Below are positions 1-64,000 of a stretch of 64,000 nucleotides of DNA, piece after piece. Numbering within the stretch: the stretch's first letter is position 1; the number at the start of each line of letters is the position of its first letter. Below the pieces are notes generated by a model that worked only from the letters and a program-made list of their open reading frames with translations, was not told the DNA's origin and did no database searches. Source of the DNA: Halomonas huangheensis (lineage in GTDB: Bacteria > Pseudomonadota > Gammaproteobacteria > Pseudomonadales > Halomonadaceae); NCBI RefSeq assembly GCF_001431725.1, contig NZ_CP013106.1, forward strand, positions 2,666,001-2,730,000, given 5' to 3'. Position numbers and translations under genes: made by a program.

Positions 1-3000
1 AATAGTCGGGACGCAAGCCACTGAATCCCGTGCCAGTTTCCGGATTATCGGCATCGCGCACCGTAGTGACGGTAGCGTTGCTGCCGTCATCCTGCAGGAT
101 GATCGTACCGTCCTCCGCCTGCAGGGAGATCGGCGTAAAGCCATCCTCATTGACATCCGTCACCGTGACGGCAATCGTCTCGGTGGCACTGAGATCACCA
201 TCGGTAACGCTGACCTCGACTTCGTAGACTCCGTCCTCATCAGCATCAACGGCCAGTTCGTAGTCACGTGGAGAGATGAAGCTCAGTACGCCGGTGTCGC
301 TATCGATACTGAACAGCGGTGCATCGACACCTCCGGTGATGGCATAGACCGGCGCGTTCAGAACAACCGTTTCACCGTCCTCATCGACAACCGGAATGGT
401 CCCTACCTCAGTGAGGTTCTCATCAATGCTCAACGCGACGGGAGCAATAGAGAGGCTTTCGTTGATATCGGCAACGCTGACCAGGGTCTGCTGGGAAACG
501 CTGGTGGTGCCATCACTGACCACAACGGTGAGCTCGTAGACCCCATCTTCATCGTCATCGACCGGTAGTTCCGCATCCGGTGCCACAACAAAGCTCAAGG
601 TGCCGGTAGCGGCGTCATAGCTGAACAGAGCAGCATCCACACCTTCCAGACTGACACTGAGGTCGTCGCCATCAGCATCGTCCAGCACCAGACTGGCGAC
701 TGCCGTGCTGTTCTCGTCAACACTCAGTTCGGAGTCGAGGCCAGCCAGGGTCGGCGCGGTATTGTCCGGTGCGGTGGTGGGGTCGAGTATCAGTGAGTCG
801 ATTCGCATCAGCTCGCCGCCTTCGGCCTGCAACGCCAGTGTCGCCAGCATCCCAGCGGTAATCTGAACCGGTGTTTCGAATACGATTTCCTTGCGATTGC
901 CACTCTGGCCAGCCGAGCCACGTGCCCCACTGCCGACAAACGTGCCGAAATCATCGTTGAGGACCACTTGAGATGACAGTTCGCCGCTGGAAGCATTACG
1001 CGCCTCCAGCACCGTATCGCCAATGCTCAGCGTCAAACTGCCTTCACCATCGGTTTCGTCATAGACGTACAACCGCACCGTATACCAACCCGGCGTGACA
1101 CCCGCAGCATCAAGCTCGGTAGAAACGCTGGCCGGGTCGGTGCTGATCATGCGAATCAGCTGTTCATTGGAAGCCGACACGTTACCGGAGGCAACGATAT
1201 TGGCCGCACTCAGATCTGTGAAGTCCTCGGCCTCAATGGTTATCGACGGCGGCGCGGCCTGCTCTTCGATCTCGAAATTCAGTGTCTGAGTTGCAGACAA
1301 GCCGCCTGGATCTGTAGCACGAACCGTAATATCGAAACTGCCAGCCTCCACAGGAGTCCCCTGAATGAACCCATCGACTACCTCGAGTCCTGCGGGCAGG
1401 TTCTCTGCGCTCAGTGTCAGAGCATCACCATCCGGATCAGAGAACAATGGTGCAAACTGGGCCAGCTCAATCTGAACGAAGTTCTCACCCACCTGGCCAA
1501 AGTACGGCTCCAGGGCAACGGGCTCGACCACCGGTGCATCATTGACGTTCTCGACGGTCAGAGCAAAGTCCGTCGCCGTGGCTGCCTGGCCGTCATCGGC
1601 AGTGACTGTCACGGTATAGGCTCCCGGCGCCAGATCACCAAGACTGCCGGTGAGCACCAGTCCGTCGAAGCTCAGGCCATCCACGTTCACGATATTGTCG
1701 GAAGCGTCAGTCACATTGACACTGAACGTCAGGTCATCGCCGTCATCGTCGACAAAGGGCAGATCAACTTCCAGCGCTGAACGCTCCGCCACCACCATGT
1801 CGGCAATGCCATTGCCAACCACACGCGGGGCGCTGTTGGTATCCGTGCCGGTGTCGCTGCTCAGTTGCACATTGCTGAAGCGTGCGGAGCCTTTCTCGCC
1901 AATGTCGTCGTCATTGACCAGCACCAGCGAGCCAATCGTCTGGCCGGCATGGGCGGATAGATCGATGCTGAAGCGCATGCTGCCATCGCCATTGTCGATG
2001 CCCTGGCCACGTAAATCGACGAAACCCGCCTGGCTTTGTGAGCCACCAAGTTGATAGACCGAATTGCCGCCATTGAAGGGGTTGTCATCTGCATCGAAGC
2101 CGATCGCGATGATCTCCGACAACGGGGAGGAAGACGCCGTCAGATCCAGCGTCAACACCGTGTTCTCGGTGATCAGAAAGTCTTCATCCAGACCGAACCG
2201 CTTCCAGGTGTTATCGAGTAGCGCCAGAGTTGCACCATCATCCTCGATGGCGACATCGTTGCCCGTGACAGGCTGATCCTGAATGGCGTTCCAACTGGTA
2301 ATGGCAGCACTGTTGAAGACCACGTCCACCGTGTCCGGCTGCGGGTCAGTAGCATCGGCCTCGAGCACCACACTGGTTGAGGTACTCGCCTCATTGCCCG
2401 CGCTATCCGTGACATACAACGTCACACTGACATTCCCGGGAGCCTGAGTGGACAGGTCCAGCAACAAGCTGGTGCCATCCACACCCACGGCACTGCGAGT
2501 CGTCCCACCATCAAAGCTGGCCTCCGCACTGACGATATCGCCATCCAGCCCGGAGAGGTTGAAGGTCACGGCATCGGCGTCCGCAGCCGCTACAGAGTCA
2601 GCAGGACCGGCAATCGACAGGTCACCATTCTCGTCCGCCGTGGTGTCAAGGCTCAATGCCATACCCTGCTCTGCCCGATTGCCGAAGACATCAAGGACAA
2701 TGAAGGTCGCGTTCAGATCGCCATCTGGCTGGGCGCCGAGGTCGACACTGAAGTTACCATCGGCATCCGGCACAACCTCAGTAACCGTGACACCTCCGTC
2801 AAAGCTGACTCCGATATAGACCACATCGTCATCCAGCCCTGTCACGTTGAAATCGGCCGCAGCCGCTGTATCTGCATTGACCAGCGTACTTGCTGCTGTG
2901 AACAGGAGGTCATCGCCAACATCAGCGACTACATCGCCAACCGGACCGCTGCCCAGAGTGGTGACTTCAAGACGATCAATATTGGGACCACTGTTGGCTG

Positions 3001-5068
3001 ATGCGGGAATCACCAGGCTGATGATATTGTCACCGGCCTGCAACTCCGAGCTCAGGGTGTGATACCCCCATTGATCGAAGCCTTCGGTCAGTGGGTCATC
3101 ATCAAGATCAGTTCCGGCAAAGCCGAGCGTGACCGCAGGACCCGCATTGACATGCATCTCCATCGGACGCGCGCCATTGCTCGCGTAACGAAAGTTCAGG
3201 TCATAGCTGCCAGCCTCGTCCACGTTGACGGTAAAGCTGATCGAGTCTCCCGGCACACTGCCGAAGTCGACATAGCCGTCACCGGAATAATCCGGACGCA
3301 GGCCCTGAAAGCTAGCACCCGCCTCGGGATTGGAGGCATCACGTACCATTGTGTCGAGATCATTGTCGACACCCGGTTGTGCATCTTCAGCCTGGATAAC
3401 GACCGGATCGATGACTGGGGCCGTCGGATCGACCGGGTCCGCGGCCAGCAATGCGACCTCGACCTTATCGATGTTGGGCCCGTTAGTGGCTCCGCCCAGG
3501 CGCAAGGTATTGGTACCAGCCTCAAGATGAACCTGAATGGATTCCGTGCCCCACCCTTCCCAGGCTGATGGTTGGCCGTCTGTGGGTAGATTCCCCGCAG
3601 GCACTTCGCCATCGACATCATTCGGGTAGTAGAGCGCCGGAGCGGTGGCCGCGAAATTGAAGCTACCCAATGGGGTCAGTTGCCCATCACCATCCACCAG
3701 CGACAGGGGCAAGGGTCGAGCACTGGACGACGCATATGTCGAGGTAACGGTATAAGTACCAGCCACTGCGACATCAATGCTGAATTCAGACCAGGCATCC
3801 GCATTATTCAATGCCCAATCAAGGTAACCTTGCCCCTCAGCACCGACGCGGAAGGTCTCAGTACCGTCGGTGAAATCTGCTATGGAGTCAGGCGTCACCA
3901 CGCGGTTGGTGCCGCTATCTTCAACGTCCTGAAGCGGCGATAACGTCATATCCTCGGCCTGAATGACATGCACATTCGGATCCGGAGCACGCACCTCCAG
4001 ATAGTCGATATTGGGGCCACTGGCACCATTCGAGGTAAAGGTGACGGTATTCACTCCTGCCTGAAGTGAAACGCGAATGACTTGCTCACCAAACTCACTG
4101 AAATCGGCAGGATCTGCATTCAAGGTCGTACTGCGCAGGTCGAACATGCGATCGACCAGCTCATTGTTGACATCGAGCCGCAGCGGACGGTTGCGGTCAC
4201 TACCGTCACCGTTCTGACTCAGGGCATAGCCCAACGCAAGATCGTACTCTCCAGCGTCCGCGACACTGAAGGTAAACGTCAGCGACTCCCCGGAATCTTC
4301 GACATAGTCGACATAGGCTCCACCCTCGGCGTTGAGGGTATTGGGCTCGGACGGGTCGTCGACAACAGCAATACCTGGACCGTTCAGCGTCGCGTAGGCA
4401 CCATCAGCGTCAGCGCTGTCTTCGGCCTGAATACGAATCGGCACGAAGTCAGCCAAGGTCACCTGTAGAGCATCATCACTACCTAATGCAGACGACGCAT
4501 CAGCGTTCAACAACGCCTGTGCGTTGGCTGGTGGCGTATCGCCTTTAGCTCCCCGCGCCGCAATCCCCGTTGGAACAGCTTCAGTCGGCAACGTCGGAGG
4601 CCCTGCTGCTCCCTTTTCGATGGATGCCCACCAATGCTTGATGCCGATGTTAGCGCTAACATCGGCATCAAACAGCGCAGCGGTAGACAGAAACTGCTCC
4701 GAGGCCTGTTCCTGCTCTGTTTTCGTAGAGCTGGGCTCCACCTCGAATGCCATTGTGCTGATCAAGTCTTCGAGCGTCCGCCCGTGCTCGTCAAGTGCCT
4801 CAATCGTCACCCTGAGACTGCCTTTGGGTGGTTGTGGCAGGTCCTCGAAAATGAAAGGGCGGCGAGACACCTCGAAACTCGACATGCTTCCTGATGCATC
4901 GTGCCACGTCATCCAGAGGGACCTGATGTCCTGTTCCCCTACTCCTGGGTGAGGCACAACGCAGAGGTCGTACTTGTCAAACATCCCCTGTTCAAAACGA
5001 TCTCTGGTCTCGAGAATCTTGTGCAGATTTTTATTCTGTGATTTTGCCACAAACCCAATCGAATACAT
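1..5068 (-). CDS. Giant multi-module exoprotein, carbohydrate-binding-like (3' end outside window)
   Basis: One uninterrupted minus-strand frame of 1,689 codons runs off the left edge. An in-frame stop lies at 5107-5105. The ATG at 5068 is preceded by GGGGA; in-frame ATGs at 4984, 4912 and 4885 are alternatives. There is no signal peptide, as expected for a type I secretion substrate with a C-terminal signal. Modules seen: an unknown N-terminal domain (about residues 1-200); CBM6/CBM35-like repeats opening with IQAED at about residues 211, 364 and 556; Ig-like repeats from about 700; a jelly-roll-like module with NTWKRF near 950; another module opening with IEAEDF near 1275; cadherin-like repeats ending in VTVTDVNEDG; and a new LQAED repeat at about 1644. 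Repeats 3 and 4 share SNPEAG/DNPETG and GLRPDY. No catalytic or RTX domain is visible in the window. Adhesin or polysaccharide-active enzyme are both possible. Confidence 0.85.
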   Translation of the reverse strand, partial: MYSIGFVAKSQNKNLHKILETRDRFEQGMFDKYDLCVVPHPGVGEQDIRSLWMTWHDASGSMSSFEVSRRPFIFEDLPQPPKGSLRVTIEALDEHGRTLEDLISTMAFEVEPSSTKTEQEQASEQFLSTAALFDADVSANIGIKHWWASIEKGAAGPPTLPTEAVPTGIAARGAKGDTPPANAQALLNADASSALGSDDALQVTLADFVPIRIQAEDSADADGAYATLNGPGIAVVDDPSEPNTLNAEGGAYVDYVEDSGESLTFTFSVADAGEYDLALGYALSQNGDGSDRNRPLRLDVNNELVDRMFDLRSTTLNADPADFSEFGEQVIRVSLQAGVNTVTFTSNGASGPNIDYLEVRAPDPNVHVIQAEDMTLSPLQDVEDSGTNRVVTPDSIADFTDGTETFRVGAEGQGYLDWALNNADAWSEFSIDVAVAGTYTVTSTYASSSARPLPLSLVDGDGQLTPLGSFNFAATAPALYYPNDVDGEVPAGNLPTDGQPSAWEGWGTESIQVHLEAGTNTLRLGGATNGPNIDKVEVALLAADPVDPTAPVIDPVVIQAEDAQPGVDNDLDTMVRDASNPEAGASFQGLRPDYSGDGYVDFGSVPGDSISFTVNVDEAGSYDLNFRYASNGARPMEMHVNAGPAVTLGFAGTDLDDDPLTEGFDQWGYHTLSSELQAGDNIISLVIPASANSGPNIDRLEVTTLGSGPVGDVVADVGDDLLFTAASTLVNADTAAAADFNVTGLDDDVVYIGVSFDGGVTVTEVVPDADGNFSVDLGAQPDGDLNATFIVLDVFGNRAEQGMALSLDTTADENGDLSIAGPADSVAAADADAVTFNLSGLDGDIVSAEASFDGGTTRSAVGVDGTSLLLDLSTQAPGNVSVTLYVTDSAGNEASTSTSVVLEADATDPQPDTVDVVFNSAAITSWNAIQDQPVTGNDVAIEDDGATLALLDNTWKRFGLDEDFLITENTVLTLDLTASSSPLSEIIAIGFDADDNPFNGGNSVYQLGGSQSQAGFVDLRGQGIDNGDGSMRFSIDLSAHAGQTIGSLVLVNDDDIGEKGSARFSNVQLSSDTGTDTNSAPRVVGNGIADMVVAERSALEVDLPFVDDDGDDLTFSVNVTDASDNIVNVDGLSFDGLVLTGSLGDLAPGAYTVTVTADDGQAATATDFALTVENVNDAPVVEPVALEPYFGQVGENFVQIELAQFAPLFSDPDGDALTLSAENLPAGLEVVDGFIQGTPVEAGSFDITVRATDPGGLSATQTLNFEIEEQAAPPSITIEAEDFTDLSAANIVASGNVSASNEQLIRMISTDPASVSTELDAAGVTPGWYTVRLYVYDETDGEGSLTLSIGDTVLEARNASSGELSSQVVLNDDFGTFVGSGARGSAGQSGNRKEIVFETPVQITAGMLATLALQAEGGELMRIDSLILDPTTAPDNTAPTLAGLDSELSVDENSTAVASLVLDDADGDDLSVSLEGVDAALFSYDAATGTLSFVVAPDAELPVDDDEDGVYELTVVVSDGTTSVSQQTLVSVADINESLSIAPVALSIDENLTEVGTIPVVDEDGETVVLNAPVYAITGGVDAPLFSIDSDTGVLSFISPRDYELAVDADEDGVYEVEVSVTDGDLSATETIAVTVTDVNEDGFTPISLQAEDGTIILQDDGSNATVTTVRDADNPETGTGFSGLRPDY

Positions 5069-5856
5069 GACCAATCCCCGGCTTATTGATGTTGTATACC
5101 AACACTACGCCTCCCCAGACGGCGCATTCCCAACGTCAACCACTCGACCGAAGTTCCATCCTGTTATTCTGGAAGGTCGGCCAAACAGTGTCTTTCTGAT
5201 CCCTTTTAAAACCAAAACCACCCTATCCATACTGAACAATGCAAACCCCATCCAAACCAGCATGAAAGATGAATTTCCGAAAAAGACAGCGTCCCAATGT
5301 CTGAGACAGCCATATTTTTCGCTTGAAACTTTTCATGAGTCTAGCCACCAGAAACAATTCATCAAGTCATTTCTTACCTTTCTCAAAGCATTCACAACCA
5401 ATTAGAAAAATCATACAATCTAGATATTTTTTCTTTAATTTTCATATATTTATTAAAATAATAAGCCGCAAGCATTACTATAAAAAACATACCAGATCAA
5501 CAATAGGATCAAGCAGCCACATCGGATTTACTAATTTTCTAATATCACCTAACAACAAAAAAACAACACCAACACTCTTCAACAAACCATCATGCAAGCC
5601 AACTAAAATATTAGAAACCCAACAACAGGAAAACCAAATTTCCACAAACATATGGCTTTTCAAAAAAACATTCTTGAAAGAACACAGTCAGGCATTACTA
5701 TCCAAAGGCACATCGCCTGAAAAAGGACATTAAAAATTATAAACAGGGAAACTTCCCGGCCTCGGCACACTCTTGAAACCGCTCAAGCCGGCAAAAAAAA
5801 TAAACCCGCAGACGGGACTCCATAACAAGGGGCTACACAACAAGGGGCTACACAAC
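5069..5856. promoter_or_regulatory. AT-rich divergent intergenic region between the exoprotein and T1SS genes
   Basis: About 790 bp without a convincing gene separates the two divergent transcription units. By my count positions 5401-5460 hold only 7 G or C in 60, and 5401-5760 average about 31% GC, far below the flanking genes. The region must hold both promoters; I cannot single out -35/-10 boxes with confidence in such sequence. ORFs here have random-looking composition and no recognisable domain. Such AT-rich DNA is typical of targets of H-NS/MvaT-type silencers, but that is inference. Confidence 0.6.
5824..5853 (+). repeat. Tandem 15-bp repeat duplicating the ribosome-binding site
   Basis: The unit AACAAGGGGCTACAC occurs twice head to tail, directly followed by AACATG of the exporter gene. 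Each copy holds an AAGGGG Shine-Dalgarno-like core; the second core ends 9 nt before the ATG. A TTG at 5773 is in frame and would translate the repeat as LHNKG units, but the RBS position favours the ATG at 5857. Confidence 0.8.
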
Positions 5857-7602
5857 ATGAGTGACCTGGGAAAGGTGCTGCGCTATTGTCGACGCAGTTT
5901 CCTGTATGTCGGGCTATTCAGCATGTTCATCAACCTGTTGATGCTGGTACCTCCGCTCTACATGCTGCAGGTCTACGACCGTGTCATTACCACGCGCAGT
6001 GAGGAGACACTGCTGATGTTGACACTGGTCGTGGTGTTTCTGTTTCTGGTGATGGGCGGACTGGAGCTGATGCGCTCGAGAATCCTGGTAAGGGTCGGCA
6101 ACAAGCTGGATGTGCTGATCAGTCCACGCCTGTATAGCGCCATGTTCCAGCGTTCACTGATGATGCCCGGCAAACCATCGGCCCAGCCGTTGAACGATCT
6201 CACCACCATGCGCCAATTCCTGTCCGGGAATGGTCTTTTCGCATTCTTCGATGCGCCATGGGTCCCGGTGTATATTGCCGTATTGGCGCTATTTCATCCC
6301 TTGTTCGGCCTGTTTGCCGTCATCGCAGGTGTGATTCTCGGTGTTATCGCCTTGATCAATGAGTGGATGACCCGAGCACTGCTCAGTGAGGCCAATGGCC
6401 AACATGTCGCAGCCCAGGATCTGGCCAACAGCAATCTACGCAACGCCGAAGTTCTGCACGCGATGGGAATGTTGCAGGGCATCCAGGGGCGTTGGACGGC
6501 ACGCCATCGCGAGTACCTGGTGCTGCAATCCAGGGCCAGTGACCGAGCCGGATTGCTGACCAATACCTCCAAAGTGCTGCGCCTGATGTTCCAGTCACTG
6601 ATTCTCGGCCTCGGGGCATGGTTGGTGCTGGCGGGCGACATCACTCCCGGCATGATGATTGCCGGCTCGATTCTGATGGGACGCGCTCTTGCTCCGATCG
6701 ACCAAATGATCAATGGCTGGAAGAGCTACTCCGGCGCGCGTACCGCCCGCGGGCGGCTAGAAGAGCTGCTGAATACCATTCCGGCAAAACCAGCTGGTAT
6801 GCCCCTACCACAACCACGGGGTGCCTTGACGCTTGAAGGTGTCAACGCCGCGCCGCCGGGCGAACGTTTGCCAACCCTCCATGACATCAACTTGAAGCTG
6901 GCGAAAGGCGAGCAGATCGCCATCGTCGGGCCAAGCGCTGCAGGCAAATCAACCCTGGCGCGGGTTGTGCTTGGTATCTGGCCGACCCAACTCGGCCACG
7001 TGCGCCTCGATGGCGCCGATATCGGTCAATGGGACCGCACCGCGCTGGGTCCACACCTTGGATACCTACCTCAGGATATCGAGCTATTCGACGGCACCGT
7101 AGCCGACAACATCGCTCGTTTCCAGGAGGTCGATGCCAATGCTGTTGTCGAGGCAGCCCTTCTTGCCGGCGTACATAGCATGATCCTGCGTCTTCCCGAG
7201 GGCTATGACACCTGGCTGAGTCATGGCGGAGCTTCTCTCTCTGCCGGTCAGCGCCAACGCATCGGGTTGGCCCGTGCACTTTATGGCAGCCCTGTCATGG
7301 TGGTGCTCGATGAGCCGGATGCCAATCTCGATGAAAACGGTGAATCTGCCCTCGCCGAATGTCTATTGCAGCTGCGACAGCACCACACCACCACGCTGAT
7401 CATTACCCACCGCCAGCATCTGCTGCAGCAGGTCGACCGAATACTGGTGCTGCGCGATGGGCGAGTGGCATCACTTGCACCACCGGAACGACTTTCCGCT
7501 GTCGCCCGCAGAACCGCAGCCGGCAACTCCGTATCCGGCGTCACCACCTTACGTCCCAGCGCTCGGGGGCACAGCAAGTCACATGAGGAGCCGAAATCAT
7601 GA
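5857..7602 (+). CDS. Type I secretion system permease/ATPase (PrtD/AprD-like ABC exporter)
   Basis: 581 residues. An N-terminal transmembrane domain (hydrophobic segments from about residue 17 to 300) is followed by an ABC ATPase domain: Walker A GPSAAGKST near 358, signature LSAGQRQR near 460, Walker B VMVVLDEPD near 482 and a switch histidine in IITHRQ. There is no N-terminal peptidase domain, so it belongs to the PrtD/AprD type, which exports proteins carrying C-terminal signals across the inner membrane together with a fusion protein and TolC. The ATG at 5857 is chosen for its AAGGGG site. Its stop overlaps the next start (ATGA). Transcribed away from the giant exoprotein gene, its likely substrate. 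Confidence 0.93.
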   Translation: MSDLGKVLRYCRRSFLYVGLFSMFINLLMLVPPLYMLQVYDRVITTRSEETLLMLTLVVVFLFLVMGGLELMRSRILVRVGNKLDVLISPRLYSAMFQRSLMMPGKPSAQPLNDLTTMRQFLSGNGLFAFFDAPWVPVYIAVLALFHPLFGLFAVIAGVILGVIALINEWMTRALLSEANGQHVAAQDLANSNLRNAEVLHAMGMLQGIQGRWTARHREYLVLQSRASDRAGLLTNTSKVLRLMFQSLILGLGAWLVLAGDITPGMMIAGSILMGRALAPIDQMINGWKSYSGARTARGRLEELLNTIPAKPAGMPLPQPRGALTLEGVNAAPPGERLPTLHDINLKLAKGEQIAIVGPSAAGKSTLARVVLGIWPTQLGHVRLDGADIGQWDRTALGPHLGYLPQDIELFDGTVADNIARFQEVDANAVVEAALLAGVHSMILRLPEGYDTWLSHGGASLSAGQRQRIGLARALYGSPVMVVLDEPDANLDENGESALAECLLQLRQHHTTTLIITHRQHLLQQVDRILVLRDGRVASLAPPERLSAVARRTAAGNSVSGVTTLRPSARGHSKSHEEPKS

Positions 7603-8924
7603 GTGCCACTTCCGATGTCGCGGAGCAGAAGGAAGAACTGCCACTGCAGGATCGTAAATACCGGCGACTCGGCATCGTCATACTGCTCATCTGCTTCGGC
7701 GGATTCGGCAGTTGGTCGGTGCTGGCCAATCTGTCGGTCGCCGTGGTCGCCCCGGGCTCGGTCTCGGTCGAAAGCTTCACCAAGACCATTCAGCACCTTG
7801 AAGGCGGCATCGTCGAATCGATTCTGGTTGAGGACGGCGACCACGTTCAGGCCGGGGATGTGCTGGTCGAGCTCGACGACACTCAGACTCGCTCACAGAA
7901 GCAGATCGCAGAGGCAAACTATTTAATCTCTCGTGCCAGTGAAATCCGCCTACTGGCCGAGCAGGCCGGTGCCGAATCGTTGGAATTTCCGCAGGAACTG
8001 GTCAACTCCAGTCATTCACGGGTACAGGAGGTACTGGAAGTCCAGCGCCGTCTGTTCACTTCGCGCCGCGAGTCGCTGCAAGGCACCCTCGCCTCCCTCG
8101 ATGAGCAGATCGTCCAGTTGGAACAGCAGATCGTCGGCCTTGAGGAGACGCAGCAGATAACCGCACAACGTATCAGTTCACTCAACTCGGAAGTCGCCAA
8201 CCACCGAAGGCTGTTTCGCAACGGGTTGATCAACAGCCAGCGGATGCATGAAATGGAGCGAGAAAGTCTGGAATATCAGAGTGATAATGCGGGCCATGCC
8301 GCCGAAGTCGCACGACTGCGCTCGCAGATCAGCGAAAATGCTCTTCAGAAACGCATCCAGGTTCAGGAATTCCAGCAGCAGGTCGGCGAGGCCTTGCGTC
8401 AGGTCCAATCCGAGGTCACGGATGCGGAAGAGCGTCTTATCGCTCTCACTGAACAGTTGCGTCGCACGGAAGTAATTGCTCCGGTATCGGGTACCGTAGT
8501 CGGACTCCAGGTACACACCCTGGGCGGGGTGATTGGTGGTGGTGATCCGTTACTGGATATCGTTCCGGCCAGTGACGGCTTCATCGTCGAAGCCCGCATC
8601 GCCAATCACGACATCGATCACATCTATATGGGCCAACCCGCGGAGATTCGCTTCAGCGCCTTCAACCAGCGCCTGACCAACGTCATCGACGGAGAAGTCA
8701 CCCATGTCAGCGCCAACAGCTTCGAAGACGAAGCAACCCGCAATCGCTACTACAAGGTGCGTATTCGCGTCACCAAAGCAGGACAAGGCGACATGACAGA
8801 CGACATGCGATTACTGTCGGGCATGCCGGCAGAAGTCATGCTCCAGACCGGAGACCGCAGCTTCGCCAGCTACATCGCCAAACCGGTGACGGATATGTTG
8901 GCCAGAGCGATGAGGGAGGAATGA
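7599..8924 (+). CDS. Type I secretion membrane fusion protein (HlyD/PrtE family)
   Basis: 441 residues. A short cytoplasmic N terminus is followed by one transmembrane helix (about residues 24-44), a half-lipoyl motif (HLEGGIVESILVEDGD), a long Gln/Glu-rich coiled coil (about 100-290), the second lipoyl half (VIAPVSGTVVGLQVHTLGG) and a beta-barrel C-terminal part. This is the standard periplasmic adaptor linking the ABC exporter to an outer-membrane TolC-type channel. It is translationally coupled to the exporter by a 4-bp ATGA overlap. No TolC gene is in the window, so a TolC encoded elsewhere must complete the channel. Confidence 0.93.
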   Translation: MSATSDVAEQKEELPLQDRKYRRLGIVILLICFGGFGSWSVLANLSVAVVAPGSVSVESFTKTIQHLEGGIVESILVEDGDHVQAGDVLVELDDTQTRSQKQIAEANYLISRASEIRLLAEQAGAESLEFPQELVNSSHSRVQEVLEVQRRLFTSRRESLQGTLASLDEQIVQLEQQIVGLEETQQITAQRISSLNSEVANHRRLFRNGLINSQRMHEMERESLEYQSDNAGHAAEVARLRSQISENALQKRIQVQEFQQQVGEALRQVQSEVTDAEERLIALTEQLRRTEVIAPVSGTVVGLQVHTLGGVIGGGDPLLDIVPASDGFIVEARIANHDIDHIYMGQPAEIRFSAFNQRLTNVIDGEVTHVSANSFEDEATRNRYYKVRIRVTKAGQGDMTDDMRLLSGMPAEVMLQTGDRSFASYIAKPVTDMLARAMREE

Positions 8925-8928
8925 AGGC

Positions 8929-8984
8929 GTAAGAAGTAAGAAGTAAGAAGTAAGAAGTAAGAAGTAAGATGTAAGATGTAAGAG
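8929..8984. repeat. Heptanucleotide tandem array (8 units of GTAAGAA type)
   Basis: Five exact GTAAGAA units, two GTAAGAT and one GTAAGAG follow each other without a break, starting 5 bp after the fusion-protein stop. AAG keeps a fixed 7-bp phase. It belongs to the family of AAG/CTT heptad arrays found at other gene junctions in this window. No terminator hairpin is visible between this gene and the DUF488 gene. Confidence 0.9.
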
Positions 8985-9143
8985 GTGGTGTGCCCCCAGT
9001 TGAAGGCGCTCCAGCCTCGTCCCTCGCTCCCATCCTGGTTATACTCCCGCCAAAGCGACTATGGCGGGCTGATGAAGTCTTGACCCGCCCTCCCCGACAG
9101 GATGTCGCTGTCCGCCCCTGACAGAGCTCGAAGGAGGAGCCCC

Positions 9144-9566
9144 ATGAGCTACGATATCGTCCTCAAGCGCGTATATCAGACTATTCAAGAGGATGATGGG
9201 GCACGCGTGTTGGTAGACCGTCTCTGGCCACGCGGCCGGCGTCGTGAAGCCCTGGCGCTGGCCGACTGGTATCGCGATGCGTCCCCCAGCCATACCCTGC
9301 GCCGTCAGTATCACGATGAAGCCATCAGTCGCACTGTTTTCGAGGTGCGCTATCGCGGCGAATTACGTGACCAGCCGCAGAGTCTTATCCCGCTGATGAA
9401 GCAGGCCCGTCAGGGTCGTCTGACGCTGTTGACTGCCACTCGAAGCATTGATGCTTCCCATCTACCCATCCTTCGTGACGCCATTATCGAAGCACTGCAG
9501 CAAGAGGACCAGGCGGATGCCCTGCCCTCATCACCGCCGTGCTATGGGAAGGGGGAGGAGTCGTAA
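9144..9566 (+). CDS. DUF488 family protein
   Basis: 140 residues. The start at 9144 is chosen for a strong AAGGAGG site 6 nt upstream; the frame is open further upstream. The N-terminal motif RVLVDRLWPRG and the basic/acidic pattern that follows are typical of the short DUF488 (YeaO-like) family, whose biochemical function is not established. The gene stands alone between the secretion operon and convergent sthA, and its 3' end runs into a heptad-repeat element. Confidence 0.85.
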   Translation: MSYDIVLKRVYQTIQEDDGARVLVDRLWPRGRRREALALADWYRDASPSHTLRRQYHDEAISRTVFEVRYRGELRDQPQSLIPLMKQARQGRLTLLTATRSIDASHLPILRDAIIEALQQEDQADALPSSPPCYGKGEES

Positions 9567-9708
9567 GCCGTACCGTAAGCAACGAGCATCCGGCTGCGAG
9601 CCGAGAGCTGGCAAGCACCGCATTGCGGCTCACAGGAATCCGAGCCGGAGACGGGGTTATTTCCCTTTTCCCTCTTGAAACTTACAGCTTCTAACTTACC
9701 GCTCGGGT
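9563..9708. repeat. Intergenic heptad element (copy A)
   Basis: Two GTAAGC-type units lie at 9563-9581, partly inside the end of the DUF488 gene. A core of about 90 bp follows, then CTT-phased heptamers CTTGAAA, CTTACAG, CTTCTAA, CTTACCG at 9674-9701. The core contains GAGCTGGCAA and, read on the minus strand, AACCCCGTCTCCGGCTC, both closely matched in other copies in this window. It sits between convergent DUF488 and sthA genes, just past the sthA stop. Confidence 0.7.
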
Positions 9709-9712
9709 TTGG

Positions 9713-11110
9713 TCAGCGCTGAAACACCCGATTCAACCCGTTCTGCGCCGCGACACGATAGGCTTCAGCCATCGTCGGATAGTTGAAGGTCGTGTTGACG
9801 AAGTACTTCAGAGTGTTGGCCGCACCCTCCTGCTGCATGATCGCCTGACCGATGTGCACGATTTCCGAGGCCTGGTCGCCGAAGCAGTGGATACCGTAGA
9901 TTTCCAGGCTCTCCTGGTCGAACAGGATCTTGAGCATGCCAACCGTATCGCCGGTAATCTGCGCCCGCGCGGTGTCCTTGAAGAACGCGTGGCCCACTTC
10001 GTAAGGCACCTGCGCTTCGGTCAACTCTCGTTCGGTACGGCCGAAGGAGCTGATTTCGGGGATGGTATAGATCCCGGTTGGCACTTCGGTAACGTAACGG
10101 AAGTCGCTTTCCAGCAGCTTGTTGCAGGCATTGAGTCCCTGATCGTACGCGGCACTGGCCAAACTCGGCCAACCGATGACGTCGCCTGCAGCAACGATAT
10201 GAGGAATCTCGGTGCGATAGTGTTCATCGACCTGTAATTGCCCACGCCCATTCGCCTTGAGACCGATATTCTCCAGGCCCAGTTCATCGGTATTACCGGT
10301 ACGTCCATTGGCCCACAGGAAAGCATCAGCACGCAGACGCTTGCCTGATTTGAGGTGAACGGTCACACCATTGTCGGTGCCCTCGACACGCTCATATTCC
10401 TCATTGTGACGAATCAACACACCGTGCTTGCGCAGGTGATAGGACAAGGCATCACTGATCTCGTCATCGAGGAATGACAGCAGACTGTCGCGGTTATTGA
10501 TCAAGTCGACCTTGAGCCCCAACCCTGAGAAGATCGAGGCATATTCACAGCCGATAACCCCCGCACCAAAGATGATCAGGGTACGCGGTGAGTGCTGGAG
10601 CCCGAGGATAGTATCAGAGCAGTAAATTCGAGGGTGGCGGAAATCGATGTCCGCCGGTCGGTAGGGACGTGAGCCAGTGGCAATAACGATCTGCTCGGCA
10701 ACCAGTTCGTCCTGCTTGTCAGCACTGCCTCTCACCACCAGAGTATGCTCGTCCTTGAAACGCGCAATCCCCTGATACAGGTCAATGCGATTACGGGCAT
10801 AGAAGTTGGTGCGCATGACGACCTGCTGATCGATGGTCACACGCGAGCGCTCGCGCACCTTGGGAAAGGAAAACCAGCGCGGCTCGCCAATATCACGAAA
10901 CATGCTGTTGGTATTGAACGACATGATCTGGCGCACCTGGTGACGCAGCGCCTTGGAAGGAATCGTACCCCAGTGAGTACAGTTACCACCGACGTGGGAT
11001 TGCTTCTCGATCACTGCGACGCGCTTGCCATGCTTGGCCGCATTGATCGCTGCACTCTCTCCGGCTGGTCCGGTACCGATCACCACCACGTCATAGTTGT
11101 GGACTGCCAT
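9713..11110 (-). CDS. sthA: Soluble pyridine nucleotide transhydrogenase
   Basis: 465 residues, the normal family length. It has an FAD-binding Rossmann motif ([13 protein letters not shown], residues 9-21), an NAD(P)-binding motif ([13 protein letters not shown]) and the second FAD contact ([15 protein letters not shown]). The segment [12 protein letters not shown] keeps only the first cysteine of the usual CxxxxC redox pair, the hallmark separating SthA from dihydrolipoamide dehydrogenase and glutathione reductase. It is a cytosolic flavoprotein reoxidising NADPH with NAD+. Downstream of the nqr operon on the same strand, separated by a hairpin. Confidence 0.97.
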
Positions 11111-11207
11111 TGTCTCTCCTTACTGGGGTACTCGCGAAACCGTGATTCCGACAAATCAGGTCTATGCTTCAGAAAGCCAGCACATGCAATGCCCGCGCTT
11201 CTACGTG

Positions 11208-11231
11208 GACGGCGCCCCTCGGGGCGCCGTC
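11208..11231 (-). terminator. GC-rich hairpin downstream of nqrM
   Basis: A perfect 10-bp stem (GACGGCGCCC with GGGCGCCGTC, loop CTCG) lies about 45 bp past the nqrM stop and upstream of sthA. There is no T-run on the minus side (TATTT on the plus side), so it may be a weak terminator or an mRNA-stabilising hairpin. Confidence 0.5.
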
Positions 11232-11275
11232 TATTTGCCTATGTCGATACTATCGGCTCGATGCCTTCAGCCATC

Positions 11276-11533
11276 TCAACGACGAGTGGCATCGTAGCCG
11301 AGATCGAGTCCGCGGTTCTCATCGCTACGTCGACGTGAACTACCGCTACGCTTGCGGGACTCCTCTTCGCAAACCTCATCCTTCCCGCCGCAGATCTCGC
11401 AACCGTCCTTGAGGCCCAGTTGGTTCAGCCCACCGCAGGAACCGGCAATCGGTTTACGCCCGACAATAACTCCAATTGCCATCGCCGCTACGACCAACAA
11501 CATGGCAACAAGCACGATCAGAAAAATACCCAT
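11276..11533 (-). CDS. nqrM: Na+-NQR maturation protein NqrM
   Basis: 85 residues, a small membrane protein with one N-terminal transmembrane helix (about residues 2-24) followed by GRKPIAGSCGGLNQLG and DGCEICGG. The four cysteines are the signature of NqrM (DUF539), required for assembling the iron centre of Na+-NQR. The ATG at 11533 has GAGGAG 6 nt upstream, so the in-frame TTG two codons earlier is not needed. Last gene of the nqr group, separated from nqrF by 316 bp where other genomes often carry apbE. Confidence 0.93.
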   Translation of the reverse strand: MGIFLIVLVAMLLVVAAMAIGVIVGRKPIAGSCGGLNQLGLKDGCEICGGKDEVCEEESRKRSGSSRRRSDENRGLDLGYDATRR

Positions 11534-11849
11534 CTTCAACTCCTCGCCTACGGTCGGCGTACGGTACTGCCTGTAGGCAGCACTCGTTGATTATCGTCAC
11601 CCTTGACTGATGACCACTACATTCTGTGTGAAGTTCCAGAAGTGGCAGATTGTCATGCTGGGTGTCTTCAAGGTTCACGGGATGTCCGGGAATGGTGATC
11701 ACCCTGCGAGTGGGACGTCTGGCGAGTCTCATCACCGCCGTCATCAACATGCCCTGACACCTCGTTGGACGCCTCCATTATGCCAGAAAATGGTGGATTC
11801 CGATACGCAGAAGCCGGCCCTGAGGCCGGCTTCTGGCAGTGCTTGAGGA
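11534..11849. other. Gene-free spacer between nqrF and nqrM
   Basis: 316 bp. Apart from the hairpin next to nqrF I see no convincing gene. The one longer minus-strand ORF here (11750-11454) shows no ApbE-like motif and overlaps the start of nqrM. The spacer lies where an apbE gene would be expected. Confidence 0.5.
11808..11835 (-). terminator. Hairpin after nqrF
   Basis: A perfect 12-bp stem (CAGAAGCCGGCC with GGCCGGCTTCTG, loop CTGA) starts 14 bp past the nqrF stop. No adjacent T-run on the minus strand. It could terminate or reduce transcription between nqrF and nqrM. Confidence 0.6.
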
Positions 11850-13082
11850 TCAGCCGCCAAAGTCATCCAACAGGATGTTCTCGGGCTCAACCCCCATGTC
11901 ATTCAACATCTTGATCACGGAGGCGTTCATCATCGGCGGCCCACACATGTAGTACTCGCAGTCTTCCGGAGCCGGATGATCCTTGAGGTACATGTCGTAG
12001 AGCACATTGTGGATGAAGCCTGTCGGACCTTCCCAGTTATCTTCCGGTTGTGGATCAGACAGCGCCAGGTGCCAGGTGAAGTTGTCGTGCTCTTCAGCCA
12101 GCTTGTCATACTCTTCGTTGTAGAAGGTCTCACGCCAGGAGCGCGCACCGTACCAGAAGGTCATCTTGCGCGTGCTGTGCAAACGCTTGAGCTGGTCGAA
12201 GATATGACTGCGCATCGGCGCCATACCAGCACCGCCACCGATGAAGACCATTTCGGCATCAGTGTCCTTGGCAAAGAACTCACCAAAGGGACCCATGACC
12301 GTCACCTTGTCGCCTGCCTTCAGGTTGAAGACGTAAGTCGACATCAGGCCAGGCGGATGACTGGAGTTGGGCGGAGGCGTGGCGATACGGATATTGAACT
12401 TGAGAATACCCTTCTCTTCCGGATAGTTGGCCATCGAGTAAGCGCGGATGACCTCTTCGGAATTCTTGTGGGAGATGTTGAACAGGCCAAACTTCTCCCA
12501 GTCGCCGCGGTACTCTTCTTCAACATCAAAATTGGAGAAGTTGACGTCATAGGGCGGAGCAACCAGCTGCACATAACCACCTGCACGGAAAGCGACTTCC
12601 TCGCCTTCCGGCAGCTTGAGGTTAAGCTCCTTGATGAAGGTGGCAACGTTGGGGTTCTCGATGACCTCACATTCCCACTTCTTGACGCCGAAGACCTCCT
12701 CGGGCACCTCAATCTTCATGTCCTGCTTGACCGGAACCTGGCAGGACAGGCGCCAGCCGGACTTCTTCTCGCGCAGGGTGAAGTGTGATTCCTCGGTCGG
12801 CAGGATCGAGCCGCCACCGTCGCTGACGCGGCAGCGACACTGGGCACAGGAGCCACCGCCACCACAGGCGGAAGAAAGAAAGATGCCGTTGGCTGCCAGA
12901 GTGTTGAGCAGCTTGCCGCCGGCTTGAGTAGTCAGGGTATGCTCGGGGTCACCATTGACCTCGATGGTCACGTCGCCAGTACTGACGAGCTTGCTGCGGG
13001 CCGCCAGAATCACCGCCGTCAGACTGATGACGATAACGGTGAACATGATGACGCCGAGCACGATGACTGTTGTATCAACCAT
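11850..13082 (-). CDS. nqrF: Na+-NQR subunit F, NADH dehydrogenase module
   Basis: 410 residues. One N-terminal transmembrane helix (about residues 4-27) precedes a [2Fe-2S] ferredoxin domain with Cys73, Cys79, Cys82 ([10 protein letters not shown]) and Cys114. A ferredoxin-reductase module follows: FAD-binding RAYSMANYP and NADH-binding [13 protein letters not shown] plus YYMCGPP. It oxidises NADH on the cytoplasmic side and passes electrons through FAD and 2Fe-2S into the complex. The C-terminal DDFGG is typical. Sixth gene of the operon, 59 bp after nqrE. Confidence 0.98.
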
Positions 13083-13141
13083 GTCGGTTTCCTATTGCTA
13101 GCGTTTCCGTGTACCCGGCGGCAAAGGCCGCCGGATCGCGC

Positions 13142-13759
<618 letters not shown>

Positions 13760-13760
13760 C

Positions 13761-14429
13761 TTACACGGCCTCCTTGGGCTCGGTGTTGGCCTTCATGACG
13801 AACTCATTGCTCTCGATCTGTTCAGGATTGATCGCGCGCAGCGCCCAGATCAACAGACCGATAATGAAGAACGCCGACGGCGGCAGCAGTAGCAGACCAT
13901 TGGGCACATACCAGCCGCCGTTCTGCACGGTTTCGAGGATGGTGATGCCGAACAGGCTACCGGCACCAAACAGCTCGCGGAAGAAGCCGACAGTCATCAG
14001 GATGAAGCCATAGCCCAGACCATTACCGATGCCATCAAGGAATGACAGTCCCGGAGTATTGGTCATGGCGAAGCCTTCGGCACGGCCCATAACGATACAG
14101 TTGGTGATGATCAGACCAACAAACACCGACAGCTGCTTGGACATGTCATAGGCGAAGGCCTTGAGCAGCTGATCAACCACGATAACCAGCGACGCGATGA
14201 TGGTCATCTGCACGATGATCCGGATCGACGACGGGATATGGTTACGAATCAGCGAGACAAACATGCTGGAGAAGGCCGTGACGAAAATCACCGCTATCGT
14301 CATGACCAGCGAAACGCTGAGGCTACTGGTAACCGCCAGTGCCGAGCAGATACCGAGGATCTGCAGGGCGATGGGGTTGTTCTTGAAGATGGGCGTGACG
14401 ATAACGCCCTTGGGAGTCGGTGCAGACAT
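13761..14429 (-). CDS. nqrD: Na+-NQR subunit D
   Basis: 222 residues, six predicted transmembrane helices, homologous to RnfE. It contains the conserved cysteine segments [10 protein letters not shown] and [17 protein letters not shown], with the latter Cys paired with that of NqrE around the membrane iron centre. Lies 2 bp after nqrC and 1 bp before nqrE. Confidence 0.98.
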
Positions 14430-14431
14430 GA

Positions 14432-15268
14432 TCAGGCTCCTTCGCTTGCGTCGGAAGTGCTGGCAGCTTCATCAGCACTGGCCTGTGGGGCATCAGCACC
14501 TTCCACGCCGCCACGGAAGCGCGCGAGGTAAGGACCGAAGCCTTCCTGTCCCAGCCAGAACTGTACAAGATGGGTCACACCGCGGCTGGTCAGCGTTGCG
14601 CCAGACAGCGCGTCGACTTCGGTCGATTCGCTCGCACCACCCTTGACCAGTGCAATGGACGGTTCCATGGCGTCGGCAGATGCATAGACCTCCTTGCCTT
14701 CCCACTGGGCCTTCCAGCGCGGGTTATCGACTTCGCCACCCAGACCTGGTGTCTCGGAATGGGAGAAGAAGGTAATACCACTGATGGTATTGCCATCGCC
14801 TTGAATCGACAGATAACCACGCATCAGTCCCCAAAGACCCTGACCGCGAATCGGCAGGATGATCTGCTCAGGACTATCGGTATCACCGACCAGGTAGACC
14901 GTGGCGTACTTTTCCTGACGATTGATGCCCGCGATATCGCGTTCACCGGACAGTGTGCGCGACTGAGCCGGATCCTGAGAAGCTTCATAGCCATCGAAGG
15001 TCTCCGGGTCCACGGAATCCGTGTACTCACCGGTTTCCAGGTCCACTACACGCGGCGTAACAGCACGAGAGAACTCATCCTGTACGCTCATGCCCTGCTC
15101 ATAGAGGTCCGCCACCGCCAGGATATTGGTCTTGCGGTCCAGCTCCTGGTTGAGCTCCTGCTTGGAACGCAGGGCAACGGCAGCAGTCGAGACGATGATC
15201 GAACACACCAGGCATAGTGCGAATGCAACCGTCAGGATCTTCTTGATGGAGTTGTTGCCTTGTGCCAT
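14432..15268 (-). CDS. nqrC: Na+-NQR subunit C, covalent FMN subunit
   Basis: 278 residues. One N-terminal transmembrane helix (about residues 12-32) and a periplasmic FMN-binding domain. The flavinylation motif LSGATLTS puts the acceptor threonine at residue 225, the position known in Vibrio. FMN attachment needs an ApbE flavin transferase, which is not encoded in this operon. An Ala/Ser/Glu-rich C-terminal tail of about 25 residues looks variable. The start overlaps the nqrB stop by 1 bp. Confidence 0.98.
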
Positions 15269-16494
15269 CAGTCGCTCTCCTTGGCCACCACGGCGGTGCG
15301 CTTGGCACGACGCTTGATGTTGGCCTCAACAAAGAAGTGGTCGATGAGAGGCGCAAACAGGTTGGCGAACAGGATCGCCAGCATGATGCCCTCGGGGAAA
15401 GCCGGGTTGACCACGCGGATCAATACCGTCATCACACCAATGAGAGCGCCAAAGATGTACCGGCCTGGATTGGTCATGGATGCCGATACCGGATCCGTGG
15501 CCATGAACACCATACCGAAGGCGAAACCGCCCAACACGAAGTGCCAGTACCAGGGCATGGCAAACATCGGGTTGGAATCGGAACCTACAAGATTGAAGAT
15601 CGCGCTCATCGCCACCATACCGAGGAATACCCCCAGCACGATGCGCCAGCTGGCGATCCCCATACCAATCAATACCACCGCACCAATCAGAATCGCCAAT
15701 GTCGACGTCTCACCGACAGAACCGGGGATGAAGCCGAGGAATGCATCCCACCAGCTGTACTGATCCTGAAGTGCCGCCATACCGCTGGTGTAAGCGGTAG
15801 AAAGTGGCGTCGCACCAGTAAAGCCATCCGCGGCAACCCAGACCGAATCACCAGAGATCTGCGCCGGATAGGCAAAGTACAGGAAGGCACGACCGGTCAG
15901 CGCCGGGTTGAGGAAGTTCTTGCCGGTACCGCCGAAGATTTCCTTGCCGATCACCACACCGAAGGTGATACCCAACGCCACCTGCCACAACGGGATGGTG
16001 GTTGGAAGAATCAGCGCAAACAGCACCGAGGTGACGAAGAAACCTTCGTTGACCTCGTGGCCACGCTTGATGGCAAACAGTACTTCCCAGAAACCACCGA
16101 CGACAAAGGTCACCAGGTAGATGGGAATAAAGTAGGTGGCACCCAGCACAAAGTTGGACCACAAACTGCCAGCCTCATGGCCACCGGCCAGGGTCAGCAG
16201 GATCATCTCGCGCCAGCCGCCCATGCTCTCGAAACCACCGGCAATGGCGGCATTGGCCTGCCAGCCGGCATTCCACATACCGAAGAGCATGGCCGGGAAC
16301 GTGCAGAACCACACCGTGATCATGATGCGTTTGAGATCGATACCATCACGCACGTGAGCAGTGGTCTTGGTCACACTCGGCGGTGCGTAGAAGATGGTGT
16401 CGACCGCTTCATACAGCGGGTAGAACTTCTCGTATTTGCCGCCCTTGTGGAAGTGCGGCTCGAGATTATCGAGTGTCTGTCGAATACCCATCAT
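15268..16494 (-). CDS. nqrB: Na+-NQR subunit B, covalent FMN/riboflavin subunit
   Basis: 408 residues with about ten predicted membrane helices; forms the main Na+ pathway. The covalent FMN motif reads DGFTGATPL with the acceptor Thr at residue 229, so the first motif residue is Thr rather than the usual Ser. The N-terminal cytoplasmic stretch and the [18 protein letters not shown] segment are typical. 1-bp overlaps with both nqrA and nqrC support tight co-translation. Confidence 0.98.
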
Positions 16495-17843
16495 CAGGCC
16501 TCTTTCTCGATCATGGTGAGGTTATCGCGCAGGATGGGACCGTATTCGTACTTGCCTGGGCACACGTAGGTGCACAGCGCCAGGTCTTCCTCATCCAGTT
16601 CAAGACAGCCCAACTGCATCCCTGTCTCGATGTCGCCGACAATCAACGTACGCAGCAACTGCGTCGGCAGGATGTCCAGCGGCATGACCTTCTCATAGGC
16701 CCCCACCGGCACCATGGCACGTTCGGAGCCATTGGTGGATGTGTCCGGCGCGTAGTTGCTCAGACCCTTGATCTTCGAAAGGTAGATACCCAATACCGAA
16801 TGACGGTTACCACCGGGTGACAACCAGCCCATGAAGGCACGCTTGTTACCCTCTTCAAGCAGGCTGAGCTGATTGTGGAAGCGTCCCAGGTAACGCAAGC
16901 CGCCTTCGGCAGTGAAGCCAGAGAATACACCGCCACTGATCACTCGAGTATCGTCCGGAGCCTTCACCTCACCGGCCAACAGCTCATCAGTGCTGGCACC
17001 AATACGGGTGCGTACCAGACGCGGCTTCTCGGCACGTGGACCACCGATGGCGACAACGCGACGCGTATCCAGCTTACCTTCGCTGAACAAGGCACCGATG
17101 GCGATGACATCCTGATAGCCGATATGCCATACACGACGCTGCAGAGACGCCGGAGACAGGTAGTGGATATGAGTGCCAACCAGACCAGCCGGATGCACGC
17201 CACCGAAAGTCTCGTGCTGAACACCACTGACACCGACGCCTGGCACGCTGACATCAGGCGCGGTGCACAGGAACACCTTGCCCTCGGTCAGACGCGTCAA
17301 GACCTTGAGACCATCTTCGAATGCCTCGGCACGCTCACCAATCACCAGCGACGGATCGCCAGCCAGCGGCTGAGTATCAATGGCGGTGACAAAGATATCC
17401 TGAGGTATGGAATCGAGGGCTGGCGTGCGCGAAAAAGGGCGTGTGCGCAATGCGGTCCATAGACCGGACTCGACCAGTTGATCGACCACGGTCTGACGCT
17501 CGAGCTTGTCCAGGCCATCCCGGCCATGTGCGGTGAAGGCCACCGCTTCCTCACTGTCGTCAACCTTGATCACTACCGACAGAAGTCTACGCTTCTCACC
17601 ACGGTTGACCGCCACGACTTCACCAGCCGCCGGTGCCGTGAAACGCACCCCATCGACCTTCTTGTCGGTGAACAGTAGCTGGCCCAGTTTGACCTTGTCC
17701 CCTTCCCGGACCTCCATGGTTGGCTTCATGCCAACATAGTCGGTCCCCAGGATTGCCACGTGACGAACCGGCCGCGCATCCTCGATACGCTGCTCCGGCC
17801 CGCCCGCGATGGGGAGATCCAGGCCTTTCTTGACTTCGATCAT
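16494..17843 (-). CDS. nqrA: Na+-NQR subunit A
   Basis: 449 residues, the family length. The start is set at the ATG at 17843 ([14 protein letters not shown]), the conserved NqrA N terminus; the frame is open for 50 more codons upstream, but that part includes the putative promoter and is unlike NqrA. A soluble cytoplasmic subunit with an RnfC-like barrel domain. First gene of the operon, behind a leader of about 125 nt. Confidence 0.97.
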
Positions 17844-17975
17844 AGTCTCGCCCAGTTGATGGATCGTTGAATGATGGACAGGGGTTCGATGGAAATGAGA
17901 GGAATTCTTGTTATCTTGATCGCATTGCCTATCACGCCGAGGCGAGCTCGAACCACCCCCGAAAAAATCCTCCGT

Positions 17976-18004
17976 ATTATAAAGAGAAGGCACCGGATTG
18001 ACTA
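17976..18004 (-). promoter_or_regulatory. Probable sigma-70 promoter of the nqr operon
   Basis: On the minus strand a perfect TATAAT (17981-17976) is spaced 17 bp from TAGTCA (18004-17999), a 4/6 match to the -35 consensus. It lies between the gap2 terminator and nqrA, predicting a start near 17969. Confidence 0.5.
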
Positions 18005-18060
18005 CATGATCGAACGTCGCAACGACGATCAGATCGGTAAAATATGTGCCAAAAACACAT

Positions 18061-18094
18061 AAAAAACCCCTTGCAGATCAATATCTGCAAGGGG
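18061..18094 (-). terminator. Rho-independent terminator of gap2
   Basis: A perfect 12-bp stem (CCCCTTGCAGAT with ATCTGCAAGGGG, loop CAAT) is followed on the minus strand by six T and then a second T-rich stretch. It starts 45 bp past the gap2 stop and insulates the nqr promoter. One of the clearest terminators in the window. Confidence 0.93.
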
Positions 18095-18138
18095 TATGCA
18101 CGATCGAAAAAACCCGCTAGCGAGCGTTTTCCAGCGCT

Positions 18139-19599
18139 TTAATGGGCAGCGTGAGGCAACTTCAGGAACGCCACGTTCGAAATTTGCTGCAGGATACGAA
18201 TGACCTGGCAGCTGTAGCCAAATTCATTGTCGTACCAAACGTACAACACCGCATGACGCCCCTGAGCGATGGTTGCCTTGGCATCGACAATACCCGCGTG
18301 ACGGTTGCCGACGAAATCGGTGGAAACCACTTCCGGCGAATCAACATAATCGATCTGCTTCTGGAAGTCGGAACCGATGGACATGCGACGCAGATAGTCA
18401 TTCAGCGCCTCACGATCGACTTCCTTGTTCAGAGACAGGTTGAGAATCGCCATTGACACATTGGGCGTCGGCACCCGAATGGCATTACCGGTCAACTTAC
18501 CACCCAGCTCAGGCAGGGCCTTGGCTACCGCCTTGGCGGCGCCAGTCTCGGTCAACACCATATTGAGAGGGGCACTGCGACCGCGACGATCACCCTTGTG
18601 GTAATTGTCGATCAGATTCTGGTCATTGGTATAGCTGTGCACGGTCTCCACATGACCATGCTCGATGCCATATTCATCATTGAGCACCTTGAGAACCGGC
18701 ACGATGGCATTGGTGGTACACGATGCTGCAGAGATGATGCGATCTTCGGCACTGATATCGGAATGGTTGATGCCATAGACAATATTCTTGACATCGCCCT
18801 TGCCGGGAGCCGTCAGCAGAGCCTTGGACACGCCCTTGCACTCAAGGTGCTGAGACAGGCCAGCCTCATCGCGCCAGATACCGGTATTGTCGACGACGAC
18901 CGCATTGGTGATGCCATATTGGGTATAGTCGATCTCACTCGGCGAATCGGCGTAGATCACCTGGATGACATTGCCGTTGGCCGTCAGGGTGCGTGATTCC
19001 GCGCAGACACTGATAGTGCCATGAAAAGGCCCGTGCACACTGTCACGACGCAGCAGACTGGCGCGCTTCTCAAGGTCCTTGGCAATATCACCACGACCGC
19101 GCACGACTATCGCACGCAGACGCAGAAGGTTACCGCCACCGGCCTTCTCGACCAGCACCCGCGCAAGGATACGGCCGATACGACCGAAGCCATAGAGCAC
19201 GACATCCTTGGGTTCGCCGGTTCCCGCCTGCGGGTCATGGCTATCGACGATCTCAGCCAGGTGCTCACGAATGAAGGCCATGGCATCACCACCGCCCTGC
19301 TTCTTGAAGGCTACACCCAGCTTGCCGACATCAACATGCGCAGGTCCGAGATTAAGCTCAGCCATCGCCTGAACCAGCGGGAAAGTGTCTCTCACCGACA
19401 GTTCAGTTCCCTCGATCTTACGCACGAAGCGATGATCCTTGAGAATACGGATGACGCTGCGATTGAACAGCGAACGACCGAACATGGTGGTGACCACGTT
19501 ATTACGGCGGTACAGGCTACCGATCAGAGGAATCATCTGCTCGGCAATCGCCTGATTGTCGTGCCATTCCTGGAAAACAATTTCAGGTTGCTGGCTCAC
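18139..19599 (-). CDS. Glyceraldehyde-3-phosphate dehydrogenase, N-terminally extended type
   Basis: 486 residues, about 150 longer than classical GAPDH. The Rossmann motif YGFGRIGR begins only near residue 136 and the catalytic Cys294 lies in ISAASCTTNAIV. The first 130 residues form an additional mostly helical domain. This long type lies between mfd and nqrA in pseudomonads too, so it is probably an ancestral arrangement. Expected reaction is phosphorylating oxidation of glyceraldehyde 3-phosphate or its gluconeogenic reversal; cofactor preference cannot be read here. The start is GTG with GAGG 6 nt upstream. Confidence 0.92.
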   Translation of the reverse strand: MSQQPEIVFQEWHDNQAIAEQMIPLIGSLYRRNNVVTTMFGRSLFNRSVIRILKDHRFVRKIEGTELSVRDTFPLVQAMAELNLGPAHVDVGKLGVAFKKQGGGDAMAFIREHLAEIVDSHDPQAGTGEPKDVVLYGFGRIGRILARVLVEKAGGGNLLRLRAIVVRGRGDIAKDLEKRASLLRRDSVHGPFHGTISVCAESRTLTANGNVIQVIYADSPSEIDYTQYGITNAVVVDNTGIWRDEAGLSQHLECKGVSKALLTAPGKGDVKNIVYGINHSDISAEDRIISAASCTTNAIVPVLKVLNDEYGIEHGHVETVHSYTNDQNLIDNYHKGDRRGRSAPLNMVLTETGAAKAVAKALPELGGKLTGNAIRVPTPNVSMAILNLSLNKEVDREALNDYLRRMSIGSDFQKQIDYVDSPEVVSTDFVGNRHAGIVDAKATIAQGRHAVLYVWYDNEFGYSCQVIRILQQISNVAFLKLPHAAH

Positions 19600-19635
19600 G
19601 GGGGACCTCTATGTAGGGGGCAGGAAAACGTTCGT

Positions 19636-19664
19636 ATTATCTGACCACGATTCAGACAGGGCAA
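19636..19664 (-). promoter_or_regulatory. Putative promoter of gap2
   Basis: Minus-strand GATAAT (19641-19636) and TTGCCC (19664-19659) with an exact 17-bp spacer, placing transcription start about 30 bp before the GTG start codon. Confidence 0.45.
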
Positions 19665-19763
19665 TCGCTGTATGGTCGCATTCCCTGTAGGCGCATTACA
19701 GAAATAGCTATTTGACTACATGACGGAAATGAGGCTGGTATGATGAAGGGCAATGTAAACGGC

Positions 19764-19875
19764 AAGCTGTAAGCTGCTAGTCAAAAGCTGTAAGCAACCC
19801 CGTTCCCCGGCTTCTGATCCAGCCAACCCGTGGCTCGCCGCCCGAGGCTTATAGCTTATAGCTCAAGACTTACGA
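19764..19875. repeat. Intergenic heptad element (copy B)
   Basis: Five AAG-phased heptamers (AAGCTGT, AAGCTGC, TAGTCAA, AAGCTGT, AAGCAAC; 19764-19798) are followed by a core of about 49 bp and four CTT-phased heptamers (CTTATAG twice, CTCAAGA, CTTACGA; 19848-19875). The core holds AACCCCGTTCCCCGGCTT, nearly the same as the minus strand of copy A. It occupies most of the 319-bp divergent spacer between gap2 and mfd; the rest holds the gap2 promoter and nothing else I recognise. Confidence 0.72.
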
Positions 19876-19918
19876 TTTATGGCAGTGCCTGTCACCCACC
19901 GACATCGACAAGACTCGC

Positions 19919-22900
19919 ATGACAACCTTTTCGCCGCTTGATCCGCCGCGTCCGCGTGGCACCAGAGACACTCTGTTCTGGCTGGAGCCACCGGGCGCCG
20001 CCACGGCATTGGCTCTGTCGCGCCTCGCCACTGATGCGCCACTACTGGTGATCACTGCCGATACCACTGAGGCTGTGCGACTGGAGAACGAGTTGCAGTT
20101 TCTCGCCGAGGTGGCGGTATTGCCGTTCCCTGACTGGGAAACCCTGCCGTACGATAGCTTCTCGCCGCACCAGGACATCGTTTCCGCTCGACTACGTACC
20201 CTGCGCCATCTGCAGGACGGCGTGCATGGCATTGTACTGGTGCCCATCAACACCCTGATGCAGCGCCTGTCGCCAGTGGACTATATCGCTGGGCGAGTAT
20301 TGACGCTGGAAACCGGCGAAAAGCTGGATCGCGAAGCCTTTCGAGAGAAGCTCTCCCGCGCGGGTTATCGTGCCGTGGAGACCGTCTACGAGCCCGGCGA
20401 ATACGCTCTGCGTGGCGCACTGATCGACCTCTTTCCCATGGGTAGCGATGCGCCGCTGCGTATCGACCTGTTCGACGATGAGATCGACTCCTTGAGGGTG
20501 TTCGATCCAGACAATCAGCGTAGTGCCGGCAAGATCGAGCGTATAGATCTACTTCCTGCGCACGAATATTCACTGTCACGCTCGGCGATTGCCTGCTTCC
20601 GCGAAGGCTTCGAGACCCTGTTCGATGTCGACCCGCGCCAATGCCCACTATACGTCGACGCCCTCAAGGGCATCCCCTCCCCCGGGCTCGAGCAATATCT
20701 GCCACTGTTCTTCGAGGAAACCGCGTCGTTGTTCGACCACCTCGCCGAAGGCACTCGCGTGGCCATGTTGCCGGGTGTACGCGACGCAGCCACGCACCAT
20801 TGGCAAGCCATCAGCAGCCGGTATGAAAATCTGGGGGTAGACCCGACCCGGCCATTACTGCCACCCCATCGCGCCTTTATTCCCGAGGCGGAGCTGTTCG
20901 GGCTGATCAAGCATCACCCTCGGATCGAACTGGTTCGCGACCATGACCACCCTCATGCCATCGCTCCGCTGGCGGCTCCTGCGCCGCAAGTGGCCATCAA
21001 TGCTCGAGCCCATCAACCGCTGGCAGCGCTCGACAAATGGCTCCAGCAACATGGCGAACAACGGGTGTTGTTTGTTGCCGAATCACGCGGACGTCGCGAA
21101 GCGTTGGAAGAGACGCTGTCTCCGGTCGCTGCAAACCTACCGGTCGTTGCATCGTTCACGGAGTTTCTCGATAGTGACGCACCACGCGCCATCGCCGAGG
21201 GCGAACTGGCTTCGGGGGCAGAACTGACCGACGCAGGCATCACTCTGATCACCGAAACAGAGCTGATCGGTGAAGTGGTGCGACAGACTCGGCGTCAGGG
21301 CAAGGCCACCGACGACAACGAGATGGCCATCCGTCACCTGTCGGAGCTCAAACCGGGCGCGCCTGTGGTCCACCAGGCACACGGTGTCGGGCGCTATCGC
21401 GGCCTGGAAACCCTCGAAGCCGGTGGCCAGGCCGCTGAGTTCGTGTGCCTGGAATACGCAGAAGGCGCCAGGCTCTACGTGCCAGTGGATAGCCTGCAAC
21501 TGATCTCACGATATGCCGGCGCCGATGATGAGCTTGCACCACTACACCGTCTAGGCTCTGAACAGTGGGACAAGGCACGCCGCAAGGCGGCAGAGAAGAT
21601 TCGCGATACCGCCGCCGAACTGCTGGACATCTATGCCCGACGCGAGGCTCGCGAAGGCTACGCCTGCCAGGCCCCGGATGACGAATATGCCCGCTTCGTG
21701 GCCAACTTCCCCTTCGAGGAAACCGCCGATCAGCGCGTGGCCATTCAGGCGGTAATCGCCGACATGACGGCTCCTCGCCCCATGGATCGCGTGGTGTGTG
21801 GCGATGTCGGCTTCGGCAAGACCGAGGTTGCCATGCGCGCCGCCTTCCTCGCCGTGCAATCCGAGCGCCAGGTCGTAGTACTGGTGCCGACCACCCTGCT
21901 CGCCCGTCAGCACTATGAGAATTTCCGCGACCGCTTCGCCGACACCGCTGTCAATATCGAACTGATCTCCCGCTTTACCAGTGGCAGTGGGCAGAACGAA
22001 ACCCTCGAGCGTATCCGTGACGGCAAGTCCGATATCATCATCGGCACTCACAAACTGCTGTCTCGTCAGCTCAGCTTCCCACGCCTGGGACTAGCCATCA
22101 TCGACGAGGAGCATCGTTTCGGTGTCGCACAGAAAGAGCGGCTCAAAGGCATGCGCAGCGAAGTCGATGTACTGACGCTGACCGCCACACCGATCCCGCG
22201 GACACTGAACATGGCAATGAGTGGCATTAGAGATCTGTCGATCATTGCCACCCCTCCTGCCCGCCGCTTGTCGGTCAAGACGTTTGTCCAACAGCGCGAG
22301 GAAGCGGTGATCAAGGAGGCCATCCTGCGCGAGATCCTGCGTGGCGGTCAGGTCTACTACCTGCACAATGAGGTCAAGACCATCGAGGCCGCCGCCGAGA
22401 AACTGCGGGAACTGGTCCCGGAAGCCCGTGTCGGCGTTGCCCATGGCCAGCTACCCGAGCGCTCGCTGGAGCGCGTGATGTCGGACTTCTACCACAAGCG
22501 CTTCAACGTGCTGGTGTGCTCGACCATCATCGAAACCGGGATCGATGTGCCTACCGCCAACACCATCATCATCGAACGCGCCGACAAGTTTGGTCTCGCC
22601 CAGTTGCACCAATTACGCGGCCGCGTTGGCCGCAGCCACCATCAGGCCTATGCATACCTGCTGGCACCGCCGCCCCGCGCCATGACCCGAGACGCCCTCA
22701 AGCGCCTCGAGGCCATCGGTCAGGCCGAGGATCTTGGTGCAGGCTTCACCCTGGCCAGTCATGACATGGAAATTCGTGGCGCAGGCGAGCTTCTGGGCGA
22801 CGAACAGAGTGGACAGATGGAAGCCATTGGTTACAGCCTCTATATGCAGATGCTCGATCGTGCGGTGAAGGCCATCCGTGAAGGCCGCACTCCGAATATC

Positions 22901-23368
22901 GAGGCCCCGCTGGAACAAGGTGTCGAAGTTAGCCTCAATCTTCCTGCGTTGATCCCCGACGACTACCTGCACGATGTGCAGCAACGACTGGTAATGTACA
23001 AGCGAATTGCCAATACTCAGAATGATGGCGAACTCAAGGAGCTTCGCGTCGAGATGATCGACCGCTTTGGGCTTCTACCCGGCCCGGTCAAGACACTACT
23101 GCGCCAGACCCGCCTGAGGCATAGAGCCGAACGCCTGGGGGTTGCGCGTCTCGAGGCCGGCGCAGAGCGTGGACGCATCATTTTCGGGCGACACACAGCG
23201 GTGGACCCGCTGGTGCTGGTTGAGATGATTCAGCATGCACCACAGACCTATCGACTGGAAGGCGCCGACACATTGCGCTTCCAGTCCTCGATGGACAACG
23301 AAGAGGCTCGCTTTCAGGCCGTCGAGCAGTTGCTGGACACTCTCAACCGCAAGACAGAGGCAGCCTGA
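19919..23368 (+). CDS. mfd: Transcription-repair coupling factor
   Basis: 1,149 residues, full length. N-terminal UvrB-homology region, RNA polymerase interaction domain beginning PGAPVVHQAHGVGRYRGL (near residue 480), then the RecG-like SF2 translocase: Walker A CGDVGFGKTEVAMRAAF, DEEH box IIDEEHRFGV, motif III TATPIPRTLNM and QLRGRVGRS. It displaces RNA polymerase stalled at lesions and recruits UvrA. The ATG at 19919 gives a standard N terminus, but no strong RBS precedes it and the start lies soon after repeat copy B. Confidence 0.97.
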   Translation: MTTFSPLDPPRPRGTRDTLFWLEPPGAATALALSRLATDAPLLVITADTTEAVRLENELQFLAEVAVLPFPDWETLPYDSFSPHQDIVSARLRTLRHLQDGVHGIVLVPINTLMQRLSPVDYIAGRVLTLETGEKLDREAFREKLSRAGYRAVETVYEPGEYALRGALIDLFPMGSDAPLRIDLFDDEIDSLRVFDPDNQRSAGKIERIDLLPAHEYSLSRSAIACFREGFETLFDVDPRQCPLYVDALKGIPSPGLEQYLPLFFEETASLFDHLAEGTRVAMLPGVRDAATHHWQAISSRYENLGVDPTRPLLPPHRAFIPEAELFGLIKHHPRIELVRDHDHPHAIAPLAAPAPQVAINARAHQPLAALDKWLQQHGEQRVLFVAESRGRREALEETLSPVAANLPVVASFTEFLDSDAPRAIAEGELASGAELTDAGITLITETELIGEVVRQTRRQGKATDDNEMAIRHLSELKPGAPVVHQAHGVGRYRGLETLEAGGQAAEFVCLEYAEGARLYVPVDSLQLISRYAGADDELAPLHRLGSEQWDKARRKAAEKIRDTAAELLDIYARREAREGYACQAPDDEYARFVANFPFEETADQRVAIQAVIADMTAPRPMDRVVCGDVGFGKTEVAMRAAFLAVQSERQVVVLVPTTLLARQHYENFRDRFADTAVNIELISRFTSGSGQNETLERIRDGKSDIIIGTHKLLSRQLSFPRLGLAIIDEEHRFGVAQKERLKGMRSEVDVLTLTATPIPRTLNMAMSGIRDLSIIATPPARRLSVKTFVQQREEAVIKEAILREILRGGQVYYLHNEVKTIEAAAEKLRELVPEARVGVAHGQLPERSLERVMSDFYHKRFNVLVCSTIIETGIDVPTANTIIIERADKFGLAQLHQLRGRVGRSHHQAYAYLLAPPPRAMTRDALKRLEAIGQAEDLGAGFTLASHDMEIRGAGELLGDEQSGQMEAIGYSLYMQMLDRAVKAIREGRTPNIEAPLEQGVEVSLNLPALIPDDYLHDVQQRLVMYKRIANTQNDGELKELRVEMIDRFGLLPGPVKTLLRQTRLRHRAERLGVARLEAGAERGRIIFGRHTAVDPLVLVEMIQHAPQTYRLEGADTLRFQSSMDNEEARFQAVEQLLDTLNRKTEAA

Positions 23369-23498
23369 ACATATTGCATCCCAGCTCCCTCCCGGGGCTG
23401 GCATTGATAGCCGAGTGCAGGCAAGCTATGCGCATTCGAATTACCGCTAAACAGTGACTGGCTAATCCCCGGTCAGGTTTCCACAATTGAGTCGAGAC

Positions 23499-24563
23499 AT
23501 GACATCAATGATATCCCACCTCGTCCCCCGCTCCCTGGCCCGTATCGCCATCTCCATTGGTGTTGTCGGAGCCCTGGCTTCTTCAATGGCAAGCGCCGAG
23601 GAACTGCCGCGCGGCTACTATGAACTGCCTGATGAAGGCGATCTGATCGGTAGCGTATACAGCGTCGCCGCTGAGGAAGATGACACACTGATTTCCATCG
23701 GACATGAGCATGGACTGGGCTACAACGCCATGGTGCGCGCCAATCCTGATGTCAGCGTCTGGTATCCCGGCGAAGGCACCGAAGTCGTGATCCCCGGTCA
23801 GTTCATCCTGCCTGACGCACCACGCAGCGGCATCGTCGTCAACGTCGCCGAAATGCGTCTCTACTACTATCCCGCCAACAGCGATGTCGTCCAGACGTAC
23901 CCGATCGCTGTCGGCCGCATGGACTGGAAGACCCCTCTCGGCGCCACCACCATTACTGAAATGACGCGCAACCCTTCCTGGTATCCGCCTGCCTCCATTC
24001 GCCGCGAGCATGCCGAAGCCGGCCGGCCGCTGCCTGGCGTCGTCCCGCCCGGACCGGAAAACCCTATGGGCACACGCAAGATGCGCTTGGGGATTCCCGG
24101 CTACCTGATCCATGGCACCAACAAGCCTGAAGGTGTCGGCATGCGCGTTACCCATGGCTGTATCCGCATGCTGCCTGAAGATGTCGAGCGCCTGTTCGAC
24201 CAGGTTGGCGTTGGCACTCGTGTACGCCTCGTCAATCAGCCGGTGAAGCTCGGCTGGATGGATGGCGAGCTCTATGCCCAGGTTTACCCTGTGCTGGATG
24301 AGGAAGAGAAAGAGGTCGACAACCTCGAGCGCGTCACCGACGCGATCGAAGATGCTGATGCTGCAGCCAGTGACAGTGATTTCAAGATCGACTACGAACG
24401 CCTCAAGCAAGCCGTAGAGAGCTCTTCCGGCGTTCCCTATGCCCTGATCACTCCGGAGCCCCAGGAGCCTCAGCCGCTGCCCGGAACGCTGTATGACCAC
24501 ATCGAGCTGGTCAGCGCAGCAGCAGATGTCGAAGAAGACGAGGTAGAGAGCAAGGAAGGCTGA
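23499..24563 (+). CDS. L,D-transpeptidase (ErfK/YbiS type, YkuD fold) with LysM-like domain
   Basis: About 354 residues. A signal peptide ends at ASA before EELPRG. A LysM-like stretch follows (about residues 40-100), then the YkuD domain with catalytic motif THGCIRM. The C-terminal 80 residues are acidic and low complexity. The length and the LysM-YkuD order match the enterobacterial enzymes that attach Braun lipoprotein to peptidoglycan. lpp is the next gene, convergent. The start is uncertain: ATG 23499, ATG 23508 or TTG 23487; none has a strong RBS, and all keep the signal peptide. Confidence 0.92.
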   Translation: MTSMISHLVPRSLARIAISIGVVGALASSMASAEELPRGYYELPDEGDLIGSVYSVAAEEDDTLISIGHEHGLGYNAMVRANPDVSVWYPGEGTEVVIPGQFILPDAPRSGIVVNVAEMRLYYYPANSDVVQTYPIAVGRMDWKTPLGATTITEMTRNPSWYPPASIRREHAEAGRPLPGVVPPGPENPMGTRKMRLGIPGYLIHGTNKPEGVGMRVTHGCIRMLPEDVERLFDQVGVGTRVRLVNQPVKLGWMDGELYAQVYPVLDEEEKEVDNLERVTDAIEDADAAASDSDFKIDYERLKQAVESSSGVPYALITPEPQEPQPLPGTLYDHIELVSAAADVEEDEVESKEG

Positions 24564-24588
24564 GCGATTTACAGCAATCCTCTCATCA

Positions 24589-24617
24589 AGCGCCCCCAAC
24601 CGGGGGTGCTTTTTTTT
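24589..24617 (+). terminator. Rho-independent terminator after the L,D-transpeptidase gene
   Basis: A 9-bp stem (AGCGCCCCC with GGGGGTGCT, one G-T pair, loop AACC) followed by eight T, 25 bp past the stop. Classic intrinsic terminator. Confidence 0.95.
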
Positions 24618-24673
24618 GGCGAGAAGCTGCGGGCAACGAACGACGAGCTGGCAAAAGCTGGGGTCCAGGCGAG

Positions 24674-24757
24674 CTTACCACTTACCTCTTGCTTCTTACC
24701 CCTTACCTCTCGCCTCTTATTTCTTACCTCTCGCCTCTTACTTCTTACCCCTCCCTA
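24674..24757. repeat. CTT-phased heptad array (copy C, right half)
   Basis: Twelve consecutive 7-bp units, all beginning CTT or CTC (for example CTTACCA, CTTACCT, CTTGCTT, CTCGCCT, CTTATTT). The preceding 50 bp contain GCAACGA and GAGCTGGCAA, both found in the core of copy A, so this seems a variant of the same element. It lies between convergent L,D-transpeptidase and lpp genes. Confidence 0.8.
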
Positions 24758-24782
24758 CCTACAGCTCGAGCGCAGCGTGCCC

Positions 24783-24824
24783 GCAGCCCGTAGCCCGTAG
24801 CCCGTAGCCCGTAGCCCGTAGCCC
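24783..24824. repeat. GTAGCCC heptad array
   Basis: One GCAGCCC and five exact GTAGCCC units in a row, ending 7 bp before the lpp terminator stem. Same 7-bp period as the neighbouring CTT array but a different unit. Confidence 0.9.
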
Positions 24825-24826
24825 GA

Positions 24827-24864
24827 AAACGACAGAGGCCCCACCTTTCGGCGGGGCCTCTGTC
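24827..24864 (-). terminator. Rho-independent terminator of lpp
   Basis: A perfect 12-bp stem (GACAGAGGCCCC with GGGGCCTCTGTC) and, on the minus strand, a trailing TTTT. Begins 36 bp past the lpp stop. Confidence 0.88.
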
Positions 24865-24899
24865 TAAATCATGTCACTCCCCGAGGGGAGAAAGCATGA

Positions 24900-25163
24900 T
24901 TACTTACGCATGGAAGTCTGGAACATGCGGTTCATCTCTTCACGGTTCTGCTGAGACAGCTGCAGAGCCGCTTGTGCGTCACGCTGAGCCTGGGTCGCAG
25001 TAGCCTGAGCCTGGTTAGCAACGCTCAGAGCCTGAGAAGCGTCAGCCTGAGCCTGCTCGGCAGTGGTACGAACTTCTTCCAGAGCGCTGGAAGAAGCGCA
25101 ACCAGCCAGAACGGCCAGAGATGCGGCAGCAGCGGTCAGCTTCAGAGTAGTCTTCAGAGTCAT
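24900..25163 (-). CDS. lpp: Major outer-membrane (Braun/OprI-type) lipoprotein
   Basis: 87 residues. The signal peptide ends in lipobox LAGC (Cys22), giving a 66-residue mature lipoprotein. The rest is an Ala/Gln-rich heptad coiled coil (AQADASQALSVANQAQ and on), as in Lpp/OprI trimers, and the protein ends in MRK; the terminal Lys is the expected attachment point to peptidoglycan. It has a strong AAGGAG site, a perfect -10 box upstream and a strong terminator, fitting very high expression. YkuD transpeptidase genes lie on both sides. Confidence 0.94.
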   Translation of the reverse strand: MTLKTTLKLTAAAASLAVLAGCASSSALEEVRTTAEQAQADASQALSVANQAQATATQAQRDAQAALQLSQQNREEMNRMFQTSMRK

Positions 25164-25285
25164 GGTGTTCTCCTTGAGTCTTCCTTGGTACTTCGTTGGT
25201 GATGCTTACGCATCAGGCTTCCTGCAAAGGCAGGCCTTTCTTGCAGCGACTTGTGCTGCGAAGCACAGGAGTCAAACGCTGTTTT

Positions 25286-25291
25286 ATTATA
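25286..25291 (-). promoter_or_regulatory. -10 box of the lpp promoter
   Basis: A perfect TATAAT on the minus strand, 122 bp upstream of the lpp ATG and just past the stop of the upstream L,D-transpeptidase gene. A TGGACA lies only 12 bp upstream of it, too close for a standard -35, so the -35 element is unclear. Confidence 0.5.
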
Positions 25292-25340
25292 GAAAACGGC
25301 GCTTGTCCAGAGTCTTCGTCGTCCTTTGCGCCCCTAAAGA

Positions 25341-25955
25341 CTAGCGGATGACGACGCGAGTGCCAACTCCAATTAACGAAGCCAGCTGTTCAATTTCCTG
25401 ATTGGTGACAGCGACACAACCATCCGTCCAGTTGAGATTGCGATGGATATTCATGTCACCCTCACCAACACCATGGATGCCAATGTACCCACCCAGCACT
25501 GTATCCTGAGGTGGGCTACGATGACGCCGATAGTAATCGAAATAGGCGTCATAATCATGCTCGGTATATAACCCGGCATCCAGCGCCATGCGCGCATGCA
25601 CAGGCGTCGGATAGTCGAGCCCGATGAAGATGTCGAACTTGCTATCGTAGTTGAAGCGATTGACGTGAAACTCGCCCATTGGCGTGGTTCTGTCGCCCAT
25701 TACACGCTGGACATCAGCACCTCCGCGCCCGAAACGAATGGGGGCGTAACGCGCCAATTCCACGTTACCTCGGTACACCGTCAGGTTGGATTGCTGATTG
25801 TCGATCAGCACCCAAACCTCATTGGTCGAAGTTGGCACAATGGCACGCCGTAACTGATCGTCTATTTCCCCGGTGTTCGCCCAACCAGTCACCGGTAGTA
25901 GCAAGGATGCCCCAAGTATCATTTGGAGCAGATAGCGACGGGTGATTCCAGACAT
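25341..25955 (-). CDS. Short L,D-transpeptidase family protein (YkuD fold)
   Basis: 204 residues. The N terminus TRRYLLQ plus a hydrophobic segment ending GWA resembles a twin-arginine signal peptide, which would mean export in folded form; a Sec signal is possible. The YkuD core has GIHGVGEG and the catalytic DGCVAV segment (His and Cys). No LysM domain is present. It is in the same direction as and directly upstream of lpp, but lpp has its own -10 box. Crosslinking peptidoglycan, tethering Lpp or hydrolysing the tether are all possible. Confidence 0.88.
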   Translation of the reverse strand: MSGITRRYLLQMILGASLLLPVTGWANTGEIDDQLRRAIVPTSTNEVWVLIDNQQSNLTVYRGNVELARYAPIRFGRGGADVQRVMGDRTTPMGEFHVNRFNYDSKFDIFIGLDYPTPVHARMALDAGLYTEHDYDAYFDYYRRHRSPPQDTVLGGYIGIHGVGEGDMNIHRNLNWTDGCVAVTNQEIEQLASLIGVGTRVVIR

Positions 25956-26126
25956 GTCTCTTGAACTCTTTATCGAATTTCAGAAGAACTGGTAATTTTC
26001 TGTTACATCACAAGAAGCAGGTTATACCGCATTCTTTCCGATATCTATACCACCTGCGGAGCACTCTCTTTACATATAGCTACACGCAACACCGGCTACA
26101 TGTATCCAAAAAGAGACAATTAAACC

Positions 26127-26600
26127 TTACCACTCTTCACTCGTCTCACGCAGTGCAGCAATCTCGTCCCGAGCAGCGCGAATACATCGGCGCAATTGTT
26201 CATCCAGCGGTGCCGCTGAGTGGCTGCTGGAAATCAACTGAGCATTGACGGCACCACGTTTCGACCCGGCTCCCTCATCACCATGCAACGCATTCAAGCG
26301 AGTCAGCAACCAACCCAACCAGCTCTCCGGATCGGCCGCCAGGCTGCGAAGTCGCTGCAACTCGGCGATGACATTATCGTCATCATCGCCCAGCAGTAGA
26401 TCCCGCCAGTGGCGGGAATCCAGTTGAGCATGCGTGGAAACATCGCGCAGCAGGGCATCCAGCGCCAACTCGAGCAAGGCCAGGGCCCCCTCCTCGCTGG
26501 CGCAGCGTCGTGCTTCTCGGTGCTCATCGTCACCTGCCTCAATGCCGAGCAACAGTTCCGCCTGATACAAAAGCTGGTTGGTCCTGGCCCTTGGTGTCAC
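26127..26600 (-). CDS. DUF6586-like protein following topA
   Basis: 157 residues, helical, rich in Ala, Leu and charged residues, with no signal peptide or membrane segment. It begins [17 protein letters not shown] and resembles a conserved gammaproteobacterial family found beside topA (my family assignment is from memory of that pattern). GTG start; its first 4 bases overlap the topA stop (GTGA), indicating translational coupling. Function unknown. Confidence 0.75.
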
Positions 26601-29230
26601 TTGCGCTTGTCCTCTACCTGCCAGGATTTGCCATCAAAGGTCGCTTTCCAGCCGCTTGCCTTGCCCTTGTCATCATCGGTCATCACGAACTGCTCCTTGA
26701 GCTTGCGTGAGAAACGAATCTGCGCCGGCCGGCCATCCGGATCCTGATCCGGAGCATCCAGCAGGTAGTGATACTTGTCCGGTAGTTCGCTGGCGTGAGA
26801 CTTGAGCTCCTTGACCAGCGGCGGACGTGTCTCGCGGTTACGCGGGAACTTGCTGGCCGCAAGGAACAAGCCACTGGCGCCATCACGCAGCACGTAATGG
26901 TCCTCGACCTTCTGACAGGCCAGCTCCGGCATCGGAATCGGGTCCATCTTGGGTGGAGCCACCTCGCCATTGCGCAACAGCTTGCGAGTATTACGGCACT
27001 GATCATTGGTGCAGCCAAAGTATTTCCCGAAACGCCCAGCCTTGAGCTGCATCTCCGAGCCACACTTGTCGCACTCGATGACAGGACCGTCATAGCCTTT
27101 GATACGGAACTTGCCTTCCTCGATGGCATAACCGGAGCAATCCGGGCTGTTGCCGCAGATATGCAACTTGCGATGCTCATCGATCAGGTAGCTGTCCATC
27201 GCCGTCGAACACACCGGACAACGCTGTTTGGCACGCAGTGCGTCGGTTTCCGCATCCTCTCCAGCGTCCGCCGCCACAGCCTCCTCGCCCGGCAACAGGT
27301 CGATGGTGGTCTTGCAGCGCTCCTTGGGCGGCAGATTGTAGCCACTGCAGCCAAGGAAGACGCCCGTAGATGCTGTCCGAATCTGCATCTTGCGTCCACA
27401 GGTAGGACAGTCAATGTCTGTAGGAACCGGCTGATTCGGGCGCATGCCCTCCTCGCTTTCGGCCTCGAGCAGCTCATTGCGGAACTCGTCGTAGAAGGCA
27501 TCCAGCAGTTCCTGCCAGTTGCGCTGGCCTTCCGCCACCTCGTCGAGGTTGTCTTCCATGCGTGCCGTGAAGGAGTAATCCATCAGGTCGGGGAAGGATT
27601 CCTTGAGACGCTCGGTGACGATATCGCCAAGCTTCTCGGCATAGAAGCGCCGGTTCTCGAGCTTGACGTAGCCGCGATCCTGAATGGTCGAGATGATCGC
27701 CGCATAGGTCGACGGGCGGCCGATGCCACGCTTTTCCAGCTCCTTGACCAGGCTGGCCTCGGTATAGCGTGCCGGCGGCTTGGTGAAGTGCTGGCGTGGA
27801 TCCAGCGCTTCCATGGTCATCGCCGTGCCCTGCTGAAGGTCCGGCAGCGACTGGTCTTCGTCCTTGCGGCCCATGGGAGTCATGACCCGTGTATAACCGT
27901 CGAATTTGAGAACCCGGCCACGTGCCTTGAGCTCAAAGCCGTCGACCTCGACCGTCAGTGTGGTCGACAGGTACTCAGCCTGAGTCATCTGGCAGGCCAC
28001 AAACTGGCGCCAGATCAACTCATACAGGCGTTCGGCATCACGCTCCATGCCGCTGAGATCGGTGGCACGACGCTGGACATCCGAGGGCCGGATCGCCTCG
28101 TGCGCTTCCTGAGCGCCTTCCTTGCTTGAATAGCGATTCGGTGATTCCGGCAGATAACGCTTGCCAAACTCACTGCCGATATAGTCACGCGCACTCTCTA
28201 CAGCCTCACCCGAGAGATTGGTTGAGTCGGTACGCATATAGGTAATGTAACCCGCTTCGTAAAGACGCTGGGCAAGGGTCATGGTCTTCTTGACCGAGAA
28301 GCCCAGACGACCACTCGCCGCCTGCTGCAGGGTCGAGGTAATGAAGGGGGCGCCAGGCTTCGAGCGGGTCGGCTTGTCCTCACGCGAGGTAATCGCCAAC
28401 TTTGCCTTGTCGAGTCCGGCAATACGCTCGAGCGTTTCCTTCTCACTGGTAGGACGGAAAGCTCCTTGAGCATCACGAACCAGCTCGAAGCGCACCACTT
28501 CACCATCTGGCGTGGCCAGATCAGTATGAACGTCCCAGAACTCCTCGGGAATAAAGGCACGAATCTCGCGCTCACGCTCAACGATCAGACGCATGGCAAC
28601 CGACTGCACGCGTCCGGCTGACAGCCCCCGGGCAACCTTGGCCCACAACAGTGGCGAGAGCATGAAACCCACCACGCGATCGAGAAAACGGCGCGCCTGC
28701 TGCGCCTCGACACGCGGAATATTCAGAATGCCGGGATCGTCGAAAGCTTCCGTGATCGCGTTGCGAGTGATTTCATTGAAGACCACGCGACGATAACGCT
28801 GCTCATCCCCCCCGATGGTCTCGCGAAGGTGCCAGGCAATGGCTTCCCCCTCGCGATCAAGATCGGTTGCGAGATAGACGGTGTCGGCCTTGGCCGCCAA
28901 CTTCTTGAGTTCAGCGACGACCTTCTCCTTGCCGGGCAGGACCTCATAGGTGGCTTCCCACCCATTGTCCGGGTCGATGCCCATACGACGAATCAACTGC
29001 TGCTGGGCCTTGCGCTTGCGGTAGACCGCCTTTTCATCTGCCGACATCTTGCGCGTGGCTGCCGCCTGACGCGCACGCTCGCTGGGATCGGAAGCAGATT
29101 TGCCCGAGCCGCTGGTCGGCAGATCACGGATATGACCCACACTCGACTTCACGATGAACTCGTTGCCGAGGTATTTGTTGATCGTCTTTGCCTTGGCTGG
29201 CGACTCGACAATGACCAGAGACTTGCCCAT
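26597..29230 (-). CDS. topA: DNA topoisomerase I
   Basis: 877 residues. The start is at ATG 29230 ([16 protein letters not shown]) with GGAG 4 nt upstream. A TOPRIM domain with [17 protein letters not shown] is followed by the type IA core; the active tyrosine lies in [12 protein letters not shown]. Three C-terminal C4 zinc ribbons are visible (CPTCGRK, CPVCSTA, CDKCGSE blocks) plus a basic Pseudomonas-type tail. It relaxes negative supercoils. Operon with the DUF6586 gene. Confidence 0.98.
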
Positions 29231-29470
29231 AGCACTCCACAATATTCGCGACGTAGCGGCTTCCTGCGTACGCCGATGGATGACTGCCTCATCCCGACAG
29301 GATGGCGGAAAAATGCGCTTACCCTAACCCAGCACCGAGCATCACGCCAGTCGCAGAGGTCACGGGATGACAAAGTGACATCGCCGGAGGTATGGGCAAG
29401 AGACTAGACGCAAGGCTGTAGCGACGACAAGCCCATTGACGATTATCCTTGCTCCTCTGCCCATAACGCA

Positions 29471-29500
29471 GGATGCCTCCGCTCGATCACGGAGGCATCC
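29471..29500 (-). terminator. Hairpin after the DUF3141 gene
   Basis: An 11-bp stem (GGATGCCTCCG with CGGAGGCATCC) with an 8-nt loop starts 18 bp past the stop. No T-run adjoins. The rest of the 287-bp spacer towards topA shows nothing else I can name. Confidence 0.6.
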
Positions 29501-29517
29501 CGGTCCACTGCTGTGGC

Positions 29518-31965
29518 TTATGACTTGCGCTGATTCGGGGCAGGCTTCGCACGCCGACGTGTCGGGGCCTTCTTCTCGGCAACCGGCTCGCCGTCAGACA
29601 TCTTCTCGCTCGCGGCTTTACTCTCCGAGGCTTTGCTCTCGGCAGCCTGTGCCTTGCCCATCTCAGCTTTCTTCTCGGTGGCTTGTGTCTTGCCAGCAGA
29701 CTCACTCACTGAGGCCGGCACAGTTGCCTTGCGATTACGACTGCTGGAAGACCCTCCGCTGCGCGGTGTGCGGCTGCGCGTCGCCGGGCGCGCCTTGGCA
29801 AACAGCGCCTTGATACGCTCAAAACGCTGCGCAGCGCGCTCACTGAGCTCACCGCTGGCCGCCAGCACATGCTCGATCTGCGCCAGATGAGCGTCGATCT
29901 CGGTGGCACTCTGGTCCTTGAGCAACTCAGGGATGGCGGCTAGCGCCTGCTCCTTGTCGAGCTTGAGAATAAAGAACTGTTCACGCAATAGTTCCTTGAA
30001 ATCAGCGAGGCGCAAACCTGGCTCAAGCTCGGCACGCGAAGCCTGCAGGCGACGGAAGTTACGCCCATCGGTGGCCGGCGCACCACCCAGTACGTAGATC
30101 ATCGAGCGCATCATCGCTTCGTGGCTACCACCTTCGGCTACTCGAGTCTGCAATTCCTGCTGGCGACGCTCGATAAAGCGACGACGCTCAGGCTCCGCGC
30201 CAGGCAGGCGCGGCCGGGCCTCAGGCGTTCCGCTCAGGCCAGCCAACGACTGCAGCACCGGCTGACCATAGATATCCAGGAACAGTCGTTCTACAGCGCT
30301 GTCTCGCAGCACTCGCCAGGCATCCAGGCTACTCGACACCTGACCGGAAAGAATATCCTCGAAAGTACGGAAGAGATTATCTTCGGCCAATGGCTGGCGG
30401 TTGCGACGAACCATATCCGCCAGCACCGGCAGTGATGTCATCAGTGGATTACGATCCGACAACAACCGATATCCGAGACGGCTGGGATGCATGCGACGCA
30501 TCCAGCGTGCACTCTCGGGCGTCGATAGCGCCCGTACCCATGGCTGCATGAACTGGCGATAGAGGCCGAGGTTTATCTCCGAGACGCGTGCCACCGTCGC
30601 GAAACGTCGCTCGTCTTCGTCACTTCTCTTGACCACCTCGTCGAGATCGTCCAGATCACGGGTCTCGAACTCGAGCAGGTATTCACGCTCGATCAATTCC
30701 GCATCCGGCCGCTCGGCTGCCGTGGACACTCGAGTTTCATAGAGTCCCGGCGGCAACACATCGATATAGTCCATGTTGGCAGTGAACTCGGCATGTTCCT
30801 TGCGCGACACACTGCCAGAGACAAATATCCCCAGATGACCGGTGGTATCGTGGACGCAATACACGATGGTCTGCTCGTTTGCCTGGATGTCTTCAACACC
30901 ACCGTACAGGTCCTGCACCCATCCCAGCGCTTGTGGCGGTGGCGTGATGTTGTCACCCTTTGAACAGAACACCACTACCGGCGAGCGCACATTGCGCAAA
31001 TCGATACGCCGACCGTCGGAGGTCACCAGACGCGCCGTGGATAGCCGGTTGCCGAGAAACAGGTTATCGACAATGTACTGGATCTCCTCTCCTCCCAGCA
31101 CTACATGGCCGCCCCACCAACGCTCGAAACGCAGATAACGTTCGGCCTCGGTGTCGACATTGGCGTACAGCTGATACTGCTTGTCCCACCAGGTGTTGGC
31201 CGGGTTGAGACGCTCGAAGTTCTGTACCAGCCAGGCACCGTCGAACACCCCATCACCAAGATCAGACAGGAGGTGAGTCGCCCAGCTACCGCCGGTCATA
31301 CCGCCGGTATAACGCATCGGTGCCTTACCACGCTCTCCCGCCCAATAGGACAGCGGAGCACCAGCAATAAGGATCGGCCCGAAGACATCCGGTTCCAGCG
31401 CGGCAGCCATCATGATCTGCCAGCCAGCCTGGCAGTTACCGACCACCATCGGCTTCTCACTCTCCGGATGCAGCTCGATCACATGGCGCAGAAAGGCCAC
31501 TTCGGCCTCCACCACATCTTCCACCGTCTGCCCCGGCACAGGGAATGGCATGAAGGCAATGAAGTAACATGGATGGCCGGCACGCAACGCCACACCCAGC
31601 TCGCTGTCGGATTTGAAGCCTCCAATACCGGGGCCGTGCCCGGCACGCGGATCCACCACCACGAAAGGTCGCGCCTGCTCATCGATCTCGACGCCTTCAG
31701 GTGGATGCACACGCATCAGCTCATAATTGACCGGACGCGGCAGATCTTCGCCCATCATGATGATATCAGCTTCGAAACCGAGCACACTGGGTCGAGACTT
31801 CTCGATGTGTTCGAGGTACTCGTTGCCTCGTTGGCGCATAACGTCCCAATACAGAACATTGCGTTCAACAGCGTCGTGCCAGTAATTGACAGCAGCCCGG
31901 CCAAAGCCAAAAGGATCAACCAGCGAGACAAGAGCTTCCGGGACTTGCGGCATCAGAGCATTCAT
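29518..31965 (-). CDS. DUF3141 protein, PhaC-like alpha/beta hydrolase with Lys/Ala/Ser-rich tail
   Basis: 815 residues. The N-terminal half is an alpha/beta-hydrolase fold resembling PHA synthases: nucleophile elbow GNCQAGW with Cys178, an acid in CSKGDNITPP and a histidine in TTGHLGIF, i.e. a Cys-Asp-His triad in the PhaC order. The middle is helical with no obvious domain. The last 75 residues are low complexity, alternating Lys, Ala, Ser and Glu and ending in a basic stretch (TRRRAKPAPNQRKS), similar in style to the DNA- or granule-binding tails of PhaF-like phasins. Exact function is not established; no phaA, phaB or phasin gene is nearby. Confidence 0.8.
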   Translation of the reverse strand: MNALMPQVPEALVSLVDPFGFGRAAVNYWHDAVERNVLYWDVMRQRGNEYLEHIEKSRPSVLGFEADIIMMGEDLPRPVNYELMRVHPPEGVEIDEQARPFVVVDPRAGHGPGIGGFKSDSELGVALRAGHPCYFIAFMPFPVPGQTVEDVVEAEVAFLRHVIELHPESEKPMVVGNCQAGWQIMMAAALEPDVFGPILIAGAPLSYWAGERGKAPMRYTGGMTGGSWATHLLSDLGDGVFDGAWLVQNFERLNPANTWWDKQYQLYANVDTEAERYLRFERWWGGHVVLGGEEIQYIVDNLFLGNRLSTARLVTSDGRRIDLRNVRSPVVVFCSKGDNITPPPQALGWVQDLYGGVEDIQANEQTIVYCVHDTTGHLGIFVSGSVSRKEHAEFTANMDYIDVLPPGLYETRVSTAAERPDAELIEREYLLEFETRDLDDLDEVVKRSDEDERRFATVARVSEINLGLYRQFMQPWVRALSTPESARWMRRMHPSRLGYRLLSDRNPLMTSLPVLADMVRRNRQPLAEDNLFRTFEDILSGQVSSSLDAWRVLRDSAVERLFLDIYGQPVLQSLAGLSGTPEARPRLPGAEPERRRFIERRQQELQTRVAEGGSHEAMMRSMIYVLGGAPATDGRNFRRLQASRAELEPGLRLADFKELLREQFFILKLDKEQALAAIPELLKDQSATEIDAHLAQIEHVLAASGELSERAAQRFERIKALFAKARPATRSRTPRSGGSSSSRNRKATVPASVSESAGKTQATEKKAEMGKAQAAESKASESKAASEKMSDGEPVAEKKAPTRRRAKPAPNQRKS

Positions 31966-32146
31966 GGATTACTCCCGAGTGTTGCCTGGTGCTGTTAGCG
32001 AGCGCGCAGGCATTTGCTGCACTGCCCATCGCACGCGAATATATTGCACTGCAATATAGCGCACCCACCCTGCTCATGCGAATCCCTGGCAGGCGGCACG
32101 GAAAAGCCTCTGCCTGAATCAGCAAAATCCTACACGACATAACGCA

Positions 32147-32173
32147 CAGCGCCCGGCTTTAGGCCGGGCGCTG
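32147..32173 (-). terminator. Hairpin after lipA
   Basis: A perfect 11-bp GC-rich stem (CAGCGCCCGGC with GCCGGGCGCTG, loop TTTAG), 31 bp past the lipA stop; no T-run on the minus strand. Probable end of the lipA transcript. Confidence 0.65.
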
Positions 32174-32204
32174 AATGGCGACGAGACAAGCATAGGTCAG
32201 CAGG

Positions 32205-33206
32205 TTACTTGACCTCTATACCATGAGCCTGTTGGTCAGCATGATAGGAAGACCTGACCAACGGGCCCGAGGCAACATGAGTGAATCCCATGGCCCTGCC
32301 CTGCTCGGCGAACCAGTCGAAGGTCGCCGGCGGTACCCAGCGATCCACCGGCAAGTGATTGCGGGATGGCTGCATATATTGGCCCAACGTCAACATATCA
32401 ACATTGTGTGCGCGCAGATCACGCATCACCTCGATAACCTGCTCGTCGGCCTCACCAACACCGAGCATCAGACCCGACTTGGTCATGACCTCAGGACGAC
32501 GTTCCTTGTAACCCTTGAGCAGATCCAGTGACCACTGATAGTCCGCTCCCGGCCGCACCTTGCGATAGAGGCTCGGAACGGTCTCGAGATTGTGATTGAA
32601 AACATCGGGAGGCGTGGTCTCGAGAATATCCAACGCTACTTCCATGCGACCACGGAAATCAGGTACCAGCACTTCGATCTCGATCTGCGGGCTATCGTTG
32701 CGAATTTCTCGGATACAGTCGACAAAGTGCTGAGCACCACCATCACGCAGATCATCACGATCCACCGAGGTGACAACCACATACTTGAGACGCATCTCTG
32801 CGATGGCTTCAGCCAGTTCGCGCGGCTCCCGCTCGTTGAGAGCATTCGGGCGCCCATGAGCAACATCACAGAACGGACAGCGACGTGTACAGATATCGCC
32901 CATGATCATGAAGGTCGCTGTACCGCCATGGAAACACTCGCCAAGGTTCGGGCATGAGGCCTCCTCACACACGGTGTGCAACCCATGGCGACGCAGAGTG
33001 TCCTTGATACGGGTAACTTCCTTCGACACTGGCATGCGAACACGCAGCCAGTCGGGCTTGCGTGGCAATTCCTCAGTGGGAATGACCTTGACCGGTATGC
33101 GTGCCATCTTCTCCGCGCCACGCAATTTCACTCCCCGCTCAACCCGGGTACTCTTCCTGGCCTTCGCAGCTGCCGCGGCAGCCTGAATGGCTGAATTGTC
33201 TGTCAT
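32205..33206 (-). CDS. lipA: Lipoyl synthase
   Basis: 333 residues. Radical SAM enzyme inserting two sulfurs into protein-bound octanoyl groups. The auxiliary cluster motif [12 protein letters not shown] and the SAM-cluster motif CTRRCPFC are both intact. The Ala/Lys-rich first 30 residues are variable. Located 38 bp after lipB, last gene of the ybeD-lipB-lipA group. Confidence 0.98.
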
Positions 33207-33244
33207 GTCACTGTCCTTGAAGAACCAGCATGTCGCAACGCTGG

Positions 33245-33919
33245 TCAGTCGGTGATGAGGGGTGCCGTCAGCGCTGCAGGAAGCCCACTACACTCGACCA
33301 GAGGTCGATTGCCCAGTTGGCGTGTCAGAGTCCGCAGTAGACGCTGCGTCTCTGCCGCGACATCCACCCTCTCCGAAATCAAATCCGCCAGTTGGGTCAT
33401 TGCCAACCCGGCATAGCCACAGGGATTGATTCTGGTAAATGGTGTCATGTCACCATCAAGATTGACGGCGACACCATGAAAACTTGCACCACGACGAATA
33501 CGCAACCCCAATGAGGCAATCTTGGCGTCACCTACATAGACGCCGGGAGCATCGGCGCGCGCGCAAGCTTCAATGCCGTGTTCAGCAAGCATGTCGACCA
33601 CACTGTTCTCGAGTGCGGTCACCAGTTCACGCACCCCAATGCGGCTACGGCGCACATCCAGCAATGGGTAGAGCACCAGTTGCCCGGGGCCATGATAAGT
33701 GACCTGTCCACCGCGATCCGTGGCAACCACAGGAATATCTCCCGCAGCCAATACATGTTCGGCCTTGCCGGTCTGCCCTTGGGTAAACACCGGCTCATGC
33801 TCGACAACCCAGATCTGATCAGGCGTATCAGCATCACGGTTGTCGGTGAGATCACGCATCGCCTGCCATACCGGATGGTAAGCACGGCGACCCAGTTGAT
33901 AGACCTCAATCGGCTCCAT
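33245..33919 (-). CDS. lipB: Octanoyl-[acyl-carrier-protein]-protein N-octanoyltransferase
   Basis: 224 residues. Transfers octanoate from ACP to lipoyl domains, the step before LipA. Motifs visible: [13 protein letters not shown], the Lys segment [12 protein letters not shown] and the catalytic Cys in [14 protein letters not shown]. The start codon overlaps the ybeD stop by 1 bp (TGATG). Confidence 0.98.
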
Positions 33920-34227
33920 CAGACCACCATATGCACACGCTGGGTGGCCTTGAGCTCCGCGAACAATGCCTTGAGCTGTTCCTCACCCGTGGCCCGCATG
34001 GTCAAACGAACCGACTGAAAACGGCCATTGCGGCTATTGATCACCTCGACGCGGGTGACATCAAAACCGGGATCATGACGCTTGACGATCTCGCCAACCA
34101 GAGCGGCAAAATCTTCTGCAGCATCACCGACTACCTTGACCGGGTAGTCACAGGGAAAGGTAATCGTCACATCCTCGGGGTTCGGCCCACCGGCGGTGCG
34201 CAGATCACGAAAGCTACGCTCACTCAT
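33919..34227 (-). CDS. ybeD: YbeD-family protein (DUF493)
   Basis: 102 residues, the standard small ferredoxin-like-fold protein conserved upstream of lipB. It contains [11 protein letters not shown] near the N terminus and ends TQRVHMVV. Molecular role unknown; its position suggests a link to lipoate synthesis, possibly regulatory through its ACT-like fold. The stop overlaps the lipB start. Confidence 0.93.
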
Positions 34228-34304
34228 CCTTTGCCTCAGTGCTTGGATACCCGACCATTCTACTCAACCTACCGCTTACGACCAAGAAAAGCCGTCAGGG
34301 AAAA

Positions 34305-34334
34305 CATCTGGGGGCGACCCTTGGTCGCCCCCAG
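34305..34334 (-). terminator. Terminator between dacA and ybeD
   Basis: A perfect 12-bp stem (CTGGGGGCGACC with GGTCGCCCCCAG, 3-nt loop), followed on the minus strand by TTTT shortly after the stem. It marks the end of the cell-wall operon and separates ybeD-lipB-lipA. Confidence 0.8.
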
Positions 34335-34388
34335 TGAAGTGTTGCCCGACTGACCGCAGCAGATAGGTATTACCGTCGACAACCGGTA

Positions 34389-35615
34389 TCAATCGAACCA
34401 GCCACCGACAAGATCGGAGAAGAAACGCTGCACCTTGTCGAACATACGCTTGAAGAAGCCACCCTCCTCAACCGCCTCAAGGGCTACCAGTGGCCGCTCA
34501 CCGACCACCTCATCTCCAAGACGCACTTCCATGGTACCCACCTGCTGGCCTGCAGCGATGGGAGCCACCAACCCCTTGTCGATATCCAGGCGCGCGGTCA
34601 GCTCCTCACGACGCGAGCGCGGTACCGTCATATAGACATCGCTGTCGACACCGACACGCAACTCATTGCTGGCACCTTCCCAGACACGCGGAGTATTCAG
34701 CACCGCCCCCTGGTCGTACAGCTTGAGGGTTTCGAAATAACGGAAGCCATAGCTCAGCAGCTTCTGGGTTTCCTGAGCACGAGCTTCATCAGAGGAAGTT
34801 CCCAGCACCACCGAGATCAGACGCATGTCTTCGCGCTGCGCGGATGACACCAGGCAGTAACCCGCGTCATCGGTCCAGCCAGTCTTCAGTCCATCGACAC
34901 TGTCATCACGCCACAATAGGCGGTTACGGTTGTTCTGATCGATATTGTTGTAGCTGAAGTTCTTCTGACTGTAGATCGCGTAATGATCGGGATAGTCGAG
35001 AATGATGTGGCGAGCCAGACGCATCAGGTCACGTGCAGAGGAGTAGTGATTCTCCGCAGGCAGTCCGGTAGCGTTGACATAGTGGGTATTTTCCATACCC
35101 AACTGCGCAGCATGCTGGTTCATCAGGTCGGCAAACTGGTCCTCGCCGCCCGCCAGATGTTCGGCCATGGCGACACTGGCATCATTGCCGGAGACGATGA
35201 TGATACCGTGCAGCAGATCATCCACAGAGACTCGGGTGCCAACCTCGACGAACATCTTGGAACCACCGGTGCGCCATGCTTTCTCGCTGATCGGCACCAT
35301 ATCGTCCGAGTGGATATTGCCACGTTCGAGTTCGCGCTCCACCAGGTAGGCCGTCATCAACTTGGTCAGACTGGCAGGCGGAACACGCTCATCAGGATTG
35401 TGCTCAGCCAGTACCCGACCACTGTTGGCATCGATCAGAATCCAGGACGTTGCAGCGACCTGGGGCGGTGAAGGAATCATGACTTGCGGCTCGGGCACGT
35501 CCGGCTGCGGCTTGGGGGGTGCCTCTTGAGCGCTCACCCAGGGAGCTACCAGTGACAGGCAGATAAGTGTCGACGCGATCACGCGTCGGGATAATAGTCT
35601 GGAGATCATGGTCAT
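34389..35615 (-). CDS. dacA: D-alanyl-D-alanine carboxypeptidase (PBP5/6 type)
   Basis: 408 residues. Signal peptide ending VSA at residue 29, a Pro-rich linker, then the penicillin-binding motifs Ser82-Thr-x-Lys (SLTK), SGN at 142-144 and KTG at 244-246. A beta-rich second domain follows and a C-terminal amphipathic helix (FFKRMFDKVQRFFSDLVGGW) for inner-membrane anchoring. Trims terminal D-Ala from stem peptides. Last gene of the elongasome cluster before the terminator. Confidence 0.98.
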   Translation of the reverse strand: MTMISRLLSRRVIASTLICLSLVAPWVSAQEAPPKPQPDVPEPQVMIPSPPQVAATSWILIDANSGRVLAEHNPDERVPPASLTKLMTAYLVERELERGNIHSDDMVPISEKAWRTGGSKMFVEVGTRVSVDDLLHGIIIVSGNDASVAMAEHLAGGEDQFADLMNQHAAQLGMENTHYVNATGLPAENHYSSARDLMRLARHIILDYPDHYAIYSQKNFSYNNIDQNNRNRLLWRDDSVDGLKTGWTDDAGYCLVSSAQREDMRLISVVLGTSSDEARAQETQKLLSYGFRYFETLKLYDQGAVLNTPRVWEGASNELRVGVDSDVYMTVPRSRREELTARLDIDKGLVAPIAAGQQVGTMEVRLGDEVVGERPLVALEAVEEGGFFKRMFDKVQRFFSDLVGGWFD

Positions 35616-35689
35616 GTGTCTCTAATTACAACCCGCGGTAAACATCGGTGGCTTTGGGCCACCTCATATAGTGACAAGCTGTCAGACGA

Positions 35690-36667
35690 TCACTGATCAC
35701 TGACAACAAAAGCTTGTGGAAACCCCGCCTGACTCAACGCCTGGCGTACCGGCTCTACCTGACTACGGCTGGCCAGTGGCCCAACCTGAACCTTGTAGAG
35801 CCCCGCCGCATTCTCGACCCTCACACTCTGGTTCAGGCCGCCCTGAAGCTCGGACTGCAGAGAACGAGCCCCATCTGCAGAACCCAATGCCGCCACCTGC
35901 AGAAAGATACCGGAACCACTACTGGAACCACTACTGGAAGCCGCTGGAGAAGCAGCCTGAGGCGCCTTCGCAGCAACCGTCGAAGACGCACTCGAGGTTG
36001 ACGCCGACCTCTGACTGGCAGACGACACTGCAGCAGCAGGTGCCGGTGTTGCAACCTTACCGCCATTGGCCTGCCACTGCTGAGGGTCAATCGCAGTCAC
36101 GCGTACATTACCGGTGCCATGACCGAGGATATCCAGACGCGATGCAGCGGCATAGGAAAGATCGATTTCCCGATCGTCGTGAAAAGGCCCTCGATCATTG
36201 ACCCGCACGATGACTGACCGACCATTATCCAGATTGGTGACCTGGGCATAGCTCGGCAATGGCAAGTTCTTGTGCGCAGCGGTCATCTTGTACATGTCAT
36301 AGATCTCGCCATTGGACGTGGCGTACCCATGAAATTTCTGGCCGTACCAGGAGGCTGTTCCCTCGCGAGAATAGCCTCGGGCGTCGTCCATCACGTGGTA
36401 GGTCTTGCCCCACACCTCATAGGTAGACCGGTTCCCGGCCGATGAACGCGGCTCAACACGCGGCGTCGCATTCGGCACCTGACTTACGTCGGGAGGGGAC
36501 TCCGGATAGGCATCACCGGTCATTGCGTAGCGACCGCCAGAACTGCTCGGCTGCGCGGCCGAGGCTGGCGCCGCCGCTGTCGAATCAGGCGCGGTGTTGC
36601 TGCTCGCGCAACCAGCCAACGCCAGTACGAGCCCCAGCGCCGGTGGAACGAGAGATCGTCGCATCAT
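35690..36667 (-). CDS. rlpA: Septal ring lytic transglycosylase RlpA-type lipoprotein
   Basis: 325 residues from ATG 36667, whose first bases overlap the mltB stop (ATGA). Lipobox LAGC near residue 20; a long Ser/Ala-rich linker; a double-psi beta-barrel domain (GTASWYGQKFHGYATSNGE, later VNDRGPFH with the catalytic Asp); a second Ala/Ser linker containing a SSGSSSG-like run; and a C-terminal SPOR domain (FLQVAALGSADGARSLQSEL) that binds denuded septal peptidoglycan. Confidence 0.95.
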   Translation of the reverse strand: MMRRSLVPPALGLVLALAGCASSNTAPDSTAAAPASAAQPSSSGGRYAMTGDAYPESPPDVSQVPNATPRVEPRSSAGNRSTYEVWGKTYHVMDDARGYSREGTASWYGQKFHGYATSNGEIYDMYKMTAAHKNLPLPSYAQVTNLDNGRSVIVRVNDRGPFHDDREIDLSYAAASRLDILGHGTGNVRVTAIDPQQWQANGGKVATPAPAAAVSSASQRSASTSSASSTVAAKAPQAASPAASSSGSSSGSGIFLQVAALGSADGARSLQSELQGGLNQSVRVENAAGLYKVQVGPLASRSQVEPVRQALSQAGFPQAFVVSDQ

Positions 36668-37725
36668 GTCTGCGGCTCCGTCTCGGTGGCTTGCAGCCAT
36701 GACCCTTCAGCCAACTCTCTCACCTCGGCGATGGCCTCGGCCAGCTCAGTGACGGCCATGGCATAAAGATAACTGTGGTTATAACGCGTGATGACGTAGA
36801 AATTCTCACCACCCATACGATACTGCGTGACGCCGTCGCCCATATCGAGTGCAAGCGGCACGACCTGCTGATCAGCAGGAAGTGATTCCTCCGGCACAAT
36901 ACCGACAGCCGCCAACTCTCCAACACTGACATCAGGGCGATCGGCACGGTTGAAGGCAATGCTGGACGGCGGGCTACCGGGTCCTTCGGCATCCCAGTAG
37001 ATACGGCCATCCCGCTGCCAGCGGTGCTCGGCAAAATAATTGGCAACACTGCCGATGACATCATCCGGGTTCGTCCACAGGTCACGATGCCCATCGCCAT
37101 CGAAGTCGACCGCATAGGCCTGATAACTGGTGGGAATAAACTGAGGGTAACCCATGGCCCCGGCATAAGAGCCCTTGAGTTCGGTGGGGTCGACTTCCTG
37201 CTCATAAGCGATCTGCAGGAAGGCTTCCAGCTCGCCAAGGAAGAAGTCACCACGCCGCGGATGGTGGAACGCCAGTGTCGACAATGAGTCGAGCACCCGA
37301 TGGTCTCCGGTAATCCTGCCATAACGGGTCTCAACTCCCAGAATGGCGGCGATGATTTCCGGCGCCACGCCGAACTCACGCTCAGCGCGCTCAAATGTCT
37401 CTAGATGGGTCTGAATAAAGGCTGCGCCCTGATCGATGCGCTCCTCGTCGAGGAATATCCTGCGATAACGTTCCCAGGTCATGTTGTACTCGGCGGCGCC
37501 ACTCATGGCGTCGAGCACTGATGATTTGAACTGGGCGTGGCTTATCGCATCGTTCAACCACTCCCGGCTGACTCCCTCACTCGCTACACGATCTACCATT
37601 GCCCGAACCTGCGCTGACTCTGCAGGATCGAAGTCCGCGGCCGATGCGGTCATCGGCATGGCGACCAACAACATACACAGCGCTGCACGAACGCCACCTT
37701 TTCCCTGGAACGGGGGCACCTTCAT
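36664..37725 (-). CDS. mltB: Membrane-bound/periplasmic lytic murein transglycosylase B
   Basis: 353 residues. The N terminus has a signal peptide ending TASA with no lipobox cysteine in the usual place, so this copy is probably soluble in the periplasm rather than a lipoprotein. The catalytic Glu132 lies in GVETRYGR, and KGSYAGAMGYPQFIPTSY plus the Ca-loop-like DFDGDGHRDLW are family hallmarks. Cuts glycan strands to 1,6-anhydroMurNAc. Between rodA and rlpA. Confidence 0.96.
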   Translation of the reverse strand: MKVPPFQGKGGVRAALCMLLVAMPMTASAADFDPAESAQVRAMVDRVASEGVSREWLNDAISHAQFKSSVLDAMSGAAEYNMTWERYRRIFLDEERIDQGAAFIQTHLETFERAEREFGVAPEIIAAILGVETRYGRITGDHRVLDSLSTLAFHHPRRGDFFLGELEAFLQIAYEQEVDPTELKGSYAGAMGYPQFIPTSYQAYAVDFDGDGHRDLWTNPDDVIGSVANYFAEHRWQRDGRIYWDAEGPGSPPSSIAFNRADRPDVSVGELAAVGIVPEESLPADQQVVPLALDMGDGVTQYRMGGENFYVITRYNHSYLYAMAVTELAEAIAEVRELAEGSWLQATETEPQT

Positions 37726-37811
37726 TGATCTTCTCCCTGAATCAGCGCCTGTTAGCTCGGTTTCTGCAAAACGTGGGCAGAAGACCTACTCTGGGCGATC
37801 TGCTCCCGGCT

Positions 37812-38969
37812 CTATCGCGGCAACAATCGGCGGTGTGCGTGAACCGCCATGAGAATACCGAAACCGGCCATCAAGGTCACGCTGGAAGTACCGCCGTAAC
37901 TCACCAGTGGCAACGGAACCCCTACGACTGGCAGGATTCCACTGACCATGCCGATATTGACAAACACGTAGATGAAGAAGGTCAGCATGATGCCGCCTCC
38001 CAGCAAGCGACCGAAGGTATCCTGGGCAGAGCCCGCCAGCCACAGGCCACGGGCCACAATAAGTAGATACAGGGCCAGAAAGGCCAGCATGCCAATCAGG
38101 CCGAATTCCTCACCCAGAACCGCAACAATGAAGTCAGTATGGCGCTCAGGGAGAAACTCCAGTTGAGACTGGGTACCATGCAGCCACCCCTTGCCCCATA
38201 TGCCACCGCTACCGATGGCGGTGGTCGACTGGATGATGTTCCAGCCAGCCCCGAGAGGGTCACTCTCGGGATCAAGAAAGGTCAGCACACGCTGGCGCTG
38301 ATAGTTATGCATATTGATCCACAGTAGTGGCAATGCCGCCCCGGCCAGCGCAACGATAAAACCAATGAAACGCCACGACAGTCCCGCCAGCAGAATCACA
38401 AAGACAGCCGCGGCTGTTACCAACAACGAAGTCCCCAGGTCAGGCTGGCGAGCAATCAGTACGACAGGCAACCCGATGAGTAATGCGCAGCCCACCAACA
38501 CCTTCCAACTGGGGGGCAGCTCATGGCGACTGATCCAGGCAGCAACCATCATCGGCACCGCCAGTTTCATCATCTCCGAGGGCTGAAAGCGGACCAGCCC
38601 GGGAATCTCCAGCCAACGTTGAGCGCCCATACCGATATCACCGAGAACCTCCACAGCGACCAGCATCAACATCCCCACCAGGTACGCCGGCAACGCCCAG
38701 CGCATCAGCGAAGACGGAGAGAACTGGGCAAGCACCAACATCACGACCAGCGCGACCCCGAAGCGCACCGCCTGGGCAATGACCATATGACTGCTCTCGC
38801 CACTGGCGCTGTACAACACCATAAGGCCAGCCGACATCAGCAGCAGCAACATCGCCACCAGCCAGGGGTCGATATGCAGCCGCTGCCAAATGGTCTTGCG
38901 CCGCGATATGCCGCTTTCCGGCTGCTTGACTGGATAACCACGCAATGAACCCAACAGATCCCTGATCAT
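37812..38969 (-). CDS. rodA: Rod-shape peptidoglycan glycosyltransferase RodA (SEDS)
   Basis: 385 residues with ten predicted membrane helices. The conserved SEDS loop reads SQLEFLPERHTDFIVAVLGE, carrying the catalytic-site Asp. Polymerises lipid II with PBP2 in the elongasome. The start overlaps the stop of mrdA by 1 bp, the typical coupling of this pair. Confidence 0.98.
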   Translation of the reverse strand: MIRDLLGSLRGYPVKQPESGISRRKTIWQRLHIDPWLVAMLLLLMSAGLMVLYSASGESSHMVIAQAVRFGVALVVMLVLAQFSPSSLMRWALPAYLVGMLMLVAVEVLGDIGMGAQRWLEIPGLVRFQPSEMMKLAVPMMVAAWISRHELPPSWKVLVGCALLIGLPVVLIARQPDLGTSLLVTAAAVFVILLAGLSWRFIGFIVALAGAALPLLWINMHNYQRQRVLTFLDPESDPLGAGWNIIQSTTAIGSGGIWGKGWLHGTQSQLEFLPERHTDFIVAVLGEEFGLIGMLAFLALYLLIVARGLWLAGSAQDTFGRLLGGGIMLTFFIYVFVNIGMVSGILPVVGVPLPLVSYGGTSSVTLMAGFGILMAVHAHRRLLPR

Positions 38970-40870
38970 TACTGGCTATCCTCCGCGTCCTTTCCCCCAA
39001 GACATGACTCGCCTTGTGGAAGATCACAGTTGTGTTCAAGTATCCATGCGTCGGTCATGGCTCTGGCCAGGCTTGCCGCATGCGTCGACCCTCCGCCGGC
39101 ATTCTCGACGATGACCGACACTGCAATCTGCGGGTTATCGACCGGAGCAAACGCCATGAACAAGGCGTGGTCGCGCAGACGCTCACGAAGCTCGCTGGCG
39201 TTGTACTTCTGGTTCTGCCCCAACGAAAACACCTGCGCAGTACCTGATTTACCGGCCATACGGTACTTCAGCCCCGCGCCGGTACGACGTGCAGTGCCCT
39301 CACGCCCCGACAGAACCTTCTCCATACCACTGAAGACTCGATCCCAGTAACTCTCGTTACCGACTTCGATATCCGGCGGAGTATTGGGCAGATCCGCTGG
39401 CACGGCCTCATCACCGATATCCAATGCCAGCCGCGGGCGCACATGGTGGCCACGGTTGGCCAGCACCGCGGTGGCCGATGCCAGCTGCAGAGGCGTCACC
39501 TGGAGGTAGCCCTGGCCAATGCCAACGGAGAGCGTCTCACCCGGGTACCAGGATTGCTCGAAACGCGCCCGTTTCCACTCTCGCGACGGCAACAGCCCAT
39601 CACCCTGCCCGGCGACATCAGCAGCGACCCGGGTACCAAAACCAAAGCTCCCGAGGTGCTCGTGGATATTATCGATGCCGAGATCATGGGCCAGCGAATA
39701 GAAGTAGGTATTATTGGACACCGCCAACGCGCGCTCCAGATCAACGCGACCATGCCCCCAACGCAACCAGTTGCGATAACGGCGGTCGTCATTGGGAAGC
39801 TGGTAGTAACCAGGGTCGTAGACCACCTCTTCCGGCGTGATGACCCCTTCAATCAAACCACTCATGGCCATGAACGGCTTGATGGTTGAACCCGCCGGAT
39901 AACTGCCTCGTGTCGCACGATTGAACAACGGTAGGTCGATGTCCTCCTGCAAGGCTCGATAGGAAGCAACATCAATCCCGGTCACGAACTGATTACTGTC
40001 GAAGCCCGGTACCGAGGCCATGGCAATGATTTCACCAGTCTGCGGCGCGATGGCCACAATCGCACCACGCCGACCGTCGAGTAGATCATAGGCCAACTGC
40101 TGCATATCACTGTCGATGGTCAGCGTCAGGTCCTTGCCCGGCTCGGGATCCGTGTGCCCCAACTCACGAAGCACTCGGCCACGAGCATTGGTTTCCACCT
40201 TGCGCAGGCCTGCACGACCGTGCAACTGGTTCTCGTAGAAATACTCGACACCGGTCTTGCCGATGAAATGAGTGCCCGCGTAATTGCCGGGATCCAGATC
40301 TTGAAGCTCTTCAGCATTGATGCGCCCGACGTAGCCGAGCGCATGTGCCATGATATCGGCATGCGGGTAGTAACGTAGTAACTGAGCCTGGACCTCAACC
40401 CCCGGCAGACGGTGACGATTGACTGCCAGGCGAGCGATCTGCCATTCGGTGAGATCACTCATCAGCAACGCCGGCTGAAAAGGACGCTGACGCTGGCGCG
40501 AGCGAACCTTGAACTCATCGACTTCCTCAGCCGGGAGCTCCAGAAGATTCACCAGCATAGTCAACGTCTCATCGAGATCATCGACTCGCTCTCGCACCAG
40601 CGTCAGGTTGTAGGTCGGACGATTCTCCGCAACCAGTTTGCCATTGCGGTCATATATCAAACCACGCGTGGGAGGCAGTGGCTCGACGCGTACTCGGTTA
40701 TTCTCGGAGCGGGTGCTGTAGACCTCATGCTGAACAATCTGTAGGTAGCACAGTCGGCCGACCAGCAGGCCCGACAGCAGCAACACCACCAACACGGCCA
40801 GACTGGCACGCACCCGGAAGATACGCAGCGCGTGCTCGGGGTTTTTCAGGGTTTCACGACGCTCACGCAT
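38969..40870 (-). CDS. mrdA: Penicillin-binding protein 2, elongation transpeptidase
   Basis: 633 residues. One N-terminal transmembrane helix (about 20-42), the dimerisation/pedestal domain with PTRGLIYDRNG, and the transpeptidase domain: Ser328-x-x-Lys331 in AGSTIKP, SNN in LAVSNNTYFY and KSGT in MAGKSGTAQVF. Partner of RodA in lateral wall synthesis. Confidence 0.98.
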   Translation of the reverse strand: MRERRETLKNPEHALRIFRVRASLAVLVVLLLSGLLVGRLCYLQIVQHEVYSTRSENNRVRVEPLPPTRGLIYDRNGKLVAENRPTYNLTLVRERVDDLDETLTMLVNLLELPAEEVDEFKVRSRQRQRPFQPALLMSDLTEWQIARLAVNRHRLPGVEVQAQLLRYYPHADIMAHALGYVGRINAEELQDLDPGNYAGTHFIGKTGVEYFYENQLHGRAGLRKVETNARGRVLRELGHTDPEPGKDLTLTIDSDMQQLAYDLLDGRRGAIVAIAPQTGEIIAMASVPGFDSNQFVTGIDVASYRALQEDIDLPLFNRATRGSYPAGSTIKPFMAMSGLIEGVITPEEVVYDPGYYQLPNDDRRYRNWLRWGHGRVDLERALAVSNNTYFYSLAHDLGIDNIHEHLGSFGFGTRVAADVAGQGDGLLPSREWKRARFEQSWYPGETLSVGIGQGYLQVTPLQLASATAVLANRGHHVRPRLALDIGDEAVPADLPNTPPDIEVGNESYWDRVFSGMEKVLSGREGTARRTGAGLKYRMAGKSGTAQVFSLGQNQKYNASELRERLRDHALFMAFAPVDNPQIAVSVIVENAGGGSTHAASLARAMTDAWILEHNCDLPQGESCLGGKDAEDSQ

Positions 40871-40897
40871 GTGAGGGGCAATCCTTGGCAGACAGGG

Positions 40898-41365
40898 TCA
40901 TCGGTGGTACGGATGTCCCACCATCAGCGTCCAGGCACGATAGAGCTGCTCGGCGAGCAGCAGCCGCACCAGCGGATGAGGCAGGGTCAAAGCGGACAGC
41001 GACCAGCGCTGGTGGGCGCGGGCCGAAAGTTCAGACGCCAGACCGTCAGGGCCGCCAACCAGCAATACGACATCACGTCCATCCAGACGCCATTGCTCAG
41101 CGGCCTCAGCCAGCCTTTCGGTACTCCAGGATTTGCCCAGGACTTCCAGCGCCACCAGGTGTTCGTCCCCCTTGAGGCGCGCTTCGATACGCTCTGCCTC
41201 CTGGGCAACGGCCCGCCCGACATCCGCATTTCGCCCACGATGGCCAGGGGCGATCTCCTCGACCTCGAGTGAGAAATCACGAGGCAATCGCTTGCGATAC
41301 TCTTCGACCCCTTCGTTGACCCAACCCGGCATGCGTGTACCAACCGCCAGCAGGCGGACTTTCAT
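40898..41365 (-). CDS. rlmH: 23S rRNA (pseudouridine1915-N3)-methyltransferase
   Basis: 155 residues, the SPOUT-fold family length. Conserved LVGGPDGL and a C-terminal [17 protein letters not shown] are diagnostic. Methylates pseudouridine 1915 in helix 69 of the 50S subunit. Overlaps rsfS by 4 bp (ATGA). Confidence 0.98.
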
Positions 41366-41724
41366 GCCTTGGCCTCTTCTCCCGAGGGAGCGGCATCAGT
41401 CGGCAGGTCTGCCCACAGGCGTTCGAGATCATACAAGTCTCGCGTCGCCGGCAGCATCACGTGCACCACCAGCTCTCCCAGGTCCACGAGCACCCAGTCA
41501 GAACCATTCTCACCTTCGACACCAAGCGGCTGAATGCCCTCTTCCTTGACCGCTGTAACGACAGTGTTGGCCAGAGCCGAAACATGCCGCGTGGAGGTGC
41601 CACTGGCGACCACCATCCAATCCGTCACGCTGGTCAAGCGCGAGACATCCAGTGCCGCGACGTCTACGGCCTTGAGATCTTCCAGCGCCTCGATCACGAT
41701 CGTCTTCAGTGCGTCGATCTGCAT
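41362..41724 (-). CDS. rsfS: Ribosome silencing factor
   Basis: 120 residues from ATG 41724 ([19 protein letters not shown]), chosen for GAGGGG 2-3 nt upstream and agreement with the family N terminus; the frame is open for 23 more codons. Contains [17 protein letters not shown] and [14 protein letters not shown]. Binds uL14 and blocks subunit joining under nutrient limitation. Coupled to rlmH. Confidence 0.96.
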
Positions 41725-41841
41725 AGCCCCTCTTCTATGGGTATTCGGAAAGATCGCCATTGTAACCCGTGTGTCGACTTCTGGCAGTGACAAAAACGCC
41801 GACAGTGATATCTCGTCTGCGCGATAAACACCCAGCCGCCA

Positions 41842-42516
41842 TCAACGATAGAGGCCAAGACGCAGAATTTCCTGCTCCACTGCTTCGCTGAGCAGGTAGC
41901 GCACGCTGTCGCCACGCGCCAGGCTGTCGCGCACAAAGGTTGCCGAAATCGCCATGCGTGACGGGAGTCTCAGCCGCAACAGACTGCCACAAGGGCGCTG
42001 TTCAAGAGCGTCGGCGCTGGCCACCTCACGCCCGGCAAGCAGGCGCTGAAGCGCCCCCGGCAAGGCTTTTTCATGGTCAGGTCTGTCGACCACCACAACG
42101 TGAGCAAGTTCAAACAGACGCTCGGGCTGATGCCAGTCGGCCAGCTTGAGGAACGCATCATGCCCCAGCGCCATGATCAAACGCGCCTGGTCACCATAGC
42201 GCGCACGCAGGTCGCCAAGCGTATCTGCGCTCCAGGACGGACCGTCTCGTTCGAGTTCACAAGGGTCGGCCAGCAACCCCGGAGTGCTGTCGATGGCAAG
42301 ACGCAGTAATGCCAGGCGCTGCTGAGAGGATACCTGAGGACGGTCACGCAGCGGCGGCTGTGCAGAGGGGATCATGTGCACCCCGTCCAGTGCCAGCGCC
42401 ATGCGCAGTTCAACGGCGGTACGCAGATGACCGAGATGCACAGGATCGAAAGTGCCGCCCAGCATCGCAATACGTACCGGACGGCCTTCCGTCGAGCGGG
42501 GAAAGGTCAAGCTCAC
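41842..42516 (-). CDS. nadD: Nicotinate-nucleotide adenylyltransferase
   Basis: 224 residues with a GTG start overlapping the proA stop (GTGA). The nucleotidyltransferase motif [12 protein letters not shown] and the C-terminal [10 protein letters not shown] are intact. Makes deamido-NAD from nicotinate mononucleotide and ATP. Confidence 0.96.
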
Positions 42517-43799
42517 TGGCGAATCTGCCCTTCACCGAAAACAACATATTTGCGTGTGGTAAGGCCCTCAAGCCCAACCGGACCACGTACATGCAGGCGA
42601 TCAGTGGAAATGCCTATTTCCGCGCCCAGGCCATATTCGAAGCCATCGGCGAAACGGGTCGAGGCATTGACCATCACCGAACTGGAGTCCACTTCCGCCA
42701 CAAAGCGCCGCGCCAACCGATAGTCGTTGGTGACGATGGCATCAGTATGACGAGAACTGTAACGATCGATATGGGCCATGGCATCATCGATGCCATCGAC
42801 GACACGAATCGCCAGAATCGGTGCCAGATATTCCGTCTGCCAGTCTTCCTCTGACGCCGGCAGCATATTCGCCACAACCGCTCTTGCACGCTCGCACCCA
42901 CGCATCTCAACACCGTGACCAGCATACGCCGCGGCCAGGCGCGGCAGAATACGTTCAGCGATCGACGCATCAACCAGCAATGTTTCCATGGCATTGCAGA
43001 CCCCATAACGATGGGTCTTGGCATTCACGGCAATTGCCTCTGCCATATCGAGATCGGCACTAGCGTCTATATATACATGACAGATACCATCAAGATGCTT
43101 GATTACTGGAACGCGAGCTTCGCTCGAAATCCGTTCGATCAAGGATTTGCCTCCGCGAGGGATGATGACATCAACATATTCGGGCATGGTAATCAGACGT
43201 CCCACCGCCGCACGATCCGTGGTGGCCACTACCTGAGCGGCAGTCACATCAACCCCGGCTTCCGAAAGGCCTCGGGTGATACAGCTTGCCAGAGCAGCAT
43301 TGGACTCGCTTGCCTCCGAACCGCCTCGCAAAATGCAGGCGTTGCCGGATTTCAGGCACAGACTCGCAGCCTCCATGGTAACGTTGGGGCGCGATTCATA
43401 GATAATGCCGATAACGCCGAGAGGAACGCGCATGTGACCAAGCTGAATGCCACTAGGCAGCGACTTCAAGCCATCGATCTCTCCTACCGGATCCGGCAAG
43501 GCCGCAACCTGATGCAAACCGGCAATCATCGCGTCGATGCGCACGTCGGTCAGCGCCAGTCGATCAAGCATGGCGTCGTCCAGGCCATTGGCACGACCGC
43601 GCTCGAGGTCATGTTGATTCGCCAGCTTGACCTCGCTGCGCGCAGCATCAAGCTGGCGCGCAATGGCCTGCAGCGCGGCGTTCTTGGTCCGGGTGTCGGT
43701 GCGGCGCAGTGTCGTAGCCGCGGCGCGCGCCGCCTGCCCCAGCTGAGTCATGTAGGTGTCGACATTGTCGATCAGGGTGGCAGTGGTCTCGGCATTCAT
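42513..43799 (-). CDS. proA: Gamma-glutamyl phosphate reductase
   Basis: 428 residues from ATG 43799 ([14 protein letters not shown]), with an AGGAG about 12 nt upstream; the frame extends 35 codons further with no family resemblance. The catalytic Cys lies in [26 protein letters not shown] and [12 protein letters not shown] are typical. Second step of proline synthesis, relevant to osmoadaptation in a halophile. First gene of the cluster. Confidence 0.97.
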
Positions 43800-43919
43800 A
43801 CAGCCAGCAGTCTCCTGTGGGGCGATCGCCAACGTCCCTACACCAGGGACACCAGCGGAAAGCGCGGCAGATCCTGCTGCACAGCGCTTGTCATTGGAAG
43901 ACAACCATCTTAAGACAGC

Positions 43920-44783
43920 ATGCGGACCAAGTACAAAGTCAGCCTATTCAAGATCAACCTCCTTATCGGCGCCCTGCTGCTTGGCTACCAGGCATTCAGC
44001 GCACCGCAACTTGTTGACGCCTCGATTCTGAGTATCGCCGCGCTATGGCTGGCGATTACAGGATTGCTGATCGAATTCAATCACCGGCGCCAGGCGCATC
44101 GCAGCTGGCTGCCGGTCATCAGCGTGTTGCTGACGGCATTGATCATGCTGTCACCAGATGCCCAAGGCGAGTGGTTATGGGCCTGGCCATGCCTGCTGAT
44201 GCTGGCTCAGCCAACGTGGATGCTGGCACTCAACATCGGCCTGTCCTGCCTGTGCTGGTGGTGGCTACTCAACCTGCTGAGCCTGCATCACTGGTTACTG
44301 AGTGGCGCCGTGCTGTTGTGCATGATCCTGATCGCGGTGGCTCGATCACTGCCCATCGGACAGTCACAACGCACCATCCTCAAACGTGCCCGCCTGGCGC
44401 CCGGTCTTCCGCTATGGCCGCTTACACAGCTGGAGCGCGACCTTCCTCGCGAGCACGGCCGCGCGGCACGCGACAATGTCTTTGCCGAACTGGTATTGAT
44501 CCAGACCTCAGCCCGCCACCTCTGGCCGCTGGCACAGCAGATCTGCCATCGTATCCATGCGTTCGAGAATGTCTATCGTGTCAACAGCCGTACTATCGGC
44601 GTCATCCTTACCAGTCAGGACGCACTTCAAGCCGAGTCCCGACGCACAGAGATTCTCGAGAGTCTCGCCCATCCATCCACCATCCGGGCAACCGCTCTAG
44701 GCAAGGTCACCAGCCTTCCTCAAGCGCTGAGCGCGCTGGACAAGCAACCACCGTCGACTCGTGTAATTGAGGATACGCCATGA
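43920..44783 (+). CDS. Membrane protein with degenerate GGDEF-like C-terminal domain (first of a pair)
   Basis: 287 residues. Five or six hydrophobic segments fill residues 10-145; the remainder is a soluble domain. Its end ([23 protein letters not shown], here described as an aligned stretch around residues 205-230) has the spacing of the GGDEF region of diguanylate cyclases but lacks the motif, NSRTI standing where GGDEF would be. I do not recognise a named family. Its stop overlaps the start of the next gene by 4 bp (ATGA), and both share the layout membrane domain plus eroded cyclase domain. Confidence 0.7.
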
Positions 44784-45709
44784 ACGAATCGCCACAGTGG
44801 TCTACCCGCCTACGTGCCAGCGCGGACGTTATCGCCACGCTGATGCTGGCAGGATTAGCCGTCTGGCACTACCTGCTCGGTGAGTACGAACAGATCATTC
44901 TTCCCGTACTGCTGGCTTGTCTACTGCTGTTCGCCACCCTGGCCGACATGCGCCGCAAGACAGTGTTGTCCGGGTGGCTACTTCTGTTGTGCGGCTATAC
45001 GATGGCCATCGACCGTCTGCCGGGACTCCATGAGTTTCACGACTTCTGGCTTGCCGCTACGATCACTTTCACTCTGCTTCTGCTGCCACTCGGACCAGCG
45101 CTGATTCTCAACCTTCTGTTACTGCCGCTATGGCTGGCACTGCTCGATGGAGGCATGGAAGAGTGGTCGCACGCGCTGTCCTATCTCACCCTCGTCAGCA
45201 CCCTGACTCTCGCTGCCTGGGAGCATCTCCGTCAACGCGATCTGGCACGTGCTACCGACCCCACAGACCCTGACTGTGATGCAGTCAACCATGCCACACT
45301 GCACGAACGTCTCGCCGGTGAATTCGATCGCGCCAAGCATTTGAACCAACGCCTTGCTGTCTTGATCATGCATCTGCCTCAGCTCGACCTCGCCAGCGAG
45401 CAGTTCGGCACTCGTGCCCAACTGGCACAGCTTGACCTCCTCTGCAGCACCGTACGCAACAAATGCCGAAATCACGATTTTCTCGGACGCGAGAACCACG
45501 CAGACTTCTGGTTGGTACTGCCAAACACCACCGAAAGTGGCGCGCTGCTTGTGCTCAAACGCCTTGAGCAAGCTCTCGACGAAGTACGACTGATAGACAC
45601 TGGCCCTCTCACGCTTCGAACCCAGCTGTGTGCATTACACAGCGATGAGAACTTGAATCACTTCGAGCAGCGCCTTGCCATCCGCACACAATCTCTGACT
45701 GAGGCATAA
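44780..45709 (+). CDS. Membrane protein with degenerate GGDEF domain (second of a pair)
   Basis: 309 residues. About six hydrophobic segments (residues 15-155) precede a GGDEF-like domain: DAVNHATLHERLAGEF matches the start of the fold and DFLGRENHADFWLVLPNT matches DxxxRxGGDEFxxxLP. The signature is replaced by Asn239-His-Ala-Asp-Phe243, so cyclase activity is not expected. A role as c-di-GMP or GTP sensor, or partner of the preceding protein, is inference. Translationally coupled to it. Confidence 0.72.
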   Translation: MNESPQWSTRLRASADVIATLMLAGLAVWHYLLGEYEQIILPVLLACLLLFATLADMRRKTVLSGWLLLLCGYTMAIDRLPGLHEFHDFWLAATITFTLLLLPLGPALILNLLLLPLWLALLDGGMEEWSHALSYLTLVSTLTLAAWEHLRQRDLARATDPTDPDCDAVNHATLHERLAGEFDRAKHLNQRLAVLIMHLPQLDLASEQFGTRAQLAQLDLLCSTVRNKCRNHDFLGRENHADFWLVLPNTTESGALLVLKRLEQALDEVRLIDTGPLTLRTQLCALHSDENLNHFEQRLAIRTQSLTEA

Positions 45710-45765
45710 TTACCTCCTTCAGGACACCGAAGCCTGGCATCGATCCATATCTCGACAGGGACAGC

Positions 45766-45882
45766 ATGAGTTACCAGCAAACCTCCCCCTTCAGCAAACT
45801 GAGTGCAGCATTCTGCTCAGTCTCGAAAGCGACGCTCCAGCACCAGCGCATCATCGCCTGCGTCCAGGCAGCTCGCGCGTGA
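45766..45882 (+). CDS. Small 38-residue ORF coupled to the DedA-PAP2 gene
   Basis: The ATG at 45766 has an AGGGA site 5 nt upstream; 38 codons follow (starts MSYQQTSPFSKLSAAF). Its TGA overlaps the GTG start of the next gene in a GTGA arrangement, whereas that GTG has no good RBS of its own. The product has no membrane segment and two cysteines. Either a leader ORF that delivers ribosomes to the downstream gene or a small protein. No homology can be claimed. Confidence 0.45.
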   Translation: MSYQQTSPFSKLSAAFCSVSKATLQHQRIIACVQAARA

Positions 45883-47282
45883 ACCTTGAGCACTGGCTGC
45901 TGCAATTAACGCCATCTCCCAGCATGCTGCTGCTGTTGGTCATGTTGATCGCGCTGACAGAGTCACTGGCACTGGTAGGCGTGTTGATCCCCGGAGTGGT
46001 GTTGATCACTGCGGCGGCATCACTGGCCGGACACCAGGAACTCAGCGCCTACTGGGTCATGCTGGCGGCGTTCATCGGCGCAGTGATCGGCGACGGCCTC
46101 AGTTATGGTCTTGGTTACCGCCACCGTGATCAGGTCACGTCCATGTGGCCTCTGTCACGCCATCCGGAATGGCTGGAACGCGGCACGCGGTTCTTCCAAC
46201 GTCACGGCACCCTGTCGGTGTTGCTGGGACGCTTCGTCGGTCCCGTCAGGCCTATCGTTCCGCTGATCGCTGGCATCATGCGCATGCCTCCTACAACCTT
46301 CCTGTGGGCCAATATCGGTTCGGCGTTACTGTGGGCCCCTGCTTATGTCCTACCTGGCTACCTGCTGGGCCGCACCTGGCAGCAATGGCTAACGGTGCCA
46401 AACGAGCTGAACCCATGGTTGACAGCACTGGGCGTAACGATAGTGATCCTGGCCATACTATTTTCGCTGGTAAGGCACCACGCCTACCCCGATGGCCTGC
46501 TGTACCGTAGCCTCGCGTGGCTGACCGGGCACTTGCCCCACGGTCAACGGTTGTGGCACGCATTGGCACCACAGCATGAAGATGAACCGCCGCTGGCCAG
46601 TTGGCTGCTGCTGCTGTCATCACTCACGGCACTATGCGCCTGGACTCTGGTGGTACTGCATGCCGATGGCCCGCTGACAATCGACGCTCAGCTCAATCAG
46701 CTGATCGGTACGCTGAGCCTGCCGATCCTGGCTGGCTGGTCTCAGGTAATGGCAAAGGCGGGTGATACTCTGGGCGTGTTGGCGCTGATCGCTCCCTGGC
46801 TGATCTGGCTACTCAGCAAACGTCACTATGCAGCGCTTGGCCATGTACTCGGTGGCCTACTCGGCATCGCTGTGCTCAACACCCTGGGCAAGGAGGTCAT
46901 CGGGCGGGCACGACCCGATGTGCCGGATTACCTTGCCCACTCGCTGTCCTACCCCAGCGCTCACACCTCAACAGCGGTGGTGTTGTATGGCATGGCAGCA
47001 ACCTTTATTGCCCAGTCGATGCCGCGCTCCCAGCGCTTCTGGCCTTACTGGATCGCTATTGTGATTGTGGTACCCATGGCGCTATCACGACTGACACTTG
47101 GTGTGCACTGGCTCAGTGATTTGATCGGTGGCGCCCTGCTCGGGCTAGTGGTCTGCTCGATGATCAATCTCGCCTGGTTACGTCAACCACGGCGACAACT
47201 GGCACCCTGCCCACTGACACTACTGGTGATCTGTTCACTGGCACTGCTGAGCGCTCGGCTCTTGTGGCTTCCCCCCATCTAG
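45879..47282 (+). CDS. DedA-family / PAP2-phosphatase fusion membrane protein
   Basis: 467 residues. Residues 1-210 form a DedA (SNARE-associated) domain with GAVIGDGLSYGLGYR and GRFVGPVRPIVPLIAG. Residues 240-460 form a PAP2 lipid phosphatase with all three catalytic motifs: KEVIGRARP, YPSAHTS and SRLTLGVHWLSD. DedA proteins are flippases for lipid carriers such as undecaprenyl phosphate, and PAP2 enzymes dephosphorylate C55-PP, so the fusion may couple dephosphorylation to recycling. The start is GTG 45879, apparently coupled to the small ORF upstream. Confidence 0.92.
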   Translation: MNLEHWLLQLTPSPSMLLLLVMLIALTESLALVGVLIPGVVLITAAASLAGHQELSAYWVMLAAFIGAVIGDGLSYGLGYRHRDQVTSMWPLSRHPEWLERGTRFFQRHGTLSVLLGRFVGPVRPIVPLIAGIMRMPPTTFLWANIGSALLWAPAYVLPGYLLGRTWQQWLTVPNELNPWLTALGVTIVILAILFSLVRHHAYPDGLLYRSLAWLTGHLPHGQRLWHALAPQHEDEPPLASWLLLLSSLTALCAWTLVVLHADGPLTIDAQLNQLIGTLSLPILAGWSQVMAKAGDTLGVLALIAPWLIWLLSKRHYAALGHVLGGLLGIAVLNTLGKEVIGRARPDVPDYLAHSLSYPSAHTSTAVVLYGMAATFIAQSMPRSQRFWPYWIAIVIVVPMALSRLTLGVHWLSDLIGGALLGLVVCSMINLAWLRQPRRQLAPCPLTLLVICSLALLSARLLWLPPI

Positions 47283-47345
47283 ACAGAAGTTACCGGGAGT
47301 AAAGGCGCGATCAAGAGACAGTGGCAGGAAGAGCAAGTGGGCTGG

Positions 47346-47394
47346 TTCAGTGCACAGCTCAGTTCAGTTCAGTGCACAGCTCAGCTCAGCTCAG
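47346..47394. repeat. TTCAG/CTCAG pentamer-based tandem repeat
   Basis: A 17-bp unit TTCAGTGCACAGCTCAG occurs twice (47346-47362, 47368-47384), separated and followed by TTCAG or CTCAG pentamers. It lies between convergent DedA-PAP2 and lysE-family genes. Unlike most other junction repeats here, the period is 5. Confidence 0.85.
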
Positions 47395-47416
47395 TTCAAA
47401 GGTCTCAATCCCAGCA

Positions 47417-48040
47417 TCAGCCCAGCGCCAGCCAGACACCAACACCGATCATCAATGTGCCGGCAATACGATTGAGCAAGCGAACATTTCCTCCCTTGCC
47501 CAGCAGGTGACGCAGGCTCTTGCCCCCTGTGGCGTAGAGCAGTAGGCAGCAGAATTCGAGGGTCAGAATAATCGCAATCAGGCCAAGCAACTGGCTCACG
47601 ACCGGTCGGCCGGCATCGATGAACGGTGGCAATAGCGCAACAAAGAATGCCCAGCCCTTGGGATTGGCAACCGCGGTGACGAACCCCTGCAGTGCCAGCT
47701 CACGACGACTGGCCGGCGCTGTATCGACGACTTCCTCAGGGATCGCCATTCGGCCACGGGAGCGCCACATCATCACCCCCAGATAGAGCAGATAGGCCCC
47801 TCCCGCCCACTTGAAGAGTTCGAACAGCGCCGGCTGTTTGAGCATCAGTGCGGCCACTCCGGCGCCAGCCGCGAAGGCCACCAACCCTACGCCGAAAAGC
47901 TCACCAAACATCATCCACAGCGCCCGCTTCACGCCCTGAGTCATGCCCAGCACCATGGCCAATGTCATGCACATGCCCGGCGTCAATGACACAAGAAAGA
48001 AGGTCGGAACAAATACCGAAAGTACCGACAGCGACGGCAT
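47417..48040 (-). CDS. LysE/RhtB family amino-acid exporter
   Basis: 207 residues, six predicted membrane helices. Starts MPSLSVLSVFVPTFFLVSLT; the motif PGMCMTLAMVLGMTQGVKRA is the family signature and VANPKGWAFFVALLPPF the second conserved block. Substrate cannot be predicted. ATG 48040 has AAGGA upstream; the in-frame TTG one codon earlier is unlikely. Confidence 0.92.
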   Translation of the reverse strand: MPSLSVLSVFVPTFFLVSLTPGMCMTLAMVLGMTQGVKRALWMMFGELFGVGLVAFAAGAGVAALMLKQPALFELFKWAGGAYLLYLGVMMWRSRGRMAIPEEVVDTAPASRRELALQGFVTAVANPKGWAFFVALLPPFIDAGRPVVSQLLGLIAIILTLEFCCLLLYATGGKSLRHLLGKGGNVRLLNRIAGTLMIGVGVWLALG

Positions 48041-48076
48041 CAAAGGTCCTTACCCGGAAGGCCGGGAATCTATCTT

Positions 48077-48703
48077 TCAGGGGAGGGGCTGATCGCCCCA
48101 GCGAGGCACCAGACGTTGCTCGATACCCAACTGGTTGAGTATGCGCGCGACGATGAAGTCGACCAGTTGATCGATGCTGGTCGGGCGATGATAGAAGCCG
48201 GGAGCTGCAGGCATCACCACCACTCCCATCTGCGTCAGCTTGAGCATGTGCTCGAGATGAATCGCGGATAAAGGCGTCTCGCGCGGCACCAGCACCAGAG
48301 TACGGCGCTCCTTGAGGGCGACATCGGCAGCGCGTTCAATGAGGTTGTTACTCGCGCCGCAGGCCACTGCCGACAGTGTCCCTGTGGAACAGGGACAGAT
48401 CACCATCGCCGTACTGGCTCCAGAGCCCGAAGCGACCGGCGCCATCCAGTCCTCACGGCCGAAGCAACGAATCTGACCCGGTGCCGCCGCGAAGCGCTGG
48501 CTCAGCACCTCGGCCTGACGCTCCGGGCGCGGTGGTAACTCATCATCGGTTTCCGTGGCGATGACCAGCAGCGCCGCCTTCGAGACCATCACCCACACCT
48601 CGTGATTGGCCTGCACCAGCGCCTCGATCAAGCGCAGTCCATACTGCGCCCCCGAGGCTCCGGTAATCGCCACCGTCACCGGCGGATTGAATGCCTCAGC
48701 CAT
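48077..48703 (-). CDS. ubiX: Flavin prenyltransferase
   Basis: 208 residues from ATG 48703, preceded by GGAGGAG 4 nt upstream and overlapping the mpl stop by 8 bp. TGASGAQYGLRLIEAL binds FMN; CPCSTGTLSAVA and PRETPLSAIHLEHML are diagnostic. Makes the prenylated FMN cofactor for UbiD decarboxylase in ubiquinone synthesis. Coupled to mpl, a common arrangement. Confidence 0.97.
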   Translation of the reverse strand: MAEAFNPPVTVAITGASGAQYGLRLIEALVQANHEVWVMVSKAALLVIATETDDELPPRPERQAEVLSQRFAAAPGQIRCFGREDWMAPVASGSGASTAMVICPCSTGTLSAVACGASNNLIERAADVALKERRTLVLVPRETPLSAIHLEHMLKLTQMGVVVMPAAPGFYHRPTSIDQLVDFIVARILNQLGIEQRLVPRWGDQPLP

Positions 48704-50078
48704 GCTTCTCCTCCAGCGCCGACAGCAACAGCTCGTGGATACCGCCGAAGCCACCGTTGGACATCACCACGATCCGGTCCTCGGGGCGAGCCTCGGCAAC
48801 GATGTCCGCTACCAACGTGTCGATCGTGCCAAGGCAGCGTGCCGGAACTGGTGACGTGGCCACCACGCCATCCAATGACCAGTCCATGCCTTCGGGCTGG
48901 TACCACCAGACCGCATCGGCGTTCTCGACACTGGCCGCCAGCCGCTCTCGCAACGTGCCCAACCGCATGGTGTTCGAACGCGGCTCTATCACTGCCAGCA
49001 GGCGCCCCGGTCGTGATGACCCGCTCAGTCCACCGAGCGTCGCAGCGATAGCCGTTGGATGGTGAGCAAAATCATCAATCACCTGAATTCCAGCCACCTC
49101 GCCACGCACTTCCTGACGGCGGCGCGGTGTTTCGAAACGTGATAGCGCCTCGGCTCCGTTATCCAGCGAGATGCCGTAAAAGTGAGCCACCGCCAACGCC
49201 GCCAGGGCATTGCGGGCATTGTAGTCACCGCTCAACGACCAATCGATGACAACCTGCTCTTCACGGCCATCACCGTCGCGGTGAGCTACCCGGAAACGAC
49301 TGGCATCGTCACGCTCCAGCTCGAGTCGCCAGCACCCCTTATCCGAACTACCGAAGTGCTCAACGGGCGTCCAGACTCCCTGTTCCAACACTCGCTCGAG
49401 TGCCGGTTCATCCGCAGCCACCAACAGGCGCCCGCGACTGGGCACGGTACGCACCAGGTGATGAAACTGCCGTTCAATCGCGGCGAGATCCGGGAAGATG
49501 TCGGCATGATCAAACTCGAGATTGCCCAGCACCGCGACTTCAGGTCGGTAATGCACGAACTTGGAACGCTTGTCGAAGAACGCCGTGTCATATTCATCAG
49601 CCTCGACGACAAAAGGCCCGTCAACTTCACCCAGCCGCGCAGAAATCCCGAAATTACGCGGCACGCCACCAATCAGGAATCCGGGCTTCAGACCGGCACT
49701 TTCCAGCAGCCAGGCGCACATGCTGGCGGTAGTGGTCTTGCCATGGGTGCCGGCAACTGCCACGACACGCCTCCCCGGCAAGACATGCTCTGCCAACCAT
49801 TGAGCTCCGGAGATATACGGCAGTCCAGCATCGAGAATCGCTTCGACTTCGGGATTGCCCCGCGACAGCGCATTACCGATGATGACCTGATCCGGGCGAG
49901 GTCGTAGATTATCAGCGGCATAGCCGCTCATCAGCTTGATCCCCGCCTGCTGCAACTGGGTGCTCATGGGTGGGTAGACATTGGCGTCGGAGCCGGTCAC
50001 CTCGTATCCCAGCTCGCGCGCCAGCAGTGCCAGACTGCCCATGAAGGTGCCACAGATTCCGACAATATGAAGATGCAT
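48696..50078 (-). CDS. mpl: UDP-MurNAc:L-alanyl-gamma-D-glutamyl-meso-DAP ligase
   Basis: 460 residues from ATG 50078 (MHLHIVGICGTFMGSLA) with GGAGG upstream. ATP-binding GTHGKTTTASM, the Mur-ligase core LGNLEFDHADIF and DDFAHHPTAI are present. The peptidoglycan-recycling ligase reattaches murein tripeptide to UDP-MurNAc. Confidence 0.97.
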   Translation of the reverse strand: MHLHIVGICGTFMGSLALLARELGYEVTGSDANVYPPMSTQLQQAGIKLMSGYAADNLRPRPDQVIIGNALSRGNPEVEAILDAGLPYISGAQWLAEHVLPGRRVVAVAGTHGKTTTASMCAWLLESAGLKPGFLIGGVPRNFGISARLGEVDGPFVVEADEYDTAFFDKRSKFVHYRPEVAVLGNLEFDHADIFPDLAAIERQFHHLVRTVPSRGRLLVAADEPALERVLEQGVWTPVEHFGSSDKGCWRLELERDDASRFRVAHRDGDGREEQVVIDWSLSGDYNARNALAALAVAHFYGISLDNGAEALSRFETPRRRQEVRGEVAGIQVIDDFAHHPTAIAATLGGLSGSSRPGRLLAVIEPRSNTMRLGTLRERLAASVENADAVWWYQPEGMDWSLDGVVATSPVPARCLGTIDTLVADIVAEARPEDRIVVMSNGGFGGIHELLLSALEEKHG

Positions 50079-50352
50079 GGCGCCTCCAATACGCTCAACC
50101 AGCCATTGCGGGGACAACGCCGCCCCGCGGGAATCCATTGCCGGGGCACTCTCCGACCCGCCCCCAGCAAAGCAGCGAGACTAGCACGCTCCCCCGTCTG
50201 CCTCCAGCGACGACCTACGACGCCGCCTCCCGACAGATGCAGCGCCCAGGTTGATGGGCTATTATCGGCGACCCACCCGAGTCAATTTTCGATGGTGTCG
50301 AGCGTCAAGGATGCACCGCACCCACCACCAGGATCAGGAGCCCTCAAGCCCC

Positions 50353-51612
50353 ATGGCCAAGCACAACGCTTTCTATGCACAGTCAGGCGGCGTTACTGCC
50401 GTAATCAACGCCAGCGCCTGCGGCGTCATCGAAGCCTGCCGCCGCCATAGCGACTCCATCGGTAAGGTCTACGCCGGTCACAATGGAATCATCGGCGCCC
50501 TGACGGAAGATCTGATCGACGTCAGCCAGGAAAGTGACGAAAGCATTGCCGCCCTTCGCCACACGCCCGGAGGTGCCTTTGGCTCCTGCCGCTACAAGCT
50601 GAAGGACATCGAGAGCCATCGCGTGCAGTACGAGCGGCTGATCGAAGTCTTCAAGGCTCACGACATCCGCTACTTCTTCTACAACGGCGGCGGCGACAGT
50701 GCCGACACCTGCCTCAAGGTCTCCCAGCTGTCGGAGAAAATGGGCTATCCGCTGACCGCCATTCATGTACCGAAGACCGTCGACAACGACCTACCGATCA
50801 CCGACAACAGCCCGGGTTTCGGCAGCGTGGCCAAGTATATCGCCACCTCCACCCTCGAGGCTTCGCTCGATATCGCCTCGATGTGCGCCACCTCGACCAA
50901 GGTGTTCGTTCTCGAAGTCATGGGCCGTCATGCTGGCTGGATCGCGGCTGCAGGTGGCCTTGCCGGTCAGGGTGAAGGCGAGCCGCCACACCTGGTGATC
51001 TTCCCGGAAGTGGCCTTCGATCGTCGCAAGGTCATGGAGCGCGTCGAGTACGCCGTCAAGAACTACGGCTACTGCGTGATCGTGGTCTCCGAAGGAGCGC
51101 GTTACGAGGACGGTACCTTCCTCGCCGACTCCGGCAACACCGACGCCTTCGGCCATCGCCAGTTGGGCGGTGTAGCACCAACACTGGCCGGAATGGTCAA
51201 GCAGGATCTCGGCTACAAGTACCACTGGGCCGTCGCCGACTATCTGCAACGGGCAGCTCGCCACCTCGCCTCCAGAACCGATGTTGAACAAGCCTATGCG
51301 GTTGGCGAGAGAGCTGTGGAACTGGCTGTCGCCGGTGAGAACTCACGCATGCCAGCGATCAAACGCGTCAGCGACAATCCCTATCGCTGGGAAATCGAGT
51401 CGGCGCCACTGGCAGAAGTCGCCAACCGTGAGAAGTTCATGCCGCCCGATTACATCAGCGAGGATGGTTTCAGCATTACCGATGCCTGTCGTGCCTATCT
51501 GTCGCCATTGATCCAGGGCGAAGACTTCCCGCCGTTCGAGAACGGCCTGCCGAAGGTGGCTCATCTCAAGCTGGCTCGTGTCGAGAAGCGTCTACCGGAA
51601 TTCACCATCTAA
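50353..51612 (+). CDS. PPi-dependent 6-phosphofructokinase
   Basis: 419 residues from ATG 50353 (MAKHNAFYAQSGGVTAVINAS). In the phosphoryl-donor loop NGGGDSADT carries Asp where ATP enzymes have Gly, and PKTVDNDLP has the Lys typical of PPi-dependent enzymes; MGRHAGWIAAAGGLA binds the sugar phosphate. PPi rather than ATP is therefore the expected donor, making the step reversible. Stands alone; ppa lies 4 kb downstream. The 274-bp upstream spacer shows no other gene. Confidence 0.93.
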   Translation: MAKHNAFYAQSGGVTAVINASACGVIEACRRHSDSIGKVYAGHNGIIGALTEDLIDVSQESDESIAALRHTPGGAFGSCRYKLKDIESHRVQYERLIEVFKAHDIRYFFYNGGGDSADTCLKVSQLSEKMGYPLTAIHVPKTVDNDLPITDNSPGFGSVAKYIATSTLEASLDIASMCATSTKVFVLEVMGRHAGWIAAAGGLAGQGEGEPPHLVIFPEVAFDRRKVMERVEYAVKNYGYCVIVVSEGARYEDGTFLADSGNTDAFGHRQLGGVAPTLAGMVKQDLGYKYHWAVADYLQRAARHLASRTDVEQAYAVGERAVELAVAGENSRMPAIKRVSDNPYRWEIESAPLAEVANREKFMPPDYISEDGFSITDACRAYLSPLIQGEDFPPFENGLPKVAHLKLARVEKRLPEFTI

Positions 51613-51630
51613 ACCGACGCGCTACTCTCG

Positions 51631-51674
51631 ACCTGCACCACCACAGACCTGCACCACCACAGACCTGCACCAAC
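51631..51674. repeat. 16-bp tandem repeat
   Basis: The unit ACCTGCACCACCACAG is present twice exactly (51631-51646, 51647-51662), then a partial third copy to 51674, directly before the terminator stem between convergent genes. Confidence 0.9.
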
Positions 51675-51675
51675 T

Positions 51676-51703
51676 TTGCTCCGCCTGCCGCCAGGCGGAG
51701 CAA
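51676..51703. terminator. Bidirectional terminator hairpin
   Basis: A perfect 12-bp stem (TTGCTCCGCCTG with CAGGCGGAGCAA, loop CCGC) between the convergent phosphofructokinase and DMT transporter genes. T-runs are weak on both sides. Confidence 0.7.
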
Positions 51704-51716
51704 TGTCCTTCCCGCG

Positions 51717-52643
51717 TCAGCCGCGCGACACCGCTACAATCCCTCCCAGCAACAGCACGCCCCCGACTATGAAGCTACCGCTCAGCGGCTCATCCAGCAG
51801 CACAGCACCGAATATCACGCCGAAGATAGGCGACAGGAAGGAAAACACTCCCAACTGCGACGCCCAGTAACGACGCAACAACGCAAACCACAGCAACAAC
51901 GCCGCGCAGGAGATCACCAGCGTCTGAAAGACCAGACTGGTAACGGCGACTCCACTGAACTGCATGCTGCCGAGATCTCCCGTGAACAGCACCACCGGGA
52001 GCAACAACGCCCCCGCGGTAAGCAATTGATAGCCCTGAGTCTGCAAGGGCGGCGCTTCCGACAGCGAAGTGCGACGCAACACCAGTGTCGTTGCCGCCCA
52101 GCTCAAACCTGCCAATAGGCCCAGCGCATCGCCCACCAGCATCGAGCCCGCATTGATACCAGTCCCACCCGGCGCCATGGCCGTCACCAACCCCACAAAC
52201 GCCAACGCCATTCCCCACCATTGGCGCTTCGACAATTGCTCTCCCGGCACCAGAAGATGCAGCCCCAGCGCCGCAAACACCGGAGCCGTATAGAGAAAGA
52301 CCGACATATGCGAAGCGGTGGTGTAGTTGAGCCCCAGAGCGACAAATACGAACTCAAGAGTGAACCCCAGCCCAACCAGAATCCCCGGCCCCAGCCCCGC
52401 CATGAAATCACGCCAGGTGACCCCACGCAGAGCAGCCAACCCAAGTACCAACAACGCAGCCAGACTCGAGCGCAAGGCGATCTGAGTCAGCGGTGCGATG
52501 TCTGCCGCTGCCGATTTGATTGCCACTTGTTGCAGCCCCAGCGCCAGGCAGAACACCAGCATGGCGCCGCTGGCGGACAAGTCCATGGAACGGCGCATCG
52601 GCGCAATAGCCACCGGCGTCGACGAAGCGGAAGAACAGGACAT
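51717..52643 (-). CDS. DMT (EamA) family transporter
   Basis: 308 residues from ATG 52643, which has AAGGAG 7 nt upstream. Ten predicted membrane helices in two EamA repeats (first from about residue 18, second from about residue 160). Substrate unknown; relatives export amino acids or metabolites. Divergent from a LysR regulator, a common arrangement for a regulator and its target. Confidence 0.9.
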   Translation of the reverse strand: MSCSSASSTPVAIAPMRRSMDLSASGAMLVFCLALGLQQVAIKSAAADIAPLTQIALRSSLAALLVLGLAALRGVTWRDFMAGLGPGILVGLGFTLEFVFVALGLNYTTASHMSVFLYTAPVFAALGLHLLVPGEQLSKRQWWGMALAFVGLVTAMAPGGTGINAGSMLVGDALGLLAGLSWAATTLVLRRTSLSEAPPLQTQGYQLLTAGALLLPVVLFTGDLGSMQFSGVAVTSLVFQTLVISCAALLLWFALLRRYWASQLGVFSFLSPIFGVIFGAVLLDEPLSGSFIVGGVLLLGGIVAVSRG

Positions 52644-52683
52644 GAATCGTCTCCTTGGTGAACCATGTGGCAGAGTTGAGCAT

Positions 52684-52694
52684 TTGCAACGCAA
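52684..52694. promoter_or_regulatory. Possible LysR-regulator operator
   Basis: The inverted repeat TTGC-AAC-GCAA sits in the 99-bp divergent spacer between the DMT transporter and LysR genes. LysR proteins bind T-N11-A dyads; this is a short candidate only. Confidence 0.3.
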
Positions 52695-52742
52695 TAGTCC
52701 AAACGATTATCCTGGTGCCCCAGGCTCAGGAAAACTCAACTC

Positions 52743-53687
52743 ATGAAGATCGAGCGTCTGCCCCTGAATGGCCTCCGCGCGTTTGCCGAAGCGGCTCGTG
52801 AAGGCAGTTTCAAACTGGCTGCAGAGCGTCTTGGCGTCACACCAGGTGCAGTCAGTCGACAGATCAAGCAGCTTGAGGAAAACCTGGGTGTAGCGCTGTT
52901 CGAGCGTCATGCCAACGGCGTACGAACCAGCGCTGCTGGACGGCGTCTCGCTGAGGATGTCGACGCCGGACTGGCGCGCATCGCTGCCGGTATGGATGCG
53001 ATCACCCAGCTCACGCCGGGCACCACGCGACTACTGCTCAGTGCGCCGCCCTCCCTCGCCCAGTTATGGCTGCTGCCACGCCTCACTGATTTCGAGGCCC
53101 AACACCGCCAACTGGAAATATCGATTGATGCGAGCCAGGGGTTCAGCGAACCCAGTTGGTACGAGAGCGATGCTCGCCTTGCACTGAGCTACGGCCGCCC
53201 ACCCCGACCTGGCGTAAGAAACCTGCCGCTGTTCGAAGACATGCTGGTCCCGGTGTGCTCACCGGCATTACTCAAGCAAAGCCCGATCCAGCATCCTCGG
53301 GACTTGTTGGGACACACACTGTTCGATGTCAGCTGGTCAACGCCAAGGCGAGATGGATTCCCCGGCTGGAAGGATTGGTTTGCCAAAGCGGGCATGCCCG
53401 AGCAGCAGTTACCGACCTTGCGTCGCTACTCACTTTACGGCCTGGCGCTGGATCAGGCCATCGCAGGACGCGGGGTGATCCTCGCCAGCTTACCGGTTGT
53501 CGCGGATCGCCTGGCCAGCGGCGTACTGACCCGCCCCTTCGGTGATGAACTCATGATTCCCTCACCGTTCCGCTATGAACTGGTTATACCCGACACAGGC
53601 GTGCCGCCGAGGGGTATCAAAGAGTTCATGGACTGGCTACTCGAGGAAGCCCAGCGATTTCGCGAAATCACACCTGGAATGTCGTAA
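52743..53687 (+). CDS. LysR-family transcriptional regulator (GcvA-like)
   Basis: 314 residues. The N-terminal winged helix-turn-helix (LNGLRAFAEAAREGSFKLAAERLG, then VSRQIKQLEENLG) belongs to the LysR class with the GcvA/AmpR-type opening. A periplasmic-binding-protein-like effector domain fills the rest. It probably controls the divergent DMT gene; inducer unknown. Confidence 0.93.
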   Translation: MKIERLPLNGLRAFAEAAREGSFKLAAERLGVTPGAVSRQIKQLEENLGVALFERHANGVRTSAAGRRLAEDVDAGLARIAAGMDAITQLTPGTTRLLLSAPPSLAQLWLLPRLTDFEAQHRQLEISIDASQGFSEPSWYESDARLALSYGRPPRPGVRNLPLFEDMLVPVCSPALLKQSPIQHPRDLLGHTLFDVSWSTPRRDGFPGWKDWFAKAGMPEQQLPTLRRYSLYGLALDQAIAGRGVILASLPVVADRLASGVLTRPFGDELMIPSPFRYELVIPDTGVPPRGIKEFMDWLLEEAQRFREITPGMS

Positions 53688-53690
53688 ACA

Positions 53691-53832
53691 AGAGTTAAGA
53701 GTTAAGAGTTAAGAGTTAAGAAACATGACACCTCTCCTCATCCTGTAAAGGGAGGTGTCTACAAAATCGGGGGCATAGCACCTCTTCCCTCTTCCCTCTT
53801 CCCTCTTCCCTCTTCCCTCTTCCCTCTTCCCT
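53691..53832. repeat. Intergenic heptad element (copy D)
   Basis: Four exact AGAGTTA heptamers (AAG phase, 53691-53718) begin 4 bp after the LysR stop. A core of about 65 bp with an internal hairpin follows, then seven exact CTTCCCT heptamers (53784-53832). AAG-type left and CTT-type right, as in copies A and B. Located between convergent genes. Confidence 0.85.
53727..53759. terminator. Hairpin inside heptad element D
   Basis: GACACCTC pairs with GAGGTGTC across a 17-nt loop. It lies 40 bp past the LysR stop and 90 bp past the stop of the convergent kinase-like gene; no T-run, so weak as a terminator. Confidence 0.4.
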
Positions 53833-53848
53833 CTCGCGCTGTGCGCGT

Positions 53849-55570
53849 CTAACGCACCCACCATGAAATGATCAACAGCACCAACAAGCCCCCGGCGATG
53901 ATCTGCCAGACATTGGCCGGGTCTCGCCATACCCTTGGCGTGGACGACTCGCCACTTGATTGACGGTTGGGGTGCAGGCTGTAGAGAAACTCGGACAAGC
54001 GCCGAAAACGCAACGAGCGCTGTGGATCCAGCGCACGACGCAAGGCTTCATCCAGTTCACGGCTGACCTCGGGATTTCGCGTGCGAGCACTGCGATAGTT
54101 CAGTTGCTCGAGATCGGTATGGCTACGCAGCTTATGGCTAGGTACCGCGTAGGGCAGCTCGTTGGTCAGTATCCAGTAAGCGGTTGATGCCAGCGCGTAC
54201 TGATCGCTGCGTCGGCCCACCTCGTCATCGAGCGCATATTCCGGGGCACTGTGCTCATTGAGCCCAACCTGCTGAGCCAGCAGCCGCGAACGACGATGAC
54301 CATCGACATCACGGAGATGACAGGCACTGAAGTCAACCAACACCACCTGCCCATGCTCATCGATGAGCACATTATCGGGATGTATCTGCTGATGCAGAAG
54401 GTCGCGGTGATGCAATGCCTGCAATGCCTTCCCCAACTGCAGCGCAAGGTCGAGTCGCTGAGCCAGACTGGCCTGCGGATGCCGTGCCATCCAATCACTC
54501 AGCGTGATGCCCCCGACATGGCGCATCAGGTAATACAGGTAGCGTCTCGGTCGCGAAGGTTCGATCACTCTGACCACGAAGGGTGAACGCACTCGTTCGA
54601 CCACCCACTGCTGCAACAGGAAATGCTCGAGATAGACGTTGCGATTGGACAACTCCGGGCTCGGCGCCTTGAGCACGCAGTCACGGTTGGTGCGGATATC
54701 TCGCACTCGATAGACCCGCGAATGTGTAGTGCGTGACAGCACCTCCACCACTTCCAGGCCATCGAGGCGCTCTCCCGGCGTCAACTCAGGAGGAATCGGT
54801 AGGTCACCATACACGCGGCTGGGCGTATCCAGCTCGGCATCAGGCAGCTCATCGACGCGTACCAGCTGAAAGCAGAAGGAGTCACTACCGTAGCCGCGCT
54901 CTCCCGCCCGTTCGCGAGCGGCCTGGGCCAGACGCTCACAGGCAGCGTTGAGATCACTGGCATTCTGACGTATCAAACCGACATAGTCCGAGGGCATCAA
55001 CGTCCCGCGCACCCCCTGGGTGGTCAACAGGAAAATATCGCCCTGCTTGAGTCCCGGCTGGATATAGTCAATATCAACACCGGCATCCATGCCCAACGCA
55101 CGCGCCGGATAGCGGTAACCACCAAGATCAGTGACGTGATCGCGGCTGAGCTGCTCAAATTCGGCACCACGCAGACGGAACACCATGGTATCGCCAACAT
55201 GAAAGAGATGAGCGTCACGACCGGCAAGCACCAGCGCTGACATGGAGGAGACATAACTGCCTTCGGGCAGCTGCCGAGTCTGACCATGGCACCAGGCGTT
55301 CAGCGCCCTCATGACGCGATACACCGAATCCTTGACATCCCAATGCTCAGGCGTCGAGTAGTAGTCAGCAAGAAAACCACGCACACAAAGATCACCCGCC
55401 TGGGCGGCGAGAGCGTTGCGCGATGCCGAATCACTGATCAAGGCACAAGCACCCTTGGTACTCATCTGCTGCCCCGACGGCATCGATACCGACATGCTGC
55501 TGCGATGACGCCGGCGGTCCGGCGCCACGAATGCCTGTCCATAACTCAACGATAATCGCCCAGCGGCCAA
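53849..55570 (-). CDS. Tail-anchored fusion of PP2C-like and Ser/Thr kinase-like domains, both apparently inactive
   Basis: 573 residues if translation starts at the TTG at 55570, which has AGGAGGTGA 5 nt upstream; in-frame ATG 55615 and GTG 55633 have no RBS. Residues 1-240 are PP2C-like, but the metal motif ADG reads SDS (Asp47-Ser48) and LATDG reads LTTQG (Gln185). Residues 275-535 are kinase-like: the VLK lysine is kept, but the catalytic loop HRDxKPxN is HQQIHPDN (Gln395 for Asp) and DFG is DFS. One C-terminal transmembrane helix (about 553-571) ends the chain. Known relatives are bifunctional kinase/phosphatases; this copy looks like a double pseudoenzyme. Confidence 0.85.
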   Translation of the reverse strand: MAAGRLSLSYGQAFVAPDRRRHRSSMSVSMPSGQQMSTKGACALISDSASRNALAAQAGDLCVRGFLADYYSTPEHWDVKDSVYRVMRALNAWCHGQTRQLPEGSYVSSMSALVLAGRDAHLFHVGDTMVFRLRGAEFEQLSRDHVTDLGGYRYPARALGMDAGVDIDYIQPGLKQGDIFLLTTQGVRGTLMPSDYVGLIRQNASDLNAACERLAQAARERAGERGYGSDSFCFQLVRVDELPDAELDTPSRVYGDLPIPPELTPGERLDGLEVVEVLSRTTHSRVYRVRDIRTNRDCVLKAPSPELSNRNVYLEHFLLQQWVVERVRSPFVVRVIEPSRPRRYLYYLMRHVGGITLSDWMARHPQASLAQRLDLALQLGKALQALHHRDLLHQQIHPDNVLIDEHGQVVLVDFSACHLRDVDGHRRSRLLAQQVGLNEHSAPEYALDDEVGRRSDQYALASTAYWILTNELPYAVPSHKLRSHTDLEQLNYRSARTRNPEVSRELDEALRRALDPQRSLRFRRLSEFLYSLHPNRQSSGESSTPRVWRDPANVWQIIAGGLLVLLIISWWVR

Positions 55571-55727
55571 ACTCACCTCCTGTATGGAACACCTTGACGC
55601 TGTGTCATGTCGCATCGGGTCAATATCATACACCTCAATGACATACGCTGGCTCGTACTGGATCGCTCACAGCAGCTCTCATTGCGGAGCAGCCATGCGT
55701 CATTTATTCGCCAAGGAAGTGGAGATG

Positions 55728-55757
55728 TTGGTAATCGGTCCACGGGATTCGTATAAT
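55728..55757 (+). promoter_or_regulatory. Sigma-70 promoter of ppa
   Basis: TTGGTA (55728-55733) and a perfect TATAAT (55752-55757) with an 18-bp spacer, giving a leader of about 50 nt before the ppa ATG. Confidence 0.65.
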
Positions 55758-55812
55758 TCCGGCGATTTTACGACCGTACAGCCCGTACCCGCTCAACGAA
55801 GGACACGCACTC

Positions 55813-56346
55813 ATGAACTTCGATAACATCCCCGCTGGCAAGGATCTGCCCAACGACATCTATGTCGCCATCGAGATTCCGGCCAATCATCAGCCGATCA
55901 AATATGAGATCGACAAGGACATGGGCGCACTTCTTGTTGACCGTTTCATGGCCACTCCGATGTTCTATCCGGCCAACTACGGTTTCATTCCCCATACCCT
56001 GGCCGATGATGGCGATGCCCTCGACGCCCTGGTGGTAACTCCCTACCCGGTAGCTCCGGGCAGTGTTATCCGTGCTCGTCCCGTCGGCATCCTCAACATG
56101 ACCGATGAAGCTGGCGAAGATGCCAAGCTGGTGTGTGTACCTCATCCCAAGCTGTCGTCCCTGTACGACGATATTCAGGAAGTCACTGACCTGCCAGAGC
56201 TGCTGCGCCTGCAGATCGCCCATTTCTTCGAGAACTACAAGGATCTCGAGAAAGGCAAGTGGGTCAAGGTCGAATCCTGGGAAGGTGCCGACGCCGCACG
56301 CAAGGCCATCGAGAAATCAGTGGAAGCCTACGCTCGCGACAAGTAA
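55813..56346 (+). CDS. ppa: Inorganic pyrophosphatase, family I
   Basis: 177 residues, the usual hexameric bacterial type. Substrate and metal residues are visible in [19 protein letters not shown] and the signature DGDALDALV. Hydrolyses PPi from biosynthesis in the cytosol. Own promoter and terminator. Confidence 0.98.
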
Positions 56347-56382
56347 TTCGTGTGACAGGCAACTCGCTTGATGGCTGAATTG

Positions 56383-56414
56383 AAAGCGCCCTTGTCCAGG
56401 ACAAGGGCGCTTTT
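56383..56414 (+). terminator. Bidirectional terminator after ppa
   Basis: A near-perfect 15-bp inverted repeat centred at 56398 (AAAGCGCCCTTGTCC with GGACAAGGGCGCTTT) followed by TTTT on the plus strand and TTTCA on the minus strand. Serves ppa and the convergent DUF2333 gene. Confidence 0.9.
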
Positions 56415-56432
56415 CATAGCACAGCGCATTGC

Positions 56433-57674
56433 TTACGAATGCTGCTCACTGCTGGTTTCAGCAGGCTCTCCCTCGTCCCCGGTAGACTCTTTCTCAGCCC
56501 CGGTAGACTCTTTTCCAGCCCCGGTAGACTCTTCCTCGGGCTCAGTAGACTCTCCTCCAGCCCCAGTAGCCTCCGGCGTGGAGTGTTGCTCTGAATCCAA
56601 CTGCTGGCCTTCTCCGCCTGACGATCCGGGCTGTGGTTGGGCAGCCTCTGTGGATTGCTTACCACCTGCCTGATCCTGCGGCATATCAGGCGCGGCCGCC
56701 AAGCCTGCTTCCAGCTCAACCAACGATTCGTCAATCCGCGTCAAGTGGTGAGCCATGGTCAACGGGTAGTTGGCAAAGACGCCGAAACCACTGCCTCGCA
56801 GTACTACCGGGCTCCATAGGTGACGCTGAGTACGCTGTAGTTCAGCCTGCACTCGCTGCCATTGCTGGAGCATGCCGGCTGCCGTGATGACATCACGCTG
56901 GTCACGCAGCATCGCCTCCATCAGGTGCAGCAATGCCCAGGCCTGGCCACGCGCCTGATGCAGATCATTATCGACTCTGTACCAGGCGACGTCGGCTGAC
57001 TCGGGCACTTCAATTCCCAGCTCCCTCAACATATCGGCATCACCCACCGACGCCGACAAGCGCTCGGTCACAGGTGTCAGCTCGGTGCGTGCTGCGGCCA
57101 ACCAGTCCGCCATTCCCTTGCCACTGGCCTCAAAGGCGCCACTACCGCTTTCACTAAAGGCCTGGAGATAGTCATTCACTTGTCCACGTGCTGTCTTGAG
57201 CTGTTTGCCCGTGGAGGAAATCAACCAATTGTCGGCATTACCCCGCATCACTGCATCCAGCGACTCTATTGATGGCGCTCCCTGAGGGTCGAGCGTCGCC
57301 AGACTGTGGCTCATCACCTGGGACTGACGCAGTACACCCCACTCCCAGGATGGCATGTTGTCCATCACCAATCCTGGCGGCAGGATATCATCGCGTAGAT
57401 ACCCTCCCGGCTTGTCCTGCAACGTATCGAGTAGCTGCTTCAAGGTGGCTACACTGACCGCGCCACGCTTGTCGAGCACCAGAGAGCCCCGCTGCTGCTC
57501 TGTCGCGGCCTCAACGTCAAAAGCCCTGGGCGTCATGTTCCACCATATTCCCAGCCCTGCCATCACCACCAGCGCGGCGATCAACAACACCAGCAGAGGT
57601 TTCCATATCCACCCATACTGTGGCTTCTCCAGCTGTTCGCGGCGGCGGGCAGCGCGTAATCGGCGGCTCGTCAT
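56433..57674 (-). CDS. DUF2333 family protein with repetitive acidic tail
   Basis: 413 residues from ATG 57674 (AGGAGA 8 nt upstream). A basic N terminus and one transmembrane helix (about residues 25-45) are followed by a large soluble, probably periplasmic domain with helices and the segment GSGFGVFANYPLTMAHHLTR. The last 70 residues are a low-complexity tail with repeated ESTGA-type units, encoded by an 18-bp-phased repeat at about 56470-56570. Function unknown. Confidence 0.8.
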   Translation of the reverse strand: MTSRRLRAARRREQLEKPQYGWIWKPLLVLLIAALVVMAGLGIWWNMTPRAFDVEAATEQQRGSLVLDKRGAVSVATLKQLLDTLQDKPGGYLRDDILPPGLVMDNMPSWEWGVLRQSQVMSHSLATLDPQGAPSIESLDAVMRGNADNWLISSTGKQLKTARGQVNDYLQAFSESGSGAFEASGKGMADWLAAARTELTPVTERLSASVGDADMLRELGIEVPESADVAWYRVDNDLHQARGQAWALLHLMEAMLRDQRDVITAAGMLQQWQRVQAELQRTQRHLWSPVVLRGSGFGVFANYPLTMAHHLTRIDESLVELEAGLAAAPDMPQDQAGGKQSTEAAQPQPGSSGGEGQQLDSEQHSTPEATGAGGESTEPEEESTGAGKESTGAEKESTGDEGEPAETSSEQHS

Positions 57675-57778
57675 GGCTTGGTCTCCTGCATGAATTGATC
57701 TCCTGCGCTGAGGCTCCGTTATCCGCATGTTCGCTGTTGAATCATGAAACGCGATTGAACAGGAAACAGCGGACTTAT

Positions 57779-57787
57779 TGGTACAAT
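57779..57787 (+). promoter_or_regulatory. Possible extended -10 promoter of dsbD
   Basis: TGGTACAAT fits the extended -10 form TGnTATAAT with one mismatch, 125 bp upstream of the dsbD start. No -35 at standard spacing is obvious. Confidence 0.3.
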
Positions 57788-57912
57788 ACCATTGCATCCC
57801 AAATTCTCAGCGTCGAGGTCGGAACCTGCATCGGTGCCCATAGTCAGACATTCGTGTTCCACTATCCCGCAACTCTCGCTTCATCCATGACGACACCATT
57901 CAAGGATATGAT

Positions 57913-59841
57913 GTGCTGTCTGTAACTCGCTTCCTCACACTACTCTTGTTGACGCTTCTTTCCTGGAGCGCCCAGGCGCAGTTTTTCTCACAATCAAGCT
58001 CGTCCACCTTCCTGCCGGTGGACGAAGCCTTTGTGCCCAGCGCCTGGCACGATGGTGATCATCTCTACATCGGTTTCGAGAATGCCGACGGCTACTATCT
58101 GTATCGCCACCAATTCGACGTCGCAAGCGCGATGGGCGATGGCATCCTCAGCGAGCCAGAGTTACCTGCCGGAGACGAGAAGACCGATGAATTCTTCGGC
58201 GAAGTGCGAGTGTTCTATGATCAGGTGGTGTTTGCCACGCCCTTCACCGCTCCCCAACAGGGTCCGGTAGATATTCAGCTGACCTTTCAGGGCTGTGCCG
58301 ATGCCGGCCTCTGCTATCCACCGGAAACCATTGACCTTACCGCGGCGGAAACCTCTCCACCGCCCCAGTTTACCGACGCGGCACAGCAGCTGACTCCCGG
58401 CGATGCCTCCGACAATGCGCAAGCTGCGGATACCGGTAACACTCAAGCGGACAGTGCCAGCGCTGAATCACAGGGTTCTGCAGCGCCATCTGCGTCACCG
58501 AGCAGCGCTCCACTCAGTGAAGACAGCCGCTTCAAGGCACTGATCGAGGATGCGGGCCTGCCGGTTATGCTCGGCCTGTTCTTCCTCGCAGGCCTGGGTC
58601 TGACCTTTACGCCCTGCGTGTTGCCGATGATCCCCATCCTGTCATCGATCATCGTCGGCCAGAACCCGAGCCGCGGACGCGCTCTAGCCCTATCCGCCAG
58701 TTATGTCGCCGGTATGGCGCTGACCTACGCCAGCGTCGGTGTACTTATGGGCCTGTTTGGAGCGGGACTCAATCTTCAGGCACGCCTGCAGTCTGCTCCA
58801 GTGCTGATCACTTTTGCGATCCTGTTCGGACTCTTTGCTCTGGCAATGTTTGGTGTCTTCAACCTCCAACTGTCACCACGCCTGAACACCATGATTGATG
58901 GCTGGCAGCAGCGCGCACAACGCAGCGGCCCTCTGGGACTTGCCGTAGCAGGAGCGCTATCGGTATTGGTGGTGTCCCCCTGCGTCTCGGCACCACTGGC
59001 CGGCGCACTGGTGTTCATCTCGACCACTGGCGATGCGATGGTCGGTGGTATGGCGTTATTGGCACTGGCGCTTGGTATGGGCGTCCCGCTATTGCTGGTC
59101 GGCACCTTCGGTACCACGCTGCTACCGCGCTCGGGTAACTGGATGAATGGCGTCAAGGTTGCCTTCGGCATCCTGCTGCTGGGCGTTTCCATCTGGCTGA
59201 TCGAGCGCCTGTTGCCAGGTCCCATCGCGCTGATCCTGTGGGCCGCATTGGCGATCGGCAGCGGTCTGACGCTGGGAGCAACCAACCTCCAGACCAAATC
59301 CGGCTGGCCGAGAGTGCGTCAGACCGCCGGCATCCTGCTGCTGATCTGGGGGATTACCCTGGTCATCGGTGCATCGCGTGGCGCCGAAGATCCTCTACGA
59401 CCATTGGCGGTAGCACAGTTCACTGGCATTCCGGGCAACAACGCTCAGGGCAACGACCACGCCGAAATCACCGTGGTCCATACGCTCGACGAACTGCAGC
59501 AGCAATTGGCCAGCACGGACCAACCGGCCTTCGTCAACATCACTGCTGAATGGTGTATTTCCTGCAAGGTCATGGAACGCGAAGTCTTTCCCGATCCCGA
59601 TGTCCAACGGGCACTGGCCGGTTACCGCTGGATCGACGTTGATGTGACCGAGAGCAATGCTGATAGCCGTGAAGTGCTGGAACATCTGCAACTGTTCGGC
59701 CCGCCCAGTTTACTGTTCTTCAACGGTGCGGAGGAGATCCGCGAGGCGCGAATCCAGGGCGAATTGGACGCCGATGAACTCGCTCGTCACGCCGAAGGTG
59801 TCAGCCAATGGCTGGCCGCACATGACCCTGCACAAGCATGA
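57913..59841 (+). CDS. dsbD: Thiol:disulfide interchange protein DsbD
   Basis: 642 residues, GTG start with AAGGA 7 nt upstream. Signal peptide ending AQA; N-terminal periplasmic domain with Cys128 and Cys134 (GCADAGLCYPP); a Ser/Ala-rich linker; a central eight-helix membrane domain with FTPCVLPM and SPCVSAP cysteines; and a C-terminal thioredoxin-like domain with WCISC (Cys548, Cys551). All six redox cysteines are present. Carries reducing power from cytosolic thioredoxin to the periplasm for DsbC and cytochrome c maturation. Confidence 0.97.
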   Translation: MLSVTRFLTLLLLTLLSWSAQAQFFSQSSSSTFLPVDEAFVPSAWHDGDHLYIGFENADGYYLYRHQFDVASAMGDGILSEPELPAGDEKTDEFFGEVRVFYDQVVFATPFTAPQQGPVDIQLTFQGCADAGLCYPPETIDLTAAETSPPPQFTDAAQQLTPGDASDNAQAADTGNTQADSASAESQGSAAPSASPSSAPLSEDSRFKALIEDAGLPVMLGLFFLAGLGLTFTPCVLPMIPILSSIIVGQNPSRGRALALSASYVAGMALTYASVGVLMGLFGAGLNLQARLQSAPVLITFAILFGLFALAMFGVFNLQLSPRLNTMIDGWQQRAQRSGPLGLAVAGALSVLVVSPCVSAPLAGALVFISTTGDAMVGGMALLALALGMGVPLLLVGTFGTTLLPRSGNWMNGVKVAFGILLLGVSIWLIERLLPGPIALILWAALAIGSGLTLGATNLQTKSGWPRVRQTAGILLLIWGITLVIGASRGAEDPLRPLAVAQFTGIPGNNAQGNDHAEITVVHTLDELQQQLASTDQPAFVNITAEWCISCKVMEREVFPDPDVQRALAGYRWIDVDVTESNADSREVLEHLQLFGPPSLLFFNGAEEIREARIQGELDADELARHAEGVSQWLAAHDPAQA

Positions 59842-59849
59842 TCAGACGA

Positions 59850-59872
59850 GGGCGAACAGCGTTCGTCCTTTT
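59850..59872 (+). terminator. Terminator after dsbD
   Basis: An 8-bp stem (GGGCGAAC with GTTCGTCC, one G-T pair, loop AGC) followed by TTTT, 9 bp past the stop. Confidence 0.7.
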
Positions 59873-60028
59873 CTGGACAAGGCTGGTTATTTTGGGCAAA
59901 CTTCGCAACCAACTGTGAATTATTAGCAGATAGAGCAGCAAGAGACGCAATCTTGCAGGGATCTATCGAAAGTTCGCCCGGGTTTACAGCACCCGGCCCA
60001 TTCTTCATCTGATTGTCGAGATACTGTC

Positions 60029-60499
60029 ATGGATATTCGTAAGGTCAAGAAGCTGATTGAGCTACTGGAAGAGTCAAACATCAGCGAAATCGAGATCCAG
60101 GAAGGCGAAGAATCGGTCCGTATCAGCCGTCACCCTGAAGGTGCTACATGGCAACCTCCGATGCATGCTGCACAACCGTGGGGCGCCCCCGCTGCACAAC
60201 AGCCTGCTCCGGCCGCTCCCGTTGAGCAGCCGGCTGCCGCCGCTGACAACGGCCCAAGCTACCAGGGAAAGGCTGTACCATCACCGATGGTCGGCACCTT
60301 CTATCGCTCTCCGGCGCCAGGCGCCAAGCCATTCGTTGAAGTCGGCTCCAGCGTGCGCAAGGGCGACACTGTGTGTATCGTCGAAGCAATGAAGATGATG
60401 AACCAGATCGAAGCTGACAGTGATGGCGTTATCGAGGCTATCCTCGTTGAAGACGGCGAACCGGTCGAGTTCGATCAGACGCTGGTTGTCATTTCCTGA
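60029..60499 (+). CDS. accB: Biotin carboxyl carrier protein of acetyl-CoA carboxylase
   Basis: 156 residues. The N-terminal helix region ([18 protein letters not shown]), a Pro/Ala-rich flexible linker (about residues 50-75) and the biotinyl domain with EAMKMMNQI, in which the Lys is biotinylated, are all present. First of two acc genes; 189 bp precede accC, with no other gene seen in that spacer. Confidence 0.98.
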
Positions 60500-60688
60500 G
60501 ACGCTGACATTTCACGGCAACATGCGTTGCTCTCGTGATTGAACAGGTCTTCCAGTTGTCATCTCAGGAAACACTGACCAGATGAACAAGGCGGTGCGAC
60601 GCGGATATCACAAGTAGCGCTTGCGCCTTGTCGGTTCCACCGCCAATGTCACCGGCCAGTATTTCCCCCACTTTCAGCGGACACCAAC

Positions 60689-62029
60689 ATGTTGGACAAG
60701 GTTCTAATCGCCAACCGAGGCGAGATCGCACTGCGAATCCTGCGCGCCTGCAAGGAGCTGGGAATCAAGACAGTCGCGGTACACTCCAAGGCCGACCGCG
60801 AACTCATGCACGTGCGCCTCGCCGACGAAGCCGTGTGCATTGGCCCGGCCTCCTCGGCCCAGTCATATCTGAACATCCCATCGCTGATCAGCGCCGCCGA
60901 GGTAACTGATGCCAGCGCGATCCACCCTGGCTACGGCTTCCTTTCCGAGAACGCCGATTTCGCCGAACAGGTCGAGCGCTCAGGATTCACCTTCATTGGC
61001 CCACGCCCTGACACCATCCGCCTGATGGGTGACAAGGTCAGCGCCATCGAAGCGATGAAGAAGGCCGGTGTTCCCACCGTGCCAGGCTCAGACGGCCCGC
61101 TGTCCGATGACGAGGGCGAACTGATCGCCACCGCGCGACGCATCGGCTACCCGGTGATCATCAAGGCCGCCGCGGGTGGCGGCGGTCGCGGCATGCGCGT
61201 CGTGCACACCGAAGCTCACCTGATCTCCGCGATTACCGTGACCCGTACCGAGGCGCATTCTGCCTTCGGCGATGGCACCGTATACATGGAGAAGTTTCTC
61301 GAGAAGCCGCGCCATGTCGAGGTTCAGGTACTGGCTGATGGCCAGGGTAACGCCATCCACCTCTTCGATCGCGACTGTTCGCTGCAGCGCCGCCACCAGA
61401 AGGTGCTCGAGGAGGCCCCAGCTCCGGGCCTCGATCCAGAAGCCCGTGCGCGCGTTCTCGAGTCGTGCCGCGAGGCCTGTGTCGAGATCGGTTACCGTGG
61501 TGCCGGTACCTTTGAATTCCTCTACGAGGATGGCGAGTTCTTCTTCATCGAGATGAACACACGCGTTCAGGTCGAGCACCCGGTCACCGAAATGGTGACC
61601 GGTGTGGATATCGTGCGCGAGCAGTTGCGCATCGCCTCCGGCCTGCCGCTGTCGATCCGTCAGGAAGATGTGGAAGCCAGTGGCCATGCCTTCGAGTGCC
61701 GTATCAATGCTGAGGACGCACGCACCTTCATGCCCTCGCCCGGCAAGGTCACGCTCTATCATCCTCCGGGTGGTCTTGGCGTGCGCATGGATTCCCATGT
61801 ATATACCGGCTACACCGTGCCGCCGCACTATGACTCCCTGATCGGCAAACTGATCACCTGGGGCGTCGACCGCGAGACGGCATTGACCCGCATGCGTAAT
61901 GCACTGGACGAACTGTTGGTCGAAGGCATCAAGACCAATACCGATCTGCACAAGGATCTGGTTCGTGATGGTTACTTCCAGCAGGGCGGCGTCAATATCC
62001 ATTACCTGGAAAAGAAACTCGGCCTCTGA
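60689..62029 (+). CDS. accC: Biotin carboxylase of acetyl-CoA carboxylase
   Basis: 446 residues. [20 protein letters not shown] start, ATP-grasp glycine loop [14 protein letters not shown], and the carboxylase signature [20 protein letters not shown] region are intact. Carboxylates the biotin on AccB for fatty acid synthesis. Downstream of accB in the standard order. Confidence 0.98.
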
Positions 62030-62057
62030 TTACGATCAGCGGACGATCTTGACAGCA

Positions 62058-62089
62058 CGGGGCGGCCTTGGCCGCCCCGGCTGCGTTTT
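62058..62089 (+). terminator. Hairpin with T-run after accC
   Basis: A 10-bp GC stem (CGGGGCGGCC with GGCCGCCCCG) followed by GCTGCGTTTT, 28 bp past accC. The T-run starts 6 nt after the stem, so termination towards prmA may be partial. Confidence 0.65.
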
Positions 62090-62118
62090 GCCGACCTATC
62101 ACTATCAGGAGGCTTGCC

Positions 62119-63033
62119 ATGGCCTGGCTTCAGCTCAAGGCACAGGTGCCGCCCGAACAGGCGGAGCTGCTCGAGGAACTACTGCTGGAGGAAGGTGCGA
62201 CTGCCATCACTCTGCAGGACGCGCATGACGACCCGGTCTTCGAGCCCGACCGCGGCACTACTCCCCTGTGGGATCAGACGGTATTGACCGGTCTCTATGA
62301 TGACCTCGAAGGCATTCACGACATGCTGGAGCGGCTGGCGGCCGCCTGGGCGGAGCAGATGCCTGAAGAGCCCTGCCCGGTCATCGAGCATGAGCTGCTC
62401 GACGACCGTGACTGGGAACGCGAGTGGATGGAAGACTTCAAGCCGATGCGCATGGGGCAACGCCTGTGGATCGTGCCCAGCTGGCACGAGCCACCAGAGG
62501 ACGATGCGGTCAACCTCAAGCTCGATCCGGGCCTCGCCTTCGGCACCGGTACTCACCCGACCACCGCGCTGTGTCTTGAATGGCTCGATGCGCTGGCGAT
62601 CGCTGGCGGCCTCGACGACGTCGAGGTACTGGATGTCGGTTGTGGCTCAGGCATCCTGGCCATTGCCGCACTGAAGCTAGGCGCCAGCAATGCCATCGGT
62701 ACCGATATTGACCCTCAGGCCCTATCGGCCAGTCGTGACAACGCTGAGCGTAACTCCATCGACGAGCCACGCCTGGTGTTGCGCTACCCCGAGCAGATGA
62801 ACGATGAGCGCTTCCCGCTGGTCGTGGCCAATATTCTCGCCGGTCCATTGGTCGAACTGGCTCCGAGCGTTGCCGGGCATGTGGCTCCGGGAGGGCGCCT
62901 TGCACTGTCCGGCATCCTCGACAATCAGGCCGAAGAGGTACTCGAGGCCTACCGTGACCAGGGATTGATCATGGATGAACCGAGCTATCGCGAAGGCTGG
63001 GTGCGTCTCAGCGGCTACCGCCCGACCCCCTAA
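62119..63033 (+). CDS. prmA: Ribosomal protein L11 methyltransferase
   Basis: 304 residues from ATG 62119 (MAWLQLKAQVPPEQAELLEE), with AGGAGG 6 nt upstream; the frame is open 17 codons further. N-terminal L11-recognition domain, then the SAM-binding motif DVGCGSGILAIAALKLGA and the PrmA motif VVANILAGPL. Trimethylates L11 lysines. Confidence 0.97.
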   Translation: MAWLQLKAQVPPEQAELLEELLLEEGATAITLQDAHDDPVFEPDRGTTPLWDQTVLTGLYDDLEGIHDMLERLAAAWAEQMPEEPCPVIEHELLDDRDWEREWMEDFKPMRMGQRLWIVPSWHEPPEDDAVNLKLDPGLAFGTGTHPTTALCLEWLDALAIAGGLDDVEVLDVGCGSGILAIAALKLGASNAIGTDIDPQALSASRDNAERNSIDEPRLVLRYPEQMNDERFPLVVANILAGPLVELAPSVAGHVAPGGRLALSGILDNQAEEVLEAYRDQGLIMDEPSYREGWVRLSGYRPTP

Positions 63034-63124
63034 GCAGCCGTAACCACTGTAGATCAGGCGTCTGTACCTTCACCAAAAGTGATTGGACGCGTATGATATG
63101 CAGCCCCGATCAAGGACCAGATAC

Positions 63125-64000
63125 ATGTCCGATACTCGCCCACTGCCCAGCATTGGCCCCCATCGCCTCACCAGCCGTGTGATTCTTGCACCCATGGCTG
63201 GTGTAACCGATCGGCCATTTCGCGCCCTATGCCGACAGTTGGGTGCAGGCCTGGTAGTGGGCGAGATGTTGACCGCCGATCCTGCATTGTGGAACACGCG
63301 AAAATCACGTTTGCGCATGGACCATTGCGGCGAGCCGGGGCCCCGTGCCGTGCAGATTGCCGGTGGTGATGCCGAGATGCTTGCTACCGCGGCCAGGCTC
63401 AATGCAGAACAGGGCGCCGAGATCATCGATATCAATATGGGTTGTCCGGCAAAGAAGGTCTGTAACAAGGCCGCAGGTTCTGCACTGCTCCGCGACGAGT
63501 CGCTGGTGGCCGAGATTCTTGAAGCGGTGGTCAAGGCCGTGGACATTCCGGTGACCCTGAAGATTCGCACTGGTTGGTGCGCCGACAGCAATAATGCCGT
63601 GCGTGTGGCGCGGCTGGCCGAGGACAACGGCATTCAAGCGCTGGCCGTGCACGGCCGTCATCGCCAGCAGCGCTACACCGGTGACGCCGAGTACGACACC
63701 ATTGCCGAAGTAGTCTCCAGCGTACAGATTCCGGTCTTCGCCAATGGTGATATCACATCAGCCGACAAGGCTTGCGCTGTGCTCGACTATACTGGTGCGA
63801 ATGCGGTGATGATTGGTCGCGGTGCCCAGGGTAACCCATGGATTTTCCGCGAGATCGACCATTACCTGCGATACGGTGAAAAATTGGCCGCCCCAGACAT
63901 GACTGAACGATGTGGCGTGCTCGGTGGACACCTGAAGGCTCTGCATGCCTTCTATGGGGAGCATATGGGCGTCCGCATTGCCCGTAAGCACCTGGGTTGG
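63125..64000 (+). CDS. dusB: tRNA-dihydrouridine synthase B (3' end outside window)
   Basis: 292 residues visible, cut by the right edge. FMN-binding TIM barrel with APMAGVTDRPFR near the N terminus and the active-site segment INMGCPAKKVCNKAAGSALL with the catalytic cysteine; GDI and IGRGAQGNPWIF bind FMN phosphate. Reduces uridines in the D-loop of tRNA. In related genomes fis follows dusB, which would lie outside the window. Confidence 0.97.
   Translation, partial: MSDTRPLPSIGPHRLTSRVILAPMAGVTDRPFRALCRQLGAGLVVGEMLTADPALWNTRKSRLRMDHCGEPGPRAVQIAGGDAEMLATAARLNAEQGAEIIDINMGCPAKKVCNKAAGSALLRDESLVAEILEAVVKAVDIPVTLKIRTGWCADSNNAVRVARLAEDNGIQALAVHGRHRQQRYTGDAEYDTIAEVVSSVQIPVFANGDITSADKACAVLDYTGANAVMIGRGAQGNPWIFREIDHYLRYGEKLAAPDMTERCGVLGGHLKALHAFYGEHMGVRIARKHLGW

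Follow-up and report, generated by a model that had tools for sequence, protein, structure and literature searches.

The stretch of Halomonas huangheensis DNA analysed here (the window; 64,000 nucleotides, contig NZ_CP013106.1, positions 2,666,001 to 2,730,000) carries intergenic arrays of 7-bp units in fixed phase, and all five arrays claimed in an initial annotation were found at, or very near, the positions given. A one-armed array of ~8 units (AAGAAGT/AAGATGT; 8929..8984, plus strand) lies directly past the stop codon of an HlyD-type gene (gene end 8924). A two-armed element (copy A; 9563..9712, minus strand) fills the space that separates the stop codon of a DUF488 gene (plus strand) from that of a pyridine nucleotide-disulphide oxidoreductase gene (minus strand), which we take to be sthA. 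Its arm A (9656..9704) reads GAGCGGT AAGTTAG AAGCTGT AAGTTTC AAGAGGG AAAAGGG AAATAAC, then CCCCG, on the minus strand, which is the leading strand here, and its arm B side (9563..9618, plus strand) consists of degenerate RAG units (R = A or G; GCAACGAGCATCCGGCTGCGAGCCGAGAGCTGGCAAGC) that fall under the array score used and match the B-core motif at G000:2675593-2675618 (G000 being the H. huangheensis genome). Another two-armed element (copy B; 19757..19878) occupies a divergent gap with its arm A (AAGCTGT AAGCAAC, then CCCCG) on the plus strand, here the lagging strand, and is one of two exceptions to the polarity described below. Copy C (24624..24767, minus strand) has an arm of 14 units as scored (24670-24767), and its plus-strand B side is degenerate (GCAACGAACGACGAGCTGGCAAAAGC). 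It is adjoined by a heptamer array that had been overlooked, (GGGCTAC)6.7 in minus-strand reading (GTAGCCC; 24779..24825), with a hairpin nearby (~24832-24863). In the last copy (53690-53835) a plus-strand left arm of (AAGAGTT)4 and two more units (53690..53731) adjoins a LysR-type gene at its stop codon (53685-53687), and a PP2C/kinase gene has its stop codon 13 bp from the right arm, which is (AAGAGGG)7 in minus-strand reading (53780..53835).

AAG units to the left and CTT units to the right, as reported for three copies, were observed at 9563-9712, 19757-19878 and 53690-53835. Core words are shared in opposite orientation between copies A and B (AACCCCGTCTCCGGCT, minus strand, ~9643-9659; AACCCCGTTCCCCGGCT, from 19796), and copies A and C share GCAACGA..GAGCTGGCAA (9579-9614 and 24633-24654), both in agreement with the initial annotation. 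The shared core is absent at 53690-53835, where the segment between the arms (53732..53781, minus strand) is a truncated insertion sequence end that matches an insertion sequence in locus L087 at its left end in 50/50 bases. The second ORF of that insertion sequence has rve and HTH_21 domains, and its organisation is presumably that of the IS3 family. Three of the five copies had been placed between convergent genes, which was borne out; one of the others is in a tandem and one in a divergent setting.

The family extends well beyond the window, further than had been stated. A sample of the H. huangheensis genome consisting of 61 stretches (1.264 Mb including the window, with 770 intergenic regions totalling 180 kb) contained 47 intergenic RAG-phased heptamer arrays (RAGNNNN, score at least 16), compared to 3.2 on average and at most 5 in 10 dinucleotide shuffles. 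Chance is therefore excluded as their origin. The phase is conserved as had been proposed, but it is RAG (AAG or GAG) and not AAG alone; a refined seven-position profile had drifted to purine-rich sequence and was dropped in favour of a RAG-only profile. When all arrays were counted by period, intergenic DNA had 63 at period 7 compared to 9-23 at the remaining nine periods between 4 and 13, and coding DNA had 41 at period 7 compared to 22-132 at the others.

In leading-strand reading, an element consists of an arm A of several RAGNNNN units ending in AAGNAA(A/C)CCC, a core, and an arm B of NNNNCTY units. The asymmetric core of the family, AAGTAACCCCG ... GCGCTnGACAGCTCG, is dispersed in the H. 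huangheensis genome, where the scored arms of 11 arm pairs are 1-60 bp apart. Neighbouring arrays on opposite strands faced inward in 11/11 cases in the sample, array density per kb was ~4 times higher at convergent junctions, and arms facing a gene 3' end lay within 15 bp of the stop codon in 24/28 cases. These results support the earlier description of the element as dispersed and inverted, with a core and with enrichment at convergent junctions. The arms are inverted in RAG/CTY phase only; their words and length vary, and by eye the outer ends are variable. We regard the family as short, non-coding dispersed elements that are probably non-autonomous. A plasmid search with the window element gave no match.

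Replication polarity, which the initial annotation had overlooked, is the main regularity of the family. In the H. huangheensis genome the arm-A motif was on the leading strand in 26/28 cases (leaving out one chance match in coding DNA, itself leading-strand) and the B-core motif in 12/12, giving 32/34 loci for their union. Leading-strand orientation was found in 5/6 copies that run antisense to the genes on either side and in 10/10 convergent copies with both genes called, and the orientation of the core follows replication regardless of gene direction. All arms pooled gave 30 leading to 19 lagging, near the 627 to 497 of genes; this polarity is weak because the two arms of one element oppose each other, and it is the asymmetric core that reveals it. 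In pure heptamer runs from four genomes RAG was on the lagging strand by 23 to 8, with 9 lagging to 7 leading in H. huangheensis alone.

Relatives displayed the same leading-strand polarity with different words (16/18 in G004, 27/33 in G024 and 7/8 in G026). One G024 family was leading-strand in 10/10 cases, which overlap the 33 of that genome; G024 copies with AAGT words were 2 leading and 4 lagging, and another G024 motif gave 13/18 places. A G024 match listing covered 100 of 155 matches. The composite motif was found in 22/33 congeners searched, compared to 10/292 genomes outside the congeners with 1-2 matches each. Copy number differed widely between congeners and near-identical dispersed copies were present. 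At one place in two species the array had 7 and 4 units (L092, L093). Comparison of the orthologous sthA 3' junction in 79 relatives revealed no array comparable to that of the window, with a score of at least 14 in 2/79, both 15.8 compared to 27.5 in the window; this comparison used the RAG profile because the lag-7 detector misses the degenerate 9563-9712 element.

The closest known kind are the GGGAATC heptamers of Xanthomonas, described with the GGGGA(C/T)T repeats of Nostoc as intergenic, of period 7 and with partly degenerate units (PMC4692102). Xanthomonas genomes carry 183-186 arrays, ~90% intergenic and close to the 5' neighbouring ORF, with 70-75 facing pairs (PMC4692102). The Halomonas elements are likewise intergenic and form inward-facing pairs near stop codons. 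Their units are, however, RAGNNNN, unlike the quadruplex-forming Xanthomonas unit GGGNATC with its four G-tracts, for which four units are preferred, and 32/34 core loci in H. huangheensis are leading-strand (pooled arms 30 : 19), whereas for Xanthomonas the absence of a leading or lagging preference is reported and no dispersed asymmetric core is described in the passages of PMC4692102 considered. In Beggiatoaceae, TAACTGA heptamers form intergenic direct repeats (169 sets in one genome), but these have one fixed word, lie mostly just upstream of start codons and include only one indirect repeat in the part of PMC4679880 considered. No description of such elements had been known to the initial annotation. 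Within the titles and abstract openings of the open-licence literature this stands for RAG-phased heptamers in Halomonas and for any heptamer family with replication polarity, although inward-facing intergenic heptamer pairs are described in Xanthomonas (PMC4692102). REP, BIME and REPIN sequences with their RAYT transposases resemble the Halomonas elements in being short, dispersed and intergenic with inverted layouts, according to the parts of PMC2817692 and PMC3116915 considered. The H. huangheensis elements differ from them in that their genome has no Y1 transposase, in having no conserved palindrome that we found and in their strong replication polarity. KOPS, Chi and AIMS are polar chromosomal motifs, leading-strand oriented octamers scattered over the chromosome. 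The Halomonas element shares their orientation, but is longer and intergenic and has facing arms. In E. coli, tandem repeats such as CTG/CAG show orientation-dependent instability, and their lengthening is governed by the strand that serves as lagging template, as shown on cloned trinucleotides; the Halomonas repeats are instead a natural heptamer family.

A nearly constant direction relative to chromosome copying suggests that replication itself spreads or lengthens the elements. A transposase-driven MITE or REP-like element is a rather unlikely source; it would insert into the single-stranded lagging-strand template and therefore acquire a fixed orientation, with an enzyme of another kind or since lost. 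Near-identical dispersed copies in fixed orientation, the very uneven copy number and the small GCCC-TTC-GGGC hairpins that most of the listed G024 copies carry at their outer end agree with it, as does a Y1_Tnp match in several array-bearing congeners (e.g., G004, G013, G019, G027, G030, G035). The Y1_Tnp domain (PF01797) was present in 17/34 genomes searched (control rings in 5/14 genomes), but had no match in the H. huangheensis genome or in array-rich G017, G018, G021, G023, G024 and G026, and the unfixed outer ends also speak against such an element. Reverse transcriptase (RVT_1, PF00078) was likewise present in 17/34 genomes, with one match each in G017, G021, G024 and G026 and none in H. 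huangheensis. With neither enzyme in its genome the element is therefore not of the REP/RAYT kind, contrary to the REP-like membership first entertained, and a retroelement (group II intron, retron or DGR derivative) was rejected on the same RVT_1 result. That the element ends transcription in both directions, or acts as a 3'-UTR element, at convergent genes, with polarity a by-product, has a low probability. Such a role would account for the position at gene 3' ends and the enrichment at convergent junctions, for the terminator-type cores (AAAACCCC..GGGGTTTT) of G004, G026 and some own copies, and for the hairpin terminators that several relatives, by eye, carry in place of the window element at the sthA junction. 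A stem of score at least 20 followed the composite motif in 3/4 cases in G004 and 1/1 in G026, and in 3/15 in H. huangheensis and 4/18 in G024; as a universal core the terminator was attractive in G004 and G026 and was rejected on the hairpin test in H. huangheensis, where inner-side stems (score at least 18) were not enriched next to arms (6/49, compared to 14% of 638 for random intergenic DNA). A GC hairpin with a U-tract, the mark of an intrinsic terminator, was not found in each copy, and the window had no Rfam match at gathering score. RNA structure of the core was rejected since the fold is not conserved: a 22-sequence core alignment (mean column identity 35%) gave a consensus energy of -0.09 kcal/mol with 3 pairs and lacked the conserved palindromic folding core of REP/REPIN sequences. 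Fold z-scores of the window copies were -1.11, -1.91, -4.84 (with the insertion sequence hairpin) and 0.99 (other strand -1.20, -1.41). Polarity at symmetric convergent junctions is left unexplained by a terminator, and of the termination signal initially suggested a possible role stands, on 3'-end position and the hairpin cores of some relatives.

Selection for a polar signal, in which RAG phases and core would bind a putative protein acting along replication (chromosome translocation, repair or fork pausing) and leading-strand copies would be kept, is also unlikely. Polarity in four genomes is consistent with it, as is the retention between species of the RAG phase and AAGNAAMCCC junction while unit words change, but inward arms render the RAG signal itself symmetric, 11/33 congeners had no composite match, and the H. 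huangheensis copies lie all the way between origin and terminus and, by eye, do not obviously become more frequent near the latter. Very improbable are ordinary neutral microsatellites, arising by 7-bp slippage of any sequence and tolerated between genes only. Unit number does vary and heptamers are over-represented in bacteria (PMC4692102, in the part considered), but such repeats do not predict a conserved RAG phase, 11/11 inward order, a dispersed core or replication polarity, and the polarity of the non-repetitive core motifs contradicts them.

We put at about even the chance that the family is a non-autonomous repeat spreading and lengthening through lagging-strand replication, a mechanism proposed rather than proven. 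The lagging-strand template would carry 5'-armA-core-armB-3', and the polymerase would therefore meet arm B first, might stall when it reaches the core and could then slip back one unit; the slipped strand could then re-pair on the 3-nt RAG/CTY anchor, so that arm B would grow by 7-bp steps. Strand annealing at the fork may spread copies and also keep the orientation of new ones, with replacement of the terminator of the genes joined as a likely side effect. We count in favour of lagging-strand replication the array enrichment, the inward order (11/11), stop-codon abutment (24/28), polarity at 32/34 loci and in relatives, the 23 : 8 pure runs, the 7- and 4-unit arrays, the lack of reverse transcriptase and Y1 transposase in H. 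huangheensis, and the sthA junctions of 79 relatives without a comparable array. Counted against it are the 9 : 7 own-genome pure runs, the 30 : 19 pooled arms, and the G024 AAGT-word copies (2 leading, 4 lagging) and 13/18 motif. The stalling step has no obvious cause in H. huangheensis because hairpins near arms are not commoner than random and no fold is conserved among the cores. Slippage alone does not explain the persistence of RAG, but not N4, across species. A further reading, possible though on balance doubtful, is that these are genus-level selfish repeats without transposase or reverse transcriptase, copied and placed by the fork: on the lagging-strand template, heptamer-armed single strands would anneal to other gene ends that carry heptamers, with RAG kept because it anchors re-pairing when the polymerase steps by 7 nt, and therefore words would diverge from species to species, whereas phase, facing arms and replication orientation would be retained.

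The over-representation of heptamers among bacterial tandem repeats is unexplained, and the Halomonas family makes the idea that replication makes them directly testable, through many copies per genome, an orientation tied to replication and words that change while the phase persists. In practical terms the elements probably remodel the 3' ends of genes (stop codons and terminators), and if the fork itself spreads them, repeats could become dispersed with no need for an enzyme of a mobile element.

All five arrays of phased AAG/CTT heptamers that the initial annotation had described in the window were recovered at 8929-8984, 9563-9712, 19757-19878, 24624-24767 and 53690-53835, at or very near their claimed positions, with both the inverted layout and the shared core words present as described. 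Three had been placed between convergent genes, and our gene model agreed, with a tandem setting for one of the other two and a divergent setting for the last. The single 4,757,486-bp contig of Halomonas huangheensis was sampled at even intervals in 60 stretches of 20 kb, giving an own-genome sample of 1.264 Mb including the window. By our reading, (RAGNNNN)n on one strand (R = A or G) fitted 24 of 24 imperfect lag-7 arrays in the 60 stretches, and a RAG-only profile found 63 intergenic arrays at period 7 compared to 9-23 at the nine other periods in the range 4-13. The 770 intergenic regions, which with margins of 20 bases add up to 179,736 bases, contained 47 arrays scoring at least 16. Ten dinucleotide shuffles yielded 3.2 on average and never more than 5. 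The arrays were far above shuffled intergenic DNA, and their reading as more than chance repeats therefore stands.

A plus-strand (RAG) array was followed by a minus-strand (CTY) array in 11 of 12 neighbouring intergenic array pairs no more than 250 bp apart, with one same-strand pair and none in reverse order; the gap between arms in the 11 inward-facing pairs was 1-60 bp. The proposed preference for convergent junctions was borne out in intergenic gaps of 40-1000 bp, with 0.95 arrays per kb in convergent, 0.25 in tandem and 0.19 in divergent gaps (13 of 122, 18 of 452 and 6 of 152 gaps with arrays, respectively). The outer edge faced the 3' end of a gene in 28 of 49 arrays and the 5' end in 21. 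A stop codon was overlapped or at most 15 bp away in 24 of the 28 3'-facing arrays; just one of the 21 5'-facing arrays was comparably placed.

Read on the leading strand, the element comprises arm A (RAGNNNN units), an asymmetric core and arm B (NNNNCTY units). The motif AAGNNNNAAGTAACCCCG was found at 29 places in the genome with at most one mismatch (reversed control, 4). Place 3623372, inside a 273-codon reading frame, was dropped, leaving 28; place 1130719 was retained despite overlapping a called gene in its upstream portion, its arm being plain. The shared core was also evident on alignment of 22 sequences picked by eye (21 of the 28 places plus window 9540-9690; mean column identity 35%), with the consensus AAGTAACCCCGA-CCC-G...CTGTG..CC.TG..GCGGCGCTGGACAGCTCG..GCTCG..GCTCG. 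Folding the core gave no conserved RNA fold.

Judged from GC skew, replication starts near coordinate 0 and terminates near 2.27 Mb. In the right replichore all 13 arm-A places were on the plus strand, and in the left 13 of 15 were on the minus strand (26 of 28 leading); the dropped place was likewise leading-strand. A second motif, on the other side of the core, occurred at 12 places, all on the strand predicted by replichore (7/7 plus, 5/5 minus). Six of these were new loci, and in the combined set 32 of 34 loci were leading-strand. By our arithmetic a two-sided sign test gives about 7e-8. Independence does not hold throughout: two near copies, at 3262247 and 3265769, are separated by 3.5 kb. 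Local skew was normal for the replichore at both lagging-strand exceptions (window 19785 and 2835667), so an inversion is not their obvious cause. The direction of neighbouring genes was considered as a cause of the polarity over 27 of the 29 places, two overlapping a called gene being excluded. Co-directional copies were leading in 9 of 9 cases and convergent copies in 11 of 11 (10 certain, since one has no called downstream gene); copies antisense to both neighbours were still leading in 5 of 6, and this explanation was rejected. Base skew does not explain the polarity either, because the strand that carries the motif is G-rich and the motif itself is rich in C.

RAGN4AAGN4AAGNAAMCCC was present in 22 of 33 congeners searched (36 minus three less complete ones). 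Among 292 other genomes drawn evenly from the order, 10 carried it, with one or two matches each; the one congener in that draw had no match. The own genome had 14 matches, with 13 of 13 leading among the matches listed. With termini roughly estimated from 20 skew values each, complete place lists were leading in 16 of 18 cases in congener G004 (13 of 15 with a 133-bp tandem cluster collapsed), 7 of 8 in G026 and 27 of 33 in G024 (terminus set at 2.2 Mb). By word, AAGC/AAGG copies in G024 were leading in 25 of 27 cases and AAGT copies in 2 of 6; one family there was leading in 10 of 10 and another motif at 13 of 18 places. By eye, the G024 family with ten copies was nearly complete, running from a stop codon (several copies) through GCGCCCTTCGGGC, CAGCTAC AAGCTAC AAGGAGC AAGCTAC AAGGAAA CCCC and a short middle to (CTTGCAG)n in most copies. 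Unit words varied by species, with the RAG phase and the AAGNAAMCCC junction constant. Pure runs of at least 28 bp carried RAG on the lagging strand in 23 cases and the leading in 8 across all samples (one ambiguous, one without RAG), and in a ratio of 9:7 in the own genome. In pattern searches for pure AAGCNGC runs, 4 of 4 G004 arrays were consistent with lagging-strand RAG, as were 13 or 14 of 14 in G024 among the matches listed, depending on the exact terminus.

The element at 9563-9712 occupies the gap after the sthA-like gene as far as the DUF488 stop. This sthA-like gene runs for 465 codons up to its stop, compared to 463 in 67 of 79 relatives, 464 in ten, and 465 and 466 in one each. 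In the 200 bases around the sthA stop, 2 of 79 relatives reached a score of 14 (both 15.8; window, 27.5), about the shuffle expectation; of 80 relatives, one whose sequence ended short of the junction was excluded. Two Vreelandella loci had another hairpin repeat (GTGGGAGGCCGCTT..AGCTGAAGCTCCCTCCCAC) at the same 3' junction just after sthA. On the 5' side of sthA, two Halomonas species had a (CTTACGG)n array in the same place, with seven units in L092 (9909-9980) and four in L093 (9930-9980), which is a whole-unit change between species.

IS elements or IS ends lay within heptamer arrays in two species: at window 53732-53781, at 16300-17560 in locus L087 (second ORF, rve and HTH_21), at about 14090-15336 in L231, in the same place as in L281, and in L278, where the ORF pair was similar by eye to that of L087. 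Exact copies of the IS left end were at a heptamer-arm edge in 2 of 2 cases in the sampled own genome, suggesting a target preference. Elsewhere in the window, a (GTAGCCC)6.7 array (24779-24825) adjoins an element and is followed by a terminator-like hairpin, the gene at 53849-55633 has, in a single frame, a weak PP2C-like match (under cut-off) and a protein kinase domain, and a 21/42-bp tandem repeat (CTCTTCCTCAGCCCCGGTAGA; 56466-56573) lies within a minus-strand gene at 56433-57674 or longer.

Y1 transposases and reverse transcriptases are enzyme families known to spread such elements. A search for these two families found neither in the own genome, and matches to each in 17 of 34 genomes searched. 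Contig C1 of congener G007 had 19 RVT_1 matches, many equal in score and mostly on the plus strand before 2.1 Mb and the minus strand after 2.4 Mb, which looks like a set of mobile introns that have a replication-strand bias of their own. Terminator-type hairpins accompanied several G004 copies, one G026 copy and a few own-genome copies. Hairpins were not enriched beside arms in the own genome, which weakens a hairpin-stall version of the mechanism there.

The nearest published case we found is the Xanthomonas GGGAATC family, described as intergenic heptamers with 70-75 facing pairs and explicitly reported to have no leading/lagging preference; the same article cites an earlier hypothesis that heptamer abundance reflects the stretch of DNA that the polymerase holds (PMC4692102). 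The Halomonas family differs from that description in its unit, its dispersed asymmetric core and, above all, its polarity. We read the heptamer family as a dispersed non-coding element whose architecture and replication polarity are established by these counts, and we infer a mechanism that links its spread and growth to lagging-strand synthesis.
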